From NCBI RefSeq assembly GCF_001865575.2, contig NZ_CP017563.2, forward strand, positions 806,001-870,000: a DNA stretch of 64,000 bases, written 5' to 3'. Source of the DNA: Paraburkholderia sprentiae WSM5005 (lineage in GTDB: Bacteria; Pseudomonadota; Gammaproteobacteria; Burkholderiales; Burkholderiaceae). The notes beneath the pieces are model-generated. The model did not search any database, was not told the DNA's origin, and saw nothing but the letters and a program-made list of their open reading frames with translations. Positions 1-64,000 of the stretch are shown piece after piece; within the stretch, counting starts at the first letter, position 1, and every line of letters starts with the position of its first letter. The position numbers were made by a program, and so were the translations under genes.

Positions 1-273
1 GCAGGTGCGCCCGACCCACGGCACGCCGACCCGCTCGCCCACCGCGAAACCGCTCACGCCAGCGCCCAATTCGGCCACCAGGCCAACGATTTCATGGCCC
101 GGAATCACCGGCCGCTTCGGATGTTCGAGTTCGCGGTCGACCAGATGCAGGTCCGTTCGGCATACGCCGCAGGCACGAACGTCGATCAGGATCTCGCCGG
201 CACCGGGCCGCGGATCCGGCACTTCCCGCTCGGTCAGCGTCGCCGAGCTGCCGTCGAACACCATCGCTCGCAT
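1..273 (-). CDS. Zinc-dependent alcohol dehydrogenase, N-terminal part
   Basis: Partial gene running off the left edge; 91 residues are visible, beginning MRAMVFDGSS. The sequence shows the GroES-like fold of medium-chain dehydrogenases: GVCRTDLHLVD carries the catalytic zinc cysteine, and PGHEIVG carries the conserved His-Glu. A good ribosome site (AAGGAGA) lies just upstream of the ATG at 271-273, which fixes the start. By family, such enzymes oxidise alcohols or reduce aldehydes with NAD(P). The substrate cannot be read because the cofactor and substrate halves lie outside the window. It is divergent from the YeeE/YedE pair, with about 286 bp between them. Confident for family, not for substrate. 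Confidence 0.85.
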   Translation of the reverse strand, partial: MRAMVFDGSSATLTEREVPDPRPGAGEILIDVRACGVCRTDLHLVDRELEHPKRPVIPGHEIVGLVAELGAGVSGFAVGERVGVPWVGRTC

Positions 274-559
274 CGGGGTCTCCTTGAAACGCAGCGGCGC
301 CGCACGGGTGGGCCATCGTGCCGCGCTATCGGCCCGCGCCCTGGACGGTTCGATTGAGGTCAACAAGGCCGTTTCGCCGCCCGTACGCTGATCTTATTCC
401 CGATACGGGAGCAGGTGCCGTGATTGCGTGAATCCGCAGTGGCGGCGTTCTCGCGACGGCCATGCACGGCGCAACGCTTCCACTCGAAGTCGCGTTATGG
501 TTCACTGGCGCCACCACGGCCGACCATTCGGCAATACGCCAATACAAGCAAAACGAACG

Positions 560-991
560 ATGATCGATCTCGACGATTTCACCCCCATCGCATCCCTGTG
601 CGGGGGCCTGCTAATCGGCGCCACGGCTGCGGCGATGGTCCTCGTGCTGGGCCGTATCGCCGGAATCAGCGGCATAGTCGGCGGCCTGTTGCGCTGGACC
701 AGGCGCGACAACGCATGGCGCGTCGCCTTTGTGGCCGGGCTCGTCGTTGCCGCGGTGATCGCGCGCGCGGTCGGCGCGCCTGTCACGATCACCGTCGACG
801 CGTCGTGGCCCGCCGTGATCGCGGCCGGCTTGCTGGTCGGCATCGGCACTCGCTACGGCAGCGGCTGCACCAGCGGACACGGCGTGTGCGGCATTTCACG
901 CGGCGCCACGCGCTCGCTCGTCGCGACGGCGACCTTCATGACGACCGGCTTCGTCACCGTGTATATCGCGCGACATCTTCTCGGAGCTTAG
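560..991 (+). CDS. YeeE/YedE family membrane protein, first half
   Basis: A 143-residue integral membrane protein with about four hydrophobic segments. It carries the family hallmark [16 protein letters not shown] (around residues 95-110), whose cysteine and glycines line the sulfur-compound channel of YeeE/TsuA-type proteins. The ATG at 560 is preferred over an in-frame ATG at 428 because homology begins at IDLDDF and the earlier stretch is Arg-rich and non-hydrophobic. One base separates it from the next gene, which is the matching second half, so the pair is translated together. By family this is a sulfur-compound (thiosulfate-like) permease split over two polypeptides; the actual substrate is inferred. 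Confidence 0.8.
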
Positions 992-992
992 G

Positions 993-1403
993 ATGGCAAC
1001 CGTCGTTTCATTCGTATGCGGGCTGCTGTTCGGTATCGGCCTGCTGTTGTCGGGCATGGCCAATCCCGCGAAAGTGCTGGGCTTCCTCGATATCGCCGGA
1101 CGCTGGAATCCGTCGCTCGCGTTCGTGATGATCGGCGCGGTGGCGGTCGCCGCGATCGGCTTCGCGATCGCAAGGCGCCGCGACAGGTCGCTGCTCGGCT
1201 TGCCCATGCAGATTCCGGCGTCGGCGCATATCACGCGAAGACTGGTGCTGGGCAGTTGCGCGTTCGGCGTCGGGTGGGGCATTGCCGGGTTCTGCCCCGG
1301 CCCCGCGCTTGTCGCGCTCGGGCTCGGGTCGGCGAAAGCGTCGGTGTTCGTCGCGGCGATGATCGCGGGAATGGCCGTCTTCGAGCGGCTCGAACGGCGC
1401 TGA
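993..1403 (+). CDS. YeeE/YedE family membrane protein, second half
   Basis: A 136-residue partner of the preceding gene with about four hydrophobic segments. The motif GVGWGIAGFCPGPALVALG near residues 90-108 is the equivalent of the cysteine-glycine pore motif of the first half. The start is one base after the upstream stop, so translational coupling is likely. In many proteobacteria these halves occur as adjacent genes (PmpA/PmpB-type) in sulfide- or thiosulfate-related operons. Here no sulfurtransferase or BigR-like regulator is next to them. Function as a sulfur-compound channel is inferred from family. Confidence 0.8.
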   Translation: MATVVSFVCGLLFGIGLLLSGMANPAKVLGFLDIAGRWNPSLAFVMIGAVAVAAIGFAIARRRDRSLLGLPMQIPASAHITRRLVLGSCAFGVGWGIAGFCPGPALVALGLGSAKASVFVAAMIAGMAVFERLERR

Positions 1404-1495
1404 CAGACGGCCTCGATGACCGGCTGTTAACCTGACCTTAAGCACGCCAGTGTACGATCCGGTGTCGACAAAAAACCTCTACTACTGGCTCCCTT

Positions 1496-2026
1496 ATGCG
1501 TATCTCGACCGAACCCCGCTATGACATCGTTGCACGTTTGCTCCATTGGCTCGTCGTCGGACTGGTTGCCGCGCAGTTCGTGATCGGCTGGACGATGCCG
1601 GACGTGCATCGCGATACCGTACCGGACGGCGAAATCGCCTGGCACCTGGGCGTGGGCACCGCGCTGCTCGCAGCGATGGTCTGCCGCGTGCTGTGGCGCG
1701 CGACGCATCGGCCGCCGCCGGACAACCTGCCGCCGTTGTTTCGGGTCGCCTCGACCATCGCGCACCTGGCGCTGTACGTGCTGCTCGTACTGGTGCCGCT
1801 GCTCGGCTGGATCAACGCTTCGTCGCGCGCGTGGACGGTTCGCCTCGCCGGGTGGCTGCCGTTGCCCCCGCTGTCGGCGGCGGGCTCGTCATTCGGACAC
1901 GCGATGGGCGATGTTCACGGCATTCTCGCCTGGGTGCTGTTTGGCCTCATCTGCCTGCATATCGCAGCGGCGATGTTTCATCAGTTCTTCAGCGGCGAGC
2001 GCGTCCTGCAGCGCATGAAACTCTAG
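1496..2026 (+). CDS. Cytochrome b561 (di-haem membrane protein)
   Basis: A 176-residue protein with four transmembrane helices. Histidines sit at the expected places for two b haems: ARLLHWLVV near the N-terminus, IAWHLGVG, and in the C-terminal helix HGILAWVLFGLICLHIAAAMFH. This is the bacterial CybB-type family, which passes electrons between quinol and other carriers and in some members handles superoxide. It stands alone: the downstream gene is convergent with an 18-bp gap, and the upstream pair ends about 90 bp away. Partner and physiological role are not evident from context. Confidence 0.85.
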   Translation: MRISTEPRYDIVARLLHWLVVGLVAAQFVIGWTMPDVHRDTVPDGEIAWHLGVGTALLAAMVCRVLWRATHRPPPDNLPPLFRVASTIAHLALYVLLVLVPLLGWINASSRAWTVRLAGWLPLPPLSAAGSSFGHAMGDVHGILAWVLFGLICLHIAAAMFHQFFSGERVLQRMKL

Positions 2027-2043
2027 CGCGGCCGCCACGCACG

Positions 2044-3462
2044 CTACATCGCAATCACCTTGCCGGGGTTCAGGATGTTGTGCGGATCGAGCGCGAGCTT
2101 GATCGCCTTCATCGCAGCGAGTTCGGCCGGCGAGCGTGACAGGCCGAGCACGCTCAGCTTCTCCTCGCCGATTCCATGCTCGGCCGACACCGAACCGCCC
2201 ATTTCCCCGGTGAGTTCATAGACGACGCGCTTGACGTCGGCGATGGCCGCGTCGGTCCAGCCCGGCTGCTGCGCCACCACGTGCAGATTGCCGTCGCCGA
2301 GATGCCCGTACACGAGGATCGTCGCTTGCGGCCAGCGTGCCCGCAGGCGCTCGTCGCAGCGCTGTGCCGCATCGCCCGCCTGCGCGACCGCGAAGCTGAT
2401 ATCGAACGAGACGCGTCCCGGAATCAGGCGCGGATATTCGGCTGGCGCATCGCGAATCGCCCAGAACGCCGCGGCGTCCGCCTCCGATTGCGCGATTGCG
2501 GCATCGGCGATCACGCCGGCGTCCAGCATATCCGCAAGGAATTCCTCGAAAGCCGCCGACTGCCGCTCCGGGTCGGCGCCACAAGTCTCGAGCAATACGT
2601 AGTACGCGTGATCGCTCGCGAGCGGCACGCGCAGCTCGGGCAAGCGTTGCCGCACGAAGTCGCAATAGCTGGGCCACAGGACCTCGAAGGCGGACACTCC
2701 GGCGGGTAGCCGCTCCTGCGCGCGGCCGAGCAGCGTGGTCACCGCCGCGTAGTCCGGCATGCCGCACCATGCGGTGGAGACCGCGCGCGGCTTGGCGCGC
2801 AGGCGCAGCACCGCGCGCGTGATGACCGCAAGCGTGCCTTCGCTGCCCGTCAGCAGGTTGCGCAGGTCGTAGCCGGTATTGTTCTTGATCATCTTGCGCT
2901 CACCGCCGATCACGCTGCCGTCGGCGAGCACCGCTTCGACGTCGAGCACCTGGTCGCGCATCATCCCGTAGCGGATCACGCGATTGCCGCCCGCATTGGT
3001 CGCGATGTTGCCGCCGATCGTGCAACTGCCGCGCGCGCCGAGGTCGAGCGCAAACATGAAGCCGGCGTGATCGGCCGCTTCCTGCACGACCTGCAGCGGT
3101 GTGCCCGCGAGCACGGTCATCGTCGCGCTGACCGGATCGATATCGACGACGCCGTTCATCCGCTCGACGCTCAGCGCAACCTCGCCGCCGAGCACGCAGG
3201 CGCCGCCCGCATGCCCGGTCATGCCGCCTTGCGTGACGACCGGCTGGCGCAATTGATGGCAGATCCTGAGCGCCGTGGCGACTTCTTCGGTCGTGCGCGG
3301 GCGGATCAGCGCGATCGGCTCGGTCGACGGCGTGCCGCTCCAGTCCGCGAACTGCCGCCCGCCAAACTCGGCCGGCGGGCTCACGATGTCCGCGCCGAGC
3401 GCCGTGCGTAGCGCGGCGACGGCTTCGTTACCGCGGGTCGCCGCAGTCTGTTCGTGCTGCAT
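2044..3462 (-). CDS. FAD-linked 2-hydroxyacid dehydrogenase (GlcD/D-LDH type)
   Basis: A 472-residue flavoprotein of the GlcD / D-lactate dehydrogenase group. The PCMH FAD-binding domain covers about residues 40-220 (GGMTGHAGG, GSCTIGGNIATNAGG). The C-terminal substrate domain ends with YGHLGDGNLHV and SAEHGIGEEK, the family's active-site segments. It is the last gene of the six-gene operon that begins at 9961 and lies 17 bp after an FMN-type hydroxyacid oxidase, so two flavin enzymes of opposite usual stereospecificity are co-transcribed. It probably oxidises a D-2-hydroxyacid and passes electrons to the respiratory chain. The exact substrate is unknown. Confidence 0.85.
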   Translation of the reverse strand: MQHEQTAATRGNEAVAALRTALGADIVSPPAEFGGRQFADWSGTPSTEPIALIRPRTTEEVATALRICHQLRQPVVTQGGMTGHAGGACVLGGEVALSVERMNGVVDIDPVSATMTVLAGTPLQVVQEAADHAGFMFALDLGARGSCTIGGNIATNAGGNRVIRYGMMRDQVLDVEAVLADGSVIGGERKMIKNNTGYDLRNLLTGSEGTLAVITRAVLRLRAKPRAVSTAWCGMPDYAAVTTLLGRAQERLPAGVSAFEVLWPSYCDFVRQRLPELRVPLASDHAYYVLLETCGADPERQSAAFEEFLADMLDAGVIADAAIAQSEADAAAFWAIRDAPAEYPRLIPGRVSFDISFAVAQAGDAAQRCDERLRARWPQATILVYGHLGDGNLHVVAQQPGWTDAAIADVKRVVYELTGEMGGSVSAEHGIGEEKLSVLGLSRSPAELAAMKAIKLALDPHNILNPGKVIAM

Positions 3463-3479
3463 CGCCTATCTCCAGTTCG

Positions 3480-4739
3480 TCAGACGGGCAGAGCCGCTGC
3501 GCGCGCCGGCCCGATTCGCGTTTGCGTCTGCGTTGGCATGCGCGACAGCGGCGCATCATGCCCTAGCCAGCGCAGATAACGATGGTCGAGCCGGGCAATA
3601 TCGCTGCAGCCCAACAGGCCGAGCGCCCGATCGATCTCGGTCTTCAGAATCTCGATGGCACGCTCGGCACCGGGCTGACCGCCCGCGCTCAGACCGTAGG
3701 TCGTCGCGCGTCCGAGCAACACCGCGTCGGCCCCCAGCGCGACCGCCTTCAGGATTTCGGAGCCCCGGCGAAATCCGCCGTCGAGCATCACGCAGAGTTT
3801 GCCGCCGACCTGCTCGACGACCTCGGGCAGCACGTCCATCGCCGATACCGCGCTGTCGAGTTGCCGCCCGCCGTGGTTCGACAGCACGATACCGTCGACG
3901 CCGGCCTCCAGCGCCTTCAGCGCATCCGGTGCGCCAAGCACCCCTTTGACGATCAGCCGACGCGGCCATAGATCGCGCAGCCAGCGGATGTCGTCCCACG
4001 ATAGCGACGGGTCCAGTTGCTGGCCCAGCGTGATCGTCGCGCCCTTCACGCTGTCCTGCCCCGGCGGCAGCAGATCGCCGAGATTCGCGAAGCGCGGCAT
4101 GCCGTTGGGCCACAGCACATTGGCCATCCAGCGCGGATGGCGCAACACGTCGAACTTGTTGCGCCAGTCGAGCTTCAGCGGCGCGATGTAGTTGCGCAAG
4201 TCCCATTCGCGCTTGCCGAACACCGCGCTATCGGTCGTGACGACCAGCGCCTCGATGCCCGCAGCCTGCGCGCGCTGCGCCAGTTTGGCGAGAAATTCGC
4301 GCGTGCGGTACATGTAGACCTGCATCCATACGCGACCGCCCGCGCGCCGCACGACGTCCTCCAGCGCGACCGTCGACACGTTGCTCAGCACGAACGGAAT
4401 GCCGGCCGCCGCCGCGGCACTGGCCAGCTTCACGTCGCCTTCGCGAAACATCAGGCCGCTATAGCCGGTCGGGCCGATCATGAACGGCGCCGCGCTGCGC
4501 TCACCGAACAGCATCACGCTCTGGTCGCGCTGCTCGACGTTGACGAGCGTGCGCGGCAGAAAAGCGATCTCGCCGAATACGTCGCGATTGCGGCGCAGCG
4601 TCGCTTCGTCTTCGGCGCCGCCCTCGACATACTCGAAACAGAAATTCGGCAGACGCTTGCGGGCCATCGCGCGCAGATCGTCGATGCTGTGCGCGCGCTT
4701 TACGTCGCGGCCTGAATAAAGGCGGCGTTCCAATTGCAT
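3480..4739 (-). CDS. FMN-dependent alpha-hydroxyacid oxidase/dehydrogenase (LldD type)
   Basis: A 419-residue TIM-barrel flavoenzyme of the L-lactate / mandelate / glycolate oxidase family. Visible family landmarks are FCFEYVEGGAEDEATLRRN near the N-terminus, MQVYMYRTRE, the catalytic-base segment LSNHGGRQLD and the FMN-phosphate region MLDGGFRRGSEILKAVALGADAVLLGR. Length is normal. It sits in the hexonate operon between the UxaA-type dehydratase and the FAD dehydrogenase, with short spacers (30 and 16 bp). It should oxidise an L-2-hydroxyacid to the 2-keto acid at the membrane. The placement suggests clearance of a lactate- or aldonate-like product, which is inference. Confidence 0.87.
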   Translation of the reverse strand: MQLERRLYSGRDVKRAHSIDDLRAMARKRLPNFCFEYVEGGAEDEATLRRNRDVFGEIAFLPRTLVNVEQRDQSVMLFGERSAAPFMIGPTGYSGLMFREGDVKLASAAAAAGIPFVLSNVSTVALEDVVRRAGGRVWMQVYMYRTREFLAKLAQRAQAAGIEALVVTTDSAVFGKREWDLRNYIAPLKLDWRNKFDVLRHPRWMANVLWPNGMPRFANLGDLLPPGQDSVKGATITLGQQLDPSLSWDDIRWLRDLWPRRLIVKGVLGAPDALKALEAGVDGIVLSNHGGRQLDSAVSAMDVLPEVVEQVGGKLCVMLDGGFRRGSEILKAVALGADAVLLGRATTYGLSAGGQPGAERAIEILKTEIDRALGLLGCSDIARLDHRYLRWLGHDAPLSRMPTQTQTRIGPARAAALPV

Positions 4740-4770
4740 CCTCCTGGTTGTGTTGCTGCAATCCAGCGGC

Positions 4771-6318
4771 TCAGGTCACCACGCCGACCTGCCACGGCAC
4801 GAATTCGCTTTGTCCATAGCCGTGCGACTCGCTCTTCGTGCGCGTGCCGGACGCGCAGTCGAGCATCATGCGGAAGATCGCTTCGCCGAGTTCGTCGATG
4901 CTCGTGCTGCCGTCGATCACTCCGCCGCAATTGATATCGATGTCGTCCTGCTGACGCTCCCACAACGCGGTGTTGGTCGCCAGCTTCAATGATGGCGACG
5001 GCGCGCAGCCGTAGGCGGAGCCGCGCCCGGTGGTGAAGCAGATCAGGTTCGCGCCCGAGGCGACCTGCCCCGTCGCCGACACCGGGTCGTAGCCGGGTGA
5101 ATCCATGAACACGAAGCCCTTCGCGGCGATCGGCTGCGCGTATTCGTACACGTCGACCAGATTCGTCGTGCCGCCCTTGGCGACCGCGCCCAGCGACTTT
5201 TCGAGGATCGTCGTCAGGCCGCCGACCTTGTTGCCCGCCGATGGGTTGTTGTCCATCGCGCCGCCATTGCGCGCGCAATAGTCCTGCCACCATGCGATGC
5301 GCGCGAGCAGCTTGTCGCCGACAGCGGCGCTCACCGCACGGCGCGTCAGCAAATGCTCGGCGCCGTAGATTTCCGGCGTTTCCGACAGGATCGCGGTGCC
5401 GCCATGCCGCACCAGCCGATCGACCGCGGCGCCGAGCGCCGGATTCGCGGAGATGCCCGAGTAGCCGTCCGAGCCGCCGCATTGCAGACCGACGCATAGA
5501 TGCGAAGCCGGCACCGGCACGCGCTGCACGCGGTTCGCGTCGGCGAGCATCTCGCGCACCGTCGCGATACCGCGCTCGATCGTCTTGCGCGTACCGCCGC
5601 TGTCCTGGATCGTGAAGCTGCGCAGCTTCGGCGTGCTCGCGTCGAGGCCGCCCGCCGCGAGCACGCCGTCGATCTGATTGGTCTCGCAGCCTAGCCCGAC
5701 GAATAGCACCGACGCGAAGTTCGGATGCACCGCGTAACCGGCGAGCGTGCGCCGCAGGATCCCGATGCCCTCGCCCTGCATGTCGATGCCGCAGCCGAGC
5801 CCGTGCGTCAAGGCGATCACACCGTCGACGTTCGGATAGTCGGCGAGCGCGTCGGGATGCACGTCGCGCCGGAAATGATCGGCGATCGCACGCGCGACCG
5901 TCGCCGAGCAGTTCACGCTCGTCAGAACGCCGATGTAATTGCGCGTCGCGATGCGGCCGTCGTCGCGACGAATGCCCATGAAGTGCGCGGGTTCGTCGAC
6001 GTAGACGGTCGGCTGCGCATCGACGCCGAACGTATGCTCGCGCGCGAACTCGGACATGCCGAGATTGTGCGTATGAACATGCTGGCCGCGCGCGATCGCC
6101 TCACGCGCGACACCGATGATCTGGTTGTAGCGCTTGACCGGCTCGCCTTGCGCGATATCGCGCGTCGCGATCTTGTGCCCCGGTGGAATCAGCCCGGCGA
6201 CGACCAGTTGTTCCGCGTCGATGCGCGTGCCCGGCAACAATTGCCGGGTCGCGATGATGACGTCGTCGCCGGTATGCAGGCGGATGATCGCGGAGGCGAC
6301 ACTAGCTTGAGTCGACAT
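4771..6318 (-). CDS. uxaA: UxaA-family altronate/galactarate-type dehydratase
   Basis: A 515-residue fusion of an N-terminal SAF domain (about residues 10-85, starting IIRLHTGDDVIIATR) with the UxaA/GarD dehydratase body. Typical iron-dehydratase segments are present: NCSATVARAI, THGLGCGID, GLGCETNQIDG, GLQCGGSDGYSGISANPALG and GRGSAYGCAPSPSLK. Known members dehydrate D-altronate, D-galactarate or related acids to 2-keto-3-deoxy acids. In E. coli UxaA the same SAF and body domains also lie on one chain. Context with a zinc dehydrogenase and a mannitol-dehydrogenase-family reductase supports a D-altronate-type substrate, but the exact stereoisomer is inferred. Confidence 0.85.
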   Translation of the reverse strand: MSTQASVASAIIRLHTGDDVIIATRQLLPGTRIDAEQLVVAGLIPPGHKIATRDIAQGEPVKRYNQIIGVAREAIARGQHVHTHNLGMSEFAREHTFGVDAQPTVYVDEPAHFMGIRRDDGRIATRNYIGVLTSVNCSATVARAIADHFRRDVHPDALADYPNVDGVIALTHGLGCGIDMQGEGIGILRRTLAGYAVHPNFASVLFVGLGCETNQIDGVLAAGGLDASTPKLRSFTIQDSGGTRKTIERGIATVREMLADANRVQRVPVPASHLCVGLQCGGSDGYSGISANPALGAAVDRLVRHGGTAILSETPEIYGAEHLLTRRAVSAAVGDKLLARIAWWQDYCARNGGAMDNNPSAGNKVGGLTTILEKSLGAVAKGGTTNLVDVYEYAQPIAAKGFVFMDSPGYDPVSATGQVASGANLICFTTGRGSAYGCAPSPSLKLATNTALWERQQDDIDINCGGVIDGSTSIDELGEAIFRMMLDCASGTRTKSESHGYGQSEFVPWQVGVVT

Positions 6319-6366
6319 GAAAAGCCTCGAAAGCAGGTTGTTCGAATGCGGTGAAAACAGAATACG

Positions 6367-7650
6367 TCAGATCGCGGAGCGCGCGGCCTTCGGATCGCGA
6401 CGGTCCGATTCCAGCGACAGCGGCTCGATGCGGCCCACGATGACCAGATAGCTGAACGCGCCAAGAAAGCAGAAACCGCCTGCCACGACGAGCGGAATCG
6501 TGAACGAGCCCTTCGTCATCGCGACCATCAGGCCGGTGAACGTCGTGATCACGATACCCGCCAGATTCGACGCGAAGTTCTGGATGCCGCCGATCGACGC
6601 GACGTGATGCCGCGTCGGCGCGACGTCGCCGGGCAGCGACCAGATGCTCGCCGCGGCGAACGCGAGGCTGCCGTAGGCGATACCGAAGAACGCGAGCATC
6701 AGATACATGTTCGAGGTGAACGCCGACAGCGTGATCACCGACGACAACAGCATGCCGCCGACCATGCAGGTCTTGCGCGCGGCCGTCAGGCTCCAGCCGC
6801 GCCGGAACAGCGCGTCGGACACATAGCCGCCGAGCCAGCCGCCCGGAATCGCAATCAGCGCCGGAATCATGCCGAGCGTGCCGAGCGATTTCAGCGAGAA
6901 ACCGCGCGTCTGCACGAGGTAGCTCGGAAACCACGTAATGAAGAAATAGATCACGAAGTTCAGGCAGAAGAAGCCGAGCATCATCCCCCACAGCGTGCGG
7001 TGACGAAACAGCGACGCCCACGTCACCTTGTGCTGCTCGCCTCTCGCTTGCGCCGCCGGAGCGGCGTCGCGCGCGGTGTCCATCGCGTCTTCCACTGGAT
7101 TGCGATAGATCACGAGCCAGCCGACGATCCACACCGCGCCGAGCACGCCGGTGAGGATAAAAGCGGCCTGCCAGCCCAGCGTACCGATGATCAGCGCAAC
7201 CACGGGAATCGACAGCGCGGAGCCGACCCGCGAGCCGCTATCGAAGATGCTGGTCGCGATCGCGCGCTCCTTGGGCTGGAACCATTGACTGACGAGCTTC
7301 GCGCAGGACGGATAGGCGCCCGCCTCGCCGACGCCGAGCAGCAGCCGGCAGCCGAACATTCCGGCGACGCTGGTCGTGACCGCGGTGGCCGCGGTAAACA
7401 CCGACCACCATCCGACCGCGAGCGGCAACGCGATGCGCGCGCCGACCCGATCGACGAACCAGCCGAACGGCATCTGCATCAACGCGTAGGTCCAGAAGAA
7501 CCCGCTCAGAATGAAGCCCATCTCGGCGGGGCCGATGCCGAGCGCCTTTTCGATTTGCGGCGCGGCGACCGCGAGATTCGCACGATCGATGTAATTGACC
7601 GCGATCGCGAGAAAGCACAGAAATATCACTACCCAACGCATCTTTTTCAT
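6367..7650 (-). CDS. MFS sugar-acid transporter (ACS/ExuT type)
   Basis: A 427-residue protein with 12 predicted transmembrane helices. It resembles the anion:cation symporter group (hexuronate ExuT, galactarate GarP): INYIDRANLAVAAPQIEKALGI in helix 1 and QMPFGWFVDRVGARIALPLAVGWWSVFTAATA around helices 2-3. A cytosolic loop near residues 185-210 (NPVEDAMDTARDAAPAAQ) separates the halves. It lies between the UxaA-type dehydratase (48 bp away) and the reductase (128 bp away) in the same strand and operon. It most likely imports the sugar acid consumed by the operon. Confidence 0.88.
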   Translation of the reverse strand: MKKMRWVVIFLCFLAIAVNYIDRANLAVAAPQIEKALGIGPAEMGFILSGFFWTYALMQMPFGWFVDRVGARIALPLAVGWWSVFTAATAVTTSVAGMFGCRLLLGVGEAGAYPSCAKLVSQWFQPKERAIATSIFDSGSRVGSALSIPVVALIIGTLGWQAAFILTGVLGAVWIVGWLVIYRNPVEDAMDTARDAAPAAQARGEQHKVTWASLFRHRTLWGMMLGFFCLNFVIYFFITWFPSYLVQTRGFSLKSLGTLGMIPALIAIPGGWLGGYVSDALFRRGWSLTAARKTCMVGGMLLSSVITLSAFTSNMYLMLAFFGIAYGSLAFAAASIWSLPGDVAPTRHHVASIGGIQNFASNLAGIVITTFTGLMVAMTKGSFTIPLVVAGGFCFLGAFSYLVIVGRIEPLSLESDRRDPKAARSAI

Positions 7651-7718
7651 GAAACCGTCTCCTCCTGGGCTGGCATCTATCTGGATGAACCTTGCGGCCT
7701 CGCGGCCGCCGGTGTGTG

Positions 7719-7757
7719 CTGCCGCGGTCTACTGCCGCGGTGTACTGCCGATCTACT
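7719..7757. repeat. Short tandem repeat in operon spacer
   Basis: In the 128-bp gap between the MFS and reductase genes a 13-bp unit CTGCCGCGGTNTA is repeated at 7719-7731 and 7732-7744 with one difference, followed by degenerate copies. No function can be read; it may be replication slippage or an RNA-structure spacer within the operon transcript. Confidence 0.6.
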
Positions 7758-7778
7758 GTCGACTGACGACCCGCGCCG

Positions 7779-8912
7779 TTAGCCGCCGGGCACGCGTGCG
7801 GCAAGCGCCGCGTTCAGACGCCGTTGCTCGACACGCACGCCAAGCTCGCGCGCAAGGTCGATCACCGGCTTGAAACGCCGCTCTTTCTTTTGTTCGTGAT
7901 TGCGCGCGATATCGGCGAGGCGATGATCGAGAAACGGGTTGTCGAAGCGTTCGCGCACTTCGTCGAGATATTCGCGCGCGTCGCTGCCCTGACCGAGTGC
8001 ATCGAAGACCGGCAGCACCTCGTCGCGCCACAGCGATTCGAGATCGGCACGCAGCAGCGGATCGCGCATCGCGTGCAGCACGTTCTCGTCCGGCTCGCGC
8101 GCGTCGGCCTGCCAGCGCTCGGCAAGCCACGTGTGCCCGAGATTGAGCAGCAGCAGCTTCAGGCGTTCGTAGTGCAACAGGTCGTCGGTGACGATGATCG
8201 CTTCGTGCTCGCACGGCAGCACCATGCCGGCATGCCGCTCGATCGCCCACAACGCGTAGGGTTCGGCGACCGCGCCGACCGGCCGCAACGGCTCGGACAC
8301 GATGCGGTCTACCAGCGAGTTGACCCAGACGCAGGTGTGCTCGATGTAGCGCAGAAACTCGGAGCCGCCGCCCCAGCCGCGCGCGATATCGGTGACGAGG
8401 CCACGCAGCGTGTCGCCATTGCCCGACACGAGTTCGCATGGCAGCAGCGTCAGCGGCGCGGCGCCGGCTTCGAAGCGCGCGTGCAGCAGCACCACGAGCT
8501 TCGCCGCGAATCCGCGCGGCACGCTCGCCTCGTTGCGCAACAGCTCGGCGGTGTCATCGGCGAAGCACTCGTAGCCTCGGTCGCCGGTGTTGGAGATCAC
8601 CACGCGCGCGTCGCGTGCGAAGCGCTCCACGACGGTTGGCCAATCGGTATTCGCGTTCAATGCCTCGGTGATCGCGTGACATCGCGTGGTCGTGTCGATC
8701 ACCGCTTCGCGGCGCAGGCCGCGAATGCGCACGTCGTACTGCCGGTGCGCGCGCAATGCTTCGATGCGCGCGAGGCTCTCGGGGTTGGCCGTCGTCTGCA
8801 CGACGCTCACGTGCCCGAGCGCGCGGCCCGCGTCGAGTGCCGCCGATATGAACAGATCCGCGTGCGCCTGCAGGAAACGGCTCGTGCCAAATTGAAGGAT
8901 AGGGTTGCCCAT
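7779..8912 (-). CDS. Mannitol dehydrogenase-family sugar-acid reductase
   Basis: A 377-residue NAD(P)-dependent oxidoreductase beginning MGNPILQFGTSRFLQAHADL, the Rossmann start typical of the mannitol dehydrogenase / UxaB / UxuB family. Other landmarks are VVQTTANPES, VVISNTGDRG, LPCELVSGNGD and WVNSLVDRIV, which is the catalytic-lysine-region equivalent. The same frame stays open far upstream through the neighbouring gene. The start at 8912 is chosen because homology begins there and it leaves a normal 20-bp gap. It is shorter than E. coli UxaB (about 480 residues). In this operon it could reduce tagaturonate to altronate, the substrate of the UxaA-type enzyme; that assignment is inference. 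Confidence 0.82.
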   Translation of the reverse strand: MGNPILQFGTSRFLQAHADLFISAALDAGRALGHVSVVQTTANPESLARIEALRAHRQYDVRIRGLRREAVIDTTTRCHAITEALNANTDWPTVVERFARDARVVISNTGDRGYECFADDTAELLRNEASVPRGFAAKLVVLLHARFEAGAAPLTLLPCELVSGNGDTLRGLVTDIARGWGGGSEFLRYIEHTCVWVNSLVDRIVSEPLRPVGAVAEPYALWAIERHAGMVLPCEHEAIIVTDDLLHYERLKLLLLNLGHTWLAERWQADAREPDENVLHAMRDPLLRADLESLWRDEVLPVFDALGQGSDAREYLDEVRERFDNPFLDHRLADIARNHEQKKERRFKPVIDLARELGVRVEQRRLNAALAARVPGG

Positions 8913-8932
8913 CGTAGGTTGTCCCCGCTCTC

Positions 8933-9961
8933 TCAACAGGCGACCAGCGCCTTGATGACGCCGGCATCGGGTTTCAGCAGCTTGGGGAATTCGACCGGCA
9001 GATCGGCGAGTTCGACGACGTGCGTATTGAGCGCGGCGGTCGGAATCTTGCCGGCGCGCATTGCGTCGAGCACCGTTTCGAAGTCGGCGACGGTCGCGTT
9101 GCGACTCGCGAGCAAGGTCGTCTCGCGCTTGTGAAACTCGGGATCGGCAAACGAGATCCGTTCGCTGACGATCGACACCAGCACGTACTTGCCGCCATGC
9201 GCGACGAACTGCAGCCCACGCTCCATCGCCTTCACGTTGCCGGTGGCGTCGAATACCACGTCGAAGAACTCGTTGTCGGTCAGCGCGGCGAGTTCGGCGG
9301 CATCGGTCGCGGCGTCGCTGGTGTCGAGCAGCACCGTGTGATCCGCCTGCAATGCGCCGGCGCACACGGACAAGCGGTCCGCGCGGCCATCGAGCACGCT
9401 CAGCTCGGCGCCGCGCAGCTTCGCGAAGATGGTCACGGCCATGCCGATCGGACCGGCCCCGACCACCAGCACGCGTTGCCCGGCCCGCACGTCGGCGCGC
9501 GCGACCGCGTGCGCGCCGATCGCGAGAAACTCGAGCATCGCGGCTTGGTCGAGCGTCACGCCGTCGGCGTTGAAGACGAACGCTTGCGGCACCGCCAGGT
9601 ACTCCGTCATGCCGCCATCGGCATGGACGCCGAGCACGCGGATATTCACGCAGCAGTTGCCCTTGCCCGCGCGGCAAGCCACGCAGCGCCCGCACGACAG
9701 ATACGGCATCACGTACACCTGGTCGCCGGCCTTGACACGCGCGCCGGCCGGCGCCGATTCGACGATGCCGGCAAGCTCGTGCCCCATCACACGGGGATAC
9801 GACAGATACGGCTGATTGCCGGTGAAGATATGAAAGTCGGTGCCGCAGATGCCGACTCGGCGGATGCGGATCAGCACATCGTCGGGGCCGGCATCCGGCA
9901 TCGCACGTTCGGCGAGCGCGAGCTGGCCGGGTTGTTCGCAAATGACTGTCTTCATCGTCAT
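8933..9961 (-). CDS. Zinc-dependent sugar-acid dehydrogenase (L-galactonate dehydrogenase-like)
   Basis: A 342-residue medium-chain dehydrogenase. Residues 35-45 (RVGICGTDFHI) and MGHELAGIV bind the catalytic zinc. SCGRCVACRAGKGNCC holds the four-cysteine structural zinc. VLVVGAGPIGMAV is the Rossmann cofactor site. The closest functional class that fits both sequence and context is L-galactonate 5-dehydrogenase (LgoD/YjjN type), producing tagaturonate. It is the first gene of the operon, directly behind the regulatory region with two repeated sites. Sorbitol- or threonine-type activity cannot be excluded from sequence alone. Confidence 0.83.
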   Translation of the reverse strand: MTMKTVICEQPGQLALAERAMPDAGPDDVLIRIRRVGICGTDFHIFTGNQPYLSYPRVMGHELAGIVESAPAGARVKAGDQVYVMPYLSCGRCVACRAGKGNCCVNIRVLGVHADGGMTEYLAVPQAFVFNADGVTLDQAAMLEFLAIGAHAVARADVRAGQRVLVVGAGPIGMAVTIFAKLRGAELSVLDGRADRLSVCAGALQADHTVLLDTSDAATDAAELAALTDNEFFDVVFDATGNVKAMERGLQFVAHGGKYVLVSIVSERISFADPEFHKRETTLLASRNATVADFETVLDAMRAGKIPTAALNTHVVELADLPVEFPKLLKPDAGVIKALVAC

Positions 9962-10011
9962 GGAGGAATGGGTTCGGGTATCGGGATGCGGAGCGACCCG
10001 CTTGGCGTCAA

Positions 10012-10071
10012 TCTGGCCTTACCAATTTGCAAAAGTAACGGTCCGTGCGATACTGGTCAAGCCAATTTGCA
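10012..10071. promoter_or_regulatory. Two matching 20-bp sites, probable FadR-type operators
   Basis: The divergent gap between the sugar-acid operon and its regulator holds two near-identical sites, 10012-10031 (TCTGGCCTTACCAATTTGCA) and 10052-10071 (ACTGGTCAAGCCAATTTGCA). They share 10 bases at one end plus CTGG at the other, and are spaced exactly 40 bp start to start, about four helical turns on the same DNA face. The TGG...CCA core has the dyad form used by GntR/FadR proteins. They most likely bind the product of the adjacent gene at 10203 and control both directions. Confidence 0.7.
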
Positions 10072-10202
10072 TGGAGTTAGGGAAACTCCGCACCCCGTCA
10101 GCGCGCCGCCGAGCGCCTGCGGTTTGCGCGCCGGGCGCTTCGATCTACAATCGGCGCTCGCCTTATCTGGCTTGCACAAGCTCCACCGCCGGGAAACGTT
10201 TC

Positions 10203-10913
10203 GTGACCGTCAAACCTGCCGACACTCGCCGTCTCTATCTTCAGATCGCGGAAAAATTGCGCGATCTGATCGCTCAGCCGGAGTTCGCGCCGAACGGCCG
10301 CCTGCCGCCGGAGCGCGCGCTGGCGGAGACGCTCGGCGTGTCGCGGCCGTCGGTGCGCGAAGCGTTGGTCGCGCTGGAACTGGAAGGACTCGTCGAGATT
10401 CGCATGGGCTCCGGCGTCTATCTGTGCGCGGCGCCGTCCGCGCGCAACGGTGCAGCGCTGTCGCAGGCCGAACTCGGCGACAGCCTGCTCGACATCATGG
10501 GGGCGCGTTGTGTGATCGAAGGCTCGATCGCCGCGAGCGTCGCGCCGTTCTGCAAGCCGAAAGACCTGAAGACGCTGCGCGCGATCTACGACGAGATGGA
10601 GCGGGAAGTCGAAGCCGGCAGAATTCCGGTCGCGTCCGATCGCGCGTTCCATCTCACGATCGCGCAAATGTCCGGCAACGAAGTGCTCGTGCGCACCGTC
10701 AGCTCGCTATTCGATGCGCGGCATAGTCCGCTGTCGGAAAAGCTGCGCGGCCACTTCGAAAACGAAACGACGTGGGGCGCCGTGCCCGACGAACATCGCG
10801 TGATTCTGGAAGCGCTGGAAGCGCATGATGCGATCCAGGCGCAGGCGGCGATGCAGCGGCACCTGAAGCTGTCGTTGGAGCGGGTCATTGCGGGCGGCCT
10901 GCGCACGCCTTAG
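10203..10913 (+). CDS. GntR-family transcriptional regulator, FadR subfamily
   Basis: A 236-residue regulator. Residues 1-75 form the winged helix-turn-helix (LYLQIAEKLRDLIA...LPPERALAETLGVSRPSVREALVALELEGLVEIRMGSGVYL). The C-terminal all-helical FCD ligand domain shows the metal-binding His residues in DRAFHLTIAQ and the later EHRVILEAL and MQRHLKLSLER. A GTG start at 10203 is chosen because homology begins at VKPADTRRLYLQ; an in-frame ATG exists at 10071 but overlaps the operator. It is divergent from the sugar-acid operon and should repress it until the sugar acid or an intermediate binds. Confidence 0.87.
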   Translation: MTVKPADTRRLYLQIAEKLRDLIAQPEFAPNGRLPPERALAETLGVSRPSVREALVALELEGLVEIRMGSGVYLCAAPSARNGAALSQAELGDSLLDIMGARCVIEGSIAASVAPFCKPKDLKTLRAIYDEMEREVEAGRIPVASDRAFHLTIAQMSGNEVLVRTVSSLFDARHSPLSEKLRGHFENETTWGAVPDEHRVILEALEAHDAIQAQAAMQRHLKLSLERVIAGGLRTP

Positions 10914-11005
10914 GCGGCGCAGCCGGGATACGGCTGATTCAACGGTGCTCGTCTGCTGTGATTTGCCCGAGCTGCCCGGCCACCTGCGCGCCGAGGCGGC
11001 CTCGA

Positions 11006-12292
11006 TCAGCGGATCGCCGCGGCCCGCGCCCTGCCCGACTTCACGCGCCAGTTTGCGAGTGCGCCGAGCGCCATCAGCAGGCTGGTGCCGAGAAACACCG
11101 CGCGCATGCCGACGTGTCCGCCGACGAAACCGCCTAGCAGCGGCCCGGCCACCTGCCCCCCGTACTGCGACGAGACCGAGTACCCAAGAATCGCGCCCGT
11201 CACGTTCGCCGGCACGTTGTGGCGGATCACGCTCGCGATGCACGGCAACAGGCCGCCTAGTGCGATTCCCATCAGGAAACGCAGCACGATCAGCTGCCAG
11301 CTCGCGGTGACGAACGCCTGCGGCAGCAGCAGCAGCGCCGATACGGCGAGGCAGCCGACGATCACATTCCAGTGCCCGGCGCGATCGGCGAGCTTGCCCA
11401 GCCGCGACGATGACAGCACGCTGCCGAGCGCTGCGCCCGACATCACGAAGCCCGCGACCATCGTCACGCTTTGAGGCTCCGTGAGCTGGGCGACGTAGAC
11501 GGTGATGATCGGCTCGATCGACATGTTTGCGACCATCAGCAGCAGACCAGTGGCAAGCATCGCGATGGCGGGCCCCTTGTCGTCGACCGATGCCCACGCG
11601 CCCTGCTTCGGCGCGTTGTCCGCACGCTTGCGGACCGGCTTTTCGCGGATCAGCAGCGCGGTCGCGAGAAAGGCCACGAAAATCGCCGCGCCCGCTGCCC
11701 AGAAGGTCGCGCGGATGCCGATCAACGGCGGCAGGAAGCCGCCGATCAATGGGCCGACCAGATTGCCGGCCATAATCCCCGCCGACAGTACGCCGAGCGC
11801 CCAGCCCGAACGCGCCTTCGGCGTCTGCGTCGCGACGAGGATCATCGAGCCCGACGCATAGCCGCCGAGCAGACCCGCGAGCAGCCGCAGCGCGACCAGC
11901 TGCCAAGCCGTGTGGGCCATGCCGATCAGCGACATCGCGACCGCCATGCCGAGGCTCGAGCGGATCAGCATCAGCTTGCGGCCGTAGAGGTCGGCGAGCT
12001 TGCCCCACAGCGGCGCGACGAGCGCGGCGCTGAAGAAGGTCGCGCCGAACGCGGCGCCGGACCACTGCACGATCGCCGCATGATCCTTGACGCCGAGCTG
12101 CTCGACGTAGAGCGGCAGGAACGGCAGCAGCAGCGTCATCGCGACGATGGTCGTGAACGAGCCGAACACGCACACGCCGAGATTGCGCTGCCAATGCGCG
12201 GCGGCTTCGTCGTCGGCCGGCGGGGCGGCCGCGGTGGCCTGCGCCTGCGGCGGCACCGGTTCGGCCGATGGGAGGTCGAGCTTGCGATTCAT
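11006..12292 (-). CDS. MFS efflux transporter (drug/multidrug type)
   Basis: A 428-residue membrane protein with a 36-residue Pro/Ala-rich cytosolic N-terminus followed by 12 transmembrane helices. Motif A is clear (GKLADLYGRKLMLIRSSLG), and motif C-like GIMAGNLVGPLIGGFLPP in helix 5 marks an exporter of the DHA1/TetA-like group. It is monocistronic, convergent with the regulator upstream at 10913, and is the last intact chromosomal gene before the trehalase fragment and the island. The substrate cannot be inferred. Confidence 0.85.
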   Translation of the reverse strand: MNRKLDLPSAEPVPPQAQATAAAPPADDEAAAHWQRNLGVCVFGSFTTIVAMTLLLPFLPLYVEQLGVKDHAAIVQWSGAAFGATFFSAALVAPLWGKLADLYGRKLMLIRSSLGMAVAMSLIGMAHTAWQLVALRLLAGLLGGYASGSMILVATQTPKARSGWALGVLSAGIMAGNLVGPLIGGFLPPLIGIRATFWAAGAAIFVAFLATALLIREKPVRKRADNAPKQGAWASVDDKGPAIAMLATGLLLMVANMSIEPIITVYVAQLTEPQSVTMVAGFVMSGAALGSVLSSSRLGKLADRAGHWNVIVGCLAVSALLLLPQAFVTASWQLIVLRFLMGIALGGLLPCIASVIRHNVPANVTGAILGYSVSSQYGGQVAGPLLGGFVGGHVGMRAVFLGTSLLMALGALANWRVKSGRARAAAIR

Positions 12293-12439
12293 CTTTGGGA
12301 GTTTCCAGGTTGACTAGAAGCCGGTCGAGTTATCCAAAGCATCGTAACGGCGTGCAGTGCCATCAGGCAGTCAACCCATCATCCTGGTATCGTTACTACC
12401 TCTTCGAAAATTGCGGGACTGCCCGCGCCTCGTCGACGG

Positions 12440-12684
12440 CTAGCGGCCCGCGGGCGAGGTGCTGTGCGATGTCTGCGGCGCGGCGGCCGCCGATGCCGCC
12501 GCATCCGATACCCCCACCGCACCACCCGGCAGATCGGCCGGCTTCGTCGAACTCACCGCATCCGGATAGAGCTGCATCAGCACGCGCAGCACACCATTGG
12601 TCCAGCCAAAGCCGTCCTGTAGCAGATACTCGCCGCCGCCCGCCGACTTGTCGCTTGCGTCGACGTCGTACTTTTCGACCAGCT
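12440..12684 (-). pseudogene. treA: 3' end of the interrupted trehalase gene
   Basis: On the minus strand this reads [31 protein letters not shown] in two adjoining pieces, the C-terminal active-site region of GH37 trehalases, then [18 protein letters not shown] and an Ala/Ser-rich tail to a stop at 12440-12442. It has no start and no N-terminus. The rest of the gene lies 24 kb away at 36826-38457 in the same orientation. Joining position 12685 to 36826 makes one uninterrupted frame of 626 codons including the stop. The fragment therefore is the severed end of that gene, not an independent remnant. It keeps the EKYD motif, where I place the catalytic base of the family. Confidence 0.93.
12541..12595 (-). 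repeat. 55-bp repeat of the trehalase 3' end, host copy
   Basis: This segment of the severed trehalase end matches 36678-36732 at 51 of 55 positions, in the same orientation, with 26 identical bases in a row in the middle. It encodes [16 protein letters not shown]. Three of the four differences are silent, so both copies evolved as coding sequence. The second copy lies inside the island next to the right attachment site. Confidence 0.9.
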
Positions 12685-12706
12685 TGCTCGTTGACCACGA
12701 AAGTAT
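12677..12706. other. attL: left junction of the serine-recombinase island
   Basis: The host half-site GACCAGC (12677-12683) is followed by the dinucleotide TT (12684-12685) and the 21-bp island half-site 12686-12706, which begins GCTCGTTG and ends AAAGTAT. The island half-site is an inverted, 16-of-21 match to the one at the right end (36803-36823), identical over the inner 8 and outer 7 positions. That is the architecture of attP sites for large serine recombinases. The junction lies exactly where trehalase coding sequence stops. Confidence 0.88.
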
Positions 12707-12849
12707 GTTTTAACACAGGCCCCGCAAAGCCTTACGCGACAGGCGTTCGCGCCGATTACCAATAGCCGGAACACTTCCAGACGTCGAGCGTACGCGTCGC
12801 AGGAATCGCAAGTGCTGACCGAACGTATCGACCCTCGGAGGACTATGCC

Positions 12850-13053
12850 ATGTGTTATCAGAAATCCGTCCAGCTGCTCGAAAACCTGCTGGAAGCCGTA
12901 CCGCACGAACCGAACGAGCGCGGCCATACCGCGATGGATGACTTCGAGCACTTCTGCGCCAATACCGGCTGCACCGAGGAACTGATCGGCCGGCAGGCGT
13001 TCGCTTGGGTCAAGCTCGGCTTCATCGACGCCAAGACAACCGCATCGTGCTAG
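12850..13053 (+). CDS. Small conserved-looking protein, unknown function
   Basis: A 67-residue acidic protein beginning MCYQKSVQLLENLLEAVPHEPN and containing five cysteines and histidines spread over its length. A strong GGAGG lies 8 bases before the ATG, so it is probably translated. No known domain is recognised. It is the first gene inside the left end of the island, separated from attL by about 140 bp. Its position next to the end could make it a directionality factor candidate, but it lacks a recognisable helix-turn-helix, so this is only a thought. Confidence 0.5.
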   Translation: MCYQKSVQLLENLLEAVPHEPNERGHTAMDDFEHFCANTGCTEELIGRQAFAWVKLGFIDAKTTASC

Positions 13054-13483
13054 CAAGCCGGGCTGACGACCACCGCCGCAAGTCGACCCGTTGCAGCCGG
13101 TCGAGCAGTCTCTGTTCTAAGGATAGGTATCGGAGTGGAACGGTCATTCCGTGCCGTCGCCTGGGGGACAAGTCATCGGCCTCTGCGGACGCGTACACCC
13201 GTGAGTTGGTGAGGCGGCTTACGCCGTGCAAGGATGACGTCTTGCTCGACCCTCGAATTGCTCTCGAACTTAAGTTTGATTTCTCTATAAGCAATCAGCT
13301 TGTCGTTCACCAGATCGAAAGGAAGCGCCCGCAAGGTTAGGGATGGTGTTCAGAACTCGTTTTGCCGCACTGAGCCATCCACATAGGGCCGATGCGGTGG
13401 AAGCGGTGCGGCACCTGGCTCGAATGCAGCGCTACGTTCGGCATAAGGCGCCGATTGCCTGCCCGCGCGGGCGGCTTTTGCGC
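13054..13483. other. Non-coding stretch with a partial dispersed repeat
   Basis: No convincing gene. Positions around 13068-13098 resemble the end of the 74-bp repeat found three more times in the island (CGCAAGTCGACCCGTTGC). The remainder shows no recognisable coding or regulatory signal and probably represents insertion-sequence debris. Confidence 0.5.
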
Positions 13484-13592
13484 TCATGCAGCGGCCTCGC
13501 GCATCAGTCGTTCGCGCGTCATCCACAGATTGCTTAGAGCGAACAGCGTGTGCAACTCTGCGGGTTCTTCATCAAGCCGCGATAGCCCACCT
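13484..13592 (-). pseudogene. IS5-family transposase C-terminal remnant
   Basis: The minus strand reads KGGLSRLDEEPAELHTLFALSNLWMTRERLM in continuous frame (split here: ELHTLFALSNLWM is the diagnostic part), the usual C-terminal end of IS5-type transposases. No catalytic domain is present. The remnant abuts the 3' end of the TetR gene, whose last codons and stop overlap its edge, so an IS once landed next to or in the end of that gene and was mostly deleted. Confidence 0.6.
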
Positions 13593-14225
13593 TTAGATGC
13601 CACCGTGCGCGGCGATGAACATGGCGACGGCCGACCGGCAATAGGATTCGATTTCGTTGTCATCCTCTGCTCTCGCCTCATCGAAGCGTGCGACAAGCAG
13701 AAGATCGGATCCTTTGAAAAGCGCGGCAAACAAGCGGGCGGACTGGAGAGCATCGGATACGTTCAGCATCCCTTTAGCGTGCAACTGGCGCAACACGGCC
13801 TCGATGTGGGCGATGACATGGACCGGCCCGGCTTCGTAATGGAGCTTGCTTAACGCCTTTTGATTCGTCTTGTCGGCCAAAACCATGGCCTCGACACTGC
13901 GGACGTCCGGGCTCAGCAGCGTGCGAAGCAGGGAGGACCCGACCGCCACCAGCTGATCTTCGGCCGAACCGTCAACGCCTTCAGAAAGGGCCTGGGGTGC
14001 AAATTGATCGCAGCGGGCCACCATGGCCGCGCTGAACAGCGCCTCCTTGTTCTCGAAGTGCCGATAGATGCTGAGCTTGGATATCTTCGCCCGCTGCGCG
14101 ACCTTGTCCATGGTCGTCGCTTGAAAACCCAATTCCACAAAGAGTTCGCAGGCGGCGTCGACGATCGTTTGGCGAAGCGCCTCGTTGGCGGGCCGGCCGC
14201 GCCGGCTCTGGCTGTTTTCGGTCAC
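13593..14225 (-). CDS. TetR/AcrR-family transcriptional regulator
   Basis: A 210-residue repressor. The N-terminal helix-turn-helix spans about residues 12-60 (IVDAACELFVELGFQATTMDKVAQRAKISKLSIYRHF, quoted in parts: TTMDKVAQRAKISKLSIYRHF). The C-terminal ligand domain carries the LLRTLLSPDVRSVEAMVLAD segment common to AcrR-type regulators of redox operons. It is divergent from a thioredoxin-reductase-like gene, with a promoter and palindrome in the 285-bp gap. Its C-terminus ends at the border of an IS5 remnant but length is normal. It likely represses its own gene and the divergent pair. Confidence 0.85.
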   Translation of the reverse strand: MTENSQSRRGRPANEALRQTIVDAACELFVELGFQATTMDKVAQRAKISKLSIYRHFENKEALFSAAMVARCDQFAPQALSEGVDGSAEDQLVAVGSSLLRTLLSPDVRSVEAMVLADKTNQKALSKLHYEAGPVHVIAHIEAVLRQLHAKGMLNVSDALQSARLFAALFKGSDLLLVARFDEARAEDDNEIESYCRSAVAMFIAAHGGI

Positions 14226-14239
14226 AACAATTCCAGTAC

Positions 14240-14282
14240 TTGACAGTATTCAAACTCCTGCACTACGATACCACGCAGTATC
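14240..14282 (+). promoter_or_regulatory. Promoter with overlapping palindromic operator
   Basis: A near-consensus plus-strand promoter: -35 TTGACA at 14240-14245, 18-bp spacer, -10 TACGAT at 14264-14269. A perfect inverted repeat GATAC-CACGCA-GTATC (14267-14282) covers the -10 end and start point, the position where a TetR-type repressor blocks transcription. It faces the flavoprotein gene at 14511, and the TetR gene starts on the other side. Confidence 0.65.
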
Positions 14283-14510
14283 TTAAATGTGCAAGCCAAG
14301 GATAGGTTTCAACCAGTTGCCCAAACCGGGTTTCCCCGGGGCGCCTGGCGATATCGAATGCGGGATTGTGGGGCCGATCAATACAGCCATCAGCAACTTT
14401 CTCGCCAATGCCGAAGCCCTACTCGCTGACCGTCTCAAGCGCGTATCGCTGGACGATATTGCACACCACGCCCAGCCCACCCCTCCAATCACAACACGGA
14501 GCCCATCACC

Positions 14511-15404
14511 ATGGATGACGTCATCATCATCGGCGGCAGCTTTGCCGGCCTCGCCGCCGCCCTGCAGCTCGGCCGTGCCCGCCGCAAGGTCACGGTTCTC
14601 GATACCGGCCGGCCGCGCAACCGCTTTGCAGGCCACTCGCATGGCTTGCTCGGCCACGATCACAAGCCACCGCTGGACATCCTGGTCGAGGCGCGGCAGC
14701 AGTTGACGCGCTATCCAACGATCAGGCTGGTCAATGCCCGGGCCGAGAGCGTGTCTGGCGCCATCGACGATTTCTGCGTCGTCACTGACGATAACGAAAG
14801 CCTGAGGGCGCACCGCCTGATCCTGAGCTATGGCGTCGCCGACCAGATGCCTGATGTTCCGGGCTTTGCCGAAAGCTGGGGCACGTCCATCGTGCCCTGC
14901 CCCTACTGCGACGGCTTTGAAGTCGCCGGCCAGCATTGGGGCCTCGTCTGGTCCAGCCCGCAGTCGCACCAGTCTGCCAGGCTGTTCCGCGATTGGACGG
15001 ACAAGCTGACTGTCTTCGCCGATGGTCATGACATTGCGCCCGATATCCAGGCCGACCTGGCGCGTCGCAACATACCTGTCGTCGATGGCCGGATCGTCGA
15101 GATCGCCCATCACAAGGGCCATATCAACACCGTCAATCTCGATACCCGCCGCAATGTCGCGGTCGACGTCCTGTTCGCCCATCCGCGCAACAAGCCGTCC
15201 GCACGCCTGCATGAATCACTGGGCCTCGCCACGGTCGATACGCCCACCGGCATCGTCCTCAAAGTCGACGAGCGCCGCCAGACCAGCATGCCCGGCATCT
15301 ACGCCGCTGGCGACCTCGCCACGCCCTTCTTGCCCTCGGTCACCCAGGCTTCATCGCAGGGCGCGATGGCGGGTATCTTCGCCCAGCAGTCGATGGTGGT
15401 TTGA
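14511..15404 (+). CDS. Thioredoxin reductase-like FAD/NAD(P) oxidoreductase
   Basis: A 297-residue flavoprotein. The N-terminus DVIIIGGSFAGLAAALQLGRA is the FAD dinucleotide-binding site; the redox-active CPYC lies near residue 130 (VPCPYCDGFE); the C-terminal GIYAAGDLATP binds the flavin. It resembles the small group of TrxR-like proteins (also gliotoxin/holomycin dithiol oxidase relatives) that lack a standard GxGxxA NADPH site: residues around 145-160 read HWGLVWSSPQS. So electrons may not come from NADPH. It is followed 95 bp later by a methyltransferase and controlled by the divergent TetR. The substrate is unknown. Confidence 0.82.
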   Translation: MDDVIIIGGSFAGLAAALQLGRARRKVTVLDTGRPRNRFAGHSHGLLGHDHKPPLDILVEARQQLTRYPTIRLVNARAESVSGAIDDFCVVTDDNESLRAHRLILSYGVADQMPDVPGFAESWGTSIVPCPYCDGFEVAGQHWGLVWSSPQSHQSARLFRDWTDKLTVFADGHDIAPDIQADLARRNIPVVDGRIVEIAHHKGHINTVNLDTRRNVAVDVLFAHPRNKPSARLHESLGLATVDTPTGIVLKVDERRQTSMPGIYAAGDLATPFLPSVTQASSQGAMAGIFAQQSMVV

Positions 15405-15499
15405 GAGCACAGATCCCTGCTCTTGTTGCGTCGTCGCCTTCGAAAAGGTTGGCGTAAATCGACGCGGCGAAAGGCGGATCGTCGAGTCAAGGAGATGAC

Positions 15500-16363
15500 A
15501 TGGCAAAGCAAAGTGCTGATCAGGTGGGTGACTGGAATGGTCAAAGCGGGGAGCGCTGGGTCGCCAACCAGGCCCGGCTCGACGCTCTGGTGGCGGTGTT
15601 CGGCCAGGCCGCGATCGAAGCCGCCGCGCCCGCGACGGGTGAGCGCGTGCTGGACATCGGCTGCGGCGCGGGTGCGTCAAGTCTGGCTCTGGCCGCTCGC
15701 GTCGGCGCGGGGGGCCAAGTGCTGGGCGTGGACATATCCGAACCGCTGATCGATCGAGCGCGCGCGCTTGCGCGCCACGATACGCCGGCCCTGTTTCAGG
15801 TGGCCGACGCCAGCAGCGCAGAGCTGCCCGAAGGCGCGTTCGACATTCTGTTCTCGCGTTTCGGCGTGATGTTTTTCCCCGATCCGACAGCGGCGTTCGC
15901 CCATATGCGACGCGCGCTCCGGCCGGGCGGCCGGGTCGCTTTCGTCTGCTGGCGCGGTGCGGCCGAGAACGATTGGATGCGACTGCCGGTGGGCGCGCTC
16001 AAGGACATCGTCCCGCCGAGCGCGCTCCCCGATCCCGAAGCGCCCGGCCCGTTTTCGTTCGGCGACCGGGAGCACGTGGCGCGCATCCTGACGGCGGCCG
16101 GTTTCACCGAAATCGTTATCTCGCCCTTCGACGCGGCCGTCCCATTCGGCGAGGGCGAAACGCGGGACGCGGCGATCGACGACGCAGTGAGGATGACGCT
16201 TGAGGTCGGCCCGCTGTCGCGTGCGCTCGCTGGTCAGCCCGACGACATCCGCGCCCGTGCCTCCGCCGCAGTTCGTGCCGCCTTCGCGAGCCTCCCCGGC
16301 GAGGGGTCGGTGATGATCAACGGCGCGGCATGGGTCGTCATGGCACGAAATCCGGCAAGCTGA
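15500..16363 (+). CDS. Class I SAM-dependent methyltransferase
   Basis: A 287-residue methyltransferase with the SAM-binding motif I VLDIGCGAGASSLALA (residues about 48-63), an acidic motif II end VDIS and motif IV DILFSRFGVMFF. A strong AAGGAGATGAC precedes the ATG. The UbiE/COQ5-like core has an extra C-terminal 100 residues. It lies downstream of the TrxR-like flavoprotein in the same direction and may form an operon with it. The combination of dithiol oxidase-like flavoprotein and methyltransferase suggests detoxification or small-molecule tailoring, which is inference. Confidence 0.83.
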   Translation: MAKQSADQVGDWNGQSGERWVANQARLDALVAVFGQAAIEAAAPATGERVLDIGCGAGASSLALAARVGAGGQVLGVDISEPLIDRARALARHDTPALFQVADASSAELPEGAFDILFSRFGVMFFPDPTAAFAHMRRALRPGGRVAFVCWRGAAENDWMRLPVGALKDIVPPSALPDPEAPGPFSFGDREHVARILTAAGFTEIVISPFDAAVPFGEGETRDAAIDDAVRMTLEVGPLSRALAGQPDDIRARASAAVRAAFASLPGEGSVMINGAAWVVMARNPAS

Positions 16364-16550
16364 CAGGGATTAACAGGGGAGATGCCTCCGCCCGGTGGAA
16401 CAGGGCGTCTTTGGCCGGCCAGATTGATGTCCCTTCTGGCCGCTGAACGAGCGCTCGCCTTGCGACAATCAGATGGCCGGTTGCGAAGCAGAGCCGACGC
16501 CTGAGCGGCCTTCCGGCGGCGCATGTGACCGGCAGTTTGTGGCCCAGACC

Positions 16551-18176
16551 GTGTCAAAACGCGTCGCCGGTGGGAATTTGACGGCACGGTGTCTCGGTAA
16601 CAGATTGCGGCTTATCGATTGCGCCACGACAAACGCCAATTCAGCGCTGAACGTATCGCAAGGACCGTGATGGGCGTGTGGGCCTCACACCCGCATCGCC
16701 TTCATAACCGTTTCTGAACCGAGAAGCTTGATAACCCGTTTCATGTTGTAGGCGAGCACGTGCAAGCTCATCTCAGTGCTCACCCGCTCGATAGTACGCG
16801 TCAGGAAATGAGTCGCGCCCATCCAGGCCTTGATCGTGCCAAAGGGATGCTCGACGGTCTGTCGTCGGGTACGCATCATGTCTGGGGCGAGATCAAGCCG
16901 GACCTGCATCTCTTCGAGCAATCCTTCGTGCTCCCAGCGTGTCACCCGGCGTTCGGTACCTGGAGTGCATTTGTCTTTCAACGAGCATTGTTGGCACTGC
17001 GAGCTCCAGTAGCGATCTAACTTCAGGCTACGTTCGGTTGTCTTGTAGCGCCATATGAGACGTTCGCCGGCTGGGCATCTATACTCGTTCTTCTCAGCAT
17101 CGTAGATAAAATCTTCTTTGCTGAAACGGCCGTCAGCGGTCGCGGCCGAGGTCTTTGTCTTTGGAACAAACACCGTGATGCCAGCCTCGTGGCATGCGAG
17201 TATCTCCTCGCTCTTGTAATAACCTCGGTCAGCAACTGCCGTTAGTTTATCGACGCCGATTTCCGTGCGCGCCAGCTTGGCCATCGACGTGAGTTGGTCA
17301 CGATCGATGCCGTTGTTGGTGACTTTGTGCGCGACAATCAGATGGTGCTTTGCATCGACTGCTACCTGCACGTTGTAGCCGACGACTCCGGTCCCTCGCG
17401 TCTTCATCGAACGCGCGTCCGGGTCTGTGAGCGACACTTGCTTGTCCGGTGTTGCGTCGAGTTTAACTTCGACTTGCCTGAGGATTTGCATCTGCTCCTT
17501 GAGGGCCGCAATCTTGTCTTGCAGCCGGTCTGTCTTCGCCTTCGCAATCGTAGGCTCCTGACGATCTGCGGTGTCCATTTCCACCAGATAACGGCTGATG
17601 CTTGCCTCGATATCCCGCATTCGCCGTTCTAGTTTTGCGCTCGTGAAGTTGCGGTCGCGATGGTTCACCGCCTTGAATTTGCTCCCGTCTATCGCAACTA
17701 GCGCTTCGGCGAAGAGGTCCAGACGCTGGCATAGCATGACGAACTGACGACAGACGCTGCGGATCGCTTTGCCGTTGTCTTTACGGAACCGCGCAATGGT
17801 CTTGAAGTCTGGCGCCAGGCGGCCCGTGAGCCACATCAGTTCGACGTTGCGCTGAGCCTCGCGCTCAAGGCGTCGACTGGATTGAATTCGGTTCAGGTAA
17901 CCGTAGATATAGATCTTAAGCATCACCTCTGGGTGATACGAAGGTCGACCTGTTAGCGCTGGCTCAACACCTTCAAACCCGAGCTTCTGAAGATCAAGCT
18001 CATCTACAAAAACATCGACTACGCGTACGGGATTGGTGTCCGTCACGTAGTCGTCAAGTGCTTCGGGGAGGAGAAAGCTTTGTGAACGACTGTCGCCCTG
18101 AACGAACCGCTTCATCTCGCTCATCCTCCGCTATCGGACGAGAGATTTTAACGCGTCAAAAATGACGTTTTGACAC
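16551..18176. mobile_element. IS1182-family insertion sequence
   Basis: Terminal inverted repeats GTGTCAAAACG at 16551-16561 and its complement at 18166-18176 bracket a single transposase gene, for a total of about 1.63 kb; the match extends a few bases outward with one mismatch. No clear target duplication is visible. Its right end is only 8 bp from the inverted repeat of the next element. Confidence 0.85.
16685..18124 (-). CDS. IS1182-family transposase
   Basis: A 479-residue DDE transposase, full length. The N-terminal domain includes GRPSYHPEVMLKIYIYGYL; the catalytic core begins with AIDGSKFKAVN (first Asp), continues with VAVDAKHHLIVAHKVTN (second Asp) and later KTKTSAATADGRF. Cysteines QCQQCSLKDKC in the insertion region are typical of the IS1182 group. 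It appears intact, so the element may still move. Confidence 0.9.
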   Translation of the reverse strand: MSEMKRFVQGDSRSQSFLLPEALDDYVTDTNPVRVVDVFVDELDLQKLGFEGVEPALTGRPSYHPEVMLKIYIYGYLNRIQSSRRLEREAQRNVELMWLTGRLAPDFKTIARFRKDNGKAIRSVCRQFVMLCQRLDLFAEALVAIDGSKFKAVNHRDRNFTSAKLERRMRDIEASISRYLVEMDTADRQEPTIAKAKTDRLQDKIAALKEQMQILRQVEVKLDATPDKQVSLTDPDARSMKTRGTGVVGYNVQVAVDAKHHLIVAHKVTNNGIDRDQLTSMAKLARTEIGVDKLTAVADRGYYKSEEILACHEAGITVFVPKTKTSAATADGRFSKEDFIYDAEKNEYRCPAGERLIWRYKTTERSLKLDRYWSSQCQQCSLKDKCTPGTERRVTRWEHEGLLEEMQVRLDLAPDMMRTRRQTVEHPFGTIKAWMGATHFLTRTIERVSTEMSLHVLAYNMKRVIKLLGSETVMKAMRV

Positions 18177-18197
18177 AGTCTTATATGGACACCGCCC

Positions 18198-18442
18198 GGT
18201 TTGCCAAGTTGATCTTGATGTGACGCCGTAACGAGGTATCGGCTGCGGTCTTATATTCGGCTTTCCGCAAGCCGAAGCCGCGAGCCCTGATGGAATGCGC
18301 CAAGAACGTCCTCATCTGGGCCGCGTGCTACAGGCACAAGGCTGTGTTCAGGTTTGCGTTCTTGCGGTCCGACCTGTTTTGCCATCACATGGAATCAATC
18401 TTAGCAACCTACCAATTTCTCAACGTTCCAAGTCTGATACTG
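18198..18442 (-). ncRNA. Predicted bridge-RNA region of the IS110-family element
   Basis: The non-coding end downstream of the recombinase is about 245 bp, against about 100 bp upstream. In the IS1111 group the long downstream end encodes the structured bridge RNA that pairs with donor and target DNA. A hairpin with stem CGGCTT/AAGCCG is visible at 18258-18274. The RNA borders and guide loops cannot be fixed by eye. Confidence 0.45.
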
Positions 18443-19465
18443 CTACGCAGCTCTCACACTGACGTGATTCTTTTCGTAACTGCTCTCGTGGGCTAGTATG
18501 GCCCAAGCAATTCGCGCCATCTTATTTGCAAGAGCCACGGCTACTACGTTGTTAGGTCGCCGCTCTTGAATTCCTTTCTGCCAAGCAGTTGGTACCTTGG
18601 CGTGACACAGGACGGAGCGCGCCCCGTGAATCAGCAGCGTGCGCAGGTATGGGTCCCCTCGCTTTGAGATCGAGCCCAATCTAACCTTGCCGCCCGTACC
18701 GTTTTGTCGAGGAACAAGCCCGAGAAATGCAGCGAACTCACGTCCCGACTTGAACGTCTTGGCATCTCCAACTGTTGCGACCAAAGCGGTGGCGGTGAGT
18801 CTGCCGATGCCCGGCACTTCGGAGATTGCGCGACACGCCGCTTCCTGTTTCTGCCAGGCACCGATGCGCTTCTCGAGTTGACTGATATCGTCCTCAAACG
18901 CGTTGATACGTCGTAGCTGATCTTGCAGATTAAGGACGATCGGTCGTGGCAACGTGTCCTCTAACTCTGCCATGCGTTCGCGGATTTCAGTGAGTCCTGC
19001 CAATCGTCCGGCCCGAAACGTCGCGCCGAATTCGTAGAGCAACCCACGTAGCTGATTCACCTGCATCGTCCGAAACTTGACGAGCAACGAGCGCATGCGG
19101 TGCAGGCTCAGCATCGTTTGCTGATCTTCTGTCTTTGCAGCAACCGTGCGCATCCCGGGTTGCTGTACAGCCGTCCAAATCGCCCGAGCGTCCGCTGCGT
19201 CGGTCTTGTTCGTTTGTACGAATGGCCGAATAAATTGTGCATGTAGTAGCACGACCTCGTGCCCCAGCGCCCGAATCTTACGCGCCCACCAGTGAGCACT
19301 TCCGCAAGCCTCAAGCGCCACTCGACCTGCTGGGCGTTGCGCGAAAAACGCGATTAGATCGTCGCGTCCGAACCGGCGATTGGCTATCTCACCAGTTTGT
19401 GCGTCGACCCAGTACATCTGGAACACCCGCTTTGCAACATCCAGTCCATATGTCGTAGCATTCAT
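18443..19465 (-). CDS. IS110-family DEDD recombinase
   Basis: A 340-residue recombinase. The RuvC-like DEDD domain starts MNATTYGLDVAKRVFQMYW, with the later acidic residues in ALEACGSAHWW and NKTDAADARAIW. The C-terminal Tnp domain carries ISEVPGIGRLTATAL and SISKRGDPYLRTLLIHGAR, including the conserved serine region. Full length, apparently active. It works with an element-encoded RNA rather than by DDE chemistry. Confidence 0.92.
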   Translation of the reverse strand: MNATTYGLDVAKRVFQMYWVDAQTGEIANRRFGRDDLIAFFAQRPAGRVALEACGSAHWWARKIRALGHEVVLLHAQFIRPFVQTNKTDAADARAIWTAVQQPGMRTVAAKTEDQQTMLSLHRMRSLLVKFRTMQVNQLRGLLYEFGATFRAGRLAGLTEIRERMAELEDTLPRPIVLNLQDQLRRINAFEDDISQLEKRIGAWQKQEAACRAISEVPGIGRLTATALVATVGDAKTFKSGREFAAFLGLVPRQNGTGGKVRLGSISKRGDPYLRTLLIHGARSVLCHAKVPTAWQKGIQERRPNNVVAVALANKMARIAWAILAHESSYEKNHVSVRAA

Positions 19466-19579
19466 TTAGGGCCTCCGTTCCTCAGTGGTTGTGTCGCAGC
19501 TCCACTTTGGCACGTTGATGCCGTTCGGTTCTGGAGGCCCTCAATGTGCCCACCTCCCCGAAGGGAGGGCGGTGTCCAT

Positions 19580-19836
19580 TCCATCTGGGCCGACTACAGC
19601 CCGATGCGTGGCGTGGCGACGGGGCATCGTCGAGCCGGCCGCGTCGGTCAGAATTCGACCCAACGCAGCCACTCGACGCTTACCATCGTCAGCGTCTCGT
19701 AACGGCGAACTTCAGTCATAGGGGGCCTCCATTCGTCGCTGCGGTCGGTGTCACGACCAACAAAAGGCACCGTTATTCGGGATAAGGCTGCGTTTTGTGC
19801 AAACATTAAATCAGCAATCTGCTTTGAAAAGATCCA
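19580..19836. other. Spacer between IS110 element and sensor kinase
   Basis: About 257 bp without a gene. It includes a stretch near 19650-19675 (TCGACCCAACGCAGCCACTC) resembling the end of the dispersed island repeat in degenerate form. Otherwise nothing recognisable. Confidence 0.4.
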
Positions 19837-22035
19837 TTACACCGAAGGCCGCTCCCCGCGAGATGCTCCGGTCAGCGCTTCGACCAGTTCCGCAAGCGCA
19901 ACCGGCTTGACGAAATGCCGTTCGAATCCTGCTTCGTTCGAACGCCTGCGGTCCTCGGCCAGCCCGTAGCCGGTCAGCGCGAACACCCTCACGGGCGTCG
20001 CCGTCTGCTGTGCGCGCAGCGCGCGGGCGAGCTGATATCCGTCCATTCCGGGCAAGCCAATGTCGAGTATCGCGAACGCCGGGGAGAACGCCGCCGCTAC
20101 CTCGAGCGCGGTCGCTGGATCGGTCGCCGTCGCCACGTGGAAACCCATCTCGACGAGATAGGCTTCCATCGCCATCAGGCCGTCCTTGTTGTCGTCGACC
20201 AGCAGCACGCGCACGCCGTTGCCGTCCGGATGCGGCGCGGCCGGCTGCTTCCCGCGATCGGTCGTGGGTGCCGATGCGGCCGGGAGCGTGACGGTGAAAG
20301 TCGCGCCCCTACCCGGTCCGTCGCTGCTTGCGACGACCGTGCCGCCGTGCAGTTCGACAAAGTTCTTCACGAGCGCAAGACCCACCCCGAGCCCGCCGTT
20401 CGCGCGGTCGATCGTCGTCTGTCCCTGTTCGAAGAACGAGAACAGACGCGGCATCAAATCCGCGCTGATTCCAACGCCGTTGTCCGCCACCGACACGACG
20501 ATTTCAGTGGTGCTCGACACGGCTTTTACATGAATGCGCCCATCCGTCTGCGTGAACTTTGCGGCGTTGTTCAGCAGGTTGCCGAACACCTGCGTGAGAC
20601 GGACGGGATCGCCGGACACTGTGCCGCCGTCGTCTGCGAGGTCCAGCGACAAGGTCTGTGAACGTTGTTCGAGCAACGGATTCGCTGCCTCGATCGCGCG
20701 CGCAAGCACCGTCGCGATCGGCACGGGCTCGCGGGCCAGTTCGATCGTGCCGCGCGTGATGCGACTCACGTCCAGCAGATCCTCTACGAGCCTCGACAGA
20801 TGCGCCACTTGACGCTCGATGATGTCGTGGTGTTTGTCGGTCGTGCCGCCGTTTTGCTTGCGCACGAGCACGAGCGCGGTCGAGATCGGCGCGAGCGGAT
20901 TGCGAAGCTCGTGGCCGAGCATCGCGAGAAATCGATCTTTTGCACCGTTCGCGTTGCGCAGATCCGCGAGCAGCGCTTCGCGCTCGGTGCGCGACTTCTC
21001 GACGGCCTCGCGTGCACGTACGTAGCTGGTCACCTCGACGGCACTGAGGATCACGCCGTCGACGTTTCCCGACGACGCGCGCAACGGTTCGAAATGAAGC
21101 GTATAAACGCGCTCGTCGCCGTCGCCGGTTCGGTTTGCCCGATACTCTTCATGGACGATCGGCACGCCATCGGCGAACACGCGCTGCAGCGCGGCGACAA
21201 TCGCGCCGCCCGCCTCCTCCGGAAATGCGTCGAGATAAGCGAGGTCGATCAGGTCCGCGCGGCCGACCATCGCGAGATAGCGGGGATTCGTCAACTGAAA
21301 CGTATGCCGGCTGCCGAGCAGCAGTGCCGACGCGATCGGCGAATTCATCAGCACGGCATCGCGCTGAAGCTCGGCGCTCCTTCGGCGGCGCATCTCGTCT
21401 TCGAGCGACGTCGCGCGCTGCTGCGCGAGCGCGAGCCTCAGATGCAGGTCCTGATCGCCTGCGTCGCGCCACGCACGGGTAAGCAATACATGCTGGTGTG
21501 CGTTGCAAATGTGACGAAATAGCGGCGTATGCTCGGCGCCGACGAACGCCCGGTCAGGATACGCGCAGAAAAGCGAGAACCGGTGCTCGCGGGCGAGTCC
21601 GTTCCACAGGTCTTCCAGATGCAGCGCTGCTTCGCCGAGACCCTGCGCGTACAGGATCGCGACCATCTCGCCGAACGCGTGCACCGGCTGCCCTGCTCGC
21701 ACGGTCCGCGCGACGAGCGCACCGACCGTCGACATGAAGCGCGCGTCGTCCGGCCACCCGTCGACCATGAAGCCGTCGAGCGCGACCTGCGCGTCGACGA
21801 AAACGGCGTCGTGCGCGCGACGCCTGGCAGTATCGGCCGAGTCGAGCCATGACGTCAGCGAGGCAACGTGATCGGCGGTGGCGATCGCAATGGCACTCCC
21901 CCCCGCGCCCAGCGCGCGGTGCAGAAACGCGCCGACGTCCTCGATCAATTCGACGTCGGACTCGTAGAACTGGACGAAATGGTTGGAATCGTGTTCGGTG
22001 TGCCGAGCCGCAGCCGGCTCTATGCTGGTCGTCAT
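19837..22035 (-). CDS. Hybrid histidine kinase with MEDS sensory domain
   Basis: A 732-residue soluble sensor. Order: MEDS (DcmR-type) sensory domain about residues 15-180 (HFVQFYESDVELIEDVGAFL, FCAYP); PAS domain about 235-345; HisKA with phospho-acceptor FLAMLGHELRNPLAPI; HATPase with N box NLLNNAAKF, DNGVGI and NGGLGVGLALVKNF; C-terminal receiver with LLVDDNKD and DIGLPGMDGYQL. The start at 22035 is chosen at the first homologous Met; an upstream in-frame Met at 22320 adds 95 low-complexity residues. MEDS domains are thought to bind small C1-type or hydrophobic ligands. No cognate regulator is adjacent. Confidence 0.87.
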   Translation of the reverse strand: MTTSIEPAAARHTEHDSNHFVQFYESDVELIEDVGAFLHRALGAGGSAIAIATADHVASLTSWLDSADTARRRAHDAVFVDAQVALDGFMVDGWPDDARFMSTVGALVARTVRAGQPVHAFGEMVAILYAQGLGEAALHLEDLWNGLAREHRFSLFCAYPDRAFVGAEHTPLFRHICNAHQHVLLTRAWRDAGDQDLHLRLALAQQRATSLEDEMRRRRSAELQRDAVLMNSPIASALLLGSRHTFQLTNPRYLAMVGRADLIDLAYLDAFPEEAGGAIVAALQRVFADGVPIVHEEYRANRTGDGDERVYTLHFEPLRASSGNVDGVILSAVEVTSYVRAREAVEKSRTEREALLADLRNANGAKDRFLAMLGHELRNPLAPISTALVLVRKQNGGTTDKHHDIIERQVAHLSRLVEDLLDVSRITRGTIELAREPVPIATVLARAIEAANPLLEQRSQTLSLDLADDGGTVSGDPVRLTQVFGNLLNNAAKFTQTDGRIHVKAVSSTTEIVVSVADNGVGISADLMPRLFSFFEQGQTTIDRANGGLGVGLALVKNFVELHGGTVVASSDGPGRGATFTVTLPAASAPTTDRGKQPAAPHPDGNGVRVLLVDDNKDGLMAMEAYLVEMGFHVATATDPATALEVAAAFSPAFAILDIGLPGMDGYQLARALRAQQTATPVRVFALTGYGLAEDRRRSNEAGFERHFVKPVALAELVEALTGASRGERPSV

Positions 22036-22473
22036 CGTTAAGCCGTATGAAAACTTCGCTGCGAGCTGCGAGACTCGCGGTCGAACATTGGGGGAAAAGC
22101 TCGCGGGCATCTCCGCAAAAATCATACCCTGCGCCGCGTTCGCGCACGGTGAGGCGGGCGAACGCGTTGCGGCGGGAAGCGGGACGACACGGACGTCAGT
22201 TACAACCTGAAGGTCCAGCGACCAGAGTGCCGATAAGGCTGACACATCCCGGTAGAAGCCTCGAGTGAGTACATTGAGGTCTCCACGGCCGTCTGACCGA
22301 TGACGAAGCATAACGGTCACGTGAGTGGCAGACTGGTATCGGCGGCGACAGGCTGCAGCTGGCCGACCTCCGCCTGACAGCGATCGGCAGCACGCGACCC
22401 TTCTCCGACATACCGATCTGCGGGAAGAATGGCTGCTAACTGTAGTTGAACCGTCACACTGCGCCGGTGTACA
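22036..22473. other. Regulatory/intergenic region upstream of the sensor kinase
   Basis: Contains the promoter side of the kinase gene on the minus strand and the tail of the epoxide-hydrolase gene region. An open frame continues from the kinase to 22320 but is Arg/Pro-rich and without domain. No operator or RNA gene is evident. Confidence 0.4.
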
Positions 22474-23448
22474 TCAAAGCTCGCGGAGAAACTCAATCAA
22501 TGCCGCGTTGACGAAATCGGGCGCCTCCTGTTGCAGCCAATGCCCTGCTTGCGGAACGACTCGAGAGGCTGACAGCTTGGGCACGAACTGAGGCATGCCG
22601 CCAATAATTTCGTGCATGCCTGGCATTGCCAGACCTGTATCTCGCTCGCCGACAAGGTACAGGGAGGGAACCTTGACGAGCAGGCCCTCGAAAGCCGATT
22701 GCATTTCCCAATTGCGGTCGAGGTTGCGGTAGTAATTCAATCCACCGCGAAAGCCAGAAATGCTGAATGCCCGGACAAACTGGTCGAGATCGGTGGGTGC
22801 GAGCCACGCAGGTAACAAAGGCGGATCTATCAGAGAGTCGAGGAGCCCGCCACTGCGGGGCATTAGTCCGAATGGATTGGGCGTATTTGCGTCACGGGTT
22901 CCGACGTCGCCTGATGCAGAAAAATAGATCTTGCGAAATGTGGCCCTAACGTCACGCTCGAATTCGCTTTCGGCCAACCCGGGTTCGGAGAAATAATGCG
23001 TGTAGAACCACGCCTGGTCAGTCTGCGGGAAAAGCCGGCTCGGCGCCATCGGCGCGCGGCCCATCATTGGTACTCCGAGCGCGGCGACAGCGCGAAAGCG
23101 GTCAGGCCGAAGCAGCGCGGCTTGCCAGGCGATGGTTGCACCCCAGTCGTTCCCCACAACAACTGCGTTGCGCTCTCCAAGAATATCAACGAGCGCCACC
23201 AGGTCACCGACAACGTCCAATGTTGTGTACTGCTCAATTGCCGTTGGACACTCGCTTGATCCGTATCCACGAAGATCCGGTGCTATGGCGTGGAAGCCGG
23301 CTTGCGCAAGTGCCGCCAGTTGATGGCGCCAGGCATGCGAAGTCTCCGGAAAGCCGTGACAAAGAAGCACCAATGGGCCGTCGCCTTGTTGAGCCATGTG
23401 TAAGCGAATTCCGTTTGCTTCAATAAAGGTTTGACGGTATGCGCTCAT
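22474..23448 (-). CDS. Alpha/beta hydrolase, epoxide hydrolase-like
   Basis: A 324-residue enzyme with HGFPETSHAWRHQ (oxyanion-hole HGxP), the nucleophile elbow VVVGNDWGATIAW (Asp in GNDWGA) and a C-terminal catalytic His in QAGHWLQQE. These are the features of soluble epoxide hydrolases and haloalkane-dehalogenase relatives; cap tyrosines appear in FYTHYF and NYYRN. The start MSAYRQTF at 23448 is preferred to an in-frame Met at 23481 because homology begins there. It is divergent from an Rrf2-family regulator, an arrangement typical of a repressor with its own target. Confidence 0.85.
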   Translation of the reverse strand: MSAYRQTFIEANGIRLHMAQQGDGPLVLLCHGFPETSHAWRHQLAALAQAGFHAIAPDLRGYGSSECPTAIEQYTTLDVVGDLVALVDILGERNAVVVGNDWGATIAWQAALLRPDRFRAVAALGVPMMGRAPMAPSRLFPQTDQAWFYTHYFSEPGLAESEFERDVRATFRKIYFSASGDVGTRDANTPNPFGLMPRSGGLLDSLIDPPLLPAWLAPTDLDQFVRAFSISGFRGGLNYYRNLDRNWEMQSAFEGLLVKVPSLYLVGERDTGLAMPGMHEIIGGMPQFVPKLSASRVVPQAGHWLQQEAPDFVNAALIEFLREL

Positions 23449-23530
23449 GGGCTGTTCTGGAGAGGTTGTAGCACGCAGCAATCTAAATATAGCGTAACAT
23501 CAAAAGTTGCGCATTATCAAGTTTCCACTT

Positions 23531-23968
23531 ATGCAACGCGATACCCGACTGGCTCGACTTCTGCACATCCTCATCCACATGCATCTTCGCGGAGGCGCAA
23601 CAACCTCAGAGACGATTGCGCTAATGCTGCACACGAATCCGGTCTTTGTTCGCCGAACGATGGCGTCGTTACGCGAATCGGGGTTTGTTAAGTCGACCGG
23701 TGGTCCAGGCGGCGGATGGGTGCTCGCCTGTGACCTCGAAGATCTTACGGTGAGAGATGTCTACCAAGCCATTGGACACACCGCGCCGTTTGTGATTGGC
23801 CTAGCCGACGACAATCGCTCTTGTCCAGTGGAGGCGGCGGTAAATCGCCACATCGGCGAGACGTTGGGTTCGGCAGAAACCTTGTTGCTTGAATCGCTTG
23901 GCAAACGGCGACTCTCCGAGATCGCGCACGACGTCGCGTCGCCAAAGCCGCGCAAAACGGATGAATAA
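23531..23968 (+). CDS. Rrf2-family transcriptional regulator
   Basis: About 145 residues starting MQRDTRLARLLHILIH; an alternative TTG start at 23507 adds eight residues. The winged helix includes HTNPVFVRRTMASLRESGFV and the wing STGGPGGGWVLA, and the dimerisation helix follows. Only two cysteines (ACDLED, SCPVEA) are present, so it does not have the three-cysteine iron-sulfur site of IscR or NsrR and belongs with YwnA-like redox or aldehyde-type sensors. It probably controls the divergent epoxide hydrolase. Confidence 0.82.
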   Translation: MQRDTRLARLLHILIHMHLRGGATTSETIALMLHTNPVFVRRTMASLRESGFVKSTGGPGGGWVLACDLEDLTVRDVYQAIGHTAPFVIGLADDNRSCPVEAAVNRHIGETLGSAETLLLESLGKRRLSEIAHDVASPKPRKTDE

Positions 23969-24184
23969 TCTCGCGGAGCAACGGAATGGTAGCGATGGAC
24001 GCAAGCATCACGCGCCTGACCGACAACGATTTAAGCCATGAACGTGTGTCGGCTTGTAGCCCGCGAGCAGCCGTCGGTTTGCGCGCTGTCAACGTCGCTT
24101 GTTGACCGCTTCTAGTTATCGATCGCCTTTCGGCCTAGCGCGCTCAGTTGGTTAGGAACCGACGTTCACTCGAACGGCGACCGG

Positions 24185-25144
24185 TCAGGCCGCCATCCGG
24201 TGCTCGTAGTACGGTCGATATCGATCATCCAGGATCGCGTGAAGCGCCGTCAGATTCGCCGGATCCGGATTTAGCCAAGCATCGATATTCTCTGGCTTGA
24301 TCGGCACGATACAGCGGTCGTGGCCAGCCGAGGCAATTTCCGCCGGCGGTTCGTCCGTGATCGCCGCGAACGACAGCAGATCCGCCTCGCCAGGTGCCCT
24401 CCAGTGTGACCACAGACAGGCGACCAGCATCTGGCCGCCCGTGTTCGGCTGGAATTCCAGCACCACGTTTTCATCCTGCTCGCCGTCCTGCAGCTCGCGC
24501 CCTTCCATCCTGGCGCGGCTGACGTTCTCGTAGAACGCGCTGACGATCATCAGGCCGTGCGAGTAGCCGAATAGCTCCTTCCAGAATCCTTCGAGATTGT
24601 CCCGCCGCGCGTTGTAGGTGCCGGGATATTTGCTGTCGTAGAACTTCGGTTTGCCAGCCGGGCGGCACTGGTAGCGCATGGGTTTGATCACCCGCTGGCC
24701 TTCCTCCACGACCATCACCGGCGCGTAGGTGCCGGGAAAGATTCGCGAGTCGCGGTCCTTCAGCTCGACACGCCGGAGATCGTCGAGTCGGCGGATCGTC
24801 GCGTCGATCATGCCTGCGGCAATGCGCTTGCTCTCGGTAGCGGCCTTTGTCGTCCTGGTCTGGAGCGTCCGCTCAGCGTCCGCAAGCCGCGATCGCTGCC
24901 TGAATAGCTCCTGTTCGAGCGCCGTGGCCTGCTCTGCGTTGAACCGGTCGATCGCCGCCTTGATCCCGCGCTGTTCCTCTTCCTGCGGATCGTCGAACGC
25001 CGCGTCCATGGCCTTCGGGATTTTCACCTTGCTCCCGTTCGCGCGCGCCCAGTACAGTTCCGCGAACTCACGCAAGCTCATCCGGGCGCCGAACTCTCGA
25101 ACGAATTTCTTGTAGTCCGCTTCGATCTGCGCCGAGTAGCACAT
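24185..25144 (-). CDS. yedK: YedK/HMCES-type SOS response-associated peptidase
   Basis: A 319-residue SRAP protein. The catalytic Cys2 is at the extreme N-terminus (MCYSAQ), NARRDN gives the conserved Asn, SAFYEN the Glu, and AGHDRCIVPI the active-site His. Members crosslink to abasic sites in single-stranded DNA through Cys2 and protect them. A long charged coiled region (about residues 60-130, many Arg/Glu/Gln) is inserted, making it longer than the 220-residue E. coli protein. A LexA box lies 52 bp upstream of the start. A decayed second copy lies at 27769-27945. Confidence 0.88.
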   Translation of the reverse strand: MCYSAQIEADYKKFVREFGARMSLREFAELYWARANGSKVKIPKAMDAAFDDPQEEEQRGIKAAIDRFNAEQATALEQELFRQRSRLADAERTLQTRTTKAATESKRIAAGMIDATIRRLDDLRRVELKDRDSRIFPGTYAPVMVVEEGQRVIKPMRYQCRPAGKPKFYDSKYPGTYNARRDNLEGFWKELFGYSHGLMIVSAFYENVSRARMEGRELQDGEQDENVVLEFQPNTGGQMLVACLWSHWRAPGEADLLSFAAITDEPPAEIASAGHDRCIVPIKPENIDAWLNPDPANLTALHAILDDRYRPYYEHRMAA

Positions 25145-25195
25145 GGCCCACTCCTTTCTGAGACGACCCTATGATACCGCCGTCGCTCCTCGATC

Positions 25196-25215
25196 TACTG
25201 CACGTCCATACAGTA
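25196..25215. promoter_or_regulatory. LexA (SOS) box
   Basis: TACTGCACGTCCATACAGTA matches the LexA consensus TACTG-N10-CAGTA at all ten outer positions. It stands 52 bp before the yedK start and would place the gene, and possibly the small divergent gene at 25266, under DNA-damage control. Confidence 0.85.
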
Positions 25216-25265
25216 GTTTTGATGTCGGCGGGGGCAACCCGTCCGACGAATCAGCGGAGGCAAAG

Positions 25266-25418
25266 ATGGATACGACGGATCTGAACGGAGCGCAATTGGA
25301 TTACTGGGTGGCATGCGCAGAGAAGCTGGATCAAGCTTCGAACCGGACATTCAGCGGCTACTGGGCAAAGTGCTCTATGGGAGCTGGCGGGCCTCTAGCG
25401 CTTTTTCCACAGCGCTAA
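25266..25418 (+). CDS. Truncated phage-type small protein (DUF2591-like)
   Basis: 50 residues beginning MDTTDLNGAQLDYWVACAEKL, the characteristic start of a small protein family found in prophages of Burkholderia and enterobacteria (DUF2591-like, by recall). A clear GGAGG precedes the ATG. After about 35 residues the frame passes into unrelated sequence near the dispersed repeat, so the C-terminal half is missing. It is divergent from yedK and shares the LexA-box region. It points to prophage ancestry for this part of the island. Confidence 0.55.
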   Translation: MDTTDLNGAQLDYWVACAEKLDQASNRTFSGYWAKCSMGAGGPLALFPQR

Positions 25419-26242
25419 TCACAGGTAAGCGGACAGTCACTAACGTCCTTGAACGGCGGCAGCTGGGCCGAACCCGGACCGATAGCTGAATTGAGAACCG
25501 CTTGCCGGCCCGCAGCGGATGATCGTCGCAAGTCGACCCGTTTCTGCCAGTCGATCCGTGGCGGTTCCAAGGGCCGGTGTCTGAGCACAACGGCCATTTC
25601 CTGGTCGGGTGCCGTTGGGCGAGGTCACCGATAGGAAAGTGGCATTTCGACCGAGGCGCCCAGCGACTTATGTTCGGAGACCATCCACCATGGCCCCGGC
25701 CACCCGGACATCTCTCGCAAGATAAGTGCGGTAGGTAACATAGGCACGTCGCACTTTCGAAATCGTAACCTATCATTTTCTGACCGAATCACTTTCGAAA
25801 ACGAAACAGGCTGCTTCATTCTGCAGTGTTCAACGTGACCTCGCCGTGCGAAAAATCTTCGGCGAGTAGCGCGTGCATCGACTTTTGTGTTGGCCGACGA
25901 AATCCAGACGGTATGTCTGCCGCGACTAACGAAATCAGACATGAAAGGAAAGGGTGTCAAGACAGGGGCGGCGTTGTTTCCCGTTCAAGGAGTTATTTTC
26001 GAAAACGAGCATCGCTTTAAGGCAGCAAAAATCAGCCAATGGCTTCGCTGTCGGACAGTATGCAGATCCACCATTGGGACCACGTGTTATTAACCGTTAG
26101 GGGACCTGCACCGCTGAACCCTAGCTGCGTTGCTCGTTTCCCATTAAACGACCAGAGCAGGACGGAGGCTTCGTGTCGTGTATGGCACGTGGTCGCCCAT
26201 TTGTGTTGATCTCTGTTCCAGCACGGCAAATGATGAGACGTT
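25419..26242. other. 824-bp gene-poor stretch
   Basis: Holds one copy of the 74-bp repeat (25466-25539) followed by lower-GC sequence. Short open frames around 25887-26093 lack ribosome sites and domains. No confident gene. Confidence 0.5.
25466..25539 (+). repeat. 74-bp dispersed island repeat, copy A
   Basis: Starts GGCCGAACCCGGACCGATAG and ends GTCGCAAGTCGACCC. The same unit occurs at 28273-28346 and 33230-33303 in the same orientation, with only a few differences. Each copy lies between genes, downstream of debris. Consistent with a non-autonomous intergenic repeat or a small insertion scar. Confidence 0.85.
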
Positions 26243-26542
26243 ATGCTATCGGAGCGCAGGTTTAAATCTCGCGACGCGATCGTTCAGCACGGTATACGCC
26301 GTTTTAAGACTGAACCTTTTGCTCCGATCACGAATTATCACGCCGCGATCTTGGCTACGGCAGAGCGTGATCGCGGGGGTGAAATAGAAGTAGTAAAGCT
26401 AATGAACACAGTTGTAGATTCATTTCTATCAACTCTTGATTTCTTCCTTAGCAGCCATCGCTATGAAGAAGCTGGTGCAAAGGATTTCATCATTCGGAGA
26501 ATGCCATGGCAGGGGCGAGTGGAAGCGACGAAGATATGGTGA
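26243..26542 (+). CDS. Hypothetical protein, low support
   Basis: A 99-residue frame beginning MLSERRFKSRDAIVQHGIRR with a hydrophobic stretch VVDSFLSTLDFFLSS near residue 65. It has only a weak ribosome site and overlaps the start of the glycine-rich gene by 37 bp in another frame, which could couple their translation. No domain is recognised. It may be a real small gene of low-GC accessory origin or a chance frame. Confidence 0.3.
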   Translation: MLSERRFKSRDAIVQHGIRRFKTEPFAPITNYHAAILATAERDRGGEIEVVKLMNTVVDSFLSTLDFFLSSHRYEEAGAKDFIIRRMPWQGRVEATKIW

Positions 26543-27657
26543 CAGGGCGCGTAAATCGAGCAGAAGGCCTGACAAGACTTTGGGCGCAGGTGCCCCCCGG
26601 GCAGCCAAACTTTGGCGGACCTGCGATCTTTGTCGTGGAGGTGGCACGCAACAAAGACGACGATGCCGATTACGGCGACGGAGAGACTTTCACCCCCGCT
26701 AACGCATGCGACGGACTTGTGGCCGTGGGTTGGAGCGGGAACGGTGCACTGGGCACCGGTGCGGGGGTGGTAGGCAAAGGGGGGGCAAACCAGGGTGCCG
26801 GCGTGATCGGATTCGGCAGCGGCACCAAAGATGAAGACGGGTCTGGCGGTATCGGTGTCCAAGGTGTCGGTGGCTCGTCGAACCAGGCTTATCCTGGACC
26901 AATCGTTCCACCCGGTGCCGGCGTTGTCGGGCTAGGGGGAGCGAACGTCACACTCCAAAATCGCGCCCGTCTTCCGCACGCTCCCGGCGTCATTGCAATG
27001 GGTGGCGCGCAAGGGCCAGTGCCTGAGCTCACAGAGACGGGTGGTGTAGGCGTGTGGGCAAAGGGGGCGGATGCGGACGCGGCTATGCAGACGCCGCTCG
27101 ATGCAGACGGAATTGGGACGCCTGGCCCTGACGTGGTGGTCGGACCTCCTGGGCCGGAGGCTGGCGTATTTGCGCGTGGTGGTGTGTCAACCAACCCGGC
27201 CATTTCCAATCTCGCTGCGGCGGGGGTGATTGGGCTGTCAGGGGGCATGGTGCCCAACCCGAGTATCGGCGAAACCGGGGGCATTGGCGTCTTCGGCGCT
27301 GGGCCGACCGGAGTGCGTGGTCAGGGCGACGTCGGCGCCGGAGTCCATGGTGTTGGTCACGGAAACGAATGTCGCGGCGGACAGTTCGAATCGGCTCATG
27401 CGGCCCAGTTGCGGCTCACTCCGCAAAAGTCGAAGGGCCCATATCCAGCCACTATTACAAATCATCAAACCGAGGCCATCGCTAACGGACTACGGGGGAC
27501 TATGCGACTACCGAGGGACGGACAAGGCGGCGACCTGCTCGCCCTGACGAACGACACTGGATTATGCACACTGTGGTTTTGTGTGAAAGGTGGGAACGGC
27601 ACCCCAGCGCGATGGGCTCAGGTGCTACTCGGCGACCCTTTTGATGGCATCGCCTAG
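26506..27657 (+). CDS. Glycine-rich repeat protein of unknown function
   Basis: 383 residues. After a 60-residue N-terminal segment (GLTRLWAQVPPGQPNFGG) the middle, residues about 70-300, is built from loose repeats of the form GAGVxGxGG (GAGVVGKGGANQGAGVIGFG, GAGVVGLGGAN, GAGVHGVGHG), suggesting a beta-helix or fibre-like fold. The last 85 residues form a distinct ending (RGGQFESAHAAQLRLTP to LWFCVKGGNGTPARWAQVLLG) similar to terminal modules of other predicted beta-helix fibre proteins. No signal peptide. GGAG precedes the ATG. Possibly a tail-fibre-like or cell-surface protein; function is not known. It lies between yedK and the yedK remnant. Confidence 0.75.
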   Translation: MAGASGSDEDMVTGRVNRAEGLTRLWAQVPPGQPNFGGPAIFVVEVARNKDDDADYGDGETFTPANACDGLVAVGWSGNGALGTGAGVVGKGGANQGAGVIGFGSGTKDEDGSGGIGVQGVGGSSNQAYPGPIVPPGAGVVGLGGANVTLQNRARLPHAPGVIAMGGAQGPVPELTETGGVGVWAKGADADAAMQTPLDADGIGTPGPDVVVGPPGPEAGVFARGGVSTNPAISNLAAAGVIGLSGGMVPNPSIGETGGIGVFGAGPTGVRGQGDVGAGVHGVGHGNECRGGQFESAHAAQLRLTPQKSKGPYPATITNHQTEAIANGLRGTMRLPRDGQGGDLLALTNDTGLCTLWFCVKGGNGTPARWAQVLLGDPFDGIA

Positions 27658-27768
27658 ACACTAAGCTTGCTCGATAAGTCTCGCGCTTTTTTACACGCTC
27701 GTCGGGCGCGAAAGAAAGCGAAAAGCCACTTCGGGACGGTTCGCGTCGGTCGCATAGTCCGCACGTCG

Positions 27769-27945
27769 TTAAGTCGCCACCCGATGCTCGTAGAAGGGCC
27801 GATAGCGATCATCCAGAAATTCGCAGGGTCCGAATTCAGCCACGCACCAACATTATTCGGCTCGATCGGGACGATGCAGCGGTCGTGGCCAGACGCGACG
27901 ATCTCCTCGGGCGGCTCGTCGGTGATGTCCGCAAAGGAACGAAAG
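27769..27945 (-). pseudogene. Remnant of a second yedK
   Basis: The minus strand reads SFADITDEPPEEIVASGHDRCIVPIEPN and AWLNSDPANF, closely matching the C-terminal part of the intact YedK (AITDEPPAEIASAGHDRC). It then loses about 20 bases and continues in the next frame as LDDRYRPFYEHRVAT and a stop at 27769-27771. The first 200 residues, including Cys2, are absent. So this is a second, independently diverged copy (not a recent duplicate) inactivated by truncation and frameshift. Confidence 0.85.
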
Positions 27946-28272
27946 TCCGAAAAACGGGGAATGGACGTACAGGCATTCAAATCGTCGATCCAATCGCCGA
28001 GTTAACTTCCGCTAAAAGTTGAACACTTGTTCGTCAAAACCTGAGCCGCCGGTGGCACTGAGAGGCTTCGGACGTCTTTGCTTGGGAGCGAGAGCAAGCC
28101 GACGTCCCAAGTGGACTTCCGGTCCGCGACAGAATATTGTTGTTTGTAAATGGATAATCCAAGGGAAGGGGTAGCCGAGAGAACTCCCTCCTACGACGCG
28201 CGGATGGGCCGTTGTTCGACTCTAGGCGACGCTCGAACGTCCGGACTGCGGCGCGGGTGAATGACCGCAGAT

Positions 28273-28346
28273 GGCCGAACCGGGACCGATAGCTGAATTG
28301 AGAACCGCTTGCCGGCCCGCAGCGGATGATCGTCGCAAGTCGACCC
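28273..28346 (+). repeat. 74-bp dispersed island repeat, copy B
   Basis: Same orientation and length as copy A at 25466-25539, differing at a few positions (GAACCGGGACC in place of GAACCCGGACC). It ends CGCAAGTCGACCC before unrelated sequence. Confidence 0.85.
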
Positions 28347-28548
28347 ACTGCCGCCGTTCGACGCGGCGCCGCGTCAACGGCTGCTTCGCGGAGTATTACC
28401 GACCTTCGTGACTCCATCCAAGCGTGCGGGCCACACGCCGGTGGCGCAATGGGATCTTCGAGCCAGCAGCACGGAAGACCAACACGCTAGACCGTATGCG
28501 ACGCCGCTTGGCAGTTGGAGAGCCTCTAGCGCAGGCAGTGCGTGCGCA

Positions 28549-30303
28549 TTACGGCAGCGCGAACACAACAATCGCGTCGCCGCGCTTGTAGTCGAGTAGC
28601 TGGTTGCCGCCCGCCGCAACCGCCACATATTGCTTGCCGCGCACCGAGTACGACACCGCTGGGGCGTTGACGCCGGCGCCGCACTGGAACTCCCACAACT
28701 TCTTGCCGGTGCGCGCATCAAATGCGCGAAACAGGCCGTTGCCTTCTCCATTGAAGACGAGATTGCCCGCCGTCACCAATACGCCGCCGATCAGCGGCTG
28801 ATCGGTTTTAAACGACCAGACGATCTTCCCGGTGTCGACGTTCACCGCTGCGAGCTTGCCCCACTGCTGTTCGCTCGGAATGGTCTTGAATGAACCGCCA
28901 AGCCACATCTTGCCGCCGCCCGGATACGGCGCGTCCTCGACCTGGTATGTCAACGGACGATGCAGGTTGGCCGCATACACGAGACGCGTCTCGGGGCTGT
29001 ACGCCGTCGGCGACCAATTGACTCCGCCGTTCGCACCCGGCAGCATGTGCGCGCCCTGCGGCGTTGGCAGCGTCCACATGTTCTCTTGCGGGATCATCGC
29101 CGGCGAGAAGCGGATTAACTGGCCCGATGCGCGATCATGCACATAGACATGCCCGGTCTTTCCGGCATGGATTACCCCAGATACCATGCGTCCGTCGCGG
29201 TCGCGCACATCCACCAGGATTGGCGGGCTCGCCGCGTCGAGGTCCCACACGTCATGCGGGATGTACTGGTAGTGCCACTTGTACTTGCCGGTGTCGAGGT
29301 CGACCGCCACCATCGAGTCGGTAAACAGATTGTCGCCGGGACGTATTGCGCCATAAAAGTCAGGCGAGGGGTTCCCAACCACGAAGTACACCGTGCGCGT
29401 TTTCCGGTCGATCGCTGGCGTCATCCACACGCCGCCGCCGAGCGTCTTGTAGAAGTCGCTACCCTTCTCAGCAAGTTGCTTCTTCTCGGCATCGATATTG
29501 CGTTTAAGGTCCCGGCCGGTCGCATCCCGGGTCGCCCACACGCCTTCCTGTCCGGATTCGGGAATCGTGTAGAAGGTCCAAAGCAGTTGACCTGTGTTGG
29601 CGTCGAACGCTTTCAGGGAGCCGCGAACGCCGTACTCACCCCCGTTGATGCCAATCAGTACCTTGCCATCGACCACAATCGGCGCCATCTTCTCGCTGTA
29701 GCCCAGCTCGGGATCGCCGACCACGATATCCCACAGAAGTTTGCCGGTCCGGGCGTCGAGCGCCACCAGCTTTGCGTCGAGCGTGCCCATGAATAGTTTG
29801 TCGCCGTAGATCGCCACGCCGTGGTTGGTCGGTCCGCAGCAGAAGGCAGTAACGGGTCCCAACTTGTGCTGGTAGTGCCATAACTCCCGGCCGGTCGCCG
29901 CATCGATCGCATAGACATGATCGAACGACGTGGTCAGGAACATCACGCCGTTCACCACCAACGGTGAGGTTTCGAGTGGTCCGTTGACCGCCGTCTGGAA
30001 GACGAATGCCGGCTTCAGTTTCGCCACGTTCGTGGTATTGATCTGTGCGCCCGGGTAGTAGCGCGTCTGATCATACGAGCCGTTGGGAAGCAGCCAGTCC
30101 GCCACGTTGGACGCGGCGGTGTCCAACTGGCTTTGCGTGACTGTCGGGCGTGGCGACGCCGACAGGAGCATATCGGCCGACCCGCCTGTGACCTCGGGCC
30201 CTGCAAGGGCGCCGGCTGGCGCCACCGTCAGCGTAGCCAGGAAGGCGAATACGAACGTTCGACGAAGTCTGCTATCGCGCCTTGTATGGGCGTTGGGCTG
30301 CAT
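28549..30303 (-). CDS. PQQ-dependent alcohol dehydrogenase, secreted
   Basis: A 584-residue eight-bladed quinoprotein. A signal peptide covers about residues 1-34 (ends GALA-GPE). PFCCGP-type vicinal cysteines ([11 protein letters not shown]) sit over [15 protein letters not shown] carries the catalytic Asp. The W-motif repeats ([43 protein letters not shown]) are plain. No cytochrome c domain is fused, so a separate electron acceptor is needed. The start at 30303 is supported by GAGGAGG 7 bases upstream. An Asp two residues after the catalytic Asp occurs in lanthanide enzymes but also in glucose dehydrogenases. No PQQ synthesis genes are in the window. Confidence 0.87.
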
Positions 30304-30661
30304 AGTGACCTCCTCGGGACGAGGAAACGTTCGGATCCGAACCAAGGGCAGAACAACCCAATAAGTTTAGGTTGCGTGTACGACACCGACAAACTTCAAT
30401 AAACAAAAGACCTGAAGACCCGGACGAGTCGTCGCCCCGGCGCGGCCTTAACGGCGGCTTCCAAGGTTCAGCTGACGTTCGGGTGTCCTTGCGAATGCAC
30501 GGGCGGATGACCGTACCTGGCCGAACTGTGACGGTCGCAGCTGGTGGGATGGTCCGAAGTAGCCTGCTGGCCAGCAGGCTGCCTTCGTCTGTTCCGCATC
30601 CGGCGCAGGCGCGCACGCGATCATCTGCTGCGCGCGCAATAGTGGCGTAGCGCAAGCGGTG
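30304..30661. other. Spacer with a perfect 20-bp palindrome
   Basis: 358 bp between two minus-strand genes. AGCCTGCTGGCCAGCAGGCT at 30561-30580 is perfectly self-complementary. It could form a strong hairpin after the NHL-repeat gene, although no T-run follows, or act as a protein-binding dyad upstream of the PQQ dehydrogenase. The promoter of the dehydrogenase should also lie here. Confidence 0.55.
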
Positions 30662-31816
30662 TCACCACCACCATGGAAGCAACGCACCGCCATCTTTGCG
30701 ATCGGTGCGATCACCGGGGCGCCCCGCATCGCCGCCGTCGCGGTCCTCATCACGTTCTTCGCAGCGGCGCCCGGCTTTCGGCAGGCCGCTTACCTTGCGA
30801 ATGTACCCGGAGCCAGCGAAGAACAGATCGCCCTCGGGTCCAAACGCGAGCCCCCTGGGACCGCCTATGCTAGCTTGAGTGGCAAGGCCGCCGTCGCCGC
30901 CGTAGGAGTCCTGCCCGTTGCCGGCAATGGTTGTGACGATGCCGGTTTGCCTATTCACCTGACGCACGCGGGCGTTGAAGGTATCGCTGATCGTCAGATT
31001 GCCCGCGCAGTCAAACGCAATGTGCGTTGGGATGTTCAAGAAAGCATCGGTCGCCGCAATGCCATCTCCGTTATAGCACCCGGACGCCATCAAGCCCGCC
31101 CCCGAGCAAGGGGGCGACTTCCCGGCTACCGTGGTGATAGTGCCTGTTCTTTTGTCCACCCGGACGACCGTTGCCGGAGAGGGATCGACTATGTAGAGGT
31201 CGCCGTGCGGGCCAAAGGCGATAGCCAGGATGTAACTGGACGCAAGCTTGACGGCGGTCGTGATGATTCCCGTTTCGTGGTCCACGCGCCGGATGCGTGC
31301 TGCCGCCGAATCGGCGATGTACAGATCACCTTCCCGGTTCAGGGCCACGTCGGTTGGGAACAGCGCGGCCTGAGTGGCCGGCCCCCCGTCGCCGCGGTTG
31401 GCGCTGCCAACGCCCGGACCTGCAACAGAAGTAATGATCCCCGTTTTTCGATCCACCCTTCGCACGACTCCGACGTATGGATCCGCAACGAACACATTGC
31501 CTGCTCGGTCAACCACAACCCCTGACGGATAGTCGAGACTGGCGTTCGTCGCTGGGCCGCCGTCGCCGCTGTAGCCTTCTTGCCCGTTGCCGGCAACGGT
31601 CGTGACAATTCCGCTCTCGTGATCGATGCGGCGAACGACGCGAAATGTCGGTTCGGCAGTGTATATGTTTCCCCATCGGTCCAGCGCGATGGCTTCTGCG
31701 GCGATTCCGGCCGCACCTGCGCCGCCCTGACCGGGGCCCGCGACGGTGCTGATGATCTGCGCGGCGGCGGGGTTTGCCGTCGCAATTAGCAGCAGTGCGT
31801 AAAGGGCCCGCAACAT
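30662..31816 (-). CDS. Secreted NHL-repeat protein
   Basis: About 384 residues from MLRALYALLLIATANPAAAQ, a signal peptide with cleavage after AAA; an upstream Met at 31855 is also in frame. The body has about six NHL/teneurin-type blades of the pattern GIVTTVAGNGQ-GYSGDGGPAT-ASL--P-GVVVDRAGN-YIAD. The C-terminal 45 residues are unusually Arg/Asp-rich (CEERDEDRDGGDAGRPGDRTD) and unlike the rest, suggesting a late frameshift or foreign tail. It precedes the PQQ dehydrogenase on the same strand, 358 bp away. NHL propellers serve in protein or ligand binding; the role is unknown. Confidence 0.78.
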   Translation of the reverse strand: MLRALYALLLIATANPAAAQIISTVAGPGQGGAGAAGIAAEAIALDRWGNIYTAEPTFRVVRRIDHESGIVTTVAGNGQEGYSGDGGPATNASLDYPSGVVVDRAGNVFVADPYVGVVRRVDRKTGIITSVAGPGVGSANRGDGGPATQAALFPTDVALNREGDLYIADSAAARIRRVDHETGIITTAVKLASSYILAIAFGPHGDLYIVDPSPATVVRVDKRTGTITTVAGKSPPCSGAGLMASGCYNGDGIAATDAFLNIPTHIAFDCAGNLTISDTFNARVRQVNRQTGIVTTIAGNGQDSYGGDGGLATQASIGGPRGLAFGPEGDLFFAGSGYIRKVSGLPKAGRRCEERDEDRDGGDAGRPGDRTDRKDGGALLPWWW

Positions 31817-31855
31817 GACAGCGATGCTCGGACAGAGCTGTGTTCCGTGCGACAT

Positions 31856-32345
31856 ACATCCTCCTGTTCGGTGTCACCGAATTGTCACGACTATTCAAGG
31901 AAAAGTCGTTGTCGCGGAACGCAGGATGTTGTGACCAGGGAAAGCAAGCCCGAAAGCCCCCAAACCGCCCAACACTTCATCTTAGTAGTGCGTTTCGAAA
32001 AGCAAATAAATTTTTAGGCTCCTCCCTTCGGGACGGACGCAATTTGCCGTGCTGTTGGGAAACGGAAATAGCTGGGCTCGGGCAAGCTCAGCCAGAGCCG
32101 AACGCACGGAACACGCTGGACTGCGCCGCCGAGATGCGTTCTTATGGCGGCTGGTTTGAGCATTGAAGATTCGGTGGCCAAAGGTGCTGAACCATCAGGC
32201 TTCGCGCCGTGCCATGGCGCTGCCTGACGACCGCGACCGGCTGCACTCGACCCACAAGGGACCTTCGGCTCGCCCAGCAGCGGCCATTCAAATATTGCAT
32301 CATTGGCAGCATCATCAACAAAAGTAATTGATTACCGACCCATCT
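31856..32345. other. 490-bp gene-free divergent region
   Basis: Upstream region of the NHL gene on one side and of a small gene on the other. It contains a stretch near 32165-32275 resembling other degenerate dispersed repeats (GCACTCGACCCACAAGGGACC also occurs, nearly, after repeat C at 33296-33312). No gene recognised. Confidence 0.45.
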
Positions 32346-32594
32346 ATGTCCCCAAACGAAATCAACGCAGGATGCTTTGAGCTATTTGATGCATGGTGTG
32401 AACGTCGTTCCGTTCGCCCTTTGCGACATTTGCTCTCCGCATGGCCACTGACGAGTGGCCTGACGGACGATTGGGGTGCACTTCGCGACGCTTTACGAAC
32501 AGTGCGAGCAGATTGTCGTGGGGAGATCCCAAATACGGAACTGGGTCGAGTTGAGGACTTGATCCGCGCTGTCGACTTCATCGTCTTTCGGTAA
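32346..32594 (+). CDS. Small hypothetical protein, immunity-like context
   Basis: 82 residues starting MSPNEINAGCFELFDAWCER; an upstream in-frame Met at 32328 adds six residues. Composition is normal for a folded helical protein, with several Trp, Arg and acidic residues and Trp-rich WGALRDALRTVRADC. No domain is recognised. It is convergent with a two-gene unit of similarly small proteins, one resembling DUF6966. Such strings of unrelated small acidic or helical proteins are common for orphan immunity genes, which is inference only. Confidence 0.5.
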   Translation: MSPNEINAGCFELFDAWCERRSVRPLRHLLSAWPLTSGLTDDWGALRDALRTVRADCRGEIPNTELGRVEDLIRAVDFIVFR

Positions 32595-32602
32595 TGAATT
32601 GC

Positions 32603-32821
32603 CTATTGACCAGCGTCGCCTGAAATCCAAGTTCGAACGACGACATCAACGGTGGCCGCAACAGTACTCCAATCGTCAGGATCGAGGCCGTGCGCGTCGA
32701 TCCCGTTCAGCGCTTCGGCAGCCAGTTGCTCCGAGCGGGCGGCCGACATGTTAAAGCGCTCTTGGATGAGCCTCGCCGTTCTTTGCAAGCTTTCCGAGCT
32801 GTAACGTTGAGTCATTGCCAT
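32603..32821 (-). CDS. Small helical hypothetical protein
   Basis: 72 residues: MAMTQRYSSESLQRTARLIQ then ERFNMSAARSEQLAAEALNG and an acidic C-terminus with WSTVAATVDVVVRTW. Largely alpha-helical by composition. It overlaps the end of the upstream gene by 10 bp, so the two are translated together. No family is recognised; it is likely a partner of the DUF6966-like protein. Confidence 0.55.
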   Translation of the reverse strand: MAMTQRYSSESLQRTARLIQERFNMSAARSEQLAAEALNGIDAHGLDPDDWSTVAATVDVVVRTWISGDAGQ

Positions 32822-33123
32822 TCGCCCGTTCTGAGTCTTCTCGCAAGGTCGTAAATTTCGCTACGAAGTTTATCGAAACGCTCGTTGTCGCCCACATCCA
32901 GCAGCACTCCGACGCCACCATTACTTCGCTGCAGAACCACGTCGTTCAGGCTGCCCATTCCTCCATATGCGGAAAGCAAATGTTCGAGGCCATAGCCATC
33001 CAGAGAGCGAATCAGCCTTGCATCCTTGGTCAACCATTCCGCCCATCGAACCTGTCCATAGGAGCGAAGCAATGCTTCCGCCTGATCGAGCATTTGGGCA
33101 AGAGAGTTTATTTCTGAATGCAT
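32812..33123 (-). CDS. DUF6966-like small protein
   Basis: 103 residues beginning MHSEINSLAQMLDQAEALLR. The segments WAEWLTKDARLIRSLDGYGLEHLLSAYGG (given here in part: YGLEHLLSAYGGMGSLND) match, by recall, a family of about 100-residue proteins of unknown function (DUF6966) often found beside polymorphic-toxin immunity genes. The C-terminal helix RFDKLRSEIYDLARRLR is also typical. First gene of a two-gene minus-strand unit. Confidence 0.6.
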   Translation of the reverse strand: MHSEINSLAQMLDQAEALLRSYGQVRWAEWLTKDARLIRSLDGYGLEHLLSAYGGMGSLNDVVLQRSNGGVGVLLDVGDNERFDKLRSEIYDLARRLRTGEWQ

Positions 33124-33229
33124 TAACCTTCCTCGACATTGAGGGTTGGTGAGAGTGTGATGTTTTATCCAAACGCAGGAGCACGCCGATTGTTAATGAT
33201 CTGAGCCGCGCTGTCGACTGACCGCTCCT

Positions 33230-33303
33230 GGCCGAACCCGGACCGATAGCTGAATTGAGCACCGCTTGCCGGCCCGCAGCGGAGGATCGTCGCAAGTCGA
33301 CCC
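33230..33303 (+). repeat. 74-bp dispersed island repeat, copy C
   Basis: Third copy, same orientation, differing at a few positions from copies A and B (GAGCACCGC for GAGAACCGC; GGAGGATCG for GGATGATCG). It lies in the 299-bp gap between the small-protein unit and the HisRS-like gene. Confidence 0.85.
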
Positions 33304-33422
33304 ACAAGGGACGGTCGAGGTAGCGGGAAGCGGACATTCGCGTCCTCACCCGACAGCGTATCAATCGCGATATGAGGCTTGCGATTGATCACAATCAAGC
33401 TGTTCCGCGTCGGGTGTGCTAG

Positions 33423-34065
33423 CTATGCGAGCCCTTGCGCTGTCATCGCCAGGAGCAGCCGTTCCGCGCCGATGCCGAAGCCCGCGCCTTCCCGATATGC
33501 CCCGCCGCCTACCACCTGCTGTTGCGCTCCGAGTTCGGTGCAGCGCATCTCGAAGCCTCGGCCGCTCAGATAGTAGCTGAGGCCCCTCCGAGCTGAGCCG
33601 TCGATTTCATAGCTAAGTCCAAGTGAATCAAAAAAACCAATCGCTATCTCCTGGCTACGCTTGACCGCCAATTCGGGATCGGGGCATAGATACTCGAATC
33701 CCAGTTGCGAGAATTCACGATACCGACCAGCTTGCGGTCGTTCATAGCGATAGCATCGAGCGATATAAAACAACATTCGCTCCTGTCGGCGCCCCAGCAG
33801 CTCCATACACCGCTCCTGGAAAAGAGCCGTCGCCTCCGGGATCAGGCAGCAGTCGCGTCCCTTTTTATCCGGGAACGCCCACATTTGGCCGATGATTTCA
33901 CTGCCGCCGGCCTTTTGAATGAACGTATCTTGCGACCACAAGGCCGGAACGATAGCCTCTTCTGCTCCAACGTCAATGAAGATAGCTCCGGAACTGACTT
34001 TCCAGAGCGCGTATTTGCGCGGCTTCCTTACCAACGATGAAACGGGTTCCGCGAATCATGGTCAT
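33423..34065 (-). CDS. HisRS-like catalytic-core protein, +1 frameshift
   Basis: Class II aminoacyl-tRNA synthetase core of histidyl type. It starts at ATG 34063-34065 behind a good AGAGGA site with MTMIRGTRFIVGKEAAQIRA and FRSYLH, meets TGA at 33973-33975, and continues one base later (+1) as DVGAEEAIVPALWSQDTF. Motif 2 is FYIARCYRYERPQAGRYREF, the histidine motif is RRGLSYYLSGRGFE, and motif 3 is GFGIGAERLLLAM, ending eight residues later. The combined length of about 213 residues has no anticodon-binding domain, so it is not a normal HisRS. A His-codon attenuator precedes it. It is either a recent pseudogene, a sequencing error or a recoded gene. Confidence 0.78.
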
Positions 34066-34084
34066 GAGAATCCTCTTCGGTTTA

Positions 34085-34113
34085 GAAAATAAAAAAGGCG
34101 CCTAAGGCGCCTT
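34085..34113 (-). terminator. Attenuator terminator before the HisRS-like gene
   Basis: On the minus strand AAGGCGCC-TTA-GGCGCCTT forms an 8-bp perfect stem with a 3-base loop, followed by TTTTTTATTTT. This is a textbook intrinsic terminator placed 20 bases before the ribosome site of the HisRS-like gene and after the leader peptide, so it must act as an attenuator rather than an end of a gene. Confidence 0.9.
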
Positions 34114-34210
34114 GGTCGTTTGTGCATGGAAAGGGGGAATGAAAACCCTCGATTCCTTGCTATGGACGTAACGGACCACGGCGCAATGGATAGCGACCGT
34201 GATGGTGGTG
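34107..34210 (-). promoter_or_regulatory. Antiterminator and pause segments of a His attenuator
   Basis: On the minus-strand RNA, GCGCCGUGGUC (34174-34184) pairs with GACCAAGGCGC (34107-34117) at 10 of 11 positions; the second strand includes the 5' arm of the terminator, so the two structures exclude each other. CACGG (34197-34201) or ACCAC within the His codons can pair with CCGUG/GUGGU of the first strand. This gives the classic 1:2, 2:3, 3:4 layout: a ribosome stalled at His codons frees segment 2 to form the antiterminator. Confidence 0.85.
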
Positions 34211-34240
34211 AGCCTTGCTCGGGACGTTACGAAGTTCCAT
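34160..34240 (-). CDS. Histidine leader peptide
   Basis: A 26-codon frame, too short for usual gene calling, starting MELRNVPSKA, followed by four consecutive His codons (CAC CAC CAT CAC, 34199-34210) and GRYPLRRGPLRP. It ends 47 bases before the attenuator terminator. The His run, length and position match the his-operon leaders of enterobacteria (which have seven His codons). It senses charged tRNA-His and controls the HisRS-like gene. The start codon lies about 20 bp from a palindrome. Confidence 0.88.
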   Translation of the reverse strand: MELRNVPSKAHHHHGRYPLRRGPLRP

Positions 34241-34253
34241 GTTGTCAATGTTG

Positions 34254-34277
34254 ACACACAAAATGATCTTTGTGTGT
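34254..34277. promoter_or_regulatory. Palindrome upstream of the His leader
   Basis: ACACACAAA-N6-TTTGTGTGT, perfect 9-bp arms, 14 bp upstream of the leader start on the minus strand and near a possible -10 (TATAAC at about 34283-34288 on the minus strand). It may be an operator for an unidentified repressor or activator, adding a second layer to the attenuator. Confidence 0.55.
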
Positions 34278-34378
34278 AGACGTTATATTTCGGATGACTA
34301 GTTTAGGATTCCGTGTCGAGCGACCGTTCATGGCCGACCGCTACCCGACGCGGGTGACAGCCGTCGGCCGGGGGCAAC

Positions 34379-34570
34379 CTACCCTGGGACGGCGAGACGC
34401 TTCGTCATCGGGACGCAAGCCAATTCAGGTCCACGCGTCGTGCGGTATCTCGAAACCAAATCGCCCGACCAACCGCAGCGACGATAGAATGGTGCCGCGT
34501 TTAGCGTTGCATCGAGGCGCATCGTGACAAGGCCGTGATCGCCGGCCAACGCTTCGAGAAATTGCAGCAT
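34379..34570 (-). pseudogene. GNAT acetyltransferase C-terminal fragment
   Basis: 63 residues reading LEALAGDHGLVTMRLDATLN and AAPFYRRCGWSGD to ELACVPMTKRL, the last third of a GNAT N-acetyltransferase (beta-strand then helix with NAAPFYRRCGW). The acetyl-CoA loop (R/QxxGxG/A) and everything before it are missing. It is a scar between the His-leader region and the small gene at 34628. Confidence 0.75.
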
Positions 34571-34627
34571 CTCACGCCCAATGGGTCCAAACGGGCGTTT
34601 CGGAACTCATATTTAATACCCTTTCAA

Positions 34628-34855
34628 GTGAGCGCAGTTCAATGGGAAGGCTACACAATTACCGGTGAGGATGGTAGACCCGCGACACTCGCGGTTATCG
34701 ACCAAGATGGCAAAGTCCTCGACGCGGGGCCAGAAGTAGCACAAGAAATTTGGGACTTGGCTATCCTATCGTACCGACAGGTCCTTGTCGGCGAAAGCCT
34801 ATTACGGATCTACTCTACGCCCGAAGGACTCTTGCAGGATAGCGACGACGAATAA
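34628..34855 (+). CDS. Small hypothetical protein next to the recombinase
   Basis: About 75 residues from a GTG at 34628 (VSAVQWEGYTITGEDGRPAT) to an acidic end (LLQDSDDE). The frame is open further upstream to 34535, but that part is antisense to the GNAT fragment. Codon use looks coding and the gene is followed by a shared terminator with the recombinase. No family is recognised and no ribosome site is seen, so the start is uncertain. Confidence 0.45.
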   Translation: MSAVQWEGYTITGEDGRPATLAVIDQDGKVLDAGPEVAQEIWDLAILSYRQVLVGESLLRIYSTPEGLLQDSDDE

Positions 34856-34858
34856 AAA

Positions 34859-34879
34859 GCGGCCCACGATAGGGGCCGC
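34859..34879. terminator. Bidirectional terminator
   Basis: GCGGCCC-ACGATAG-GGGCCGC forms a 7-bp GC stem between two convergent genes. AATAAAAA precedes it and CTTATTA follows, so it can serve both the small gene (34855) and the recombinase (34904). Confidence 0.75.
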
Positions 34880-34903
34880 CTTATTATCCGAATTCGCTTG
34901 CGC

Positions 34904-36619
34904 TCATTTCATTCGAGGCGTGCGGGCCGGTTTGGGTAGTGGTTTCGACTTGCGCGTCTTTGTTGCCTCAATCAGTTCTCCGGTTCGCCGGTTAAATTCG
35001 AAGCCCATGACCACGCCGCGCTTCGACGTTACCCGAACGGCCATATGCTCGCCATCGCACTCGAACCCCTTCGAGAAAACGTCGATGCGTTCGAACGTCT
35101 CCTGTACTAACCTACGCGTCTTCATCCTGGCATCGTAATCGAGCGCCATGACGTCCGAGACGAGTTCGGCCCACGTCTCAGCCGGTGCGGGTTGCGCAGC
35201 CGAATTGATGGACAGTTCGCGCTCGAGCTTCGTGATCGCCTGCGTCAGCGTTCGCTTGTTCGTCTCAAGCTCGCGCAAGACTTCGCGGAACGTCGACGGT
35301 AGCGCGTCGCCATTCAGCATCTCGTCCTTGATACCCTTAAGCTTCAGGTCTGTCTTCGCGAGCGAAGCCCGCTTCGCCGTCAGTTGCCTCATGAGCGGAT
35401 CTGACTTGTCGTTGCCGGTGAACAGATGATCGAGATTCATCTGGTTTGCGCAGAACGTCATGATCGCCTTCTCAACCGGGACGCCGCTACAACTGGCACC
35501 GCCTCGACAGTCAGCCGCTCGATTGGCATACGAACCGCAGCGCAAGCGACGAAAGTTCTGATGCGTTGTTCCATCTGCTCGCGTTGTCGTAAGCGTCTGC
35601 CCGACCATAAGTTGGCGGCAGTACCCGCAATAGCACATCTTCATACCCGTCAGGATGGCAGGGACTTTACCTTTGCCTTTGCGGACGCCCCTCTTGCCGA
35701 CGAGCAACTGTAGTTCGTCGAACTCGGTCTCGGTTACGACCGGCGGATAGTAGCCCTTGAGCGTATAGGTCTGGCCGTCTACGACGACCACCTTGTCGCC
35801 TTTCAACGCGGGATAGGTAATCAGCTTGTGGATTCTGACGACCGCGCGCTTGTCACTAATCGTTAGCCCTTCGGTCTCCATGCGGCGCGTGATCTCGACC
35901 GAACCGTGGCCCTGCCTATAGAGTTCGATGATTCGTTGCATTGCAGCAGCCTTCTCGGGTACAAGCTCGAAACGCTTCGCTTCCGTGTCGTAGAGAATCC
36001 AGATCGGATCTGTGCCTTTGATCAGCTTTCCGTCTGATGCGCGAATATGCCTCGGCTGTCCGATCAGTCCGCGATACTCGCCTTTAAGCCAGCGCTCGCA
36101 CTTGTCCCGATACGCCCCGCGAGCGTTCGACGACTTCCGACTGCTCTCGTCGTACGCCCGGACCATGACCGCGAGCGCAAGGAATAGCGGCGATGGATCG
36201 CGCGCTAGTTCCTCACGGTTGTAGCGTACGCCGTCGTGCATCGTGACGATATCGACGCCGTAGGTATTCACGATGGCGTTGAACTGCGTCTGCGCGTCCT
36301 GCGCGCTCTGGCGGCTCAGGCGGTCAAGGTTTTCGACGATCAGCGTATCGCCGGGTACGACGTCACCGGCCTTGATACGCTCGATGAACGCGCCGAGCGC
36401 GCCGCCCTTCTTTACGTGCTCGCCCTTGTGAGCGGACTTGCCGCGGTCCTCCATGCGTAACGAGCGATCGAGTATCAGGCCGTGCTGCTTGGCCCACGCT
36501 TCGGCGTAGGCATCCTGCCGTGCGATCGAGCTACCGTCTGCCTGCTGTAAGCTGGAAAAACGGGCGTATGTATAGATTCGTGGCGTGTTGCTTGTCGCGC
36601 TTTGCGCTTTCGTTGACAT
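34904..36619 (-). CDS. Large serine recombinase (island integrase)
   Basis: 571 residues. The resolvase domain (about 1-170) starts RIYTYARFSSLQQADGSSI with the nucleophile Ser, followed by ENLDRLSRQSA with the catalytic Arg. The recombinase domain (about 190-300) includes LIKGTDPIW and ITRRMETEGL. A zinc ribbon is seen in CYCGYCRQLMVG and LRCGSYANRAADC. A coiled coil covers about residues 440-490 (LAKTDLKLKGIKDEML, LETNKRTLTQAITKLEREL). The start at 36619 is behind AGGAT. The open frame continues 58 codons upstream into island-end sequence, but that part is the antiparallel-frame trehalase tail. Its location 184 bp from attR fits the integrase of this island. Confidence 0.93.
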   Translation of the reverse strand: MSTKAQSATSNTPRIYTYARFSSLQQADGSSIARQDAYAEAWAKQHGLILDRSLRMEDRGKSAHKGEHVKKGGALGAFIERIKAGDVVPGDTLIVENLDRLSRQSAQDAQTQFNAIVNTYGVDIVTMHDGVRYNREELARDPSPLFLALAVMVRAYDESSRKSSNARGAYRDKCERWLKGEYRGLIGQPRHIRASDGKLIKGTDPIWILYDTEAKRFELVPEKAAAMQRIIELYRQGHGSVEITRRMETEGLTISDKRAVVRIHKLITYPALKGDKVVVVDGQTYTLKGYYPPVVTETEFDELQLLVGKRGVRKGKGKVPAILTGMKMCYCGYCRQLMVGQTLTTTRADGTTHQNFRRLRCGSYANRAADCRGGASCSGVPVEKAIMTFCANQMNLDHLFTGNDKSDPLMRQLTAKRASLAKTDLKLKGIKDEMLNGDALPSTFREVLRELETNKRTLTQAITKLERELSINSAAQPAPAETWAELVSDVMALDYDARMKTRRLVQETFERIDVFSKGFECDGEHMAVRVTSKRGVVMGFEFNRRTGELIEATKTRKSKPLPKPARTPRMK

Positions 36620-36660
36620 GGTCCATCTATCCTGTGGCGTACTAGCTCTATTGAGCGAAT

Positions 36661-38457
36661 CTATTCGCGGCAATCGAGCTTCGTTGAACTCATCGCGTCC
36701 GGATAGAGCTGCATCAGCACGCGTAGCACACCAGCGGTCGAGCCTTCGCTTCCATTCGGCTGAAGCCCTTGCTGGACGGAGCCCTGCGGGCATTCATCTA
36801 TTATACTTTGAGGTCCAACGAGCTCGCCGGTGCGCTGATAGTACGCAACGTCGGTGCGAATCCAGCGGGTCGCGATATCGCGCGCGAGCTCCGGCTCGCT
36901 ATAGCGGCGCAGCCCCATCACCGCGAGGTACTGCAGCGGCGCCCAGCCGTTCGGTTCGTCCCACTGCTGGCCGGTGGTGGTCCGCGTCGTCGCGAGACCG
37001 CCCGGGCGCAGCAGATCGCGTCGGATCGTCTGCGCCACCTCGCGCGCGTCGTTGCGCGTCGCGACCCCGGCGTAGAGGGGATACACGGTCGCGGCAGTGA
37101 GCCGATGCGTGAGCGTGCGGTGCACGAAGTCGTAGTCGCCGAATGCGTGCAGTTGCGGATCCCACAGCACCCGGCGGATTGCATCCGCGCGCACACGGGC
37201 GCGCAGTTCGAGGTTCTCGGCGTGGCCTGCGTCGCCGGTCACACGGTAGGCTTTCGCGAGCGTGCGTTCGAGGTCCACCATCAGGCAGTTCAGGTCCACG
37301 GGCACTAGCGACGTCACGTCGACGGTCGCGAGGGTCTTGCCGTCGGCGAACCAGCGTGAGCTGAAATCCCAACCGGTTTCGCCGCCCGCGCGCAAATTGC
37401 GCCACAAATCCTGCGCATCGCGTTGCGGCATCTGCTGCGCCGTCATCACATCCTCGCGGTACGACTCGTCACGCGGCGCCGCGCGCTCGTCCCAGTAGCG
37501 GTTGAGCAGCGTGCCGTCGGCGAGGCGCACAAGATGGTGCGCGGCGTTGCCAGGCGCGAGATGCTCGCTGCCGGCCATCCAGTACGCGTATTCACGGCGC
37601 AGCTCGGGCAGATAGTGGGCATAGACCTGATCGCCCTCTTTGCGCGCGACGAGCTGCACCATCTGCGCGAAAAACGGCGGCTGCGAGCGGCTAAGGTAAT
37701 ACGTGCGATTGCCGTTGGGTATGTGGCCATAACGGTCGATCAACGTCGAGAAATTGTTCAGCTCGTCGTCGACGAGCGCATGCTGGCCACTCGCGTCGAG
37801 CCCGAGCAGGATGAAGTACGAATCCCAGTAGTAAATCTCGTCGAAGCGGTCGCCCGGCACGATGTACGGCGATGGCAGCGGCAACAGCGACGAGTACGGG
37901 CTGGCGTTTGCGTCCGGCTCGCGGCGCAGCACGTTCCACAGCGTGTCGATGTGCGCGGTGACGCTCTCGTTCGGATCGGACGCGTAGCGCTTCGGCGCGC
38001 GTGGGGGCAGCGTGAAGCGCCGTTCGACGAATTGCTTCAGGTCGAACTGCGGCTGCGCGCGCCGGCTGTTGTAGTCGGCGACGACCTGCGTCGGCGGTTC
38101 GTCTGGCGACATATCGGCGAACGTCTTGCTGTCCGCGTAAAGACGCGCCAGCTCGACGTCGCGATACAGCTCGCCGTACAGCTCGGACGGCGGCGTCGGC
38201 ACGACCGGCGACGGCTGCGCGTGATCCGTGTTTTCGGCCTGCCGGAGCGCAGCGCTGCTGGCGGCATTCGCAGCGACGGCCGATGCGGGCAGCGCGACGG
38301 CCGGCACGGCGGGCTGAGTCTGCGGGTAGGTCGGCGCGGATTGCGCGCTGACGCGGGTGCTCGCAGCGAACGCCAGTGCGGCGGCCACGCAGGCCGCAGC
38401 GCGGCGGGATGGCCACGCGCGAAACGACAGGCAGGGGAAATCGTCGGGAGATGGCAT
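36661..38457 (-). CDS. treA: Periplasmic trehalase (GH37) with island-supplied C-terminus
   Basis: 598 residues as it now reads. A signal peptide covers about residues 1-38 (ends VSA-QSA) with an Ala/Pro-rich linker. Trehalase signature 1 is VPGDRFDEIYYWDSYF, the catalytic-acid region GETGWDFSSRWF, and signature 2 QQWDEPNGWAP. Normal sequence ends at RTG (codon at 36826-36828). The remaining 54 residues come from the island: ELVGPQSIIDECPQGS through to [13 protein letters not shown] and a stop at 36661. The normal KLVEKYDV and Gly-rich loop remain 24 kb away. Because EKYD holds, by my placement, the catalytic base (Glu496 of E. coli TreA), the present protein is probably inactive. Confidence 0.92.
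   Translation of the reverse strand: MPSPDDFPCLSFRAWPSRRAAACVAAALAFAASTRVSAQSAPTYPQTQPAVPAVALPASAVAANAASSAALRQAENTDHAQPSPVVPTPPSELYGELYRDVELARLYADSKTFADMSPDEPPTQVVADYNSRRAQPQFDLKQFVERRFTLPPRAPKRYASDPNESVTAHIDTLWNVLRREPDANASPYSSLLPLPSPYIVPGDRFDEIYYWDSYFILLGLDASGQHALVDDELNNFSTLIDRYGHIPNGNRTYYLSRSQPPFFAQMVQLVARKEGDQVYAHYLPELRREYAYWMAGSEHLAPGNAAHHLVRLADGTLLNRYWDERAAPRDESYREDVMTAQQMPQRDAQDLWRNLRAGGETGWDFSSRWFADGKTLATVDVTSLVPVDLNCLMVDLERTLAKAYRVTGDAGHAENLELRARVRADAIRRVLWDPQLHAFGDYDFVHRTLTHRLTAATVYPLYAGVATRNDAREVAQTIRRDLLRPGGLATTRTTTGQQWDEPNGWAPLQYLAVMGLRRYSEPELARDIATRWIRTDVAYYQRTGELVGPQSIIDECPQGSVQQGLQPNGSEGSTAGVLRVLMQLYPDAMSSTKLDCRE
36678..36732 (-). repeat. 55-bp repeat of the trehalase 3' end, island copy
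   Basis: Matches 12541-12595 at 51 of 55 positions with mostly silent differences. It lies inside the island, 71 bp from the right half-site, and is in frame with the trehalase body. The bases between it and the junction are a strongly diverged version of the normal end (for example GLQPNGSEGSTAGV against [13 protein letters not shown]). Confidence 0.9.
36803..36834. other. attR: right junction of the island
   Basis: The island half-site 36803-36823 (ATACTTTG...CAACGAGC), dinucleotide TC (36824-36825) and host half-site GCCGGTGCG (36826-36834). Together with attL it defines attP (two island half-sites around the centre) and attB (GCACCGGC-AA-GCTGGTCG on the minus strand), each with dyad symmetry about the same centre. 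The central dinucleotide differs between attL (AA) and attR (GA) on the minus strand, which needs a mutation after integration or a crossover shifted by one base. Confidence 0.85.
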
Positions 38458-38741
38458 CGGCGGACCCGTTGAGGACGACGCGGTGACGTCGACGTAGGCG
38501 GCCCGCCGCGCGTGCCGATGACACGTTGCACGCTACCGCGGGGCTTCGAAGGGGTCCCCACAGCAAATGCGGGACCCGCTTCGCAAAACGATGTCGCGCG
38601 CAAGCGTTTCTGAGCAAACTGCGCCTAAGGCATATGCCTTCACGAGGCCGCGCATCCCGCCGCGCGCGCCGGCGTCAAAATCCAGCGCAGCCCAATCCGG
38701 CGCCGGCTTGCGGCCCGCTTATTTTAGGCGGAAACCGAGCG

Positions 38742-40232
38742 TTAGCTCCCGGTCCGGAATCCTAATGAAGCCGCCTTCGCGCGCAGATCCGCGAAGCGGT
38801 CCGCCGTCGGGTTGATCGCCGGCTTTTGCGACTGGTCGATCACGGATACCGAGCTGGACGGCGAAGGCGCGACCGCCCCCAGGCACGCTCCGCCGAACGG
38901 GCCCTGCGCGATCGTGAACGCGGGCGCGTCGGTGCGCGGCGCGCCGGTGAAATCGAGCGCGTAGGCGAGATTGACCGTCGCCGGATCGCTGCCGCGCACG
39001 CCGAGCGGCTGCAGGCCAAAGCGCCATTGCAGGAGCGCGTGAATCGAGCTGGGGTCGAACGGATAGCGCGCGATCGAGCCTGCGCGCACGCGCGGGCCAA
39101 GCAGCGCGAGCGGCACGCGAAACCCGAGCTTGCCGTCGTTGCCGAGCGTGAGCTCGTTGTTGCTGATCGGCCTGGTGGGCGGTACCACGTGCTCGAGAAA
39201 CCCGCCCCATTCGTCGTAGACGATGATCATCAATGTGCGGCTCCACGTTGGACTCGTGCGCAGCGCCTCGTAGACTTGCCCGAGAAACGCCTCGCCATCG
39301 CGGACGTCCGCATGCGGATGATCGTCGCTCGACACGCCTTCCGGCTCCCCAGTGAAAGACGGCTCGACCATGCAGAATGGTGGCAAGGTCCCCGTCGCGG
39401 CATTCACGAGGAACTCCGCGAACGGGCGCGAAATGCCGAGATACCGCGTGCCATAAAGCGCCGTGAACGGTACGTCGTGATAGTAGTAGTTACCATCGAC
39501 ATTCGCGTCGCTCAGCCTGTCCCAGATCGTCGCGAGCGACGACGTATCGGCGCGGTCATCGAGCCGGTCCGTGGCACCGCTATGCAGGTAGAGGCGGTTG
39601 GGGAACGTGCTGGTCAGGATGCCGCTGAAGTAGAAATCGCCGATCGTGTAACTGCTCGCCACGGCTTTGAAGAATGGCAGATCGCCCGACGTGTAGTAAC
39701 CGATAGGCAGCAGGTCGCCCTGGTGCTGACTCGTGCCGGGGGTGAGCAGCCAGCCATTCATCGCTCCCGCGGCCAGTTGTGTGCGTGCTCCCGTGAAGCC
39801 GTGATTGGGGTCCTGATAGGCGCACGCCTGATATCCGTATGCGGGATTGCCCGACAGCGAAAACGGCGTTTGCGTCGCGCCGAACGCGTCCTTGAACTGC
39901 CGGTTCGCGGGCATGCCCTCGGCGCCCGGCACCCAGCCGAGGAAATGGTCGAACGAACGATTTTCCATCGTGACGAGCACGACAAAGTCGATGCCCGAGC
40001 TGGCCGGCGCGGGCAACGCGGGGCGCGGCAGGCTATAGCGGTCGGCGCCGTCGGGCGAGGGAATGTCGGTAATCGAGCGCGCCGGGTCGCCGCCGGTGCC
40101 GCCCGATCCGTCATCTCCTCCCGATCCACCGCCGCCGCAGCCCGGTAGCGCAACGCTGCCGGCCACTGCGGCTACGCCAGCAAGAAAGCGGCGGCGGTCG
40201 TATTTGTGATTCTGGTGAGTCTCGTCTCCCAT
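38742..40232 (-). CDS. Phospholipase C-type phosphoesterase, exported
   Basis: 496 residues. The N-terminus carries a Tat motif (DRRRFLAGVAAVAG) followed by a lipobox LPGC and a Gly/Asp-rich linker. The catalytic domain belongs to the phosphoesterase family of bacterial phospholipases C and acid phosphatases: VTMENRSFDHFLGW near residue 95 is the metal/nucleophile motif, and IVYDEWGGFLEHVVPP and SSDDHPHADVRDGEAFL are further active-site segments. The start at 40232 follows AGGAGA; an upstream in-frame Met at 40337 lacks such a site. Monocistronic. Substrate, phospholipid or phosphate ester, not determined. Confidence 0.86.
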   Translation of the reverse strand: MGDETHQNHKYDRRRFLAGVAAVAGSVALPGCGGGGSGGDDGSGGTGGDPARSITDIPSPDGADRYSLPRPALPAPASSGIDFVVLVTMENRSFDHFLGWVPGAEGMPANRQFKDAFGATQTPFSLSGNPAYGYQACAYQDPNHGFTGARTQLAAGAMNGWLLTPGTSQHQGDLLPIGYYTSGDLPFFKAVASSYTIGDFYFSGILTSTFPNRLYLHSGATDRLDDRADTSSLATIWDRLSDANVDGNYYYHDVPFTALYGTRYLGISRPFAEFLVNAATGTLPPFCMVEPSFTGEPEGVSSDDHPHADVRDGEAFLGQVYEALRTSPTWSRTLMIIVYDEWGGFLEHVVPPTRPISNNELTLGNDGKLGFRVPLALLGPRVRAGSIARYPFDPSSIHALLQWRFGLQPLGVRGSDPATVNLAYALDFTGAPRTDAPAFTIAQGPFGGACLGAVAPSPSSSVSVIDQSQKPAINPTADRFADLRAKAASLGFRTGS

Positions 40233-40553
40233 GACACGTCTCCTGGCTGGATGCGGCGCGCGAATCCTTCCATGCCCGCCTGCCGCGCGGCAACACGCGC
40301 GCGCCGATTCGAGCGGCGGGTTGGTCGTTGGGAGCAAGTTTCAAACCCGAGTATCAGAGGGTCGCTGCGACGTGGCCATGGGCCTCGGCGCAGCAAGAGT
40401 TGGTAATTCACGATTCGCGCGGCGATCAGCGGCACCAGACCTCGACGTGCTGGCGGAATCCGCACGATGCGGGCGCACAACTGCCGACCAGCACAACACG
40501 GTCTCTTCATTTATCGAGGCCGCCCGTTACTCCGCGCTTGCTGAACAGCCGCG
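40233..40553. other. Intergenic region, nothing recognised
   Basis: 321 bp between two minus-strand genes. It should hold the phosphoesterase promoter. No operator, RNA or terminator stands out. Confidence 0.4.
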
Positions 40554-42470
40554 CTAGATCTCCACGCGCGCGCCCACTTCGATCACGCGATTGGCCGGCA
40601 GTTTGAAGAACGCCGCGATATTGCCCACGTTGTGCAGCATCACCGCGAAAAGGCGCTCGCGCCATAACGCCATGCCGTGCCCGCGTTTTGGCACGACGGC
40701 CGCACGGCTCAGGAACCACGAGGTATCGTCCAGATCGAAGGCGAGTTCCGGCGATTTGTAGCCGGCCAGCGTCCGCGGCAAGTCCACGTCGTCCTTGAAT
40801 CCGTAGCTCACCGTGGCGTGCCAGCAGCCCGCGCACAGCGGCTTGATCCGCACACGCTCGCTATCGGCCACCCACGGCACGCTCTTCGTGACCACGCTCA
40901 GGAACACCGTACGCTCATGCAGCACACGGTTGTGCCGCAGGTTGTTGACGAGCGCGTGCGGCACTGCTTCGGCGTTCGGCGTGAGGAAGATCGCCGTACC
41001 GCCCACGCGCGTCGGCGACTTTTCGAGCAGCGAAGTCAGATACGGTTTGAGCGGCATCTTGCCCGCCCGCGCGCGCGCTTCGGCCACCATCATTTCCCAG
41101 CCGCGTCCCCACGTCGCCATGACCGTGAACACGATCGCGCCGATCACGAGCGGGAACCAGCCGCCATCCACGATCTTCAGCAAATTCGCGGAGAAGAACA
41201 ACGCGTCGATCACGAAGAAGAACGCGGTGGACAGCAGGCAGACCAGCCAGTTGTAGCGCCATGCGTAACGCACGACGAAGAACGTGAGGAAGGTTGTGAT
41301 CAGCATCGTGCCGGTCACCGCGATGCCATACGCGGACCCGAGCGCCGTGGACGAGCGAAAGCCCAACACGGCCGCAACCACGGCGATCAGCAGGATCCAG
41401 TTGATGCCGGGCACATAGATTTGCCCGATCTCGCGCTCCGACGTATGCACGATGTTCATGCGCGGCAGGAAGGAAAGCTGCATGGCCTGCATCGTCATCG
41501 AATAGGTGCCTGAAATTACGGCCTGCGAGGCGATCACGGTGGCGATCGTTGCCAGCACGATCATCGGCACGATGGCCCATTGCGGGAACAGCCGGTAAAA
41601 CGGGTTTTGCACCGCGCCGGGGTTGGCTAGCAGCAGCGCGCCCTGGCCCAGATAGTTGAGCGCGAGCGCGGGGAAAACGACCCCGAACCACGTAAGACGA
41701 ATGGGTCGTTTGCCGAAATGGCCCATGTCGGCGTAGAGCGCCTCGGCGCCCGTCAGCGAGAGTACAACCGCGCCGAGCGCGACGAATGCGAGCCAGCGGT
41801 GATGCATGCAGAAGGCGAGCCCTTCCAGCGGATTGAGCGCGTAGAGCACGACGGGCGCGGCCATGATATTCGCAACGCCCGCCACGCCGATCGCGGCGAA
41901 CCAGAGCACCATCACCGGCCCGAACACCGCGCCGATTCCGCCAGTGCCGCGTTTTTGCGTGACGAACAGGACGATCAGCGCGGCGAGCGTCACCGGAATC
42001 ACATAGGTCTTGAGCGCGGGCTCGACGACTTCGAGTCCCTCCACGGCGCTCAGCACGGAAATGGCCGGCGTGATGACGCTATCGCCGAAGAAGAGCGCCG
42101 CGCCCATCACGCCCACCACGAGAAGCCCCCGACGCAAGCGCGGCCGCGACGCGATCGACGACGACGCCAGCGCGAGCAGCGCCATGATGCCGCCCTCGCC
42201 GTGATTATTGGCCCGCAGGATCAGCACGACGTACTTGAGCGACACGACGATCATCAGCGACCAGAAGATCAGCGAAACGATGCCGACGATGTTCAAGGCA
42301 TTGAGCGCGAGGCCGTTGCTGGGATCGAACACGGTGGCGAGCGTATAGAGCGGGCTCGTGCCGATGTCGCCATAGACTACGCCGAGCGCGGCCAGCGCGA
42401 GCGCGGGAAGAGCCGGTGACGTTTCGCCGTGGCCTTCCTTCGCCGGCGCGGCGGTTGCGGAGTGTCCCAT
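40554..42470 (-). CDS. kup: Kup low-affinity potassium:proton symporter
   Basis: 638 residues, full length for Kup. The N-terminus has LAALGVVYGDIGTSPLYTL, the family signature, followed by 12 transmembrane helices; GDSVITPAISVLSAVEGLE and RANNHGEGGIMALLAL are further conserved pieces. The 180-residue cytosolic C-terminus ends GNIAAFFKLPANRVIEVGARVEI, as in other Kup proteins. It imports K+ with protons at the inner membrane. Stands alone, with a 292-bp upstream region containing the short direct repeat CGCTTCGATT (two copies near 42527-42546). Confidence 0.95.
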   Translation of the reverse strand: MGHSATAAPAKEGHGETSPALPALALAALGVVYGDIGTSPLYTLATVFDPSNGLALNALNIVGIVSLIFWSLMIVVSLKYVVLILRANNHGEGGIMALLALASSSIASRPRLRRGLLVVGVMGAALFFGDSVITPAISVLSAVEGLEVVEPALKTYVIPVTLAALIVLFVTQKRGTGGIGAVFGPVMVLWFAAIGVAGVANIMAAPVVLYALNPLEGLAFCMHHRWLAFVALGAVVLSLTGAEALYADMGHFGKRPIRLTWFGVVFPALALNYLGQGALLLANPGAVQNPFYRLFPQWAIVPMIVLATIATVIASQAVISGTYSMTMQAMQLSFLPRMNIVHTSEREIGQIYVPGINWILLIAVVAAVLGFRSSTALGSAYGIAVTGTMLITTFLTFFVVRYAWRYNWLVCLLSTAFFFVIDALFFSANLLKIVDGGWFPLVIGAIVFTVMATWGRGWEMMVAEARARAGKMPLKPYLTSLLEKSPTRVGGTAIFLTPNAEAVPHALVNNLRHNRVLHERTVFLSVVTKSVPWVADSERVRIKPLCAGCWHATVSYGFKDDVDLPRTLAGYKSPELAFDLDDTSWFLSRAAVVPKRGHGMALWRERLFAVMLHNVGNIAAFFKLPANRVIEVGARVEI

Positions 42471-42762
42471 GTCTCCCTCCTCATACGAATCGCACGTGAG
42501 CCGCGATGCGCGCGCCGCGTGTTCGCTTCGATTCGCTTCGATTCTTTCGTTTCGTTGACGTGTTTTTGTTTGGGTCGTACGGGGTCGATCCTGCCGGGTG
42601 CGCTAGAGAAAGTATAGAAATTTCCGGCGAAAATGCGCTTCGCGCACACAGATCGCGCGCGCGGCGCTTTGCTTTTTGCGAAACTGCCGAAATTCACCAA
42701 GGACGTTCGCCGCGCTCAGTCTGCGAATCGGCGCAGCTGCTCACCGTAGCCGGCGCAGCTTG

Positions 42763-43983
42763 TCAGCAGACCGCCTCGTCCGTCCGCCTCGAAGGCGAGG
42801 TGCCGGCATGCCCGCCGATTTGCATGATGTCCACGAGCCGCTGCTGGTAGTGCTCGGGCAGATACTCCGCGAGTGAATACTGTCGGCCGTTGTCCGCGAG
42901 ATGCATCGCCAGTCGATCCAGTGCCAGCGTGAAGCTCTCCGGCTCGGACCGAAATTTGATCTTGTTGCCTACCGCGTCGCCGGTCGTGGCCATGCTGCCG
43001 CCGTCGTGAACGAGGGCAGGCATGCCGAGCATGGCGGCCTCGACAATGACGAGCGGCGCATTTTCGGCTCCCAACGATGGCACGACGACCGCGTCGGCGA
43101 ATCGCCGCATCCGGGGAAACAATTCTTCTTGCGGCAACCTGCCGAAAAAGACCAGTTTGCCGAGCTCGATGAGCGACGCGAAGCGCTGCTCCATAGCACG
43201 GCGCTCGGGCCCGTCCCCGTACACGCCTATGACGTCGATGCGATGAAAATTCACGCGTTGTGCGAGCTCGATGAATTCCGCGAGTCCCTTTTCCTGTGAA
43301 ATCCTGCCGACAAAGGCGATCTTGAATCTCTGCTTGTCGGCAGCGCTCGAAGGTTGAAGCGCGACGGGTACCGAAGACGGATTGAAAACGACTCTCGTAT
43401 TCGTGATGCCACTGCGATGCAGCGCTTCTTCCATGAAAGCGCTCGGACATACGATCGTTTCAAAGATCTGCGCGGGCGGAAATGCCTCGCGGACGGCGTG
43501 CCAGTAACACTTCGTCATCATGTCGTGCACCAAGCCTTTCGTCGTCGACCGGTGAGTGAGCGCCGCGCGCGTGCCCAACACCTCCAGCGGCAGAATCACC
43601 GGGCGCCGCTTGTCGAAGTATTGCAGTGCCGGGTTGTAATAGACGAGATGGTAATCATGGCTCGTGTGATAGGCGCGGAAGCCGAGCTTTCGTTTTTGAC
43701 GCGCGATAACGCTCAGTATCGAATTCGATAAAGCGTTATGGTAGTTATGGACCATCACTCGATGCGGACGAAATTCGACAATAGTCTTCTCGAGTGCACG
43801 CGCGGCCGGGACATTCCAGGACCTGGACCACTTGGTGGTTCCCACCGGAAAATGAGTGTCGTCGAAGCGTTCGACGTCGACGCCGGGCAGTCGGCTCAGA
43901 AGATCTGCCGATTGCTGATAAACAACCTCCGCGCCGCCCATCGACGCATAATCGTTTATTACCAATACCCTGCAGCGCTTCAT
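42763..43983 (-). CDS. Glycosyltransferase, GT4 family
   Basis: 406 residues. The N-terminal domain begins CRVLVINDYASMGGAEVVYQ (donor-site GGAE), HTSHDYHLVYYNP lies in the acceptor side, and the C-terminal domain has IAFVGRISQEKGLAEFIELA and VPSLGAENAPLVIVEAAMLG, the E-x7-E region of GT-B enzymes. The start at 43983 follows AAGGGG. No other polysaccharide gene is adjacent; a 389-bp lower-GC upstream region suggests a separate promoter. Likely adds a sugar in exopolysaccharide or lipopolysaccharide synthesis. Confidence 0.86.
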   Translation of the reverse strand: MKRCRVLVINDYASMGGAEVVYQQSADLLSRLPGVDVERFDDTHFPVGTTKWSRSWNVPAARALEKTIVEFRPHRVMVHNYHNALSNSILSVIARQKRKLGFRAYHTSHDYHLVYYNPALQYFDKRRPVILPLEVLGTRAALTHRSTTKGLVHDMMTKCYWHAVREAFPPAQIFETIVCPSAFMEEALHRSGITNTRVVFNPSSVPVALQPSSAADKQRFKIAFVGRISQEKGLAEFIELAQRVNFHRIDVIGVYGDGPERRAMEQRFASLIELGKLVFFGRLPQEELFPRMRRFADAVVVPSLGAENAPLVIVEAAMLGMPALVHDGGSMATTGDAVGNKIKFRSEPESFTLALDRLAMHLADNGRQYSLAEYLPEHYQQRLVDIMQIGGHAGTSPSRRTDEAVC

Positions 43984-44372
43984 ATCCAAGCCCCTTTTTA
44001 GTGCACAACTCAACACGCGAATAAATGCACGATGGTCGTCAAATCGACGGGCATTTTATGAAGTCATTATCGAGGACTGTGTGTGACAGCACACCAAGCA
44101 AGTCCCCATTCTCTTACCGCGTCTTACAGAACAAATCGTTATTAAAATGGTATTACGCTGCGATTAGTTGTGAATCCCAATTACAGGGAGATAGACAGTA
44201 ATCGTTAAGCTCTCGGAAATGGAAACATCACACGGGCTCAGTGGGAAACGCGTTGCCAACGCGAATGGCTCAAGCCATTTCGCCGCCAGGGTTTCCCCTC
44301 CTTCGCCTCACCGGAAAACATCCTAATATCAACGAGTTGAAACTAACTAATTCATCAATTAGTCCGCTCCCC
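43984..44372. other. Lower-GC divergent regulatory region
   Basis: 389 bp between the glycosyltransferase and the TetR gene, clearly AT-richer than its surroundings (for example near 44135-44180). It contains the palindromic operator at 44347-44364 and probably both promoters. No gene seen. Confidence 0.5.
44347..44364. promoter_or_regulatory. Palindromic operator of the efflux operon
   Basis: ACTAATT-CATC-AATTAGT, perfect 7-bp arms, 9 bp before the TetR start codon. The position and form fit autoregulation by the TetR-family gene that opens the operon. Confidence 0.7.
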
Positions 44373-45080
44373 ATGCCCCAAGCCGCCCGTTCGCGAATGG
44401 GTCGCCGTCCTCATCCACAGGACTTCGACGCACGCGATCATCTGCTCGATGTCGCGGTGGCGCTGTTCGCCGAGCGCGGTATCGCCAACACGACGGTTGC
44501 GCAGATCGCCGCGGCGAGCGGCGTCACGTCCGCGATGGTGCACTACTGGTTCCACACACGCGAAAAACTGCTCGACGCATTGTTCGCGGAAAGGCTCGTC
44601 GCCGCGTTCAGCGCGATCTGGGACCCGGTCGATCCCGAACACGGCGATCCGCTCGCGCTGACGCAAGGCATCGTCAAGCGCATGTTCGACGTCACCGAAA
44701 CCATGCCGTGGCTGCCTTCGCTATGGCTGCGCGAAATCGTCAACGAAGGCGGTCTGCTGCGCGAGCGCGCGTTTGCGCACATCCCCACGCAAAAGCTCGC
44801 CGCGTTTGGCCAGAACATCGCGCGTGGCTGCGCCTCGGGTGAATTGAACGGGCGGCTCGAACCCTTGCTGCTGTTCAATTCGGTACTGGCGCTCGTGATG
44901 CTGCCGCAGGCAACCGCCAGGATCTGGCAGCGCCTGAATCCGCGTACCTCGTTCGATCGCGCGACGCTCGAACGCCACGTCGTCGCCCTGCTCACGCAAG
45001 GCATGAGCGCAAGCTCGGCGCGCAAGGCCAAAGGCACGGCTGCGTCCACGGCGCGCCGCGCGAAAGGCAAGCCGTCATGA
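44373..45080 (+). CDS. TetR-family regulator of the efflux operon
   Basis: 235 residues from MPQAARSRMGRRPHPQDFDA. Helix-turn-helix about residues 20-65 (LLDVAVALFAERGIANTTVA, GVTSAMVHYWFHTREKLLDA). The C-terminal domain resembles CecR/YbiH regulators; the tail is Lys/Ala-rich (SARKAKGTAASTARRAKGK). The start at 44373 is preferred over 44241 because homology begins there and the operator lies just upstream. The stop overlaps the adaptor start by ATGA. Gene order matches E. coli cecR-ybhGFSR, with an outer-membrane factor added. Confidence 0.87.
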   Translation: MPQAARSRMGRRPHPQDFDARDHLLDVAVALFAERGIANTTVAQIAAASGVTSAMVHYWFHTREKLLDALFAERLVAAFSAIWDPVDPEHGDPLALTQGIVKRMFDVTETMPWLPSLWLREIVNEGGLLRERAFAHIPTQKLAAFGQNIARGCASGELNGRLEPLLLFNSVLALVMLPQATARIWQRLNPRTSFDRATLERHVVALLTQGMSASSARKAKGTAASTARRAKGKPS

Positions 45081-46042
45081 CTGCGTTCGCCAACTCGTCC
45101 GGACGTGCCGCGTTGCTCGCACTCTGCCTCGTGTGCGCGAGCTGTTCGCGACAACCGGCGAACACGTGGCAAGGTTACGTGGAAGGTGAGTTCCTGTATC
45201 TCGCGTCGTCCCAGGCGGGACAGTTGACCGAACTCGCGGTCACGCGCGGGCAGACCGTCGCGCAGAACACCCCGCTCTTCGCGCTCGAAGCGCGAAACGA
45301 AACCGAGGCCGTGGCACAGGCCAACCAGCAACTGCGCTCGGCCCGCGCCCAGCTCGCCGATCTTGGCACCGGCAAGCGTGCGCCGGAAGTCGACGTGACA
45401 CGCGCGCAACTCGTGCAGGCCGAAGCCGACGCGGCGCGCGCCGCGACCCAATTTCGCCGCGACGAACAGCAATTCGGCGCGGGCGGCATCGCGCAAAGCC
45501 AGCTCGACGACTCGCGCGCGAACGCGCTGTCGAGCGCCGCACGCGTGCGCGAGCTGCAAAGCCAGCTCGCCGTCGCGCGTCTGCCCGGACGGATCGAACA
45601 GATCCGCGCGCAACAGGCACAGGTCGATGCGGCGCAGGCCCAGCTCGGCCAAGCCCAATGGAAGCTCGATCAGAAAAGCGTGCACGCGCCGCACGCGGGC
45701 CTCGTGTTCGACACGATGTATCGCAGCGGCGAATGGGTGCCGGCCGGCAGCCCCGTGGTGCGCATGCTGCCGCCGGAGAACGTCAAGGTGCGCTTCTTCG
45801 TGGCGCAGGGGGTGGTCGGCTCGCTCGCGCCGGGCCGTCGCGTATCGATTCATTGCGACGGTTGCGCCGCCGATGTGCCAGCCGTGCTGAGCTTCATCTC
45901 GGACCAGGCCGAGTACACGCCGCCGGTGATCTTCAGCAACGAAAGCCGCGCGAAGCTCGTGTTCATGGTCGAGGCCAGACCGCAAACCGCCGATGCGCCG
46001 AAGCTGCGGCCCGGCCAGCCTGTCACGGTCACGCTGCAATGA
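45077..46042 (+). CDS. HlyD-type periplasmic adaptor of ABC efflux
   Basis: 321 residues. The lipoprotein-like signal ends LVCASC. Biotinyl-lipoyl-like halves (GYVEGEFLYLASSQAGQLTE near residue 32 and HAPHAGLVFDTMYRSGEWVP near 210) flank a long coiled coil with many Gln/Ala heptads (QANQQLRSARAQLADLG, RVRELQSQLAVARLPG). The C-terminal beta-barrel follows. Similar to YbhG. It connects the inner-membrane ABC transporter with the outer-membrane factor encoded three genes later. Overlaps both neighbours by 4 bases. Confidence 0.88.
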   Translation: MTAFANSSGRAALLALCLVCASCSRQPANTWQGYVEGEFLYLASSQAGQLTELAVTRGQTVAQNTPLFALEARNETEAVAQANQQLRSARAQLADLGTGKRAPEVDVTRAQLVQAEADAARAATQFRRDEQQFGAGGIAQSQLDDSRANALSSAARVRELQSQLAVARLPGRIEQIRAQQAQVDAAQAQLGQAQWKLDQKSVHAPHAGLVFDTMYRSGEWVPAGSPVVRMLPPENVKVRFFVAQGVVGSLAPGRRVSIHCDGCAADVPAVLSFISDQAEYTPPVIFSNESRAKLVFMVEARPQTADAPKLRPGQPVTVTLQ

Positions 46043-47022
46043 GTGCGCCCGCGACTTCCGGCAACGCGAGCGACCCCGGGTACGCGATCGACGTGCATGG
46101 GCTGAACAAACATTTCGGCACGAAGCACGTGGTCAACGACGTCACGCTGCGCGTGCAGCGCGGCGAGATTTTCGGTTTTCTCGGCCCAAACGGCAGCGGC
46201 AAGACCACCTGCATCCGCATGATGTGCGGGCTGCTGACACCGGACTCCGGCAGCGGCACCTGTCTCGGCTACGACATCGTGAAGGACAGCGCGCAGATCA
46301 AGCGGCGCACCGGCTATATGACGCAGCGCTTCTCCTATTGGGAAGATCTGTCGATCCGCGAAAACCTCGACTTCGTCGCGCGCCTCTATGAGATGAAAAA
46401 CCGCCGCGAGGCGGTGGACCGCGCGCTCGAACAGCTCGGCCTGCAGAGCCGCGCGACGCAACTGGCCGGCGCACTATCGGGCGGCTGGAAGCAGCGTCTC
46501 GCGCTGGCCGCCTGCATGCTGCATGAGCCGGAACTGCTGCTGCTCGACGAACCGACCGCGGGTGTCGACCCGAGCGCGCGCCGCGACTTCTGGGAAGAGC
46601 TGCACCGCCTCGCGGCGCGCGGCATCTCGGTGCTCGTCAGCACGCACTATATGGACGAAGCGGAACGCTGCCACAAGCTCGCCTATATCGCGTACGGCAA
46701 GCTGCTCGCGCAGGGCACGTCGAAACAGGTCACCGATTCACAAGGGCTCGTGACGTGGGCCGTGTACGGCCCGAATCTCGTCGAGCTCGGCGACCGGCTG
46801 CGCCGCTCGCCCGGCGTCGAGCAGACGGTGGCGTTCGGTTCGTCGCTGCACGTGAGCGGTCCCGACACGCCGGCACTCCACGCGACGATCGACCAGCTGG
46901 GTGGCTCTAACCCGGCGCTGCGGATCGAAAGACAGGAAACCGGCCTGGAGGACGTGTTCATCTTCATGATGAACCGCTCGACCGACAATTACGCCACCCC
47001 TTCCGGGAAGCCGGCATCGTGA
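46039..47022 (+). CDS. ABC transporter ATP-binding protein
   Basis: 327 residues. Walker A GPNGSGKTT, Q loop YMTQRFSYWEDL, signature LSGGWKQRLALA (LSGG), Walker B LLLLDEPTAGVD and the switch His in STHYMDEAE are all intact. The C-terminal 90 residues are typical of ABC-2 drug/polysaccharide exporters. The start at 46039 overlaps the upstream stop (ATGA); the longer open frame from 45658 runs inside the adaptor in another frame and is rejected. It works as a homodimer with the next gene's product. Confidence 0.92.
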   Translation: MSAPATSGNASDPGYAIDVHGLNKHFGTKHVVNDVTLRVQRGEIFGFLGPNGSGKTTCIRMMCGLLTPDSGSGTCLGYDIVKDSAQIKRRTGYMTQRFSYWEDLSIRENLDFVARLYEMKNRREAVDRALEQLGLQSRATQLAGALSGGWKQRLALAACMLHEPELLLLDEPTAGVDPSARRDFWEELHRLAARGISVLVSTHYMDEAERCHKLAYIAYGKLLAQGTSKQVTDSQGLVTWAVYGPNLVELGDRLRRSPGVEQTVAFGSSLHVSGPDTPALHATIDQLGGSNPALRIERQETGLEDVFIFMMNRSTDNYATPSGKPAS

Positions 47023-48170
47023 ATTCCGCACGCCGCCTTCCCCGCTTTTCGCTGATGCGTTGGTGGAGCATCGTGCGCAAGGAGTTTTTGCAATTGAAGC
47101 GCGACCGCATCACGTTTGCGATGATGATCGTCCTGCCGATCATGCAGATGGCGCTGTTCGGCTTCGCGATCAATACCGACCCGAAGCATCTGCCGACCGC
47201 CGTGATCGCCGCCGACCACAGCGAGTTCACGCGCAGTTTCATGATGGCGATGCGCAACTCCGATTACTTCGACATCGTGTCGACGCTGCCCGACGAAGCG
47301 TCCGGCCGCCGCGCGCTCGCGCAGGGCAAGGTGTTGTTCGTGCTGAATATTCCCGTCGGTTTCACGCGCGATCTGGCCAAGGGCGTGCGCCCATCGCTGC
47401 TCGTCGAAGCCGACGCGACGGACCCGACCGCGGTGGGCACCGCGCTTGGCGCGCTGCCCTCGATCGCGCAGTCGGTGTTGCAGAAGGACCTCACCGGTCC
47501 GCTCTCGTCGCTCGCGGTCGGCCCCGCCGCTTTCGACGTTCAATTGCATCGGCTCTACAACCCCGAAAGCATCACCCAGTACAACGTGGTGCCCGGCCTG
47601 ATGGGCGTGATCCTGACGATGACGATGGTGATGATGACGGGCCTCGCAATCACGCGCGAACGCGAACGCGGCACGATGGAAAATCTGCTCGCCACGCCGG
47701 TGCTGCCGCTCGAAGTGATGACCGGCAAGATCGTGCCTTACGTGGCGATCGGTCTGGTGCAGGTCAGCATCATTCTCGCGGCGGCGCGCTTCGTGTTCAA
47801 TGTGCCGTTCGAAGGCAGTCTGATCGCGCTGTATCTGTCCGCCCTGCTGTTCGTTGCGGCCAATCTGACGATCGGCATTACGCTGTCGTCGCTCGCGCAG
47901 AACCAGTTGCAGGCCATGCAACTGACGATGTTCTATTTCCTGCCCAACATCCTGTTGTCGGGTTTCATGTTCCCGTTCGCGGGCATGCCGAAGTGGGCGC
48001 AGTACATCGGCAACCTGTTGCCGCTCACCTACTTCAACCGGCTCGTGCGCGGCATTCTGCTCAAGGGCGTCGGTTGGGCCGACATGTGGCCGCATGTGTG
48101 GCCGCTGCTGATCTTTCTGTGCGTCGTGATGGGGATCGCCGTGAAGTTCTATCGACGCACGCTCGATTGA
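47019..48170 (+). CDS. ABC-2 type permease
   Basis: 383 residues, GTG start overlapping the upstream stop. One N-terminal helix (ITFAMMIVLPIMQMALFGFA), a long periplasmic domain (about residues 50-185) and five C-terminal helices, with the ABC-2 core YNVVPGLMGVILTMTMVMMT and the family box ERERGTMENLLATP. The segment MQLTMFYFLPNILLSGFMFP completes the YbhS/YbhR-type profile. Only one permease is present where E. coli has two, so it probably forms a homodimer. Confidence 0.9.
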   Translation: MNSARRLPRFSLMRWWSIVRKEFLQLKRDRITFAMMIVLPIMQMALFGFAINTDPKHLPTAVIAADHSEFTRSFMMAMRNSDYFDIVSTLPDEASGRRALAQGKVLFVLNIPVGFTRDLAKGVRPSLLVEADATDPTAVGTALGALPSIAQSVLQKDLTGPLSSLAVGPAAFDVQLHRLYNPESITQYNVVPGLMGVILTMTMVMMTGLAITRERERGTMENLLATPVLPLEVMTGKIVPYVAIGLVQVSIILAAARFVFNVPFEGSLIALYLSALLFVAANLTIGITLSSLAQNQLQAMQLTMFYFLPNILLSGFMFPFAGMPKWAQYIGNLLPLTYFNRLVRGILLKGVGWADMWPHVWPLLIFLCVVMGIAVKFYRRTLD

Positions 48171-48242
48171 GGAAGGCCTGCAATGTGTCCCGCTCCTGGC
48201 TTTCGTGTCGTTGCATCTGGCCGCGTGGCTTGCAGGTTCACC

Positions 48243-49700
48243 ATGCACCGGCTCGCCGCCTGCGGCGCAAGCGCGGCATTGTGCGCGTGTACCGTCGGCC
48301 CGGATTTCCATCGACCCGACGTCACCAGCGTGTCGAGCTATACAGCCGCGCCGCTTGCGGCCAGCACCGTCGCATCCGATGGTCCCGGCGGCGCCGCCCA
48401 ACACTTCGTGCCGACCGAGCTGCCCGGCGATGGCTGGTGGCGTGCCTTCGGCTCGCCGGTGCTGGACGCGCTCGTGCAACAGGCGCTCGACGATAGCCCG
48501 ACCCTCGCGCAAGCCCGCGCGACGCTCGACGAAGCGCAGCAGGACTATCGCGCGCAGGCGGGCGGCACGCTATGGCCGCAAGTCGATGCGAGCCTGTCGA
48601 CCACGCGCGAGAAAATCGATCCCGAGGCGCTCGGCTTCGGCCAGTTGACGCAGGGCCGCTCGTTTGCGCCGTTCACGCTGTACAGCGCACAGGTCACCGT
48701 GTCGTACACGCTCGATCTGTTCGGCGCGAATCGCCGCGCGCTCGAAGCGGTGGCCGCGCAGGTCGACTATCAGCAATACGAACTCGATGCGGCGCGTTTG
48801 ACCGTCGCGGGCAATGTCGTCACGGCGACGATCCGGCATGCGTCGCTCGCTCGGCAACTCGCCCTCACGCAAGCGCTGCTCGCGAACCAGACGCAGCAAC
48901 TCGATATTGCCGAACACCGCTACCGTGCGGGCGGTATCTCCGAGGTCGATCTGCTGAGCCAGCGCACGCTCGTGCAGCAAACCCGCGCGACGTTACCGCC
49001 GTTGCGCACGCAGCTCGCGCAGACCGATCATCAACTCGCGATCTATCTGGGACGCGCGCCGGCGCAACTGAGCGCCACCCACGAGCTCGCCGCGCTCGAC
49101 CTCGATACGCTCGTGCTGCCGGTTGACCTGCCGCTGACATTGCCGTCGACGCTCGCGCGGCAGCGGCCCGACATCCGCGCGTCCGAGGCGCTGTTGCATC
49201 AGGCGAGCGCGAATATCGGCGTGGCAACCGCGAACCTGTATCCGCGCATCACGCTGTCGGGCAGCGCGGCGACCGAACGCGTCAACGTCTCCGATCTGCT
49301 GACGGGCTTCAACGTATGGAATATCGGCGCGGGTCTCACGCAGCCGCTGTTTCACGGCGGCGAGCTGCTGGCGCGCAAGCGTTCGTCCGAAGCGGCCTGG
49401 CAAGCAGCGCTCGCGGTCTACAAGCAAACCGTGCTGCAGGGACTGCAACAGGTCGCCGACGCGTTGCGCGCGCTCGATCAGGACGCGCTTGCACTACAGG
49501 CGCTCGATGCGGCTCAGCGCAGCGCGCAACGCAGCGCCACGATCGCCAGTCAGCGGTATCAGGCGGGCGGCATCAGTCAATTGACGCTGCTCGATACGCA
49601 GCGGCAGGCATTGCAGACCGGACTCGATCGCACGAAAGCCGCCGCGCAGCGTTATGCCGATACGGCCGCGCTGTATCAGGCGCTCGGGGCGCGGCCGTGA
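48243..49700 (+). CDS. Outer-membrane efflux lipoprotein (OprM/NodT family)
   Basis: About 485 residues from MHRLAACGASAALCACTVGP, where LCAC is the lipobox and VGPDFHRP the usual mature start; an in-frame Met at 48183 is possible. Two TolC-like repeats are visible, each with long helices and strands (YTLDLFGANRRALEAVAAQV; NIGAGLTQPLFHGGELLARK). It forms the trimeric outer-membrane duct for the upstream ABC pump. It lies 72 bp after the permease gene, with a possible upstream Met 12 bp after, so it is co-transcribed. Confidence 0.9.
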   Translation: MHRLAACGASAALCACTVGPDFHRPDVTSVSSYTAAPLAASTVASDGPGGAAQHFVPTELPGDGWWRAFGSPVLDALVQQALDDSPTLAQARATLDEAQQDYRAQAGGTLWPQVDASLSTTREKIDPEALGFGQLTQGRSFAPFTLYSAQVTVSYTLDLFGANRRALEAVAAQVDYQQYELDAARLTVAGNVVTATIRHASLARQLALTQALLANQTQQLDIAEHRYRAGGISEVDLLSQRTLVQQTRATLPPLRTQLAQTDHQLAIYLGRAPAQLSATHELAALDLDTLVLPVDLPLTLPSTLARQRPDIRASEALLHQASANIGVATANLYPRITLSGSAATERVNVSDLLTGFNVWNIGAGLTQPLFHGGELLARKRSSEAAWQAALAVYKQTVLQGLQQVADALRALDQDALALQALDAAQRSAQRSATIASQRYQAGGISQLTLLDTQRQALQTGLDRTKAAAQRYADTAALYQALGARP

Positions 49701-49754
49701 TGTCGAGATTCACTTCGAGGTTTTTGTTTCGGCAAAGATCCAGGTAAGCGTCTG

Positions 49755-50999
49755 TCAGCGCCCAACCGGCCTGAATAAGCGATTCTTGTCGAGCGTGGCT
49801 GGATCGAGCGTATTCCCGCTGCCTTCCGCAGGCGACTCGGGGGCGACGTCTTCCAGCGCCGGCCCGGTATAGCGGCCTCGTGGCCGTATGACCTTGCTCA
49901 CCCGGAGTTGCTCAATACAGTGCGCGAGCAAACCGACGCTCCGGGCTGTTGCGAACAACGCGAACGACGCATCGCGCGGCAACGCCAGTTGAGCCGTCAG
50001 GGCCGCAAGCGCAACGTCGATATTTGGCTTGAGCCCGGTCAGCTCCATCACCTTGTTGATGAACGACGTGATCTCTTGAGGCGGATTCAGCACTTCGAGC
50101 ACTGCGGCCGCCCTCGGATCGCCGTCCGGGTACAGATGATGTCCGAACCCGGGGATCGGAATGGCCGACTGCAAGTGATGGGCAACCACGTGCTGCGCAC
50201 CGAGTCTTCCGACGTCGTCGAACACGGCCCGCACGCGGCCTGACGCGTCGCCATGCAGTGGGCCGGAAAAAGTCGCGAGTCCCGTGAGCAGGCATCCGGG
50301 CAGCGACGCGCCGGTGGAGGCGGTAATCCTGGCGGCGAACGCGGAACTCGTAATCTCATGGTCGGCCACGAGGACTAAGGCACGGCGGATAAGTTCGGCC
50401 CCATCGCGGTCCTGGCCCCAACCAAGCGCGAGCCGCTCATGCGTCATTTGTGCGTTCGCGCCGCGTCGCGCACCAAACGCTTGTGCGATGAGCGCCACGA
50501 GCCGGCCGGCCTCGACATGCAGTGCGCTGTCCGTGCGTCCGAGGGTCGAGTGTCCACAGGCCGCGAGCGCTGCCAGCGATGTGAACGCGCATTGCCTGCC
50601 GCGCTCGTCGCCCTGTAGCGGTAATTCGCCGCTCTCGAAGGAAACGGGGGCGCGCGCGTTCCAGAGAATGGCCGCCACGTCTTCAAGCGTCGCCGCGTCC
50701 GAAAGCCGGATGCTATCCCGCCCCCGGTAGTAGGGCCGGCCTTTTGAGAAGGTGGTAATGCTGTTGTAAATGCAGGGTTCGGCACCGAATATGGTCCCGG
50801 CGGCGAGCGCTTCGCGCTTGCGTCCCACCTGCTTTTTTCGGCACAGACCGGCGACGTCCTCCGCGCGATAGAGGCTCTTGCGTGGGTCGAGCGGATCCGA
50901 CATGACCGCGATGGTACCTCGACTTACATACGCATAGACAGTCTGCGCCTGCACTCCGAGTTGTCGAGCCGCTTCAGTCAGAGTGATCCAGTTTCGCAT
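49755..50999 (-). CDS. Citrate synthase-like enzyme with N-terminal DNA-binding domain
   Basis: 414 residues. Residues 1-60 are a MerR/excisionase-type helix-turn-helix (WITLTEAARQLGVQAQTVYA ... SLYRAEDVAGL). The remainder is a citrate synthase fold with the catalytic residues present: His in SGPLHGDASG, His in PGFGHHLYP, Asp in KPNIDVALAAL. Start at 50999 because homology begins at MRNWITLTEAA; 51086 is an alternative. Citrate/2-methylcitrate synthases with such N-termini are known in proteobacteria but their regulatory meaning is unclear. It lies at the end of a catabolic cluster with VOC, MFS and SDR genes on the same strand. Confidence 0.85.
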   Translation of the reverse strand: MRNWITLTEAARQLGVQAQTVYAYVSRGTIAVMSDPLDPRKSLYRAEDVAGLCRKKQVGRKREALAAGTIFGAEPCIYNSITTFSKGRPYYRGRDSIRLSDAATLEDVAAILWNARAPVSFESGELPLQGDERGRQCAFTSLAALAACGHSTLGRTDSALHVEAGRLVALIAQAFGARRGANAQMTHERLALGWGQDRDGAELIRRALVLVADHEITSSAFAARITASTGASLPGCLLTGLATFSGPLHGDASGRVRAVFDDVGRLGAQHVVAHHLQSAIPIPGFGHHLYPDGDPRAAAVLEVLNPPQEITSFINKVMELTGLKPNIDVALAALTAQLALPRDASFALFATARSVGLLAHCIEQLRVSKVIRPRGRYTGPALEDVAPESPAEGSGNTLDPATLDKNRLFRPVGR

Positions 51000-51099
51000 G
51001 GGATGGCAAGCAAGGTGATGCAACGCAACGGGGGAATGACGACGCACATCGCGCCTTGCACTCGAGCACGACCGATCCAGCGCCAATACTGACGTTTTT

Positions 51100-51489
51100 T
51101 CAGGTAAAAGTCATCTCGGCGGGTCGCCGCTCCAGTATCTCGACGAGAATATCACCGGGCGACCGCACGAAGCAGGCTCTGACGCCGGGGCGAACCTGCT
51201 TGATCGGTTCGACGATTTCCGCGTCGCAGAGCAACAGATGCACGAACGCCGCGTCGATATCGTCCACGACCACGCCGAAATGATCGATGCCCTGCTGCCG
51301 CTCGCAGCGAGGGTGGCCGGCTTCGGCGCTCGCCAGCGAGGTGATGAAAAGGTTGATGCTGCCGATGCGCAAATCCACTCGCCCAGGACGACGCACGATC
51401 TCGGCGTTCAGGCAGCGCGCAAACCATGCCGCAGTGGCTTCGGCGTCCGCCGAGCACAGTTGCAGATGATCCCACTTGAATTCAATCAT
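51100..51489 (-). CDS. VOC-family protein (glyoxalase/dioxygenase fold)
   Basis: 129 residues with two betaalphabetabetabeta units: FKWDHLQLCSADAEATAAWF and GIDHFGVVVDDIDAAFVHL. Possible metal ligands are His in WDHLQL, His in IDHFGV and Glu in DILVEILERR. It lies 27 bp downstream of the MFS gene and 100 bp before the citrate-synthase-like gene on the same strand. VOC proteins isomerise, cleave or lyse small acids; no exact reaction can be given. Confidence 0.78.
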   Translation of the reverse strand: MIEFKWDHLQLCSADAEATAAWFARCLNAEIVRRPGRVDLRIGSINLFITSLASAEAGHPRCERQQGIDHFGVVVDDIDAAFVHLLLCDAEIVEPIKQVRPGVRACFVRSPGDILVEILERRPAEMTFT

Positions 51490-51515
51490 TCGATTTCACC
51501 GTATAGTTGCAAGCA

Positions 51516-52832
51516 TCACAGTTCGATGCGGGACAGCTTGCCCAGCAGCACGGAATACGAAAACGTTCCGAGCAGGCAGATCGCGCCCATCAGGTTGAGA
51601 GCCCAGTAGAAGTGGCCGGTGTGCTGGGTGATGTAGCCGATCATGAGCGGCGTGGTAACGGCCGCGATGTTGGCCGCGAGGCTCGTGATGCTGCTGGTCA
51701 GTCCCACGTACTGTCGAGGCGCGATTTCGGAAACGGCGGCCCACGACATCGATCCGACGCCCTGCGCGAAGAACGCGATCGTCAGGATGGCGATCACCAG
51801 CTCGTTCGACTCGACGAAATTGACAAGCACGATAGACGCGCCGAGCATCGTGCCGATGATGAGCGGAGCCTTGCGCGCTGTCGAAAGCGCCACTCCGCGC
51901 CGGATAAAAAAGTCCGAAAGCGAGCCGGCCGCGAGGATGCCGACCGTGGCGCCGATAAAAGGCAGTGCCTGGAAGATCCCAACCTTGATCATCGACATGT
52001 GACGCGCTTCGATCAGATAGGTCATGAACCACGTGGTGAAGAAGACCAGCAGCGTGTTGTTACAGAACTTTCCGAGACAGATGGCGAGAACCTGGCGGTA
52101 GCTGAGCAGCTTGAGCGCCATGCGCCAGTCGAACTTCTCGCGGGGCTTGCGCGTCGCCGCGGCACCTTCATTGATGTATTGCAGCTCGGTGGCATTCACG
52201 CGCGGGTGCTGATGCGGATCACGGTAAACCCGGTACCAGAGCAGACTGAACAGAATGCCGAAGCCACCGGTCACATAAAAAACCGTCCGCCAACCGTACG
52301 CGGCGGAGATCCACAGCAACAATCCGGTGAACAAGGGCGTCCCGATGTATTGCCCCATTACATAGACGCTGGTCGCGAAGCCGCGTTCCCGGGCGGGGAA
52401 CCACAAGGTCACGGCGCGTGCGTTTGAAGGGAAGGCCGGCGCCTCCAGTGCGCCGATGGCGAGCCGCGACCCCAGCAGCATCTGATAGCCGGTCGCGAAA
52501 CCCTGCGTCAGCGTGGCGAATGACCAACCGACCAGAGACAGCGCATAGGCGAGGCGTGAGCCGAGAATGTCGGTCAGCACCCCGCCGGGCACGAGCGCAA
52601 TGGAATAGGCAAGACCAAATGCCGCAAACAGCTCGCCCATCTGCATCTTGTTGAGCGCCAGTCCCTTCGAGAGGCCCGGCGCAACGATGCCCAGCGCCGA
52701 CCGGTCCACGTAATTCAGAATGGTGGCCATGAGCAACATCGAGAGCACGACGTAGCGGACTCTGGAGCGATTCGTGGTATCCGAATAAGCCGGAGTTCCC
52801 ACCGGCAATGTTTGTTCCTCTCCGATTTTCAT
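51516..52832 (-). CDS. MFS organic-acid transporter (ACS family)
   Basis: 438 residues, 12 helices. Helix 1 ILNYVDRSALGIVAPGLSKG and the following GVLTDILGSRLAYALSLVGW and NARAVTLWFPARERGFATSV are typical of anion:cation symporters (sugar-acid or aromatic-acid carriers). A cytosolic loop NEGAAATRKPREKFDWRMAL separates the halves. It is co-directional with the VOC and SDR genes and probably imports the cluster's substrate. Confidence 0.87.
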   Translation of the reverse strand: MKIGEEQTLPVGTPAYSDTTNRSRVRYVVLSMLLMATILNYVDRSALGIVAPGLSKGLALNKMQMGELFAAFGLAYSIALVPGGVLTDILGSRLAYALSLVGWSFATLTQGFATGYQMLLGSRLAIGALEAPAFPSNARAVTLWFPARERGFATSVYVMGQYIGTPLFTGLLLWISAAYGWRTVFYVTGGFGILFSLLWYRVYRDPHQHPRVNATELQYINEGAAATRKPREKFDWRMALKLLSYRQVLAICLGKFCNNTLLVFFTTWFMTYLIEARHMSMIKVGIFQALPFIGATVGILAAGSLSDFFIRRGVALSTARKAPLIIGTMLGASIVLVNFVESNELVIAILTIAFFAQGVGSMSWAAVSEIAPRQYVGLTSSITSLAANIAAVTTPLMIGYITQHTGHFYWALNLMGAICLLGTFSYSVLLGKLSRIEL

Positions 52833-52883
52833 CGGTGTCTCCGTAACATTAGCCCGTTGTTTTTTAGTTGGCTTAAGGGCGAT

Positions 52884-53642
52884 TTATCCGCGGCCGACGA
52901 ACGGCATGGCGGTCGCCATGATGGTCATGTTGAGAACATTGGCTTCAAGCGGAAGACTGGCCATGTGCACGACTGCATTCGCCACGTGCGTCACATCCAT
53001 TCTTGCTTCGGGTGCCAGGCGTCCATCCGCTTGCAGTACGCCGCGGTTCATCCGTTCGGTGAGCGATGTGGCGGCGTTGCCGATGTCGATCTGGCTGCAG
53101 GCGATGTTGAATGCGCGTCCGTCCAGCGCGATCGATCTGGTGATGCCCGTCACAGCATGTTTCGTTGCCGTATAGGCAATGGTATGCGGCCTTGGCGAAT
53201 GGGCGGAGATCGATCCATTGTTGATGATTCGTCCGCCTTGCGGGGACTGTGCCTTCATCAAACGATAAGCGGCGCGAGCGCAGAGGAAAACGCCGGTCAG
53301 ATTGGTGGCCACCACGTCGTTCCAGAAGTCGACTTCGTAGTCTTCCAGAGGGACAGCCCCGGCATTGCGCCCCGCATTGTTGAACAGCACGTCGAGCCGA
53401 CCGAATGCCTCGGCAATGCCCGAAAACGCGTGCTCGACCGATGCTGCGTCGCCAACGTCGGCCTGGAATACCCCCGCTTCTCCCCCCGCCCTGCCGATTG
53501 CTTCCTTTGTTTCCAGCAGCGGCTCTGCTCTGCGCCCGATCAGCGCGACGGCGAATCCTGCGTTAGCAAGTGCGACGGCGGCGGCTCGGCCGATGCCGGA
53601 GCCGGCGCCCGTAACGGCTGCAAACTTCTTCGATGCAGACAT
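52884..53642 (-). CDS. Short-chain dehydrogenase/reductase
   Basis: 252 residues from [20 protein letters not shown] (TGxxxGIG cofactor motif). NNAG lies at about residue 87 and the catalytic Ser-Tyr-Lys is in [23 protein letters not shown] (S-x12-YxxxK, quoted in part). The start at 53642 follows AAAGGAA; the open frame upstream to 53885 has no homology. First gene of the minus-strand catabolic unit, divergent from a 2-hydroxyacid dehydrogenase with two operators between them. Likely oxidises a hydroxyl of the imported acid. Confidence 0.87.
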
Positions 53643-53712
53643 TTCCTTTCCTCTCGTCAAGTCAATTGGACATGGGAAACAGAGTTGCATTCGCATCAGG
53701 GGTTGAGCAATC

Positions 53713-53729
53713 TTGATTCGTTGAATCAA
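53713..53729. promoter_or_regulatory. Operator 1: TTGATT-N5-AATCAA
   Basis: Perfect 6-bp arms (TTGATTCGTTGAATCAA), 71 bp upstream of the SDR start. The same architecture is repeated at 53873-53889. The protein binding them is not encoded in the cluster. Confidence 0.7.
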
Positions 53730-53872
53730 CATCCGCGGGCCTTGCGGATGGGATCGCATTAGGGTTTTCCTGATGCGCGTGTGGCCGCAAGCAAGATTGA
53801 AGAGGGACAAGACGGAAACGGATCGCAACGCGCAGGCGCCGCGAACAATAGGGGCGAGTCGTCGTCGACGAG

Positions 53873-53889
53873 TTGATTCATCCAATCAA
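53873..53889. promoter_or_regulatory. Operator 2: TTGATT-N5-AATCAA
   Basis: TTGATTCATCCAATCAA, identical arms and spacing to operator 1, 160 bp from it centre to centre and 62 bp before the 2-hydroxyacid dehydrogenase start. Two such sites in a divergent promoter suggest a common regulator binding both, possibly with DNA looping. Confidence 0.7.
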
Positions 53890-53950
53890 CATTGACTGTC
53901 CGGTCAGCGATTTCGTAGTCTCTCGACGTCTGCCTACCAAAGGAAAAACC

Positions 53951-54913
53951 ATGTCGGAAGATATACGCACCAGCCTGTTGATTGCGCGAACGGTTCCCAC
54001 CGCCGTGGCTAATCGCGCTGCGGCCGAATTCCATGCCTTCGTGACGGAGTCCGATATGAACTCGTGGTCTGTCGTCGACTTCTGCAAGAAGCATGACGTG
54101 CCGGCCGTACTCATCGGGAAAAAATCCGGCCTGCAAGCGGAACACATTGCCGCGCTGCCTTCGACGGTCAAGATTATTGCGAACGCGAGCGCGGGCTTCG
54201 ATCACATGGACGTAGCGGCGGCCCGTGAAAGGGGAATCGTCGTGACGAACGCGCCCGATGCGTTGACCGAGTGCACAGCGGATTTTTCCATGCTGCTCTT
54301 GCTGGCTGCGTGCCGTCGTGCGTCAGAATACGAGCGGATCATGCGCAACGGATGGGGCAAATCGTTCGGCATGACCGAGATGCTGGGTATGCGAGTGAAT
54401 GGCAAGACGCTCGGCATCGTCGGATTCGGGCGTATTGGACGGGCGGTCGCTAAGCGTGCGCAGGCATTCGGCATGCGCGTGATCTACACGGACATGCACC
54501 GTGCGGCCCCGTCGCTGGAAAATGGCGCGACGTTCTATGCCACTCTCGACGAAATGCTGCCGCACTGCCAGGTCCTCACGCTGCACGTGCCGGGCGGAAG
54601 CGTCCCGCTCATGACGAAAAGAGAATTTGGACTCCTTCCCGCAGGCGCGATTTTTGTTAACGCGGCGCGTGGCGGCCTGGTGGACGAAGATGCGCTTTAC
54701 GACGCCCTGACGTCGGGTCATCTGTTCAGCGCGGCTCTGGATGTCTACCGGAACGAGCCCAACGTCGACAAGCGGTTTGCTGAGCTCGACAACGTGTTCC
54801 TGACGCCCCATATGGCCAGCGCAACCATCGAGACCCGCGACCAGATGGGCTTTACGGCGCTGGACAATATCGCCGCCGTGCTGGAAGGACGGCCCGCCTC
54901 GAATCCCGTCTGA
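53951..54913 (+). CDS. NAD-dependent D-2-hydroxyacid dehydrogenase
   Basis: 320 residues from MSEDIRTSLLIART. The NAD fold is GKTLGIVGFGRIGRAVAKRA (GxGxxG). Catalytic Arg is in NAARGGLVDEDAL, Glu in YRNEPNVD and His in LTPHMASAT, so the active site is complete. The start at 53951 follows AAGGAAA; a longer frame from 53873 would begin inside operator 2. By family it reduces glyoxylate/hydroxypyruvate-like or oxidises D-2-hydroxyacids. It is divergent from the SDR-MFS-VOC-citrate-synthase-like unit and shares its operators. Confidence 0.88.
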   Translation: MSEDIRTSLLIARTVPTAVANRAAAEFHAFVTESDMNSWSVVDFCKKHDVPAVLIGKKSGLQAEHIAALPSTVKIIANASAGFDHMDVAAARERGIVVTNAPDALTECTADFSMLLLLAACRRASEYERIMRNGWGKSFGMTEMLGMRVNGKTLGIVGFGRIGRAVAKRAQAFGMRVIYTDMHRAAPSLENGATFYATLDEMLPHCQVLTLHVPGGSVPLMTKREFGLLPAGAIFVNAARGGLVDEDALYDALTSGHLFSAALDVYRNEPNVDKRFAELDNVFLTPHMASATIETRDQMGFTALDNIAAVLEGRPASNPV

Positions 54914-55221
54914 CGCTCGCCCTCATCCCGGTCAGTAACGTTGCGACGCCGGCTGACCACCCGTCTCCCGATAAACATTGACCAACGCCGTTGTACAACC
55001 GCAAGCAGCCGTTGGTTTCGCACTGGGCCGAAGGGCGGCAGTGGTTCGCGTGCCGCCGATCGCTGCCTCGCGAAGTTCGTGCGATGCATGCCGGTTGCAT
55101 GAGGCAGTGATCGGCCATGAAGCGACGTTCGCCCCCAAATCAGCCAGAGCCGCTCAAACGGCGGCTGCACCTCGAAAGCGGCCGCTATGCCTGTCGCGCA
55201 GTCGAAGGCTGTCGCGTTCAG
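54914..55221. other. Intergenic region with a degenerate dispersed repeat
   Basis: 308 bp between convergent genes. Positions about 55058-55130 (CCGATCGCTGCCTCG ... GCATGAGGCAGTGATCGGCC) resemble 61817-61885 (CCGATCGCTGCATCG ... GCATGAGACGGTGATCGGCC). No gene. Confidence 0.6.
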
Positions 55222-57390
55222 CTAGGTGCGGACGCAATTCTTCACCAACGATCGCAGTTCGTTGATGTCGAACGGCTTGGCAAGAATGACCACACCGGCT
55301 TCAGAGGCACGCGTCAATTCCTGCGCGTAGCCGGTCATCAGAGCAAACGTCTGGCCTGGCCAACGGTCCCGGACAAGTTCCGCGAGGTCGAGTCCGTCCA
55401 GCTTGCCGGGCATCTGAACGTCCGATAGCACGAGATCGAAGCGATAGTTGCTTTCGAGCAATGCGATGGCACTGTCAGCCGTTAGTTCGTGGCGGACATT
55501 GCAGCCGAAGACGTCGAGTACCGCGGCAATGCCGTCCGCGACGCTCTGATTGTCTTCAACGAGAAGCACGGTTATTCCAGGAGCGATGAGGTCGGTCGCC
55601 GCGTCCGGCACCGACGCGACCGTGGGCTCCTCGCAATCCTCGACGCTCTCAAGCCGGGGCAGGTAGAGACTTATAGTCGTACCACACCCTGGTGCGCTCA
55701 CTATCCGCGCGGTGCCGCCTGCTTGCTCGCATGTTGTCATGACCTGGGCAAGGCCGAGCCCGGTACCCGCGCCCTTCATTTTTGTTGTGAAGAGCGGTTC
55801 GAATGCTCGTCGCAATACCGCGTCGGTCATGCCGTGACCGGTGTCGGTGAAGCGAAGAAGCGCGTAATCGCCGGACGGCAGCCCGAACTGGCTGTCTGCG
55901 AGGCTGAGCGGATCGCATCGTACGGTGAACGTTCCGCCCTCCGGCATGGCGTCTTTCGCGTTGACGGAAAGATTGATGACGGCGGCTTCCAACTCGACGG
56001 GGTCGACCATCACGGTGCCGGTGTCACCGGCGAGTTGGAGCTGCAGCGCAACGTGTTCGCCAATCGAGGTCTCGACCAGGTCGCTCAACGTCTCCAGCCA
56101 GTTGCAAACATCAACGCATTCCAGTTTCACCGGCTGCTTGCGCGCGACGCTCATCAAGCGACGGGCAAGGCCTTGCGCGCCTTTCGCGGCATGTTGCACG
56201 GCCAGCACTTCCTTCTTCAGATTCGTGTATTGCTTGCGCCGCGCAAGCTCCACGTTCGCGTTGACGACCATCAACAGGTTATTGAAGTCGTGGGCCACGT
56301 TGGCCACGAGGTTGCCAAGCGCCCCCATCCGGCGCAGTTGGCGATTCGACGCTTCGGCCGACACACGTCTGCTGACTTCGCTATGCCAGTTCTGCCATGC
56401 GAGTTCCTCTTCCCGCAACCTGCGCAGTGACATCCACAGCAGTACCCATACGACCATGCATGGAACAAGCATGATCGCTGCGATCGCGCCCAGGTTGGCG
56501 CGCCACTTGGCCACGATGGATGCGGTCTCGATACCAGCCGTGACATACAGCGGATATCCCCCGACGCGTCGGTAGGCGACGACCCGTTCAAGTCCGTCGA
56601 CCGTGGAGACGTTGAGCAGATGCCCGAACTCCGGATTCCTGACGATTGACTGATTCACTTCGGGGTTGGCCGCGGTGGGGCTGCTAGTGCGCGTCTTGCC
56701 GAACCGGACCAGTACGCCGCCGTCGGACCGATACAGTCCGATGAGGACAGCGGGATCATCGCCCGCCAGTTCGCGATAGAAGTTCAGAAAATACTGCTGT
56801 CGCAATGCGATCGAAAATACGCCAAGGGATCGACCCTCGGAATCTACCCATGAAGTGCTGACTGTGAACACGTTGCCAGGAGTGACGTTGCCGGGCTTCG
56901 GTAGCGAAATATGCGGCTGTCTACCGGGAACCGAGGCTGCCTGGAGTGTCTCGGTTCCGCTGATCGATACCGCGGGCACTGGATAGATCCGGCTGCTCGC
57001 AAGCAGTTGGCCCGTCGAACTGAAGATCGAAAAGTTGGCAATCTGCGGGAATAGCGCAACGATGGCGCTGAGCGATTCATGAGTCGTCGATTCAACACGG
57101 CTGATCCCGACCGGTGTCTGCTCGCCCAGGAGTTCCGTCACCCGCGCGAAAACTTCTGCGTTAAGCGCCTGCATCGTAGCGGCCTGTTCTTCGGCAACGA
57201 GCGTCAGACGATCGACCTGATCAAATGCTTCCGAAAGGCGACGATGGTAGTCGAACCAGGCGTATCCGCTGATGCAAAGCAGAGGCCCCACTATTGAAAT
57301 GACCGCAAGAAGCACGGCAGTTGCACGCGTCGCGGCGAAATTTCGATGGGGGAGTGGTAGCTCCAAAGGAATGTCGTCTGTTTCGTCCAT
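55222..57390 (-). CDS. Membrane-bound hybrid histidine kinase
   Basis: 722 residues. Transmembrane helix about 22-45, a periplasmic dCache-like sensor to about residue 285, second helix (GAIAAIMLVPCMVVWVLLWM), then HisKA with LVANVAHDFNNLLMVVNANV (phospho-His), HATPase with NLSVNAKDAMPEGG, DTGHGM and GAGTGLGLAQV, and a C-terminal receiver (VLLVEDNQSVADG, SDVQMPGKLDGLDL). It senses an external signal and ends in its own receiver; no separate response regulator or output gene is next to it. Confidence 0.87.
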   Translation of the reverse strand: MDETDDIPLELPLPHRNFAATRATAVLLAVISIVGPLLCISGYAWFDYHRRLSEAFDQVDRLTLVAEEQAATMQALNAEVFARVTELLGEQTPVGISRVESTTHESLSAIVALFPQIANFSIFSSTGQLLASSRIYPVPAVSISGTETLQAASVPGRQPHISLPKPGNVTPGNVFTVSTSWVDSEGRSLGVFSIALRQQYFLNFYRELAGDDPAVLIGLYRSDGGVLVRFGKTRTSSPTAANPEVNQSIVRNPEFGHLLNVSTVDGLERVVAYRRVGGYPLYVTAGIETASIVAKWRANLGAIAAIMLVPCMVVWVLLWMSLRRLREEELAWQNWHSEVSRRVSAEASNRQLRRMGALGNLVANVAHDFNNLLMVVNANVELARRKQYTNLKKEVLAVQHAAKGAQGLARRLMSVARKQPVKLECVDVCNWLETLSDLVETSIGEHVALQLQLAGDTGTVMVDPVELEAAVINLSVNAKDAMPEGGTFTVRCDPLSLADSQFGLPSGDYALLRFTDTGHGMTDAVLRRAFEPLFTTKMKGAGTGLGLAQVMTTCEQAGGTARIVSAPGCGTTISLYLPRLESVEDCEEPTVASVPDAATDLIAPGITVLLVEDNQSVADGIAAVLDVFGCNVRHELTADSAIALLESNYRFDLVLSDVQMPGKLDGLDLAELVRDRWPGQTFALMTGYAQELTRASEAGVVILAKPFDINELRSLVKNCVRT

Positions 57391-58180
57391 TGCGGGTTTG
57401 CCATTGGAAGGACGGCCAGTCTTAGCTGTTGTGACGCATTGCCGGGATTACAAAACGATGCGACATGCTTTGGTACATGCACTATAGAGCTCTACCGGAA
57501 GCTTCGCCAAGGAAGACCTGGGCGCTTTCACGTTTCGCTTGCGCGCTTCTTGTTCTGCCTGCCGTGAATTCCGGGAACCTACGTCAGCGCCAGATTGGCG
57601 CACGCACACAAAATGACGCCGGGCAATGACGCGAGTCCGACGGATGCAGGCTTTGCGGCTGGCGATCTTTCAACCGCGAGCGTTGGTGTCGTGGAATCGA
57701 ATGCAATCGGGCCCGTGTCCTGTCACACGGAGATGGCAAGCGTTTGTCTCGCAACGGCACGCTGGCGAACAGGTCGTTTCCCGACGTGGTTGCCGCTGCC
57801 GATGCCGTTCCCGCCATCCGCATCGGGCATTGCAAGTTGATAGTCAATGACCTTGACGGACCGCGCCCGCCCGAGCGTCTGCAATTCGCGGGCGCTCATG
57901 CCGTCGGAGCGCGCCGGTCGCAGGATCATCGGCTCGCAGTTCGGGCCCAACAAGGACGGACGCGCCTGATGACTGGCAAAGACGTGATCAAAGCCAGTTC
58001 AACTGCCGCACTGATGACCCGTGTCACGAAGCAGAAAAAGGAACGGCCGTTGTACCTTCGGAAGCAGTCGTCGGGTTGGCAAAGTCCGAACGACGGTTCG
58101 GGGTCGCAAGGCGACGGTCCAACAAACGCGCAGACGTGCCATGAAACGCAAGGTTCGCCGCGAGATTGCAGCGCGGGTCC
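57391..58180. other. 790-bp stretch without a convincing gene
   Basis: Upstream of the kinase and downstream of the chemoreceptor. Several short frames exist on both strands (for example 57744-58259) but they lack ribosome sites or domains and are mutually overlapping. Composition is similar to the host. It may hold decayed sequence plus the kinase promoter near 57400-57480. Confidence 0.45.
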
Positions 58181-59800
58181 TTACGCGAAGACCGCGGAGT
58201 GCTGCGCCGACGCCGGCGCGAGCTGTGCACCGCCCTTAGCGTCAGCGTCGCCCACCTGAAACGCCGCGGCCGCGCGTTGCAGACTCATCGCCTGCTCCTT
58301 CAGCGACTGTGACGCGGCCGCCGCCTGCTCGACGAGCGCCGCGTTCTGCTGCGTCATGCTGTCCATCTGCGTGACCGCGAGATTCACCTGGTCGATGCCG
58401 GCGCTCTGTTCCGCCGCGGCCGCAGCGATTTCCTGCACGACACCGGTCACACGCATGATGGCGTCGCGCGCTTCGTCAATCGTCGAGCCGGTGTTTTCGA
58501 CCAGCGTTGCACCACTGCCGACGCTGCCCACCGCATGACTGATCAGCTCGCGAATTTCCTTCGCCGCGGTCGCGCTACGTTGCGCGAGGCTGCGCACCTC
58601 GCTCGCGACGACGGCGAAGCCGCGGCCTTGCTCGCCCGCCCGTGCTGCCTCAACCGCAGCATTCAGCGCGAGGATGTTCGTCTGGAATGCGATGCCCTCG
58701 ATCGTCGCGATGATCTCGACCATGCGACTCGATTCGTTCGAGATCCCCTTCATCGCCGCGACGGCCTGCCTGACCATGTCGCCGCCGCGGTTCGCGATTT
58801 TCGCGGCGCCGGCCGCAAGCTCGCTGGCAGTGCGCGCGTTGTCTGCAGTCTGACGGACCATCGCCGTCATCTGCTCCATGCTCGACGCCGTTTCCTGCAA
58901 CGACGCCGCCTGGCTCTCGGTGCGCGACGACAGGTCCGCGTTGCCGTTCGCGATCTCGTTCGCGCCGCACGCGACGTTGTCTGACGCATGCTTGATCTGG
59001 CAGATGGTACCCGTCAGCGCGTCGCGCATCCGCTGCATTACGTGTAGGAGGCTCGACGTGTCGCCGTTGCGCGTGCGGATCGCCACCGTCAGGTCGCCCG
59101 ATGCGATCGCGTCCGCCACGTTCGCCGCATAGGCCGGATCGCCGCCGACCATGCGCGCGATGCTGCGGTTCGTCACCGCGACGAGCGTCACGAGGACCGC
59201 GGACACGGCCACGAAGATCGCGCCGATCAGCCACAACGACGCCATGAACGCAGCGTCGATGTCGTCAACATAGGCGCCGGTTGCGATGATCCAATCCCAC
59301 GGCGCATAGCGCACTACGTACCCGATCTTGCCGACCGCCTGTGTCGACGCCGCGCCTGAATGCGGGAACACGTAGTCGACGAAGCCGCCGTCCGGCGCCT
59401 GTGCGGTCGACGCGAACGTCATGTAATGGTGACGGCCGTCGGCATCGGCGCTGCCCGCGAGATCCCTGCTTTCGAGTGCCGGCTTGATCGGATGCATCAC
59501 CATCTGCGGCTTCGAATTGATCACGAGGAAGTAGCCGTCTTCGCCGTAGCGGACGCCGCGCAGGCGTTCGAGTGCCTGCTTGCGGGCATCCGCCTCCGGC
59601 AGCGCGCCGCTTTGCGCCAGCGCCGCATACTCCGTCACGATGCTGAGTCCGACGTGCGCGATATTCGTGAGGTCGTGCTTACGTTCTTCGATGCGCGTCT
59701 CGCGCGACTGCCACGCCGCCGATAGGGAGACGGCGAGCAACGCGACGAGGCTGACGATCAACGGCAGCCAAAGCTTCTGCGTAAAACTGAGCTTGTGCAT
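58181..59800 (-). CDS. Methyl-accepting chemotaxis protein, Cache type
   Basis: 539 residues from MHKLSFTQKLWLPLIVSLVA. TM1 about 10-30, periplasmic single-Cache domain about 40-185 (GEDGYFLVINSKPQMVMHPI; PWDWIIATGAYVDDIDAAFM), TM2 about 188-212, HAMP-like segment, and the signalling hairpin with EGIAFQTNILALNAAVEAAR and AGEQGRGFAVVASEVRSLAQR. No C-terminal CheR pentapeptide. The start at 59800 leaves a proper N-terminal helix; 59857 is an alternative. The ligand is likely a small organic acid as for other members, inferred. Confidence 0.9.
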   Translation of the reverse strand: MHKLSFTQKLWLPLIVSLVALLAVSLSAAWQSRETRIEERKHDLTNIAHVGLSIVTEYAALAQSGALPEADARKQALERLRGVRYGEDGYFLVINSKPQMVMHPIKPALESRDLAGSADADGRHHYMTFASTAQAPDGGFVDYVFPHSGAASTQAVGKIGYVVRYAPWDWIIATGAYVDDIDAAFMASLWLIGAIFVAVSAVLVTLVAVTNRSIARMVGGDPAYAANVADAIASGDLTVAIRTRNGDTSSLLHVMQRMRDALTGTICQIKHASDNVACGANEIANGNADLSSRTESQAASLQETASSMEQMTAMVRQTADNARTASELAAGAAKIANRGGDMVRQAVAAMKGISNESSRMVEIIATIEGIAFQTNILALNAAVEAARAGEQGRGFAVVASEVRSLAQRSATAAKEIRELISHAVGSVGSGATLVENTGSTIDEARDAIMRVTGVVQEIAAAAAEQSAGIDQVNLAVTQMDSMTQQNAALVEQAAAASQSLKEQAMSLQRAAAAFQVGDADAKGGAQLAPASAQHSAVFA

Positions 59801-60403
59801 CCTGAGTCCTCGTGCAAACGAATGGAATCCGCGCAGGGCTGCCGTGCGAAGTGGCATGTGTATGGGCGCGCCCGGTGGCGCCGGCGGACTGTCCAGCGGC
59901 CATCCAGGTGGTTCCTGCTCGAGTTATCGGCGGATACGAGCGAAAGTTTCATCCCGTGAAACCCTCGGTTACCACTTTGCCAAAACGTATCGGAGGCCCC
60001 TTGTGCGTCGGCTCCCATGGAGCGTCATCAGGCACCAGCCGGCCAGTAACCGTCGTTCGTCGTTGCCACGACCTGGGCATATGGGGGACCGCTGTGCTCC
60101 GAAAGCGGCCTGCGCACGGCTCCGGGTCGATCACAGAAATCATTCTGACGGGATGCACCGGGCAAAAGAACATCCAGGGGTCTTCTCGCACTCTGCTGCC
60201 AGTCCTGAGCCGACGCGAAAACTGGTCGTTCCCGGTCTCACCCAGAAGAGCCGGTCGCGTCTAGCGAGTTCCGCGACCGGCTGCGGTGGGGTCCTTCGGA
60301 TCGAACCAGAATCGACATCGTCAATGGTCAGCGACGTCGTGGTTCTGAAGTTATCCAGGGAGCCGCGTGCTAGCGGCTATTGCCCGTTCGGAGCCGACGC
60401 TCG
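59801..60403. other. 603-bp intergenic region
   Basis: Holds the chemoreceptor promoter region at its left and the downstream side of the TIGR03118-type gene at its right. The plus-strand frame 59812-60264 has no ribosome site or domain. Nothing else recognised. Confidence 0.45.
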
Positions 60404-61567
60404 TTACCTGGAGCCGCCTACTGGAGCGATGATGCCGAAAAGCCCATTTGTCTCCTTGTTAGGACCTGCCGAGAAGTACAGCGCGTCCGGACTCGAATTG
60501 CGGCCGCCACCAAGTGTCAGAGTCCACAGGCCGTCGATAGCCAGCGGATTGCCGGCCTCGTTCTCCAGTTGATCGACGAACCTGCCGTCATTGTCAAACA
60601 CATTGATTCGACCATTGCCGAAATTGCCAATGAGGATCTTGCCGCTGAAGCGACCGAATGCAAACGATGCACGCGTGATGCCCCACGGCGAGTCGAGCGC
60701 TCCCTGGCTCGCAAAGCGGCGCAGCAGGTGACCGTCGGTATCGAATACATCGACGAATCCATGACCTCGGCCTGCAACGTCGTCGTGCTTCTTATCGTCC
60801 TGCTTCGCATAGGTGACGAAAAGGTCCCCATCGATGTTCGCGATACCAAACGGGGCGTAACCGACCGGAATATTCGGGTCGACGAAACCACCATCCGTCG
60901 TCGCGGGCGTGAACAGGCCGTTCGGACCGTTCGGACCGAATACATCGATCTGGCCCGAGCGGAAGTTCGTCGCAAACAGGAATCCTCCTTGCGAATTCAC
61001 TGCGAAGACCAACCCCTTGTAGACGGCCCCGTTGACGGCGGAGGGATTAGACGAGTTGTCGACCGCGATCACGGCGTTGTTCGCCGGATTTAACCCGCCG
61101 GCCCAAGCGGAAAGCGTGCCGTCTTCGGTGGCGAAGATGAATACGGCCGGGATCTTGGTACCTGGCACGAGAAAGGCTGTCGAAGGATTCCATACGATCC
61201 CGGTTGGCGCCGCGGGCGTGGGATTCGGTGGATGGTTAGGATAGACGGCACGACAGGCGCCGGCCGGTATGACGTTGCCTGGTAGCGGGATGGAGACCTG
61301 CAGCGTCGTCACTTTTGTCCCCTCGCCGTCATACAGCGTGGAGCAGCCCGTGGCATTGTCGTTGACCCAGAATGGACTTCCTGCCGGACTAAAGGCAATA
61401 CCCCAGGCGTTCTGCAATACCCCGTCGACCTTCGGGGCAGCACCTGCCAGGTTGGACACGAGTGGTTTGACAACGTAAGCTTCGTCGGCAGCGGCCTGCC
61501 CCATTGCGAAATTGGCGGCGAGGACAATCCCGGCCGCCGCTTTGAGACCCCACGAGATCTGAGACAT
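60404..61567 (-). CDS. Secreted TIGR03118-family protein
   Basis: 387 residues. A signal peptide covers about residues 1-27 (AAAGIVLAANFAMGQAAADE). The body is a six-bladed propeller-like protein of the TIGR03118 group: NAWGIAFSPAGSPFWVNDNA, VYKGLVFAVNSQGGFLFATN, GYAPFGIANIDGDLFVTYAK, and the ending DALYFSAGPNKETNGLFGII. Function of the family is unknown; the blades resemble those of NHL/SMP-30-type proteins. It stands alone, preceded by a 371-bp region with a dispersed repeat. Confidence 0.85.
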   Translation of the reverse strand: MSQISWGLKAAAGIVLAANFAMGQAAADEAYVVKPLVSNLAGAAPKVDGVLQNAWGIAFSPAGSPFWVNDNATGCSTLYDGEGTKVTTLQVSIPLPGNVIPAGACRAVYPNHPPNPTPAAPTGIVWNPSTAFLVPGTKIPAVFIFATEDGTLSAWAGGLNPANNAVIAVDNSSNPSAVNGAVYKGLVFAVNSQGGFLFATNFRSGQIDVFGPNGPNGLFTPATTDGGFVDPNIPVGYAPFGIANIDGDLFVTYAKQDDKKHDDVAGRGHGFVDVFDTDGHLLRRFASQGALDSPWGITRASFAFGRFSGKILIGNFGNGRINVFDNDGRFVDQLENEAGNPLAIDGLWTLTLGGGRNSSPDALYFSAGPNKETNGLFGIIAPVGGSR

Positions 61568-61938
61568 AGCTTCCTCCTCGTCTGACTGGCGAAAACGCCG
61601 CAGGCTAAACGACCGCTGGGCTTCAAATATTCCCGCTCGACTCGAAAAAATCCGCTGGCCATCCGGTCGAATGGTGCGATAGGGGTCGGCCGCGGCCCTT
61701 CGACTCGATTCATAGTTCCGCGGGCCAGAGATGAGCTAGTGGCCGCTGAGTTACGAAAACTGCCGTTGCCGTCGCGCAGACTCGAATGACTGCAAGGGAT
61801 CGCGTCCAGCCGATCGCTGCATCGAGGCCTTGGCGTGCTTATGCCACTTGCATGAGACGGTGATCGGCCAGGAAGGGACGTCCGCGGGGGCAGTCGTGCG
61901 GACATCCAAATGGCACCTTTTAGTCAGCAATCGGTCGT
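61568..61938. other. Intergenic region with dispersed repeat
   Basis: 371 bp. The promoter of the TIGR03118-type gene lies in its left part. Positions about 61817-61885 match the degenerate repeat at 55058-55130. No gene. Confidence 0.55.
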
Positions 61939-62922
61939 TCAGTCGTTGAGAGCGTGCGTCGCGGCGTTGACCAACTGCTCGCTTTTCGCCCAAAGCTGGC
62001 TGGCTTTTTCGGCATCGAGCAGATACGCCCGTGCGCCGTCTGCAAACGCGTTGGCCACATCGGTGATCGGCGCGATCGCGCAATCTTCGAGATAGCGTCC
62101 GCCAATCTCGGCCTGGTCAGCCACGACCGCGGCCCAGACCGACGTTGCCGCTGCTTGCGGGATTTCTTTCAGCACCGGCGGGGGCAGACCCGCTTCGGCG
62201 CGCGCGTTCCCAACGGTCTCGAAAAGACCCTGCAAATCTTCTTGCGAAAAATGACGAGGAAGAGCAGTGAGACTGTTTCCTGGCATCACCGAGGCAGCAC
62301 GGACGCCGCGATCGCGGTGTCGCCGGTCGAATTCGACGGCGAACAGAGCGTTGGCTGTCTTTGACCGACCATAGGCAACAAACGGGTCATATGCCTGTTG
62401 CTCAAAGTTCGGATCGTTCAGGTCGACGTCGGCAACGCGATGCGCTTGCGACGACAACACGACGAGGCGCCCGTTATCGACGAGTAGCGGTTCGATCCGC
62501 GTGACCAAAGCGAAATGCCCAAGATGGTTGGTCCCGAACTGAAGTTCGAAGCCATCCACCGTCCGGCCGAACGGCGTGGCCATGATGCCGGCGTTGGCGA
62601 TGATGGCATCGAACGGCCGGCCGTCAGTCAGGAGCTTATCGGCGCAAGCACGAACGCTTTTCAGGGATGCGAGATTAATTTCAATCAACTCGAGGCTGCC
62701 GCCGCTTTGCAACGCGGCATCACGCACCGAAGCAACGGCGCGTTCAGCTTTCGCGAGCTCCCGGACGGCGCCGACGACGCTGGCGCCATGAGCAACCAGC
62801 GAGCGGGCGGTTTCGATGCCTATACCCGACGATGCACCTGACACAAGGAACCGCTTTCCCTTGAGATCAACGCCTGAGAGCACCTCATCGGCGGTCGACT
62901 TTGCACCAAACTTCTTCGTCAT
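61939..62922 (-). CDS. Short-chain dehydrogenase, retinol-dehydrogenase/WWOX-like group
   Basis: 327 residues from MTKKFGAKSTADEVLSGVDL. The cofactor site is FLVSGASSGIGIETARSLVA, NAG in AIIANAGIMATP, and the catalytic residues are in VVLSSQAHRVAD (Ser) and VAYGRSKTANALF (Tyr, Lys). The C-terminal extension is typical of the larger SDRs acting on lipophilic or aromatic substrates. The start at 62922 follows AAGGAAAAG. Sites related to the TetR operator at 63723-63742 lie upstream (62970-62985), so it is probably controlled by the TetR gene at the right edge. Confidence 0.86.
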   Translation of the reverse strand: MTKKFGAKSTADEVLSGVDLKGKRFLVSGASSGIGIETARSLVAHGASVVGAVRELAKAERAVASVRDAALQSGGSLELIEINLASLKSVRACADKLLTDGRPFDAIIANAGIMATPFGRTVDGFELQFGTNHLGHFALVTRIEPLLVDNGRLVVLSSQAHRVADVDLNDPNFEQQAYDPFVAYGRSKTANALFAVEFDRRHRDRGVRAASVMPGNSLTALPRHFSQEDLQGLFETVGNARAEAGLPPPVLKEIPQAAATSVWAAVVADQAEIGGRYLEDCAIAPITDVANAFADGARAYLLDAEKASQLWAKSEQLVNAATHALND

Positions 62923-63235
62923 TTCTTTTCCTTGGATTTCGTCTGTTTTCGAGAGCTTTGAGGACATTTCGTAACACGCATTACGATAATAAACGTTACG
63001 TTATTGAGCGTATGCATGTCAAGCGATTCGTCGCTAGAGCGTCGAGAGAAGTCGGGGCGCGATGATGCGTCGCGCCAAGGCCAGATTGGTCGCGAGTTCC
63101 GAACGGGTCTGGCGTTCCTGCTTCCATGCGGGCTGACCGGGAGCGCTGCGTCAGGACTCGCTGAATGCTCGAAGCCGACAGCGCCAGACGGCCTGGGGAC
63201 TCAGAAGGCGTGCCCCAGCTGATAATCCTTGGGGC
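62923..63235. other. Regulatory and non-coding region upstream of the SDR
   Basis: CGTAAC-ACGC-ATTACG at 62970-62985 matches the arms of the perfect operator at 63725-63740 in 11 of 12 positions, and a second related site ATAA-N8-TTAT follows at about 62988-63003. Beyond 63010 nothing is recognised except a short hairpin-like end near 63210-63235. Confidence 0.55.
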
Positions 63236-63624
63236 CTAAATATGGGTGAAAGCCTTCACCACCTTGGAGGTAGGGAGCTGCTCCTGGCGGAGTTCGTGTT
63301 CCATCTTCTCACCCGAGTCGCCGATGGGGTAGTGACCATCACGCCAGATCATGTAGTTGTTCGTGTCCAGCACGATCTTGCCCGCGAGCGCTTCCACTGG
63401 CATGTTATTGATGAGCTTGAGCTGGACGGCCACGACAACGAAGTCGCCCGCCGCCGCAGCCTCGGCAGCGGTTGCCGCGATGACGGTCCCAGTTCGTCTA
63501 TGAGTTCCGTCAACGTGTCCGGGCCTCGTGAATTGGAAATAACGACTTCGTAACCGTTCGCGATGGCTGCACGTGCGACATGAATACCAACTTCGCCTGC
63601 GCCGATAATGCCGATTGTGGACAT
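63236..63624 (-). pseudogene. Broken NADP oxidoreductase (F420-dependent type)
   Basis: Starts MSTIGIIGAGEVGIHVARAA (nucleotide-binding GxGxxG) and SNSRGPDTLTELIDELG. Near 63480 the reading frame must change by one base to continue as GDFVVVAVQLKLINNMP, VLDTNNYMIWRDG and SKVVKAFTHI, after which a stop comes where the family normally runs on for about 80 residues. So it has a frameshift and a truncated C-terminus. It lies between the SDR and the divergent TetR gene and is behind the TetR operator. Confidence 0.82.
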
Positions 63625-63722
63625 GAGTCGTTGCACCTCAAGTGAGCCGAGCAGCCTGACGTTGCGTTTGCACGGCATGACTGCTCAATACGCGATTGCA
63701 CCTCCCTCGTGGGAGGCGACGA

Positions 63723-63742
63723 ATCGTAACGTATGTTACGAT
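63723..63742. promoter_or_regulatory. Palindromic operator of the edge TetR gene
   Basis: ATCGTAACGTATGTTACGAT has perfect 8-bp arms around GTAT. It sits in the divergent gap, about 76 bp before the TetR start and 98 bp before the broken oxidoreductase. The related site upstream of the SDR makes a small regulon. Confidence 0.8.
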
Positions 63743-63817
63743 ATCGGGCGGTATGTTATCGGACGGAGTCGTTATTCAATGCCGACCGTTATGAAAAGGT
63801 GCGAGGCAATCTGATCT

Positions 63818-64000
63818 ATGGGACGTCACCGCGAGTTCGATGTGGATGAGGCGCTGGACGCGGCACTTGGCGTGTTCTGGCGCAAGGGCTACGAAGGTGC
63901 GTCGTATGCCGACCTGACGCAGGCCACGGGTGTCGAACGCCCGGCTCTCTACTCGGCGTTCGGCAACAAGGAGGAGTTGTTCCGTCGGGCGCTCGAACGC
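63818..64000 (+). CDS. TetR-family regulator, N-terminal part
   Basis: 61 residues are visible before the window ends: MGRHREFDVDEALDAALGVF, then FWRKGYEGASYADLTQATGV and ERPALYSAFGNKEELFRRAL, a complete TetR helix-turn-helix. The ATG at 63818 is the first in frame after the operator. It is divergent from the broken oxidoreductase and likely represses it, itself and the SDR. The ligand domain is outside the window. Confidence 0.87.
   Translation, partial: MGRHREFDVDEALDAALGVFWRKGYEGASYADLTQATGVERPALYSAFGNKEELFRRALER

Follow-up and report, generated by a model that had tools for sequence, protein, structure and literature searches.

A 24-kb serine-recombinase island in treA of Paraburkholderia sprentiae WSM5005 and the gene end supplied at its border

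The trehalase gene treA of Paraburkholderia sprentiae WSM5005 is in two pieces, a body of 1632 bp and a tail of 245 bp, located 24.1 kb apart. What separated the two pieces, and what protein does the locus now encode? In the window, the whole stretch of 64,000 nucleotides that was analysed, the gene is interrupted by a 24-kb mobile island with a phage-type serine recombinase. Most probably, a grounded prophage or island was integrated by its large serine recombinase at treA codon 545, leaving a chimeric, probably inactive TreA.

The insertion and its attachment sites

The host gene and the island borders comprise the following features:
12440..12683, minus strand: native 3' end of treA, now detached (final base of codon 545, then codons 546-625 and stop), intact in relatives
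12684..12685, no strand: central dinucleotide of attL, TT
12686..12706, plus strand: P (island) arm of attL
36803..36823, minus strand: P (island) arm of attR
36824..36825, no strand: central dinucleotide of attR, TC
36826..38457, minus strand: codons 1-544 of treA (host body), encoding a GH37 trehalase with a signal-like N-terminus (Pfam PF01204, E 3.8e-127)

Rejoining the treA flanks by keeping 12684-12685 and dropping 12686-36825 yields 626 codons, stop counted. The P arm 12686-12706 and the reverse complement of 36803-36823 match at 16 of 21 positions, with the inner 8 and the outer 7 identical. A match of at least 16 of 21 was reached by one in 200,000 random pairs of island 21-mers. The island half-sites are GCTCGTTG / GCTCGTTG and the host half-sites GCTGGTCG / GCCGGTGC; the inner GC(T/C)(C/G)GT pattern is all that the host arms share. 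The first-pass annotation had named the 626-codon trehalase, the arm match and the inner pattern, and all were reproduced on recomputation. As in elements of large serine recombinases, attP and attB are unlike each other and each forms a rough palindrome around the dinucleotide. The att centre is located about 205 bp upstream of the recombinase ATG.

Related loci support an insertion. The treA gene is continuous across the joint in 19 of 19 same-genus loci inspected (L002-L020), all with Lys at the joint codon. The treA body has 63-79% identity to treA-class matches in same-genus genomes and was matched in 24 of 59 genomes (own, same genus and same order). A trehalase match at E 1e-20 or better is present in 105 of 144 genus genomes, a count that takes in the own genome and also a further trehalase class with about 50% identity. 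P. podalyriae WC7.3b (L039) has an intact treA with 90.8% nucleotide identity to the window over 3287 bp, and its empty site is identical to the predicted attB over CGACCAGCTTGCCGGTGCGCTG. From the continuous relatives and this empty site we infer that the island is a precise insertion and dismiss an ancestral split. The proposed check on related loci lacking the island has thus returned the intact gene with the predicted joint, and, together with the arms and the recombinase domains, it upholds the first reading of a precise serine-recombinase island with readable attL and attR. An assembly or chance artefact is highly improbable: the whole island was found in a single genome, which would suit an artefact, but it lies well inside a 974-kb contig, and the same attR chimera occurs in P. 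podalyriae and P. atlantica.

One correction concerns the core dinucleotide. The left copy is TT; the right copy at 36824-36825 is TC and not TT, and codon GAG replaces AAG. Because the core copies differ (TC/GAG versus TT/AAG), the 626-codon count alone does not fix the joint; a TT core is better argued from the relatives, whose joint codon encodes Lys. A remnant of the junction in P. podalyriae has AAG (TT) where the window has GAG (TC). As the remnant keeps TT at this place, the simplest reading of the window's TC is a later mutation. Crossover to the left of TT, with Glu as the original host codon, is less likely: the Lys codons of the 19 relatives and of P. podalyriae speak against it, and Arg at the joint in P. 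atlantica TreA and in one of eight closer relatives (CGG) favours variation on the host side. Core mismatches should, as a general rule, hinder excision by large serine recombinases. The one-transition difference between TT and TC should accordingly hinder excision of the island. A strict identical-core rule does not explain the Arg/CGG joint codon and the TT/TC cores, which is a point against the favoured integration at codon 545.

The target had also been described as an active-site codon. This description is loose: the cut falls at Lys545, three codons before the presumed catalytic base Glu548. The Glu of the VEKYD motif corresponds to index 466 of the 2jf4 chain, which we take to be residue E496, the catalytic base. 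A second treA copy in genome G079 is broken right after the same TG residues and was considered as a second break at the target codon. It was rejected, as the joined sequence looks like an insertion sequence: 36 matches to it are spread over G079, the majority of them at the ends of contigs.

The chimeric end of treA

The treA body does not end at the junction, as had been proposed, but runs on into the island:
36661..38457, minus strand: chimeric treA ORF of 598 residues, of which the final 54 are encoded from the joint codon onward
36745..36823, minus strand: island-encoded linker of the chimera, replacing the EKYDV... stretch
36678..36744, minus strand: island copy of the treA 3' segment, 60/67 nucleotides identical to 12541-12607

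The treA frame is open for 54 codons into the island and is the only frame open between the joint and the stop at 36661, located 41 bp before the recombinase ATG at 36619. The tail copy starts 81 nucleotides from the core codon, compared with 78 natively, and is in the same frame. Four of its seven differences from the native 67 bp change residues. The tail part is an in-frame replacement end homologous to the target, as in gene-end-restoring elements; the linker part is non-homologous to trehalase. The stretch EKYDV...GGGEY is replaced in the chimera. Because Glu548 and the GGGEY stretch are replaced, a loss of trehalase activity is expected and the chimeric TreA is probably inactive. An alignment of the chimera to the E. 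coli trehalase 2jf4 spans 87-593. Predicted structures have a helix at 572-584 in the chimera and at 571-583 in the native protein; these are poor models (mean pLDDT 58.4 and 60.2) and lend weak support only.

The favoured mechanism starts with a prophage-derived, grounded element that would have used its own large serine recombinase for a site-specific integration at treA codon 545. The attP flank of the element would carry the 54-codon replacement treA end, captured partly from a trehalase of this clade. The integrated state would yield the 598-residue chimera in which the last helix is regained while Glu548 and the GGGEY segment are absent; this protein may fold and is likely inactive. A different role of the tail is unlikely, namely that it serves the recombinase, with the treA promoter driving recombinase expression in the integrated state and the stop at 36661 setting termination or coupling. 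The shared strand, the short gap of 41 bp and the single open frame fit this role, but it leaves unexplained why a trehalase segment and not any short end is present, and the promoter is putative.

Trehalose turnover matters in stress, and an integration-linked trehalase off state could therefore have a phenotype. A second trehalase gene encodes LVEKY and has intact motifs. It would buffer the loss of treA.

The recombinase and the island body

The recombinase gene lies beside the chimeric end:
34904..36619, minus strand: large serine recombinase, 571 aa (Pfam Resolvase and Recombinase; PHROG 95 integrase, E 3.4e-56)
34628..36619, minus strand: block of 1992 bp with 97.3% identity to a prophage contig (recombinase and 276 bp downstream)

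The protein has PF00239 (E 4.5e-13) followed by PF07508 (E 6e-9), the domain arrangement of a large serine recombinase. The nearest recombinases, with 98% identity, are encoded by Paraburkholderia sp. MM5384-R2 and by the IMG/VR contig 2852791565_000001 (29.9 kb). A Pfam scan of eight ORFs of this prophage contig revealed a tail-tip J/phage-tail protein adjoining the recombinase, an NlpC/P60-JAB protein and the type I restriction-modification proteins HsdR, M and S. The contig stops exactly at the recombinase start, so a treA-like tail or the use of treA as target cannot be read there, which counts against integration of a prophage-derived element at treA as the best explanation. Relatives of the recombinase are encoded on 18 IMG/VR contigs. 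Among 144 genus genomes, 8 (own included) encode a recombinase matching at E 1e-60 or better, the next best with 52% identity; in the family sample, matches at 1e-90 are present in 11 of 398 genomes (own included).

The upstream side of 16 relatives' loci is occupied by seven rimO-like genes, three short-chain dehydrogenases, two MFS-like genes, one aldo/keto reductase, one thioesterase and two unclear genes. Pfam confirmed the family for one rimO, two dehydrogenases, the reductase and the thioesterase. The third dehydrogenase (L022) has 71% DNA identity to a dehydrogenase gene of the window, and its fragment had no Pfam match. The MFS-like genes (L023 and L084) were named by eye, their fragments likewise without a Pfam match. 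In these two loci, from different genomes, the recombinase is located at the same FFxGYxLFEV motif; the MFS-like gene reads towards the recombinase and stops almost at once. Because of these early stops, a homologous tail is, judged from the loci compared, no habit of the recombinase family. As to other elements in treA, there is no treA match in the 18 IMG/VR loci and 17 relatives' loci (the set without L032), a weak negative, as most of the 18 virus records break off at the recombinase or close to it. AGTATA was tried as a shared P-arm motif of the family and rejected; in 4 of 16 relatives it lies close to the junction, but its orientation is wrong for a common P arm.

Enzymes at four loci (L034, L035, L024 and L028) are cut near conserved motifs, the dehydrogenase Y-x3-K, a DTADVY-like motif of the reductase and the thioesterase GHLNN; the motifs were read by eye and the families assigned by Pfam. 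At these loci it looks as if active-site DNA were a favoured target.

The entry of such an element into a coding gene has precedents. Burkholderia phage JC1 is described as integrating in rimO by a serine recombinase; phage DNA supplies a replacement start that keeps the frame and changes 6 of the first 10 residues, and RimO likely stays functional according to the authors (PMC9144972). The JC1 recombinase is 40.9% identical to the island recombinase, and both enter a coding gene and supply a new gene end. The seven relatives' loci that adjoin a rimO-like gene, one confirmed by Pfam, resemble JC1 in this respect. In contrast, JC1 is a working phage that replaces a 5' end, whereas the island replaces a 3' end with the presumed catalytic base.

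The integrase of e14 of E. coli belongs to a different class from the island serine recombinase. The e14 element is reported to carry the 3' end of its target icd, re-supplying 54 C-terminal residues in frame and leaving the native end as a remnant (PMC11148124, PMC6379469). The island is alike in all three respects: 54 C-terminal residues, an intact frame and a native end left behind. The e14 product is a working Icd with two conservative replacements, whereas the island end drops presumed active-site residues. Large serine recombinases are described as inserting in conserved coding DNA, for example 33 at one prolyl isomerase site (Durrant et al. 2022, PMC10083194); the island shares the enzyme class and the conserved coding site. 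The word trehalase is absent from the main text of that paper, and open-access main texts yielded nothing on point for trehalase paired with a serine integrase, a prophage or an integrative island. The earlier statement that this target is not described for the recombinase class is therefore upheld for trehalase within open-access main texts, but not for conserved coding sites, where entry is well described. Insertion in a coding gene with re-supply of its end is already known from other elements; the trehalase target and an end that deletes the active site look new. The active-site region of a metabolic enzyme is added to the targets of serine recombinases; the empty site is available from a near relative, and an attP/attB pair has been predicted.

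The island body contains regulators, enzymes and transposases:
13593..14225, minus strand: TetR regulator, cargo
14511..15404, plus strand: FAD/NAD(P) oxidoreductase, cargo, with similar genes on rhizobial plasmids
15500..16363, plus strand: SAM methyltransferase, cargo
16685..18124, minus strand: IS1182-family transposase
18443..19465, minus strand: IS110-family transposase
19837..22320, minus strand: hybrid histidine kinase
22474..23481, minus strand: alpha/beta hydrolase
23507..23968, plus strand: Rrf2 regulator
24185..25144, minus strand: SRAP-domain protein
28549..30345, minus strand: PQQ-dependent dehydrogenase
30662..31855, minus strand: NHL-repeat protein
32812..33123, minus strand: DUF6966 protein
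33423..34034, minus strand: histidyl-tRNA-synthetase-like fragment

The GC content of the body is 0.596, compared with 0.623 for the window. No phage structural or packaging genes were recognised in 31 island ORFs by Pfam and 20 by PHROGs, all among the longer ORFs, and no relaxase or conjugation genes in the 31 ORFs by Pfam. In the ORFs scanned, the gene content is that of neither an intact prophage nor an integrative-conjugative element. The failure to recognise phage structural genes, together with core copies that differ by one base, suggests an element that has become fixed in place. A similarity search with the island found zero phage records and 101 plasmid records, none covering 80%, with 15 of the 101 listed. 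Rfam had zero matches over 12000-38000, and PADLOC, run on 10 proteins, had only domain matches to the histidine kinase.

Some part of 24100-34900 was matched in 102 of 144 genus genomes (own included) at E 1e-50, at scattered loci. Island pieces occur elsewhere with, for example, 99% identity to a second copy on contig C5 of the own genome and 99% to G135:C266. This mosaic of pieces found elsewhere in the genus is a further point against the favoured integration. The island may not be one integrated unit: after the insertion of a prophage, IS- or homology-driven exchange would have replaced its body, so that only the ends and the recombinase are original. We regard this history as evenly balanced. 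The prophage identity ends at 34628, and scattered matches of the body pieces and two IS elements inside agree with an exchange; on the other side, no island with the original body was found for comparison. It is also largely compatible with the favoured integration at codon 545.

Several parts of the body have close counterparts. The PQQ dehydrogenase region 28341-30526 has the 99% identical second copy on C5. Among the matches listed, the cassette of TetR regulator, FAD oxidoreductase and methyltransferase (13456-16434) has 92.7% nucleotide identity to a Cupriavidus necator N-1 replicon and, over part of its length, 86-90% to plasmids of Rhizobium and Sinorhizobium, many of which come from bean nodules. 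A 75-bp island sequence (19588-19662) is present twice on the prophage contig (L087 9676-9750 and 12792-12867), with 89 and 92% identity.

The chimeric end in other genomes

Of the 144 genus genomes, only G000 and G135 have a match (95% or more) to 36640-36900 over its full length. In the P. podalyriae remnant, treA is retained from about codon 457 on, with the joint and the tail of the chimera and then the recombinase up to residue 105; other genes and a second native treA tail follow. Its tail has Leu-to-Pro and Leu-to-Phe changes in the helix. A remnant that matches it lies at C3:417-422 kb of the own genome and includes recombinase residues 2-98 together with native-tail pieces. A protein search with the last 53 chimera residues had one match, the TreA of P. 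atlantica (575 aa), the one protein of three candidates that carried the chimeric tail. LVEKYD is present in 8 of 8 close relatives compared, which have an intact treA in the same clade. Read from these sequences, the chimera is present in three Paraburkholderia genomes. Three insertions would account for them, as supported by intact treA within the same clade.

Other searches delimit this distribution. The P. atlantica TreA tail as query retrieved only itself among 39 candidates, and the tail protein search returned no chimera from the strain holding the 98% identical recombinase. Plasmid records had zero matches, and exact IMG/VR scans found a linker string and the left arm zero times each. 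In the 398-genome family sample, three genomes match the tail, and among the matches listed, in which G135 does not appear, only the window's own extends beyond the native tail part.

The ends of the window and P. atlantica TreA have the same length and no indel. In the first 30 of 54 residues, 19 agree, and in the last 24, 22 agree (Fisher p 0.024, for one sequence pair at protein level with a linker/tail boundary chosen by the analyst). The tail copy could nevertheless be a passive relic, a reading that has a substantial chance, though somewhat less than an even one: aberrant recombination would have left 67 bp of treA beside the recombinase, unselected and in frame by chance. An open linker of about 27 codons requires no special cause, most differences from the native copy alter residues, the P. 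podalyriae copy is decaying, and the MFS-like loci L023 and L084 show that family members need no tail. A relic does not account for the frame, which is the native one, the nearly native distance to the core, and the tail of P. atlantica, which has kept its length next to a diverged linker. The case for selection on the tail comes from the one pair, and the helix of the P. podalyriae remnant is changed; both count against the capture of a replacement end as part of the favoured integration.

A more far-reaching proposal is possible but doubtful. A small phage-derived lineage may keep a mimic of the last trehalase helix in its attP flank, so that, on integration, an inert segment takes the place of the catalytic one and the protein still folds. 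This would be a lysogenic conversion that turns an enzyme off without truncation, in at least three Paraburkholderia genomes. The replacement end raises the question of whether mobile elements select for target-gene products that fold but have lost their function.

The own genome (C3:410000-429000, L068) and P. podalyriae (L038/L069) have in common an older, rearranged copy of the treA-MFS end, which lies among glycosyltransferase-like ORFs and is accompanied by recombinase pieces.
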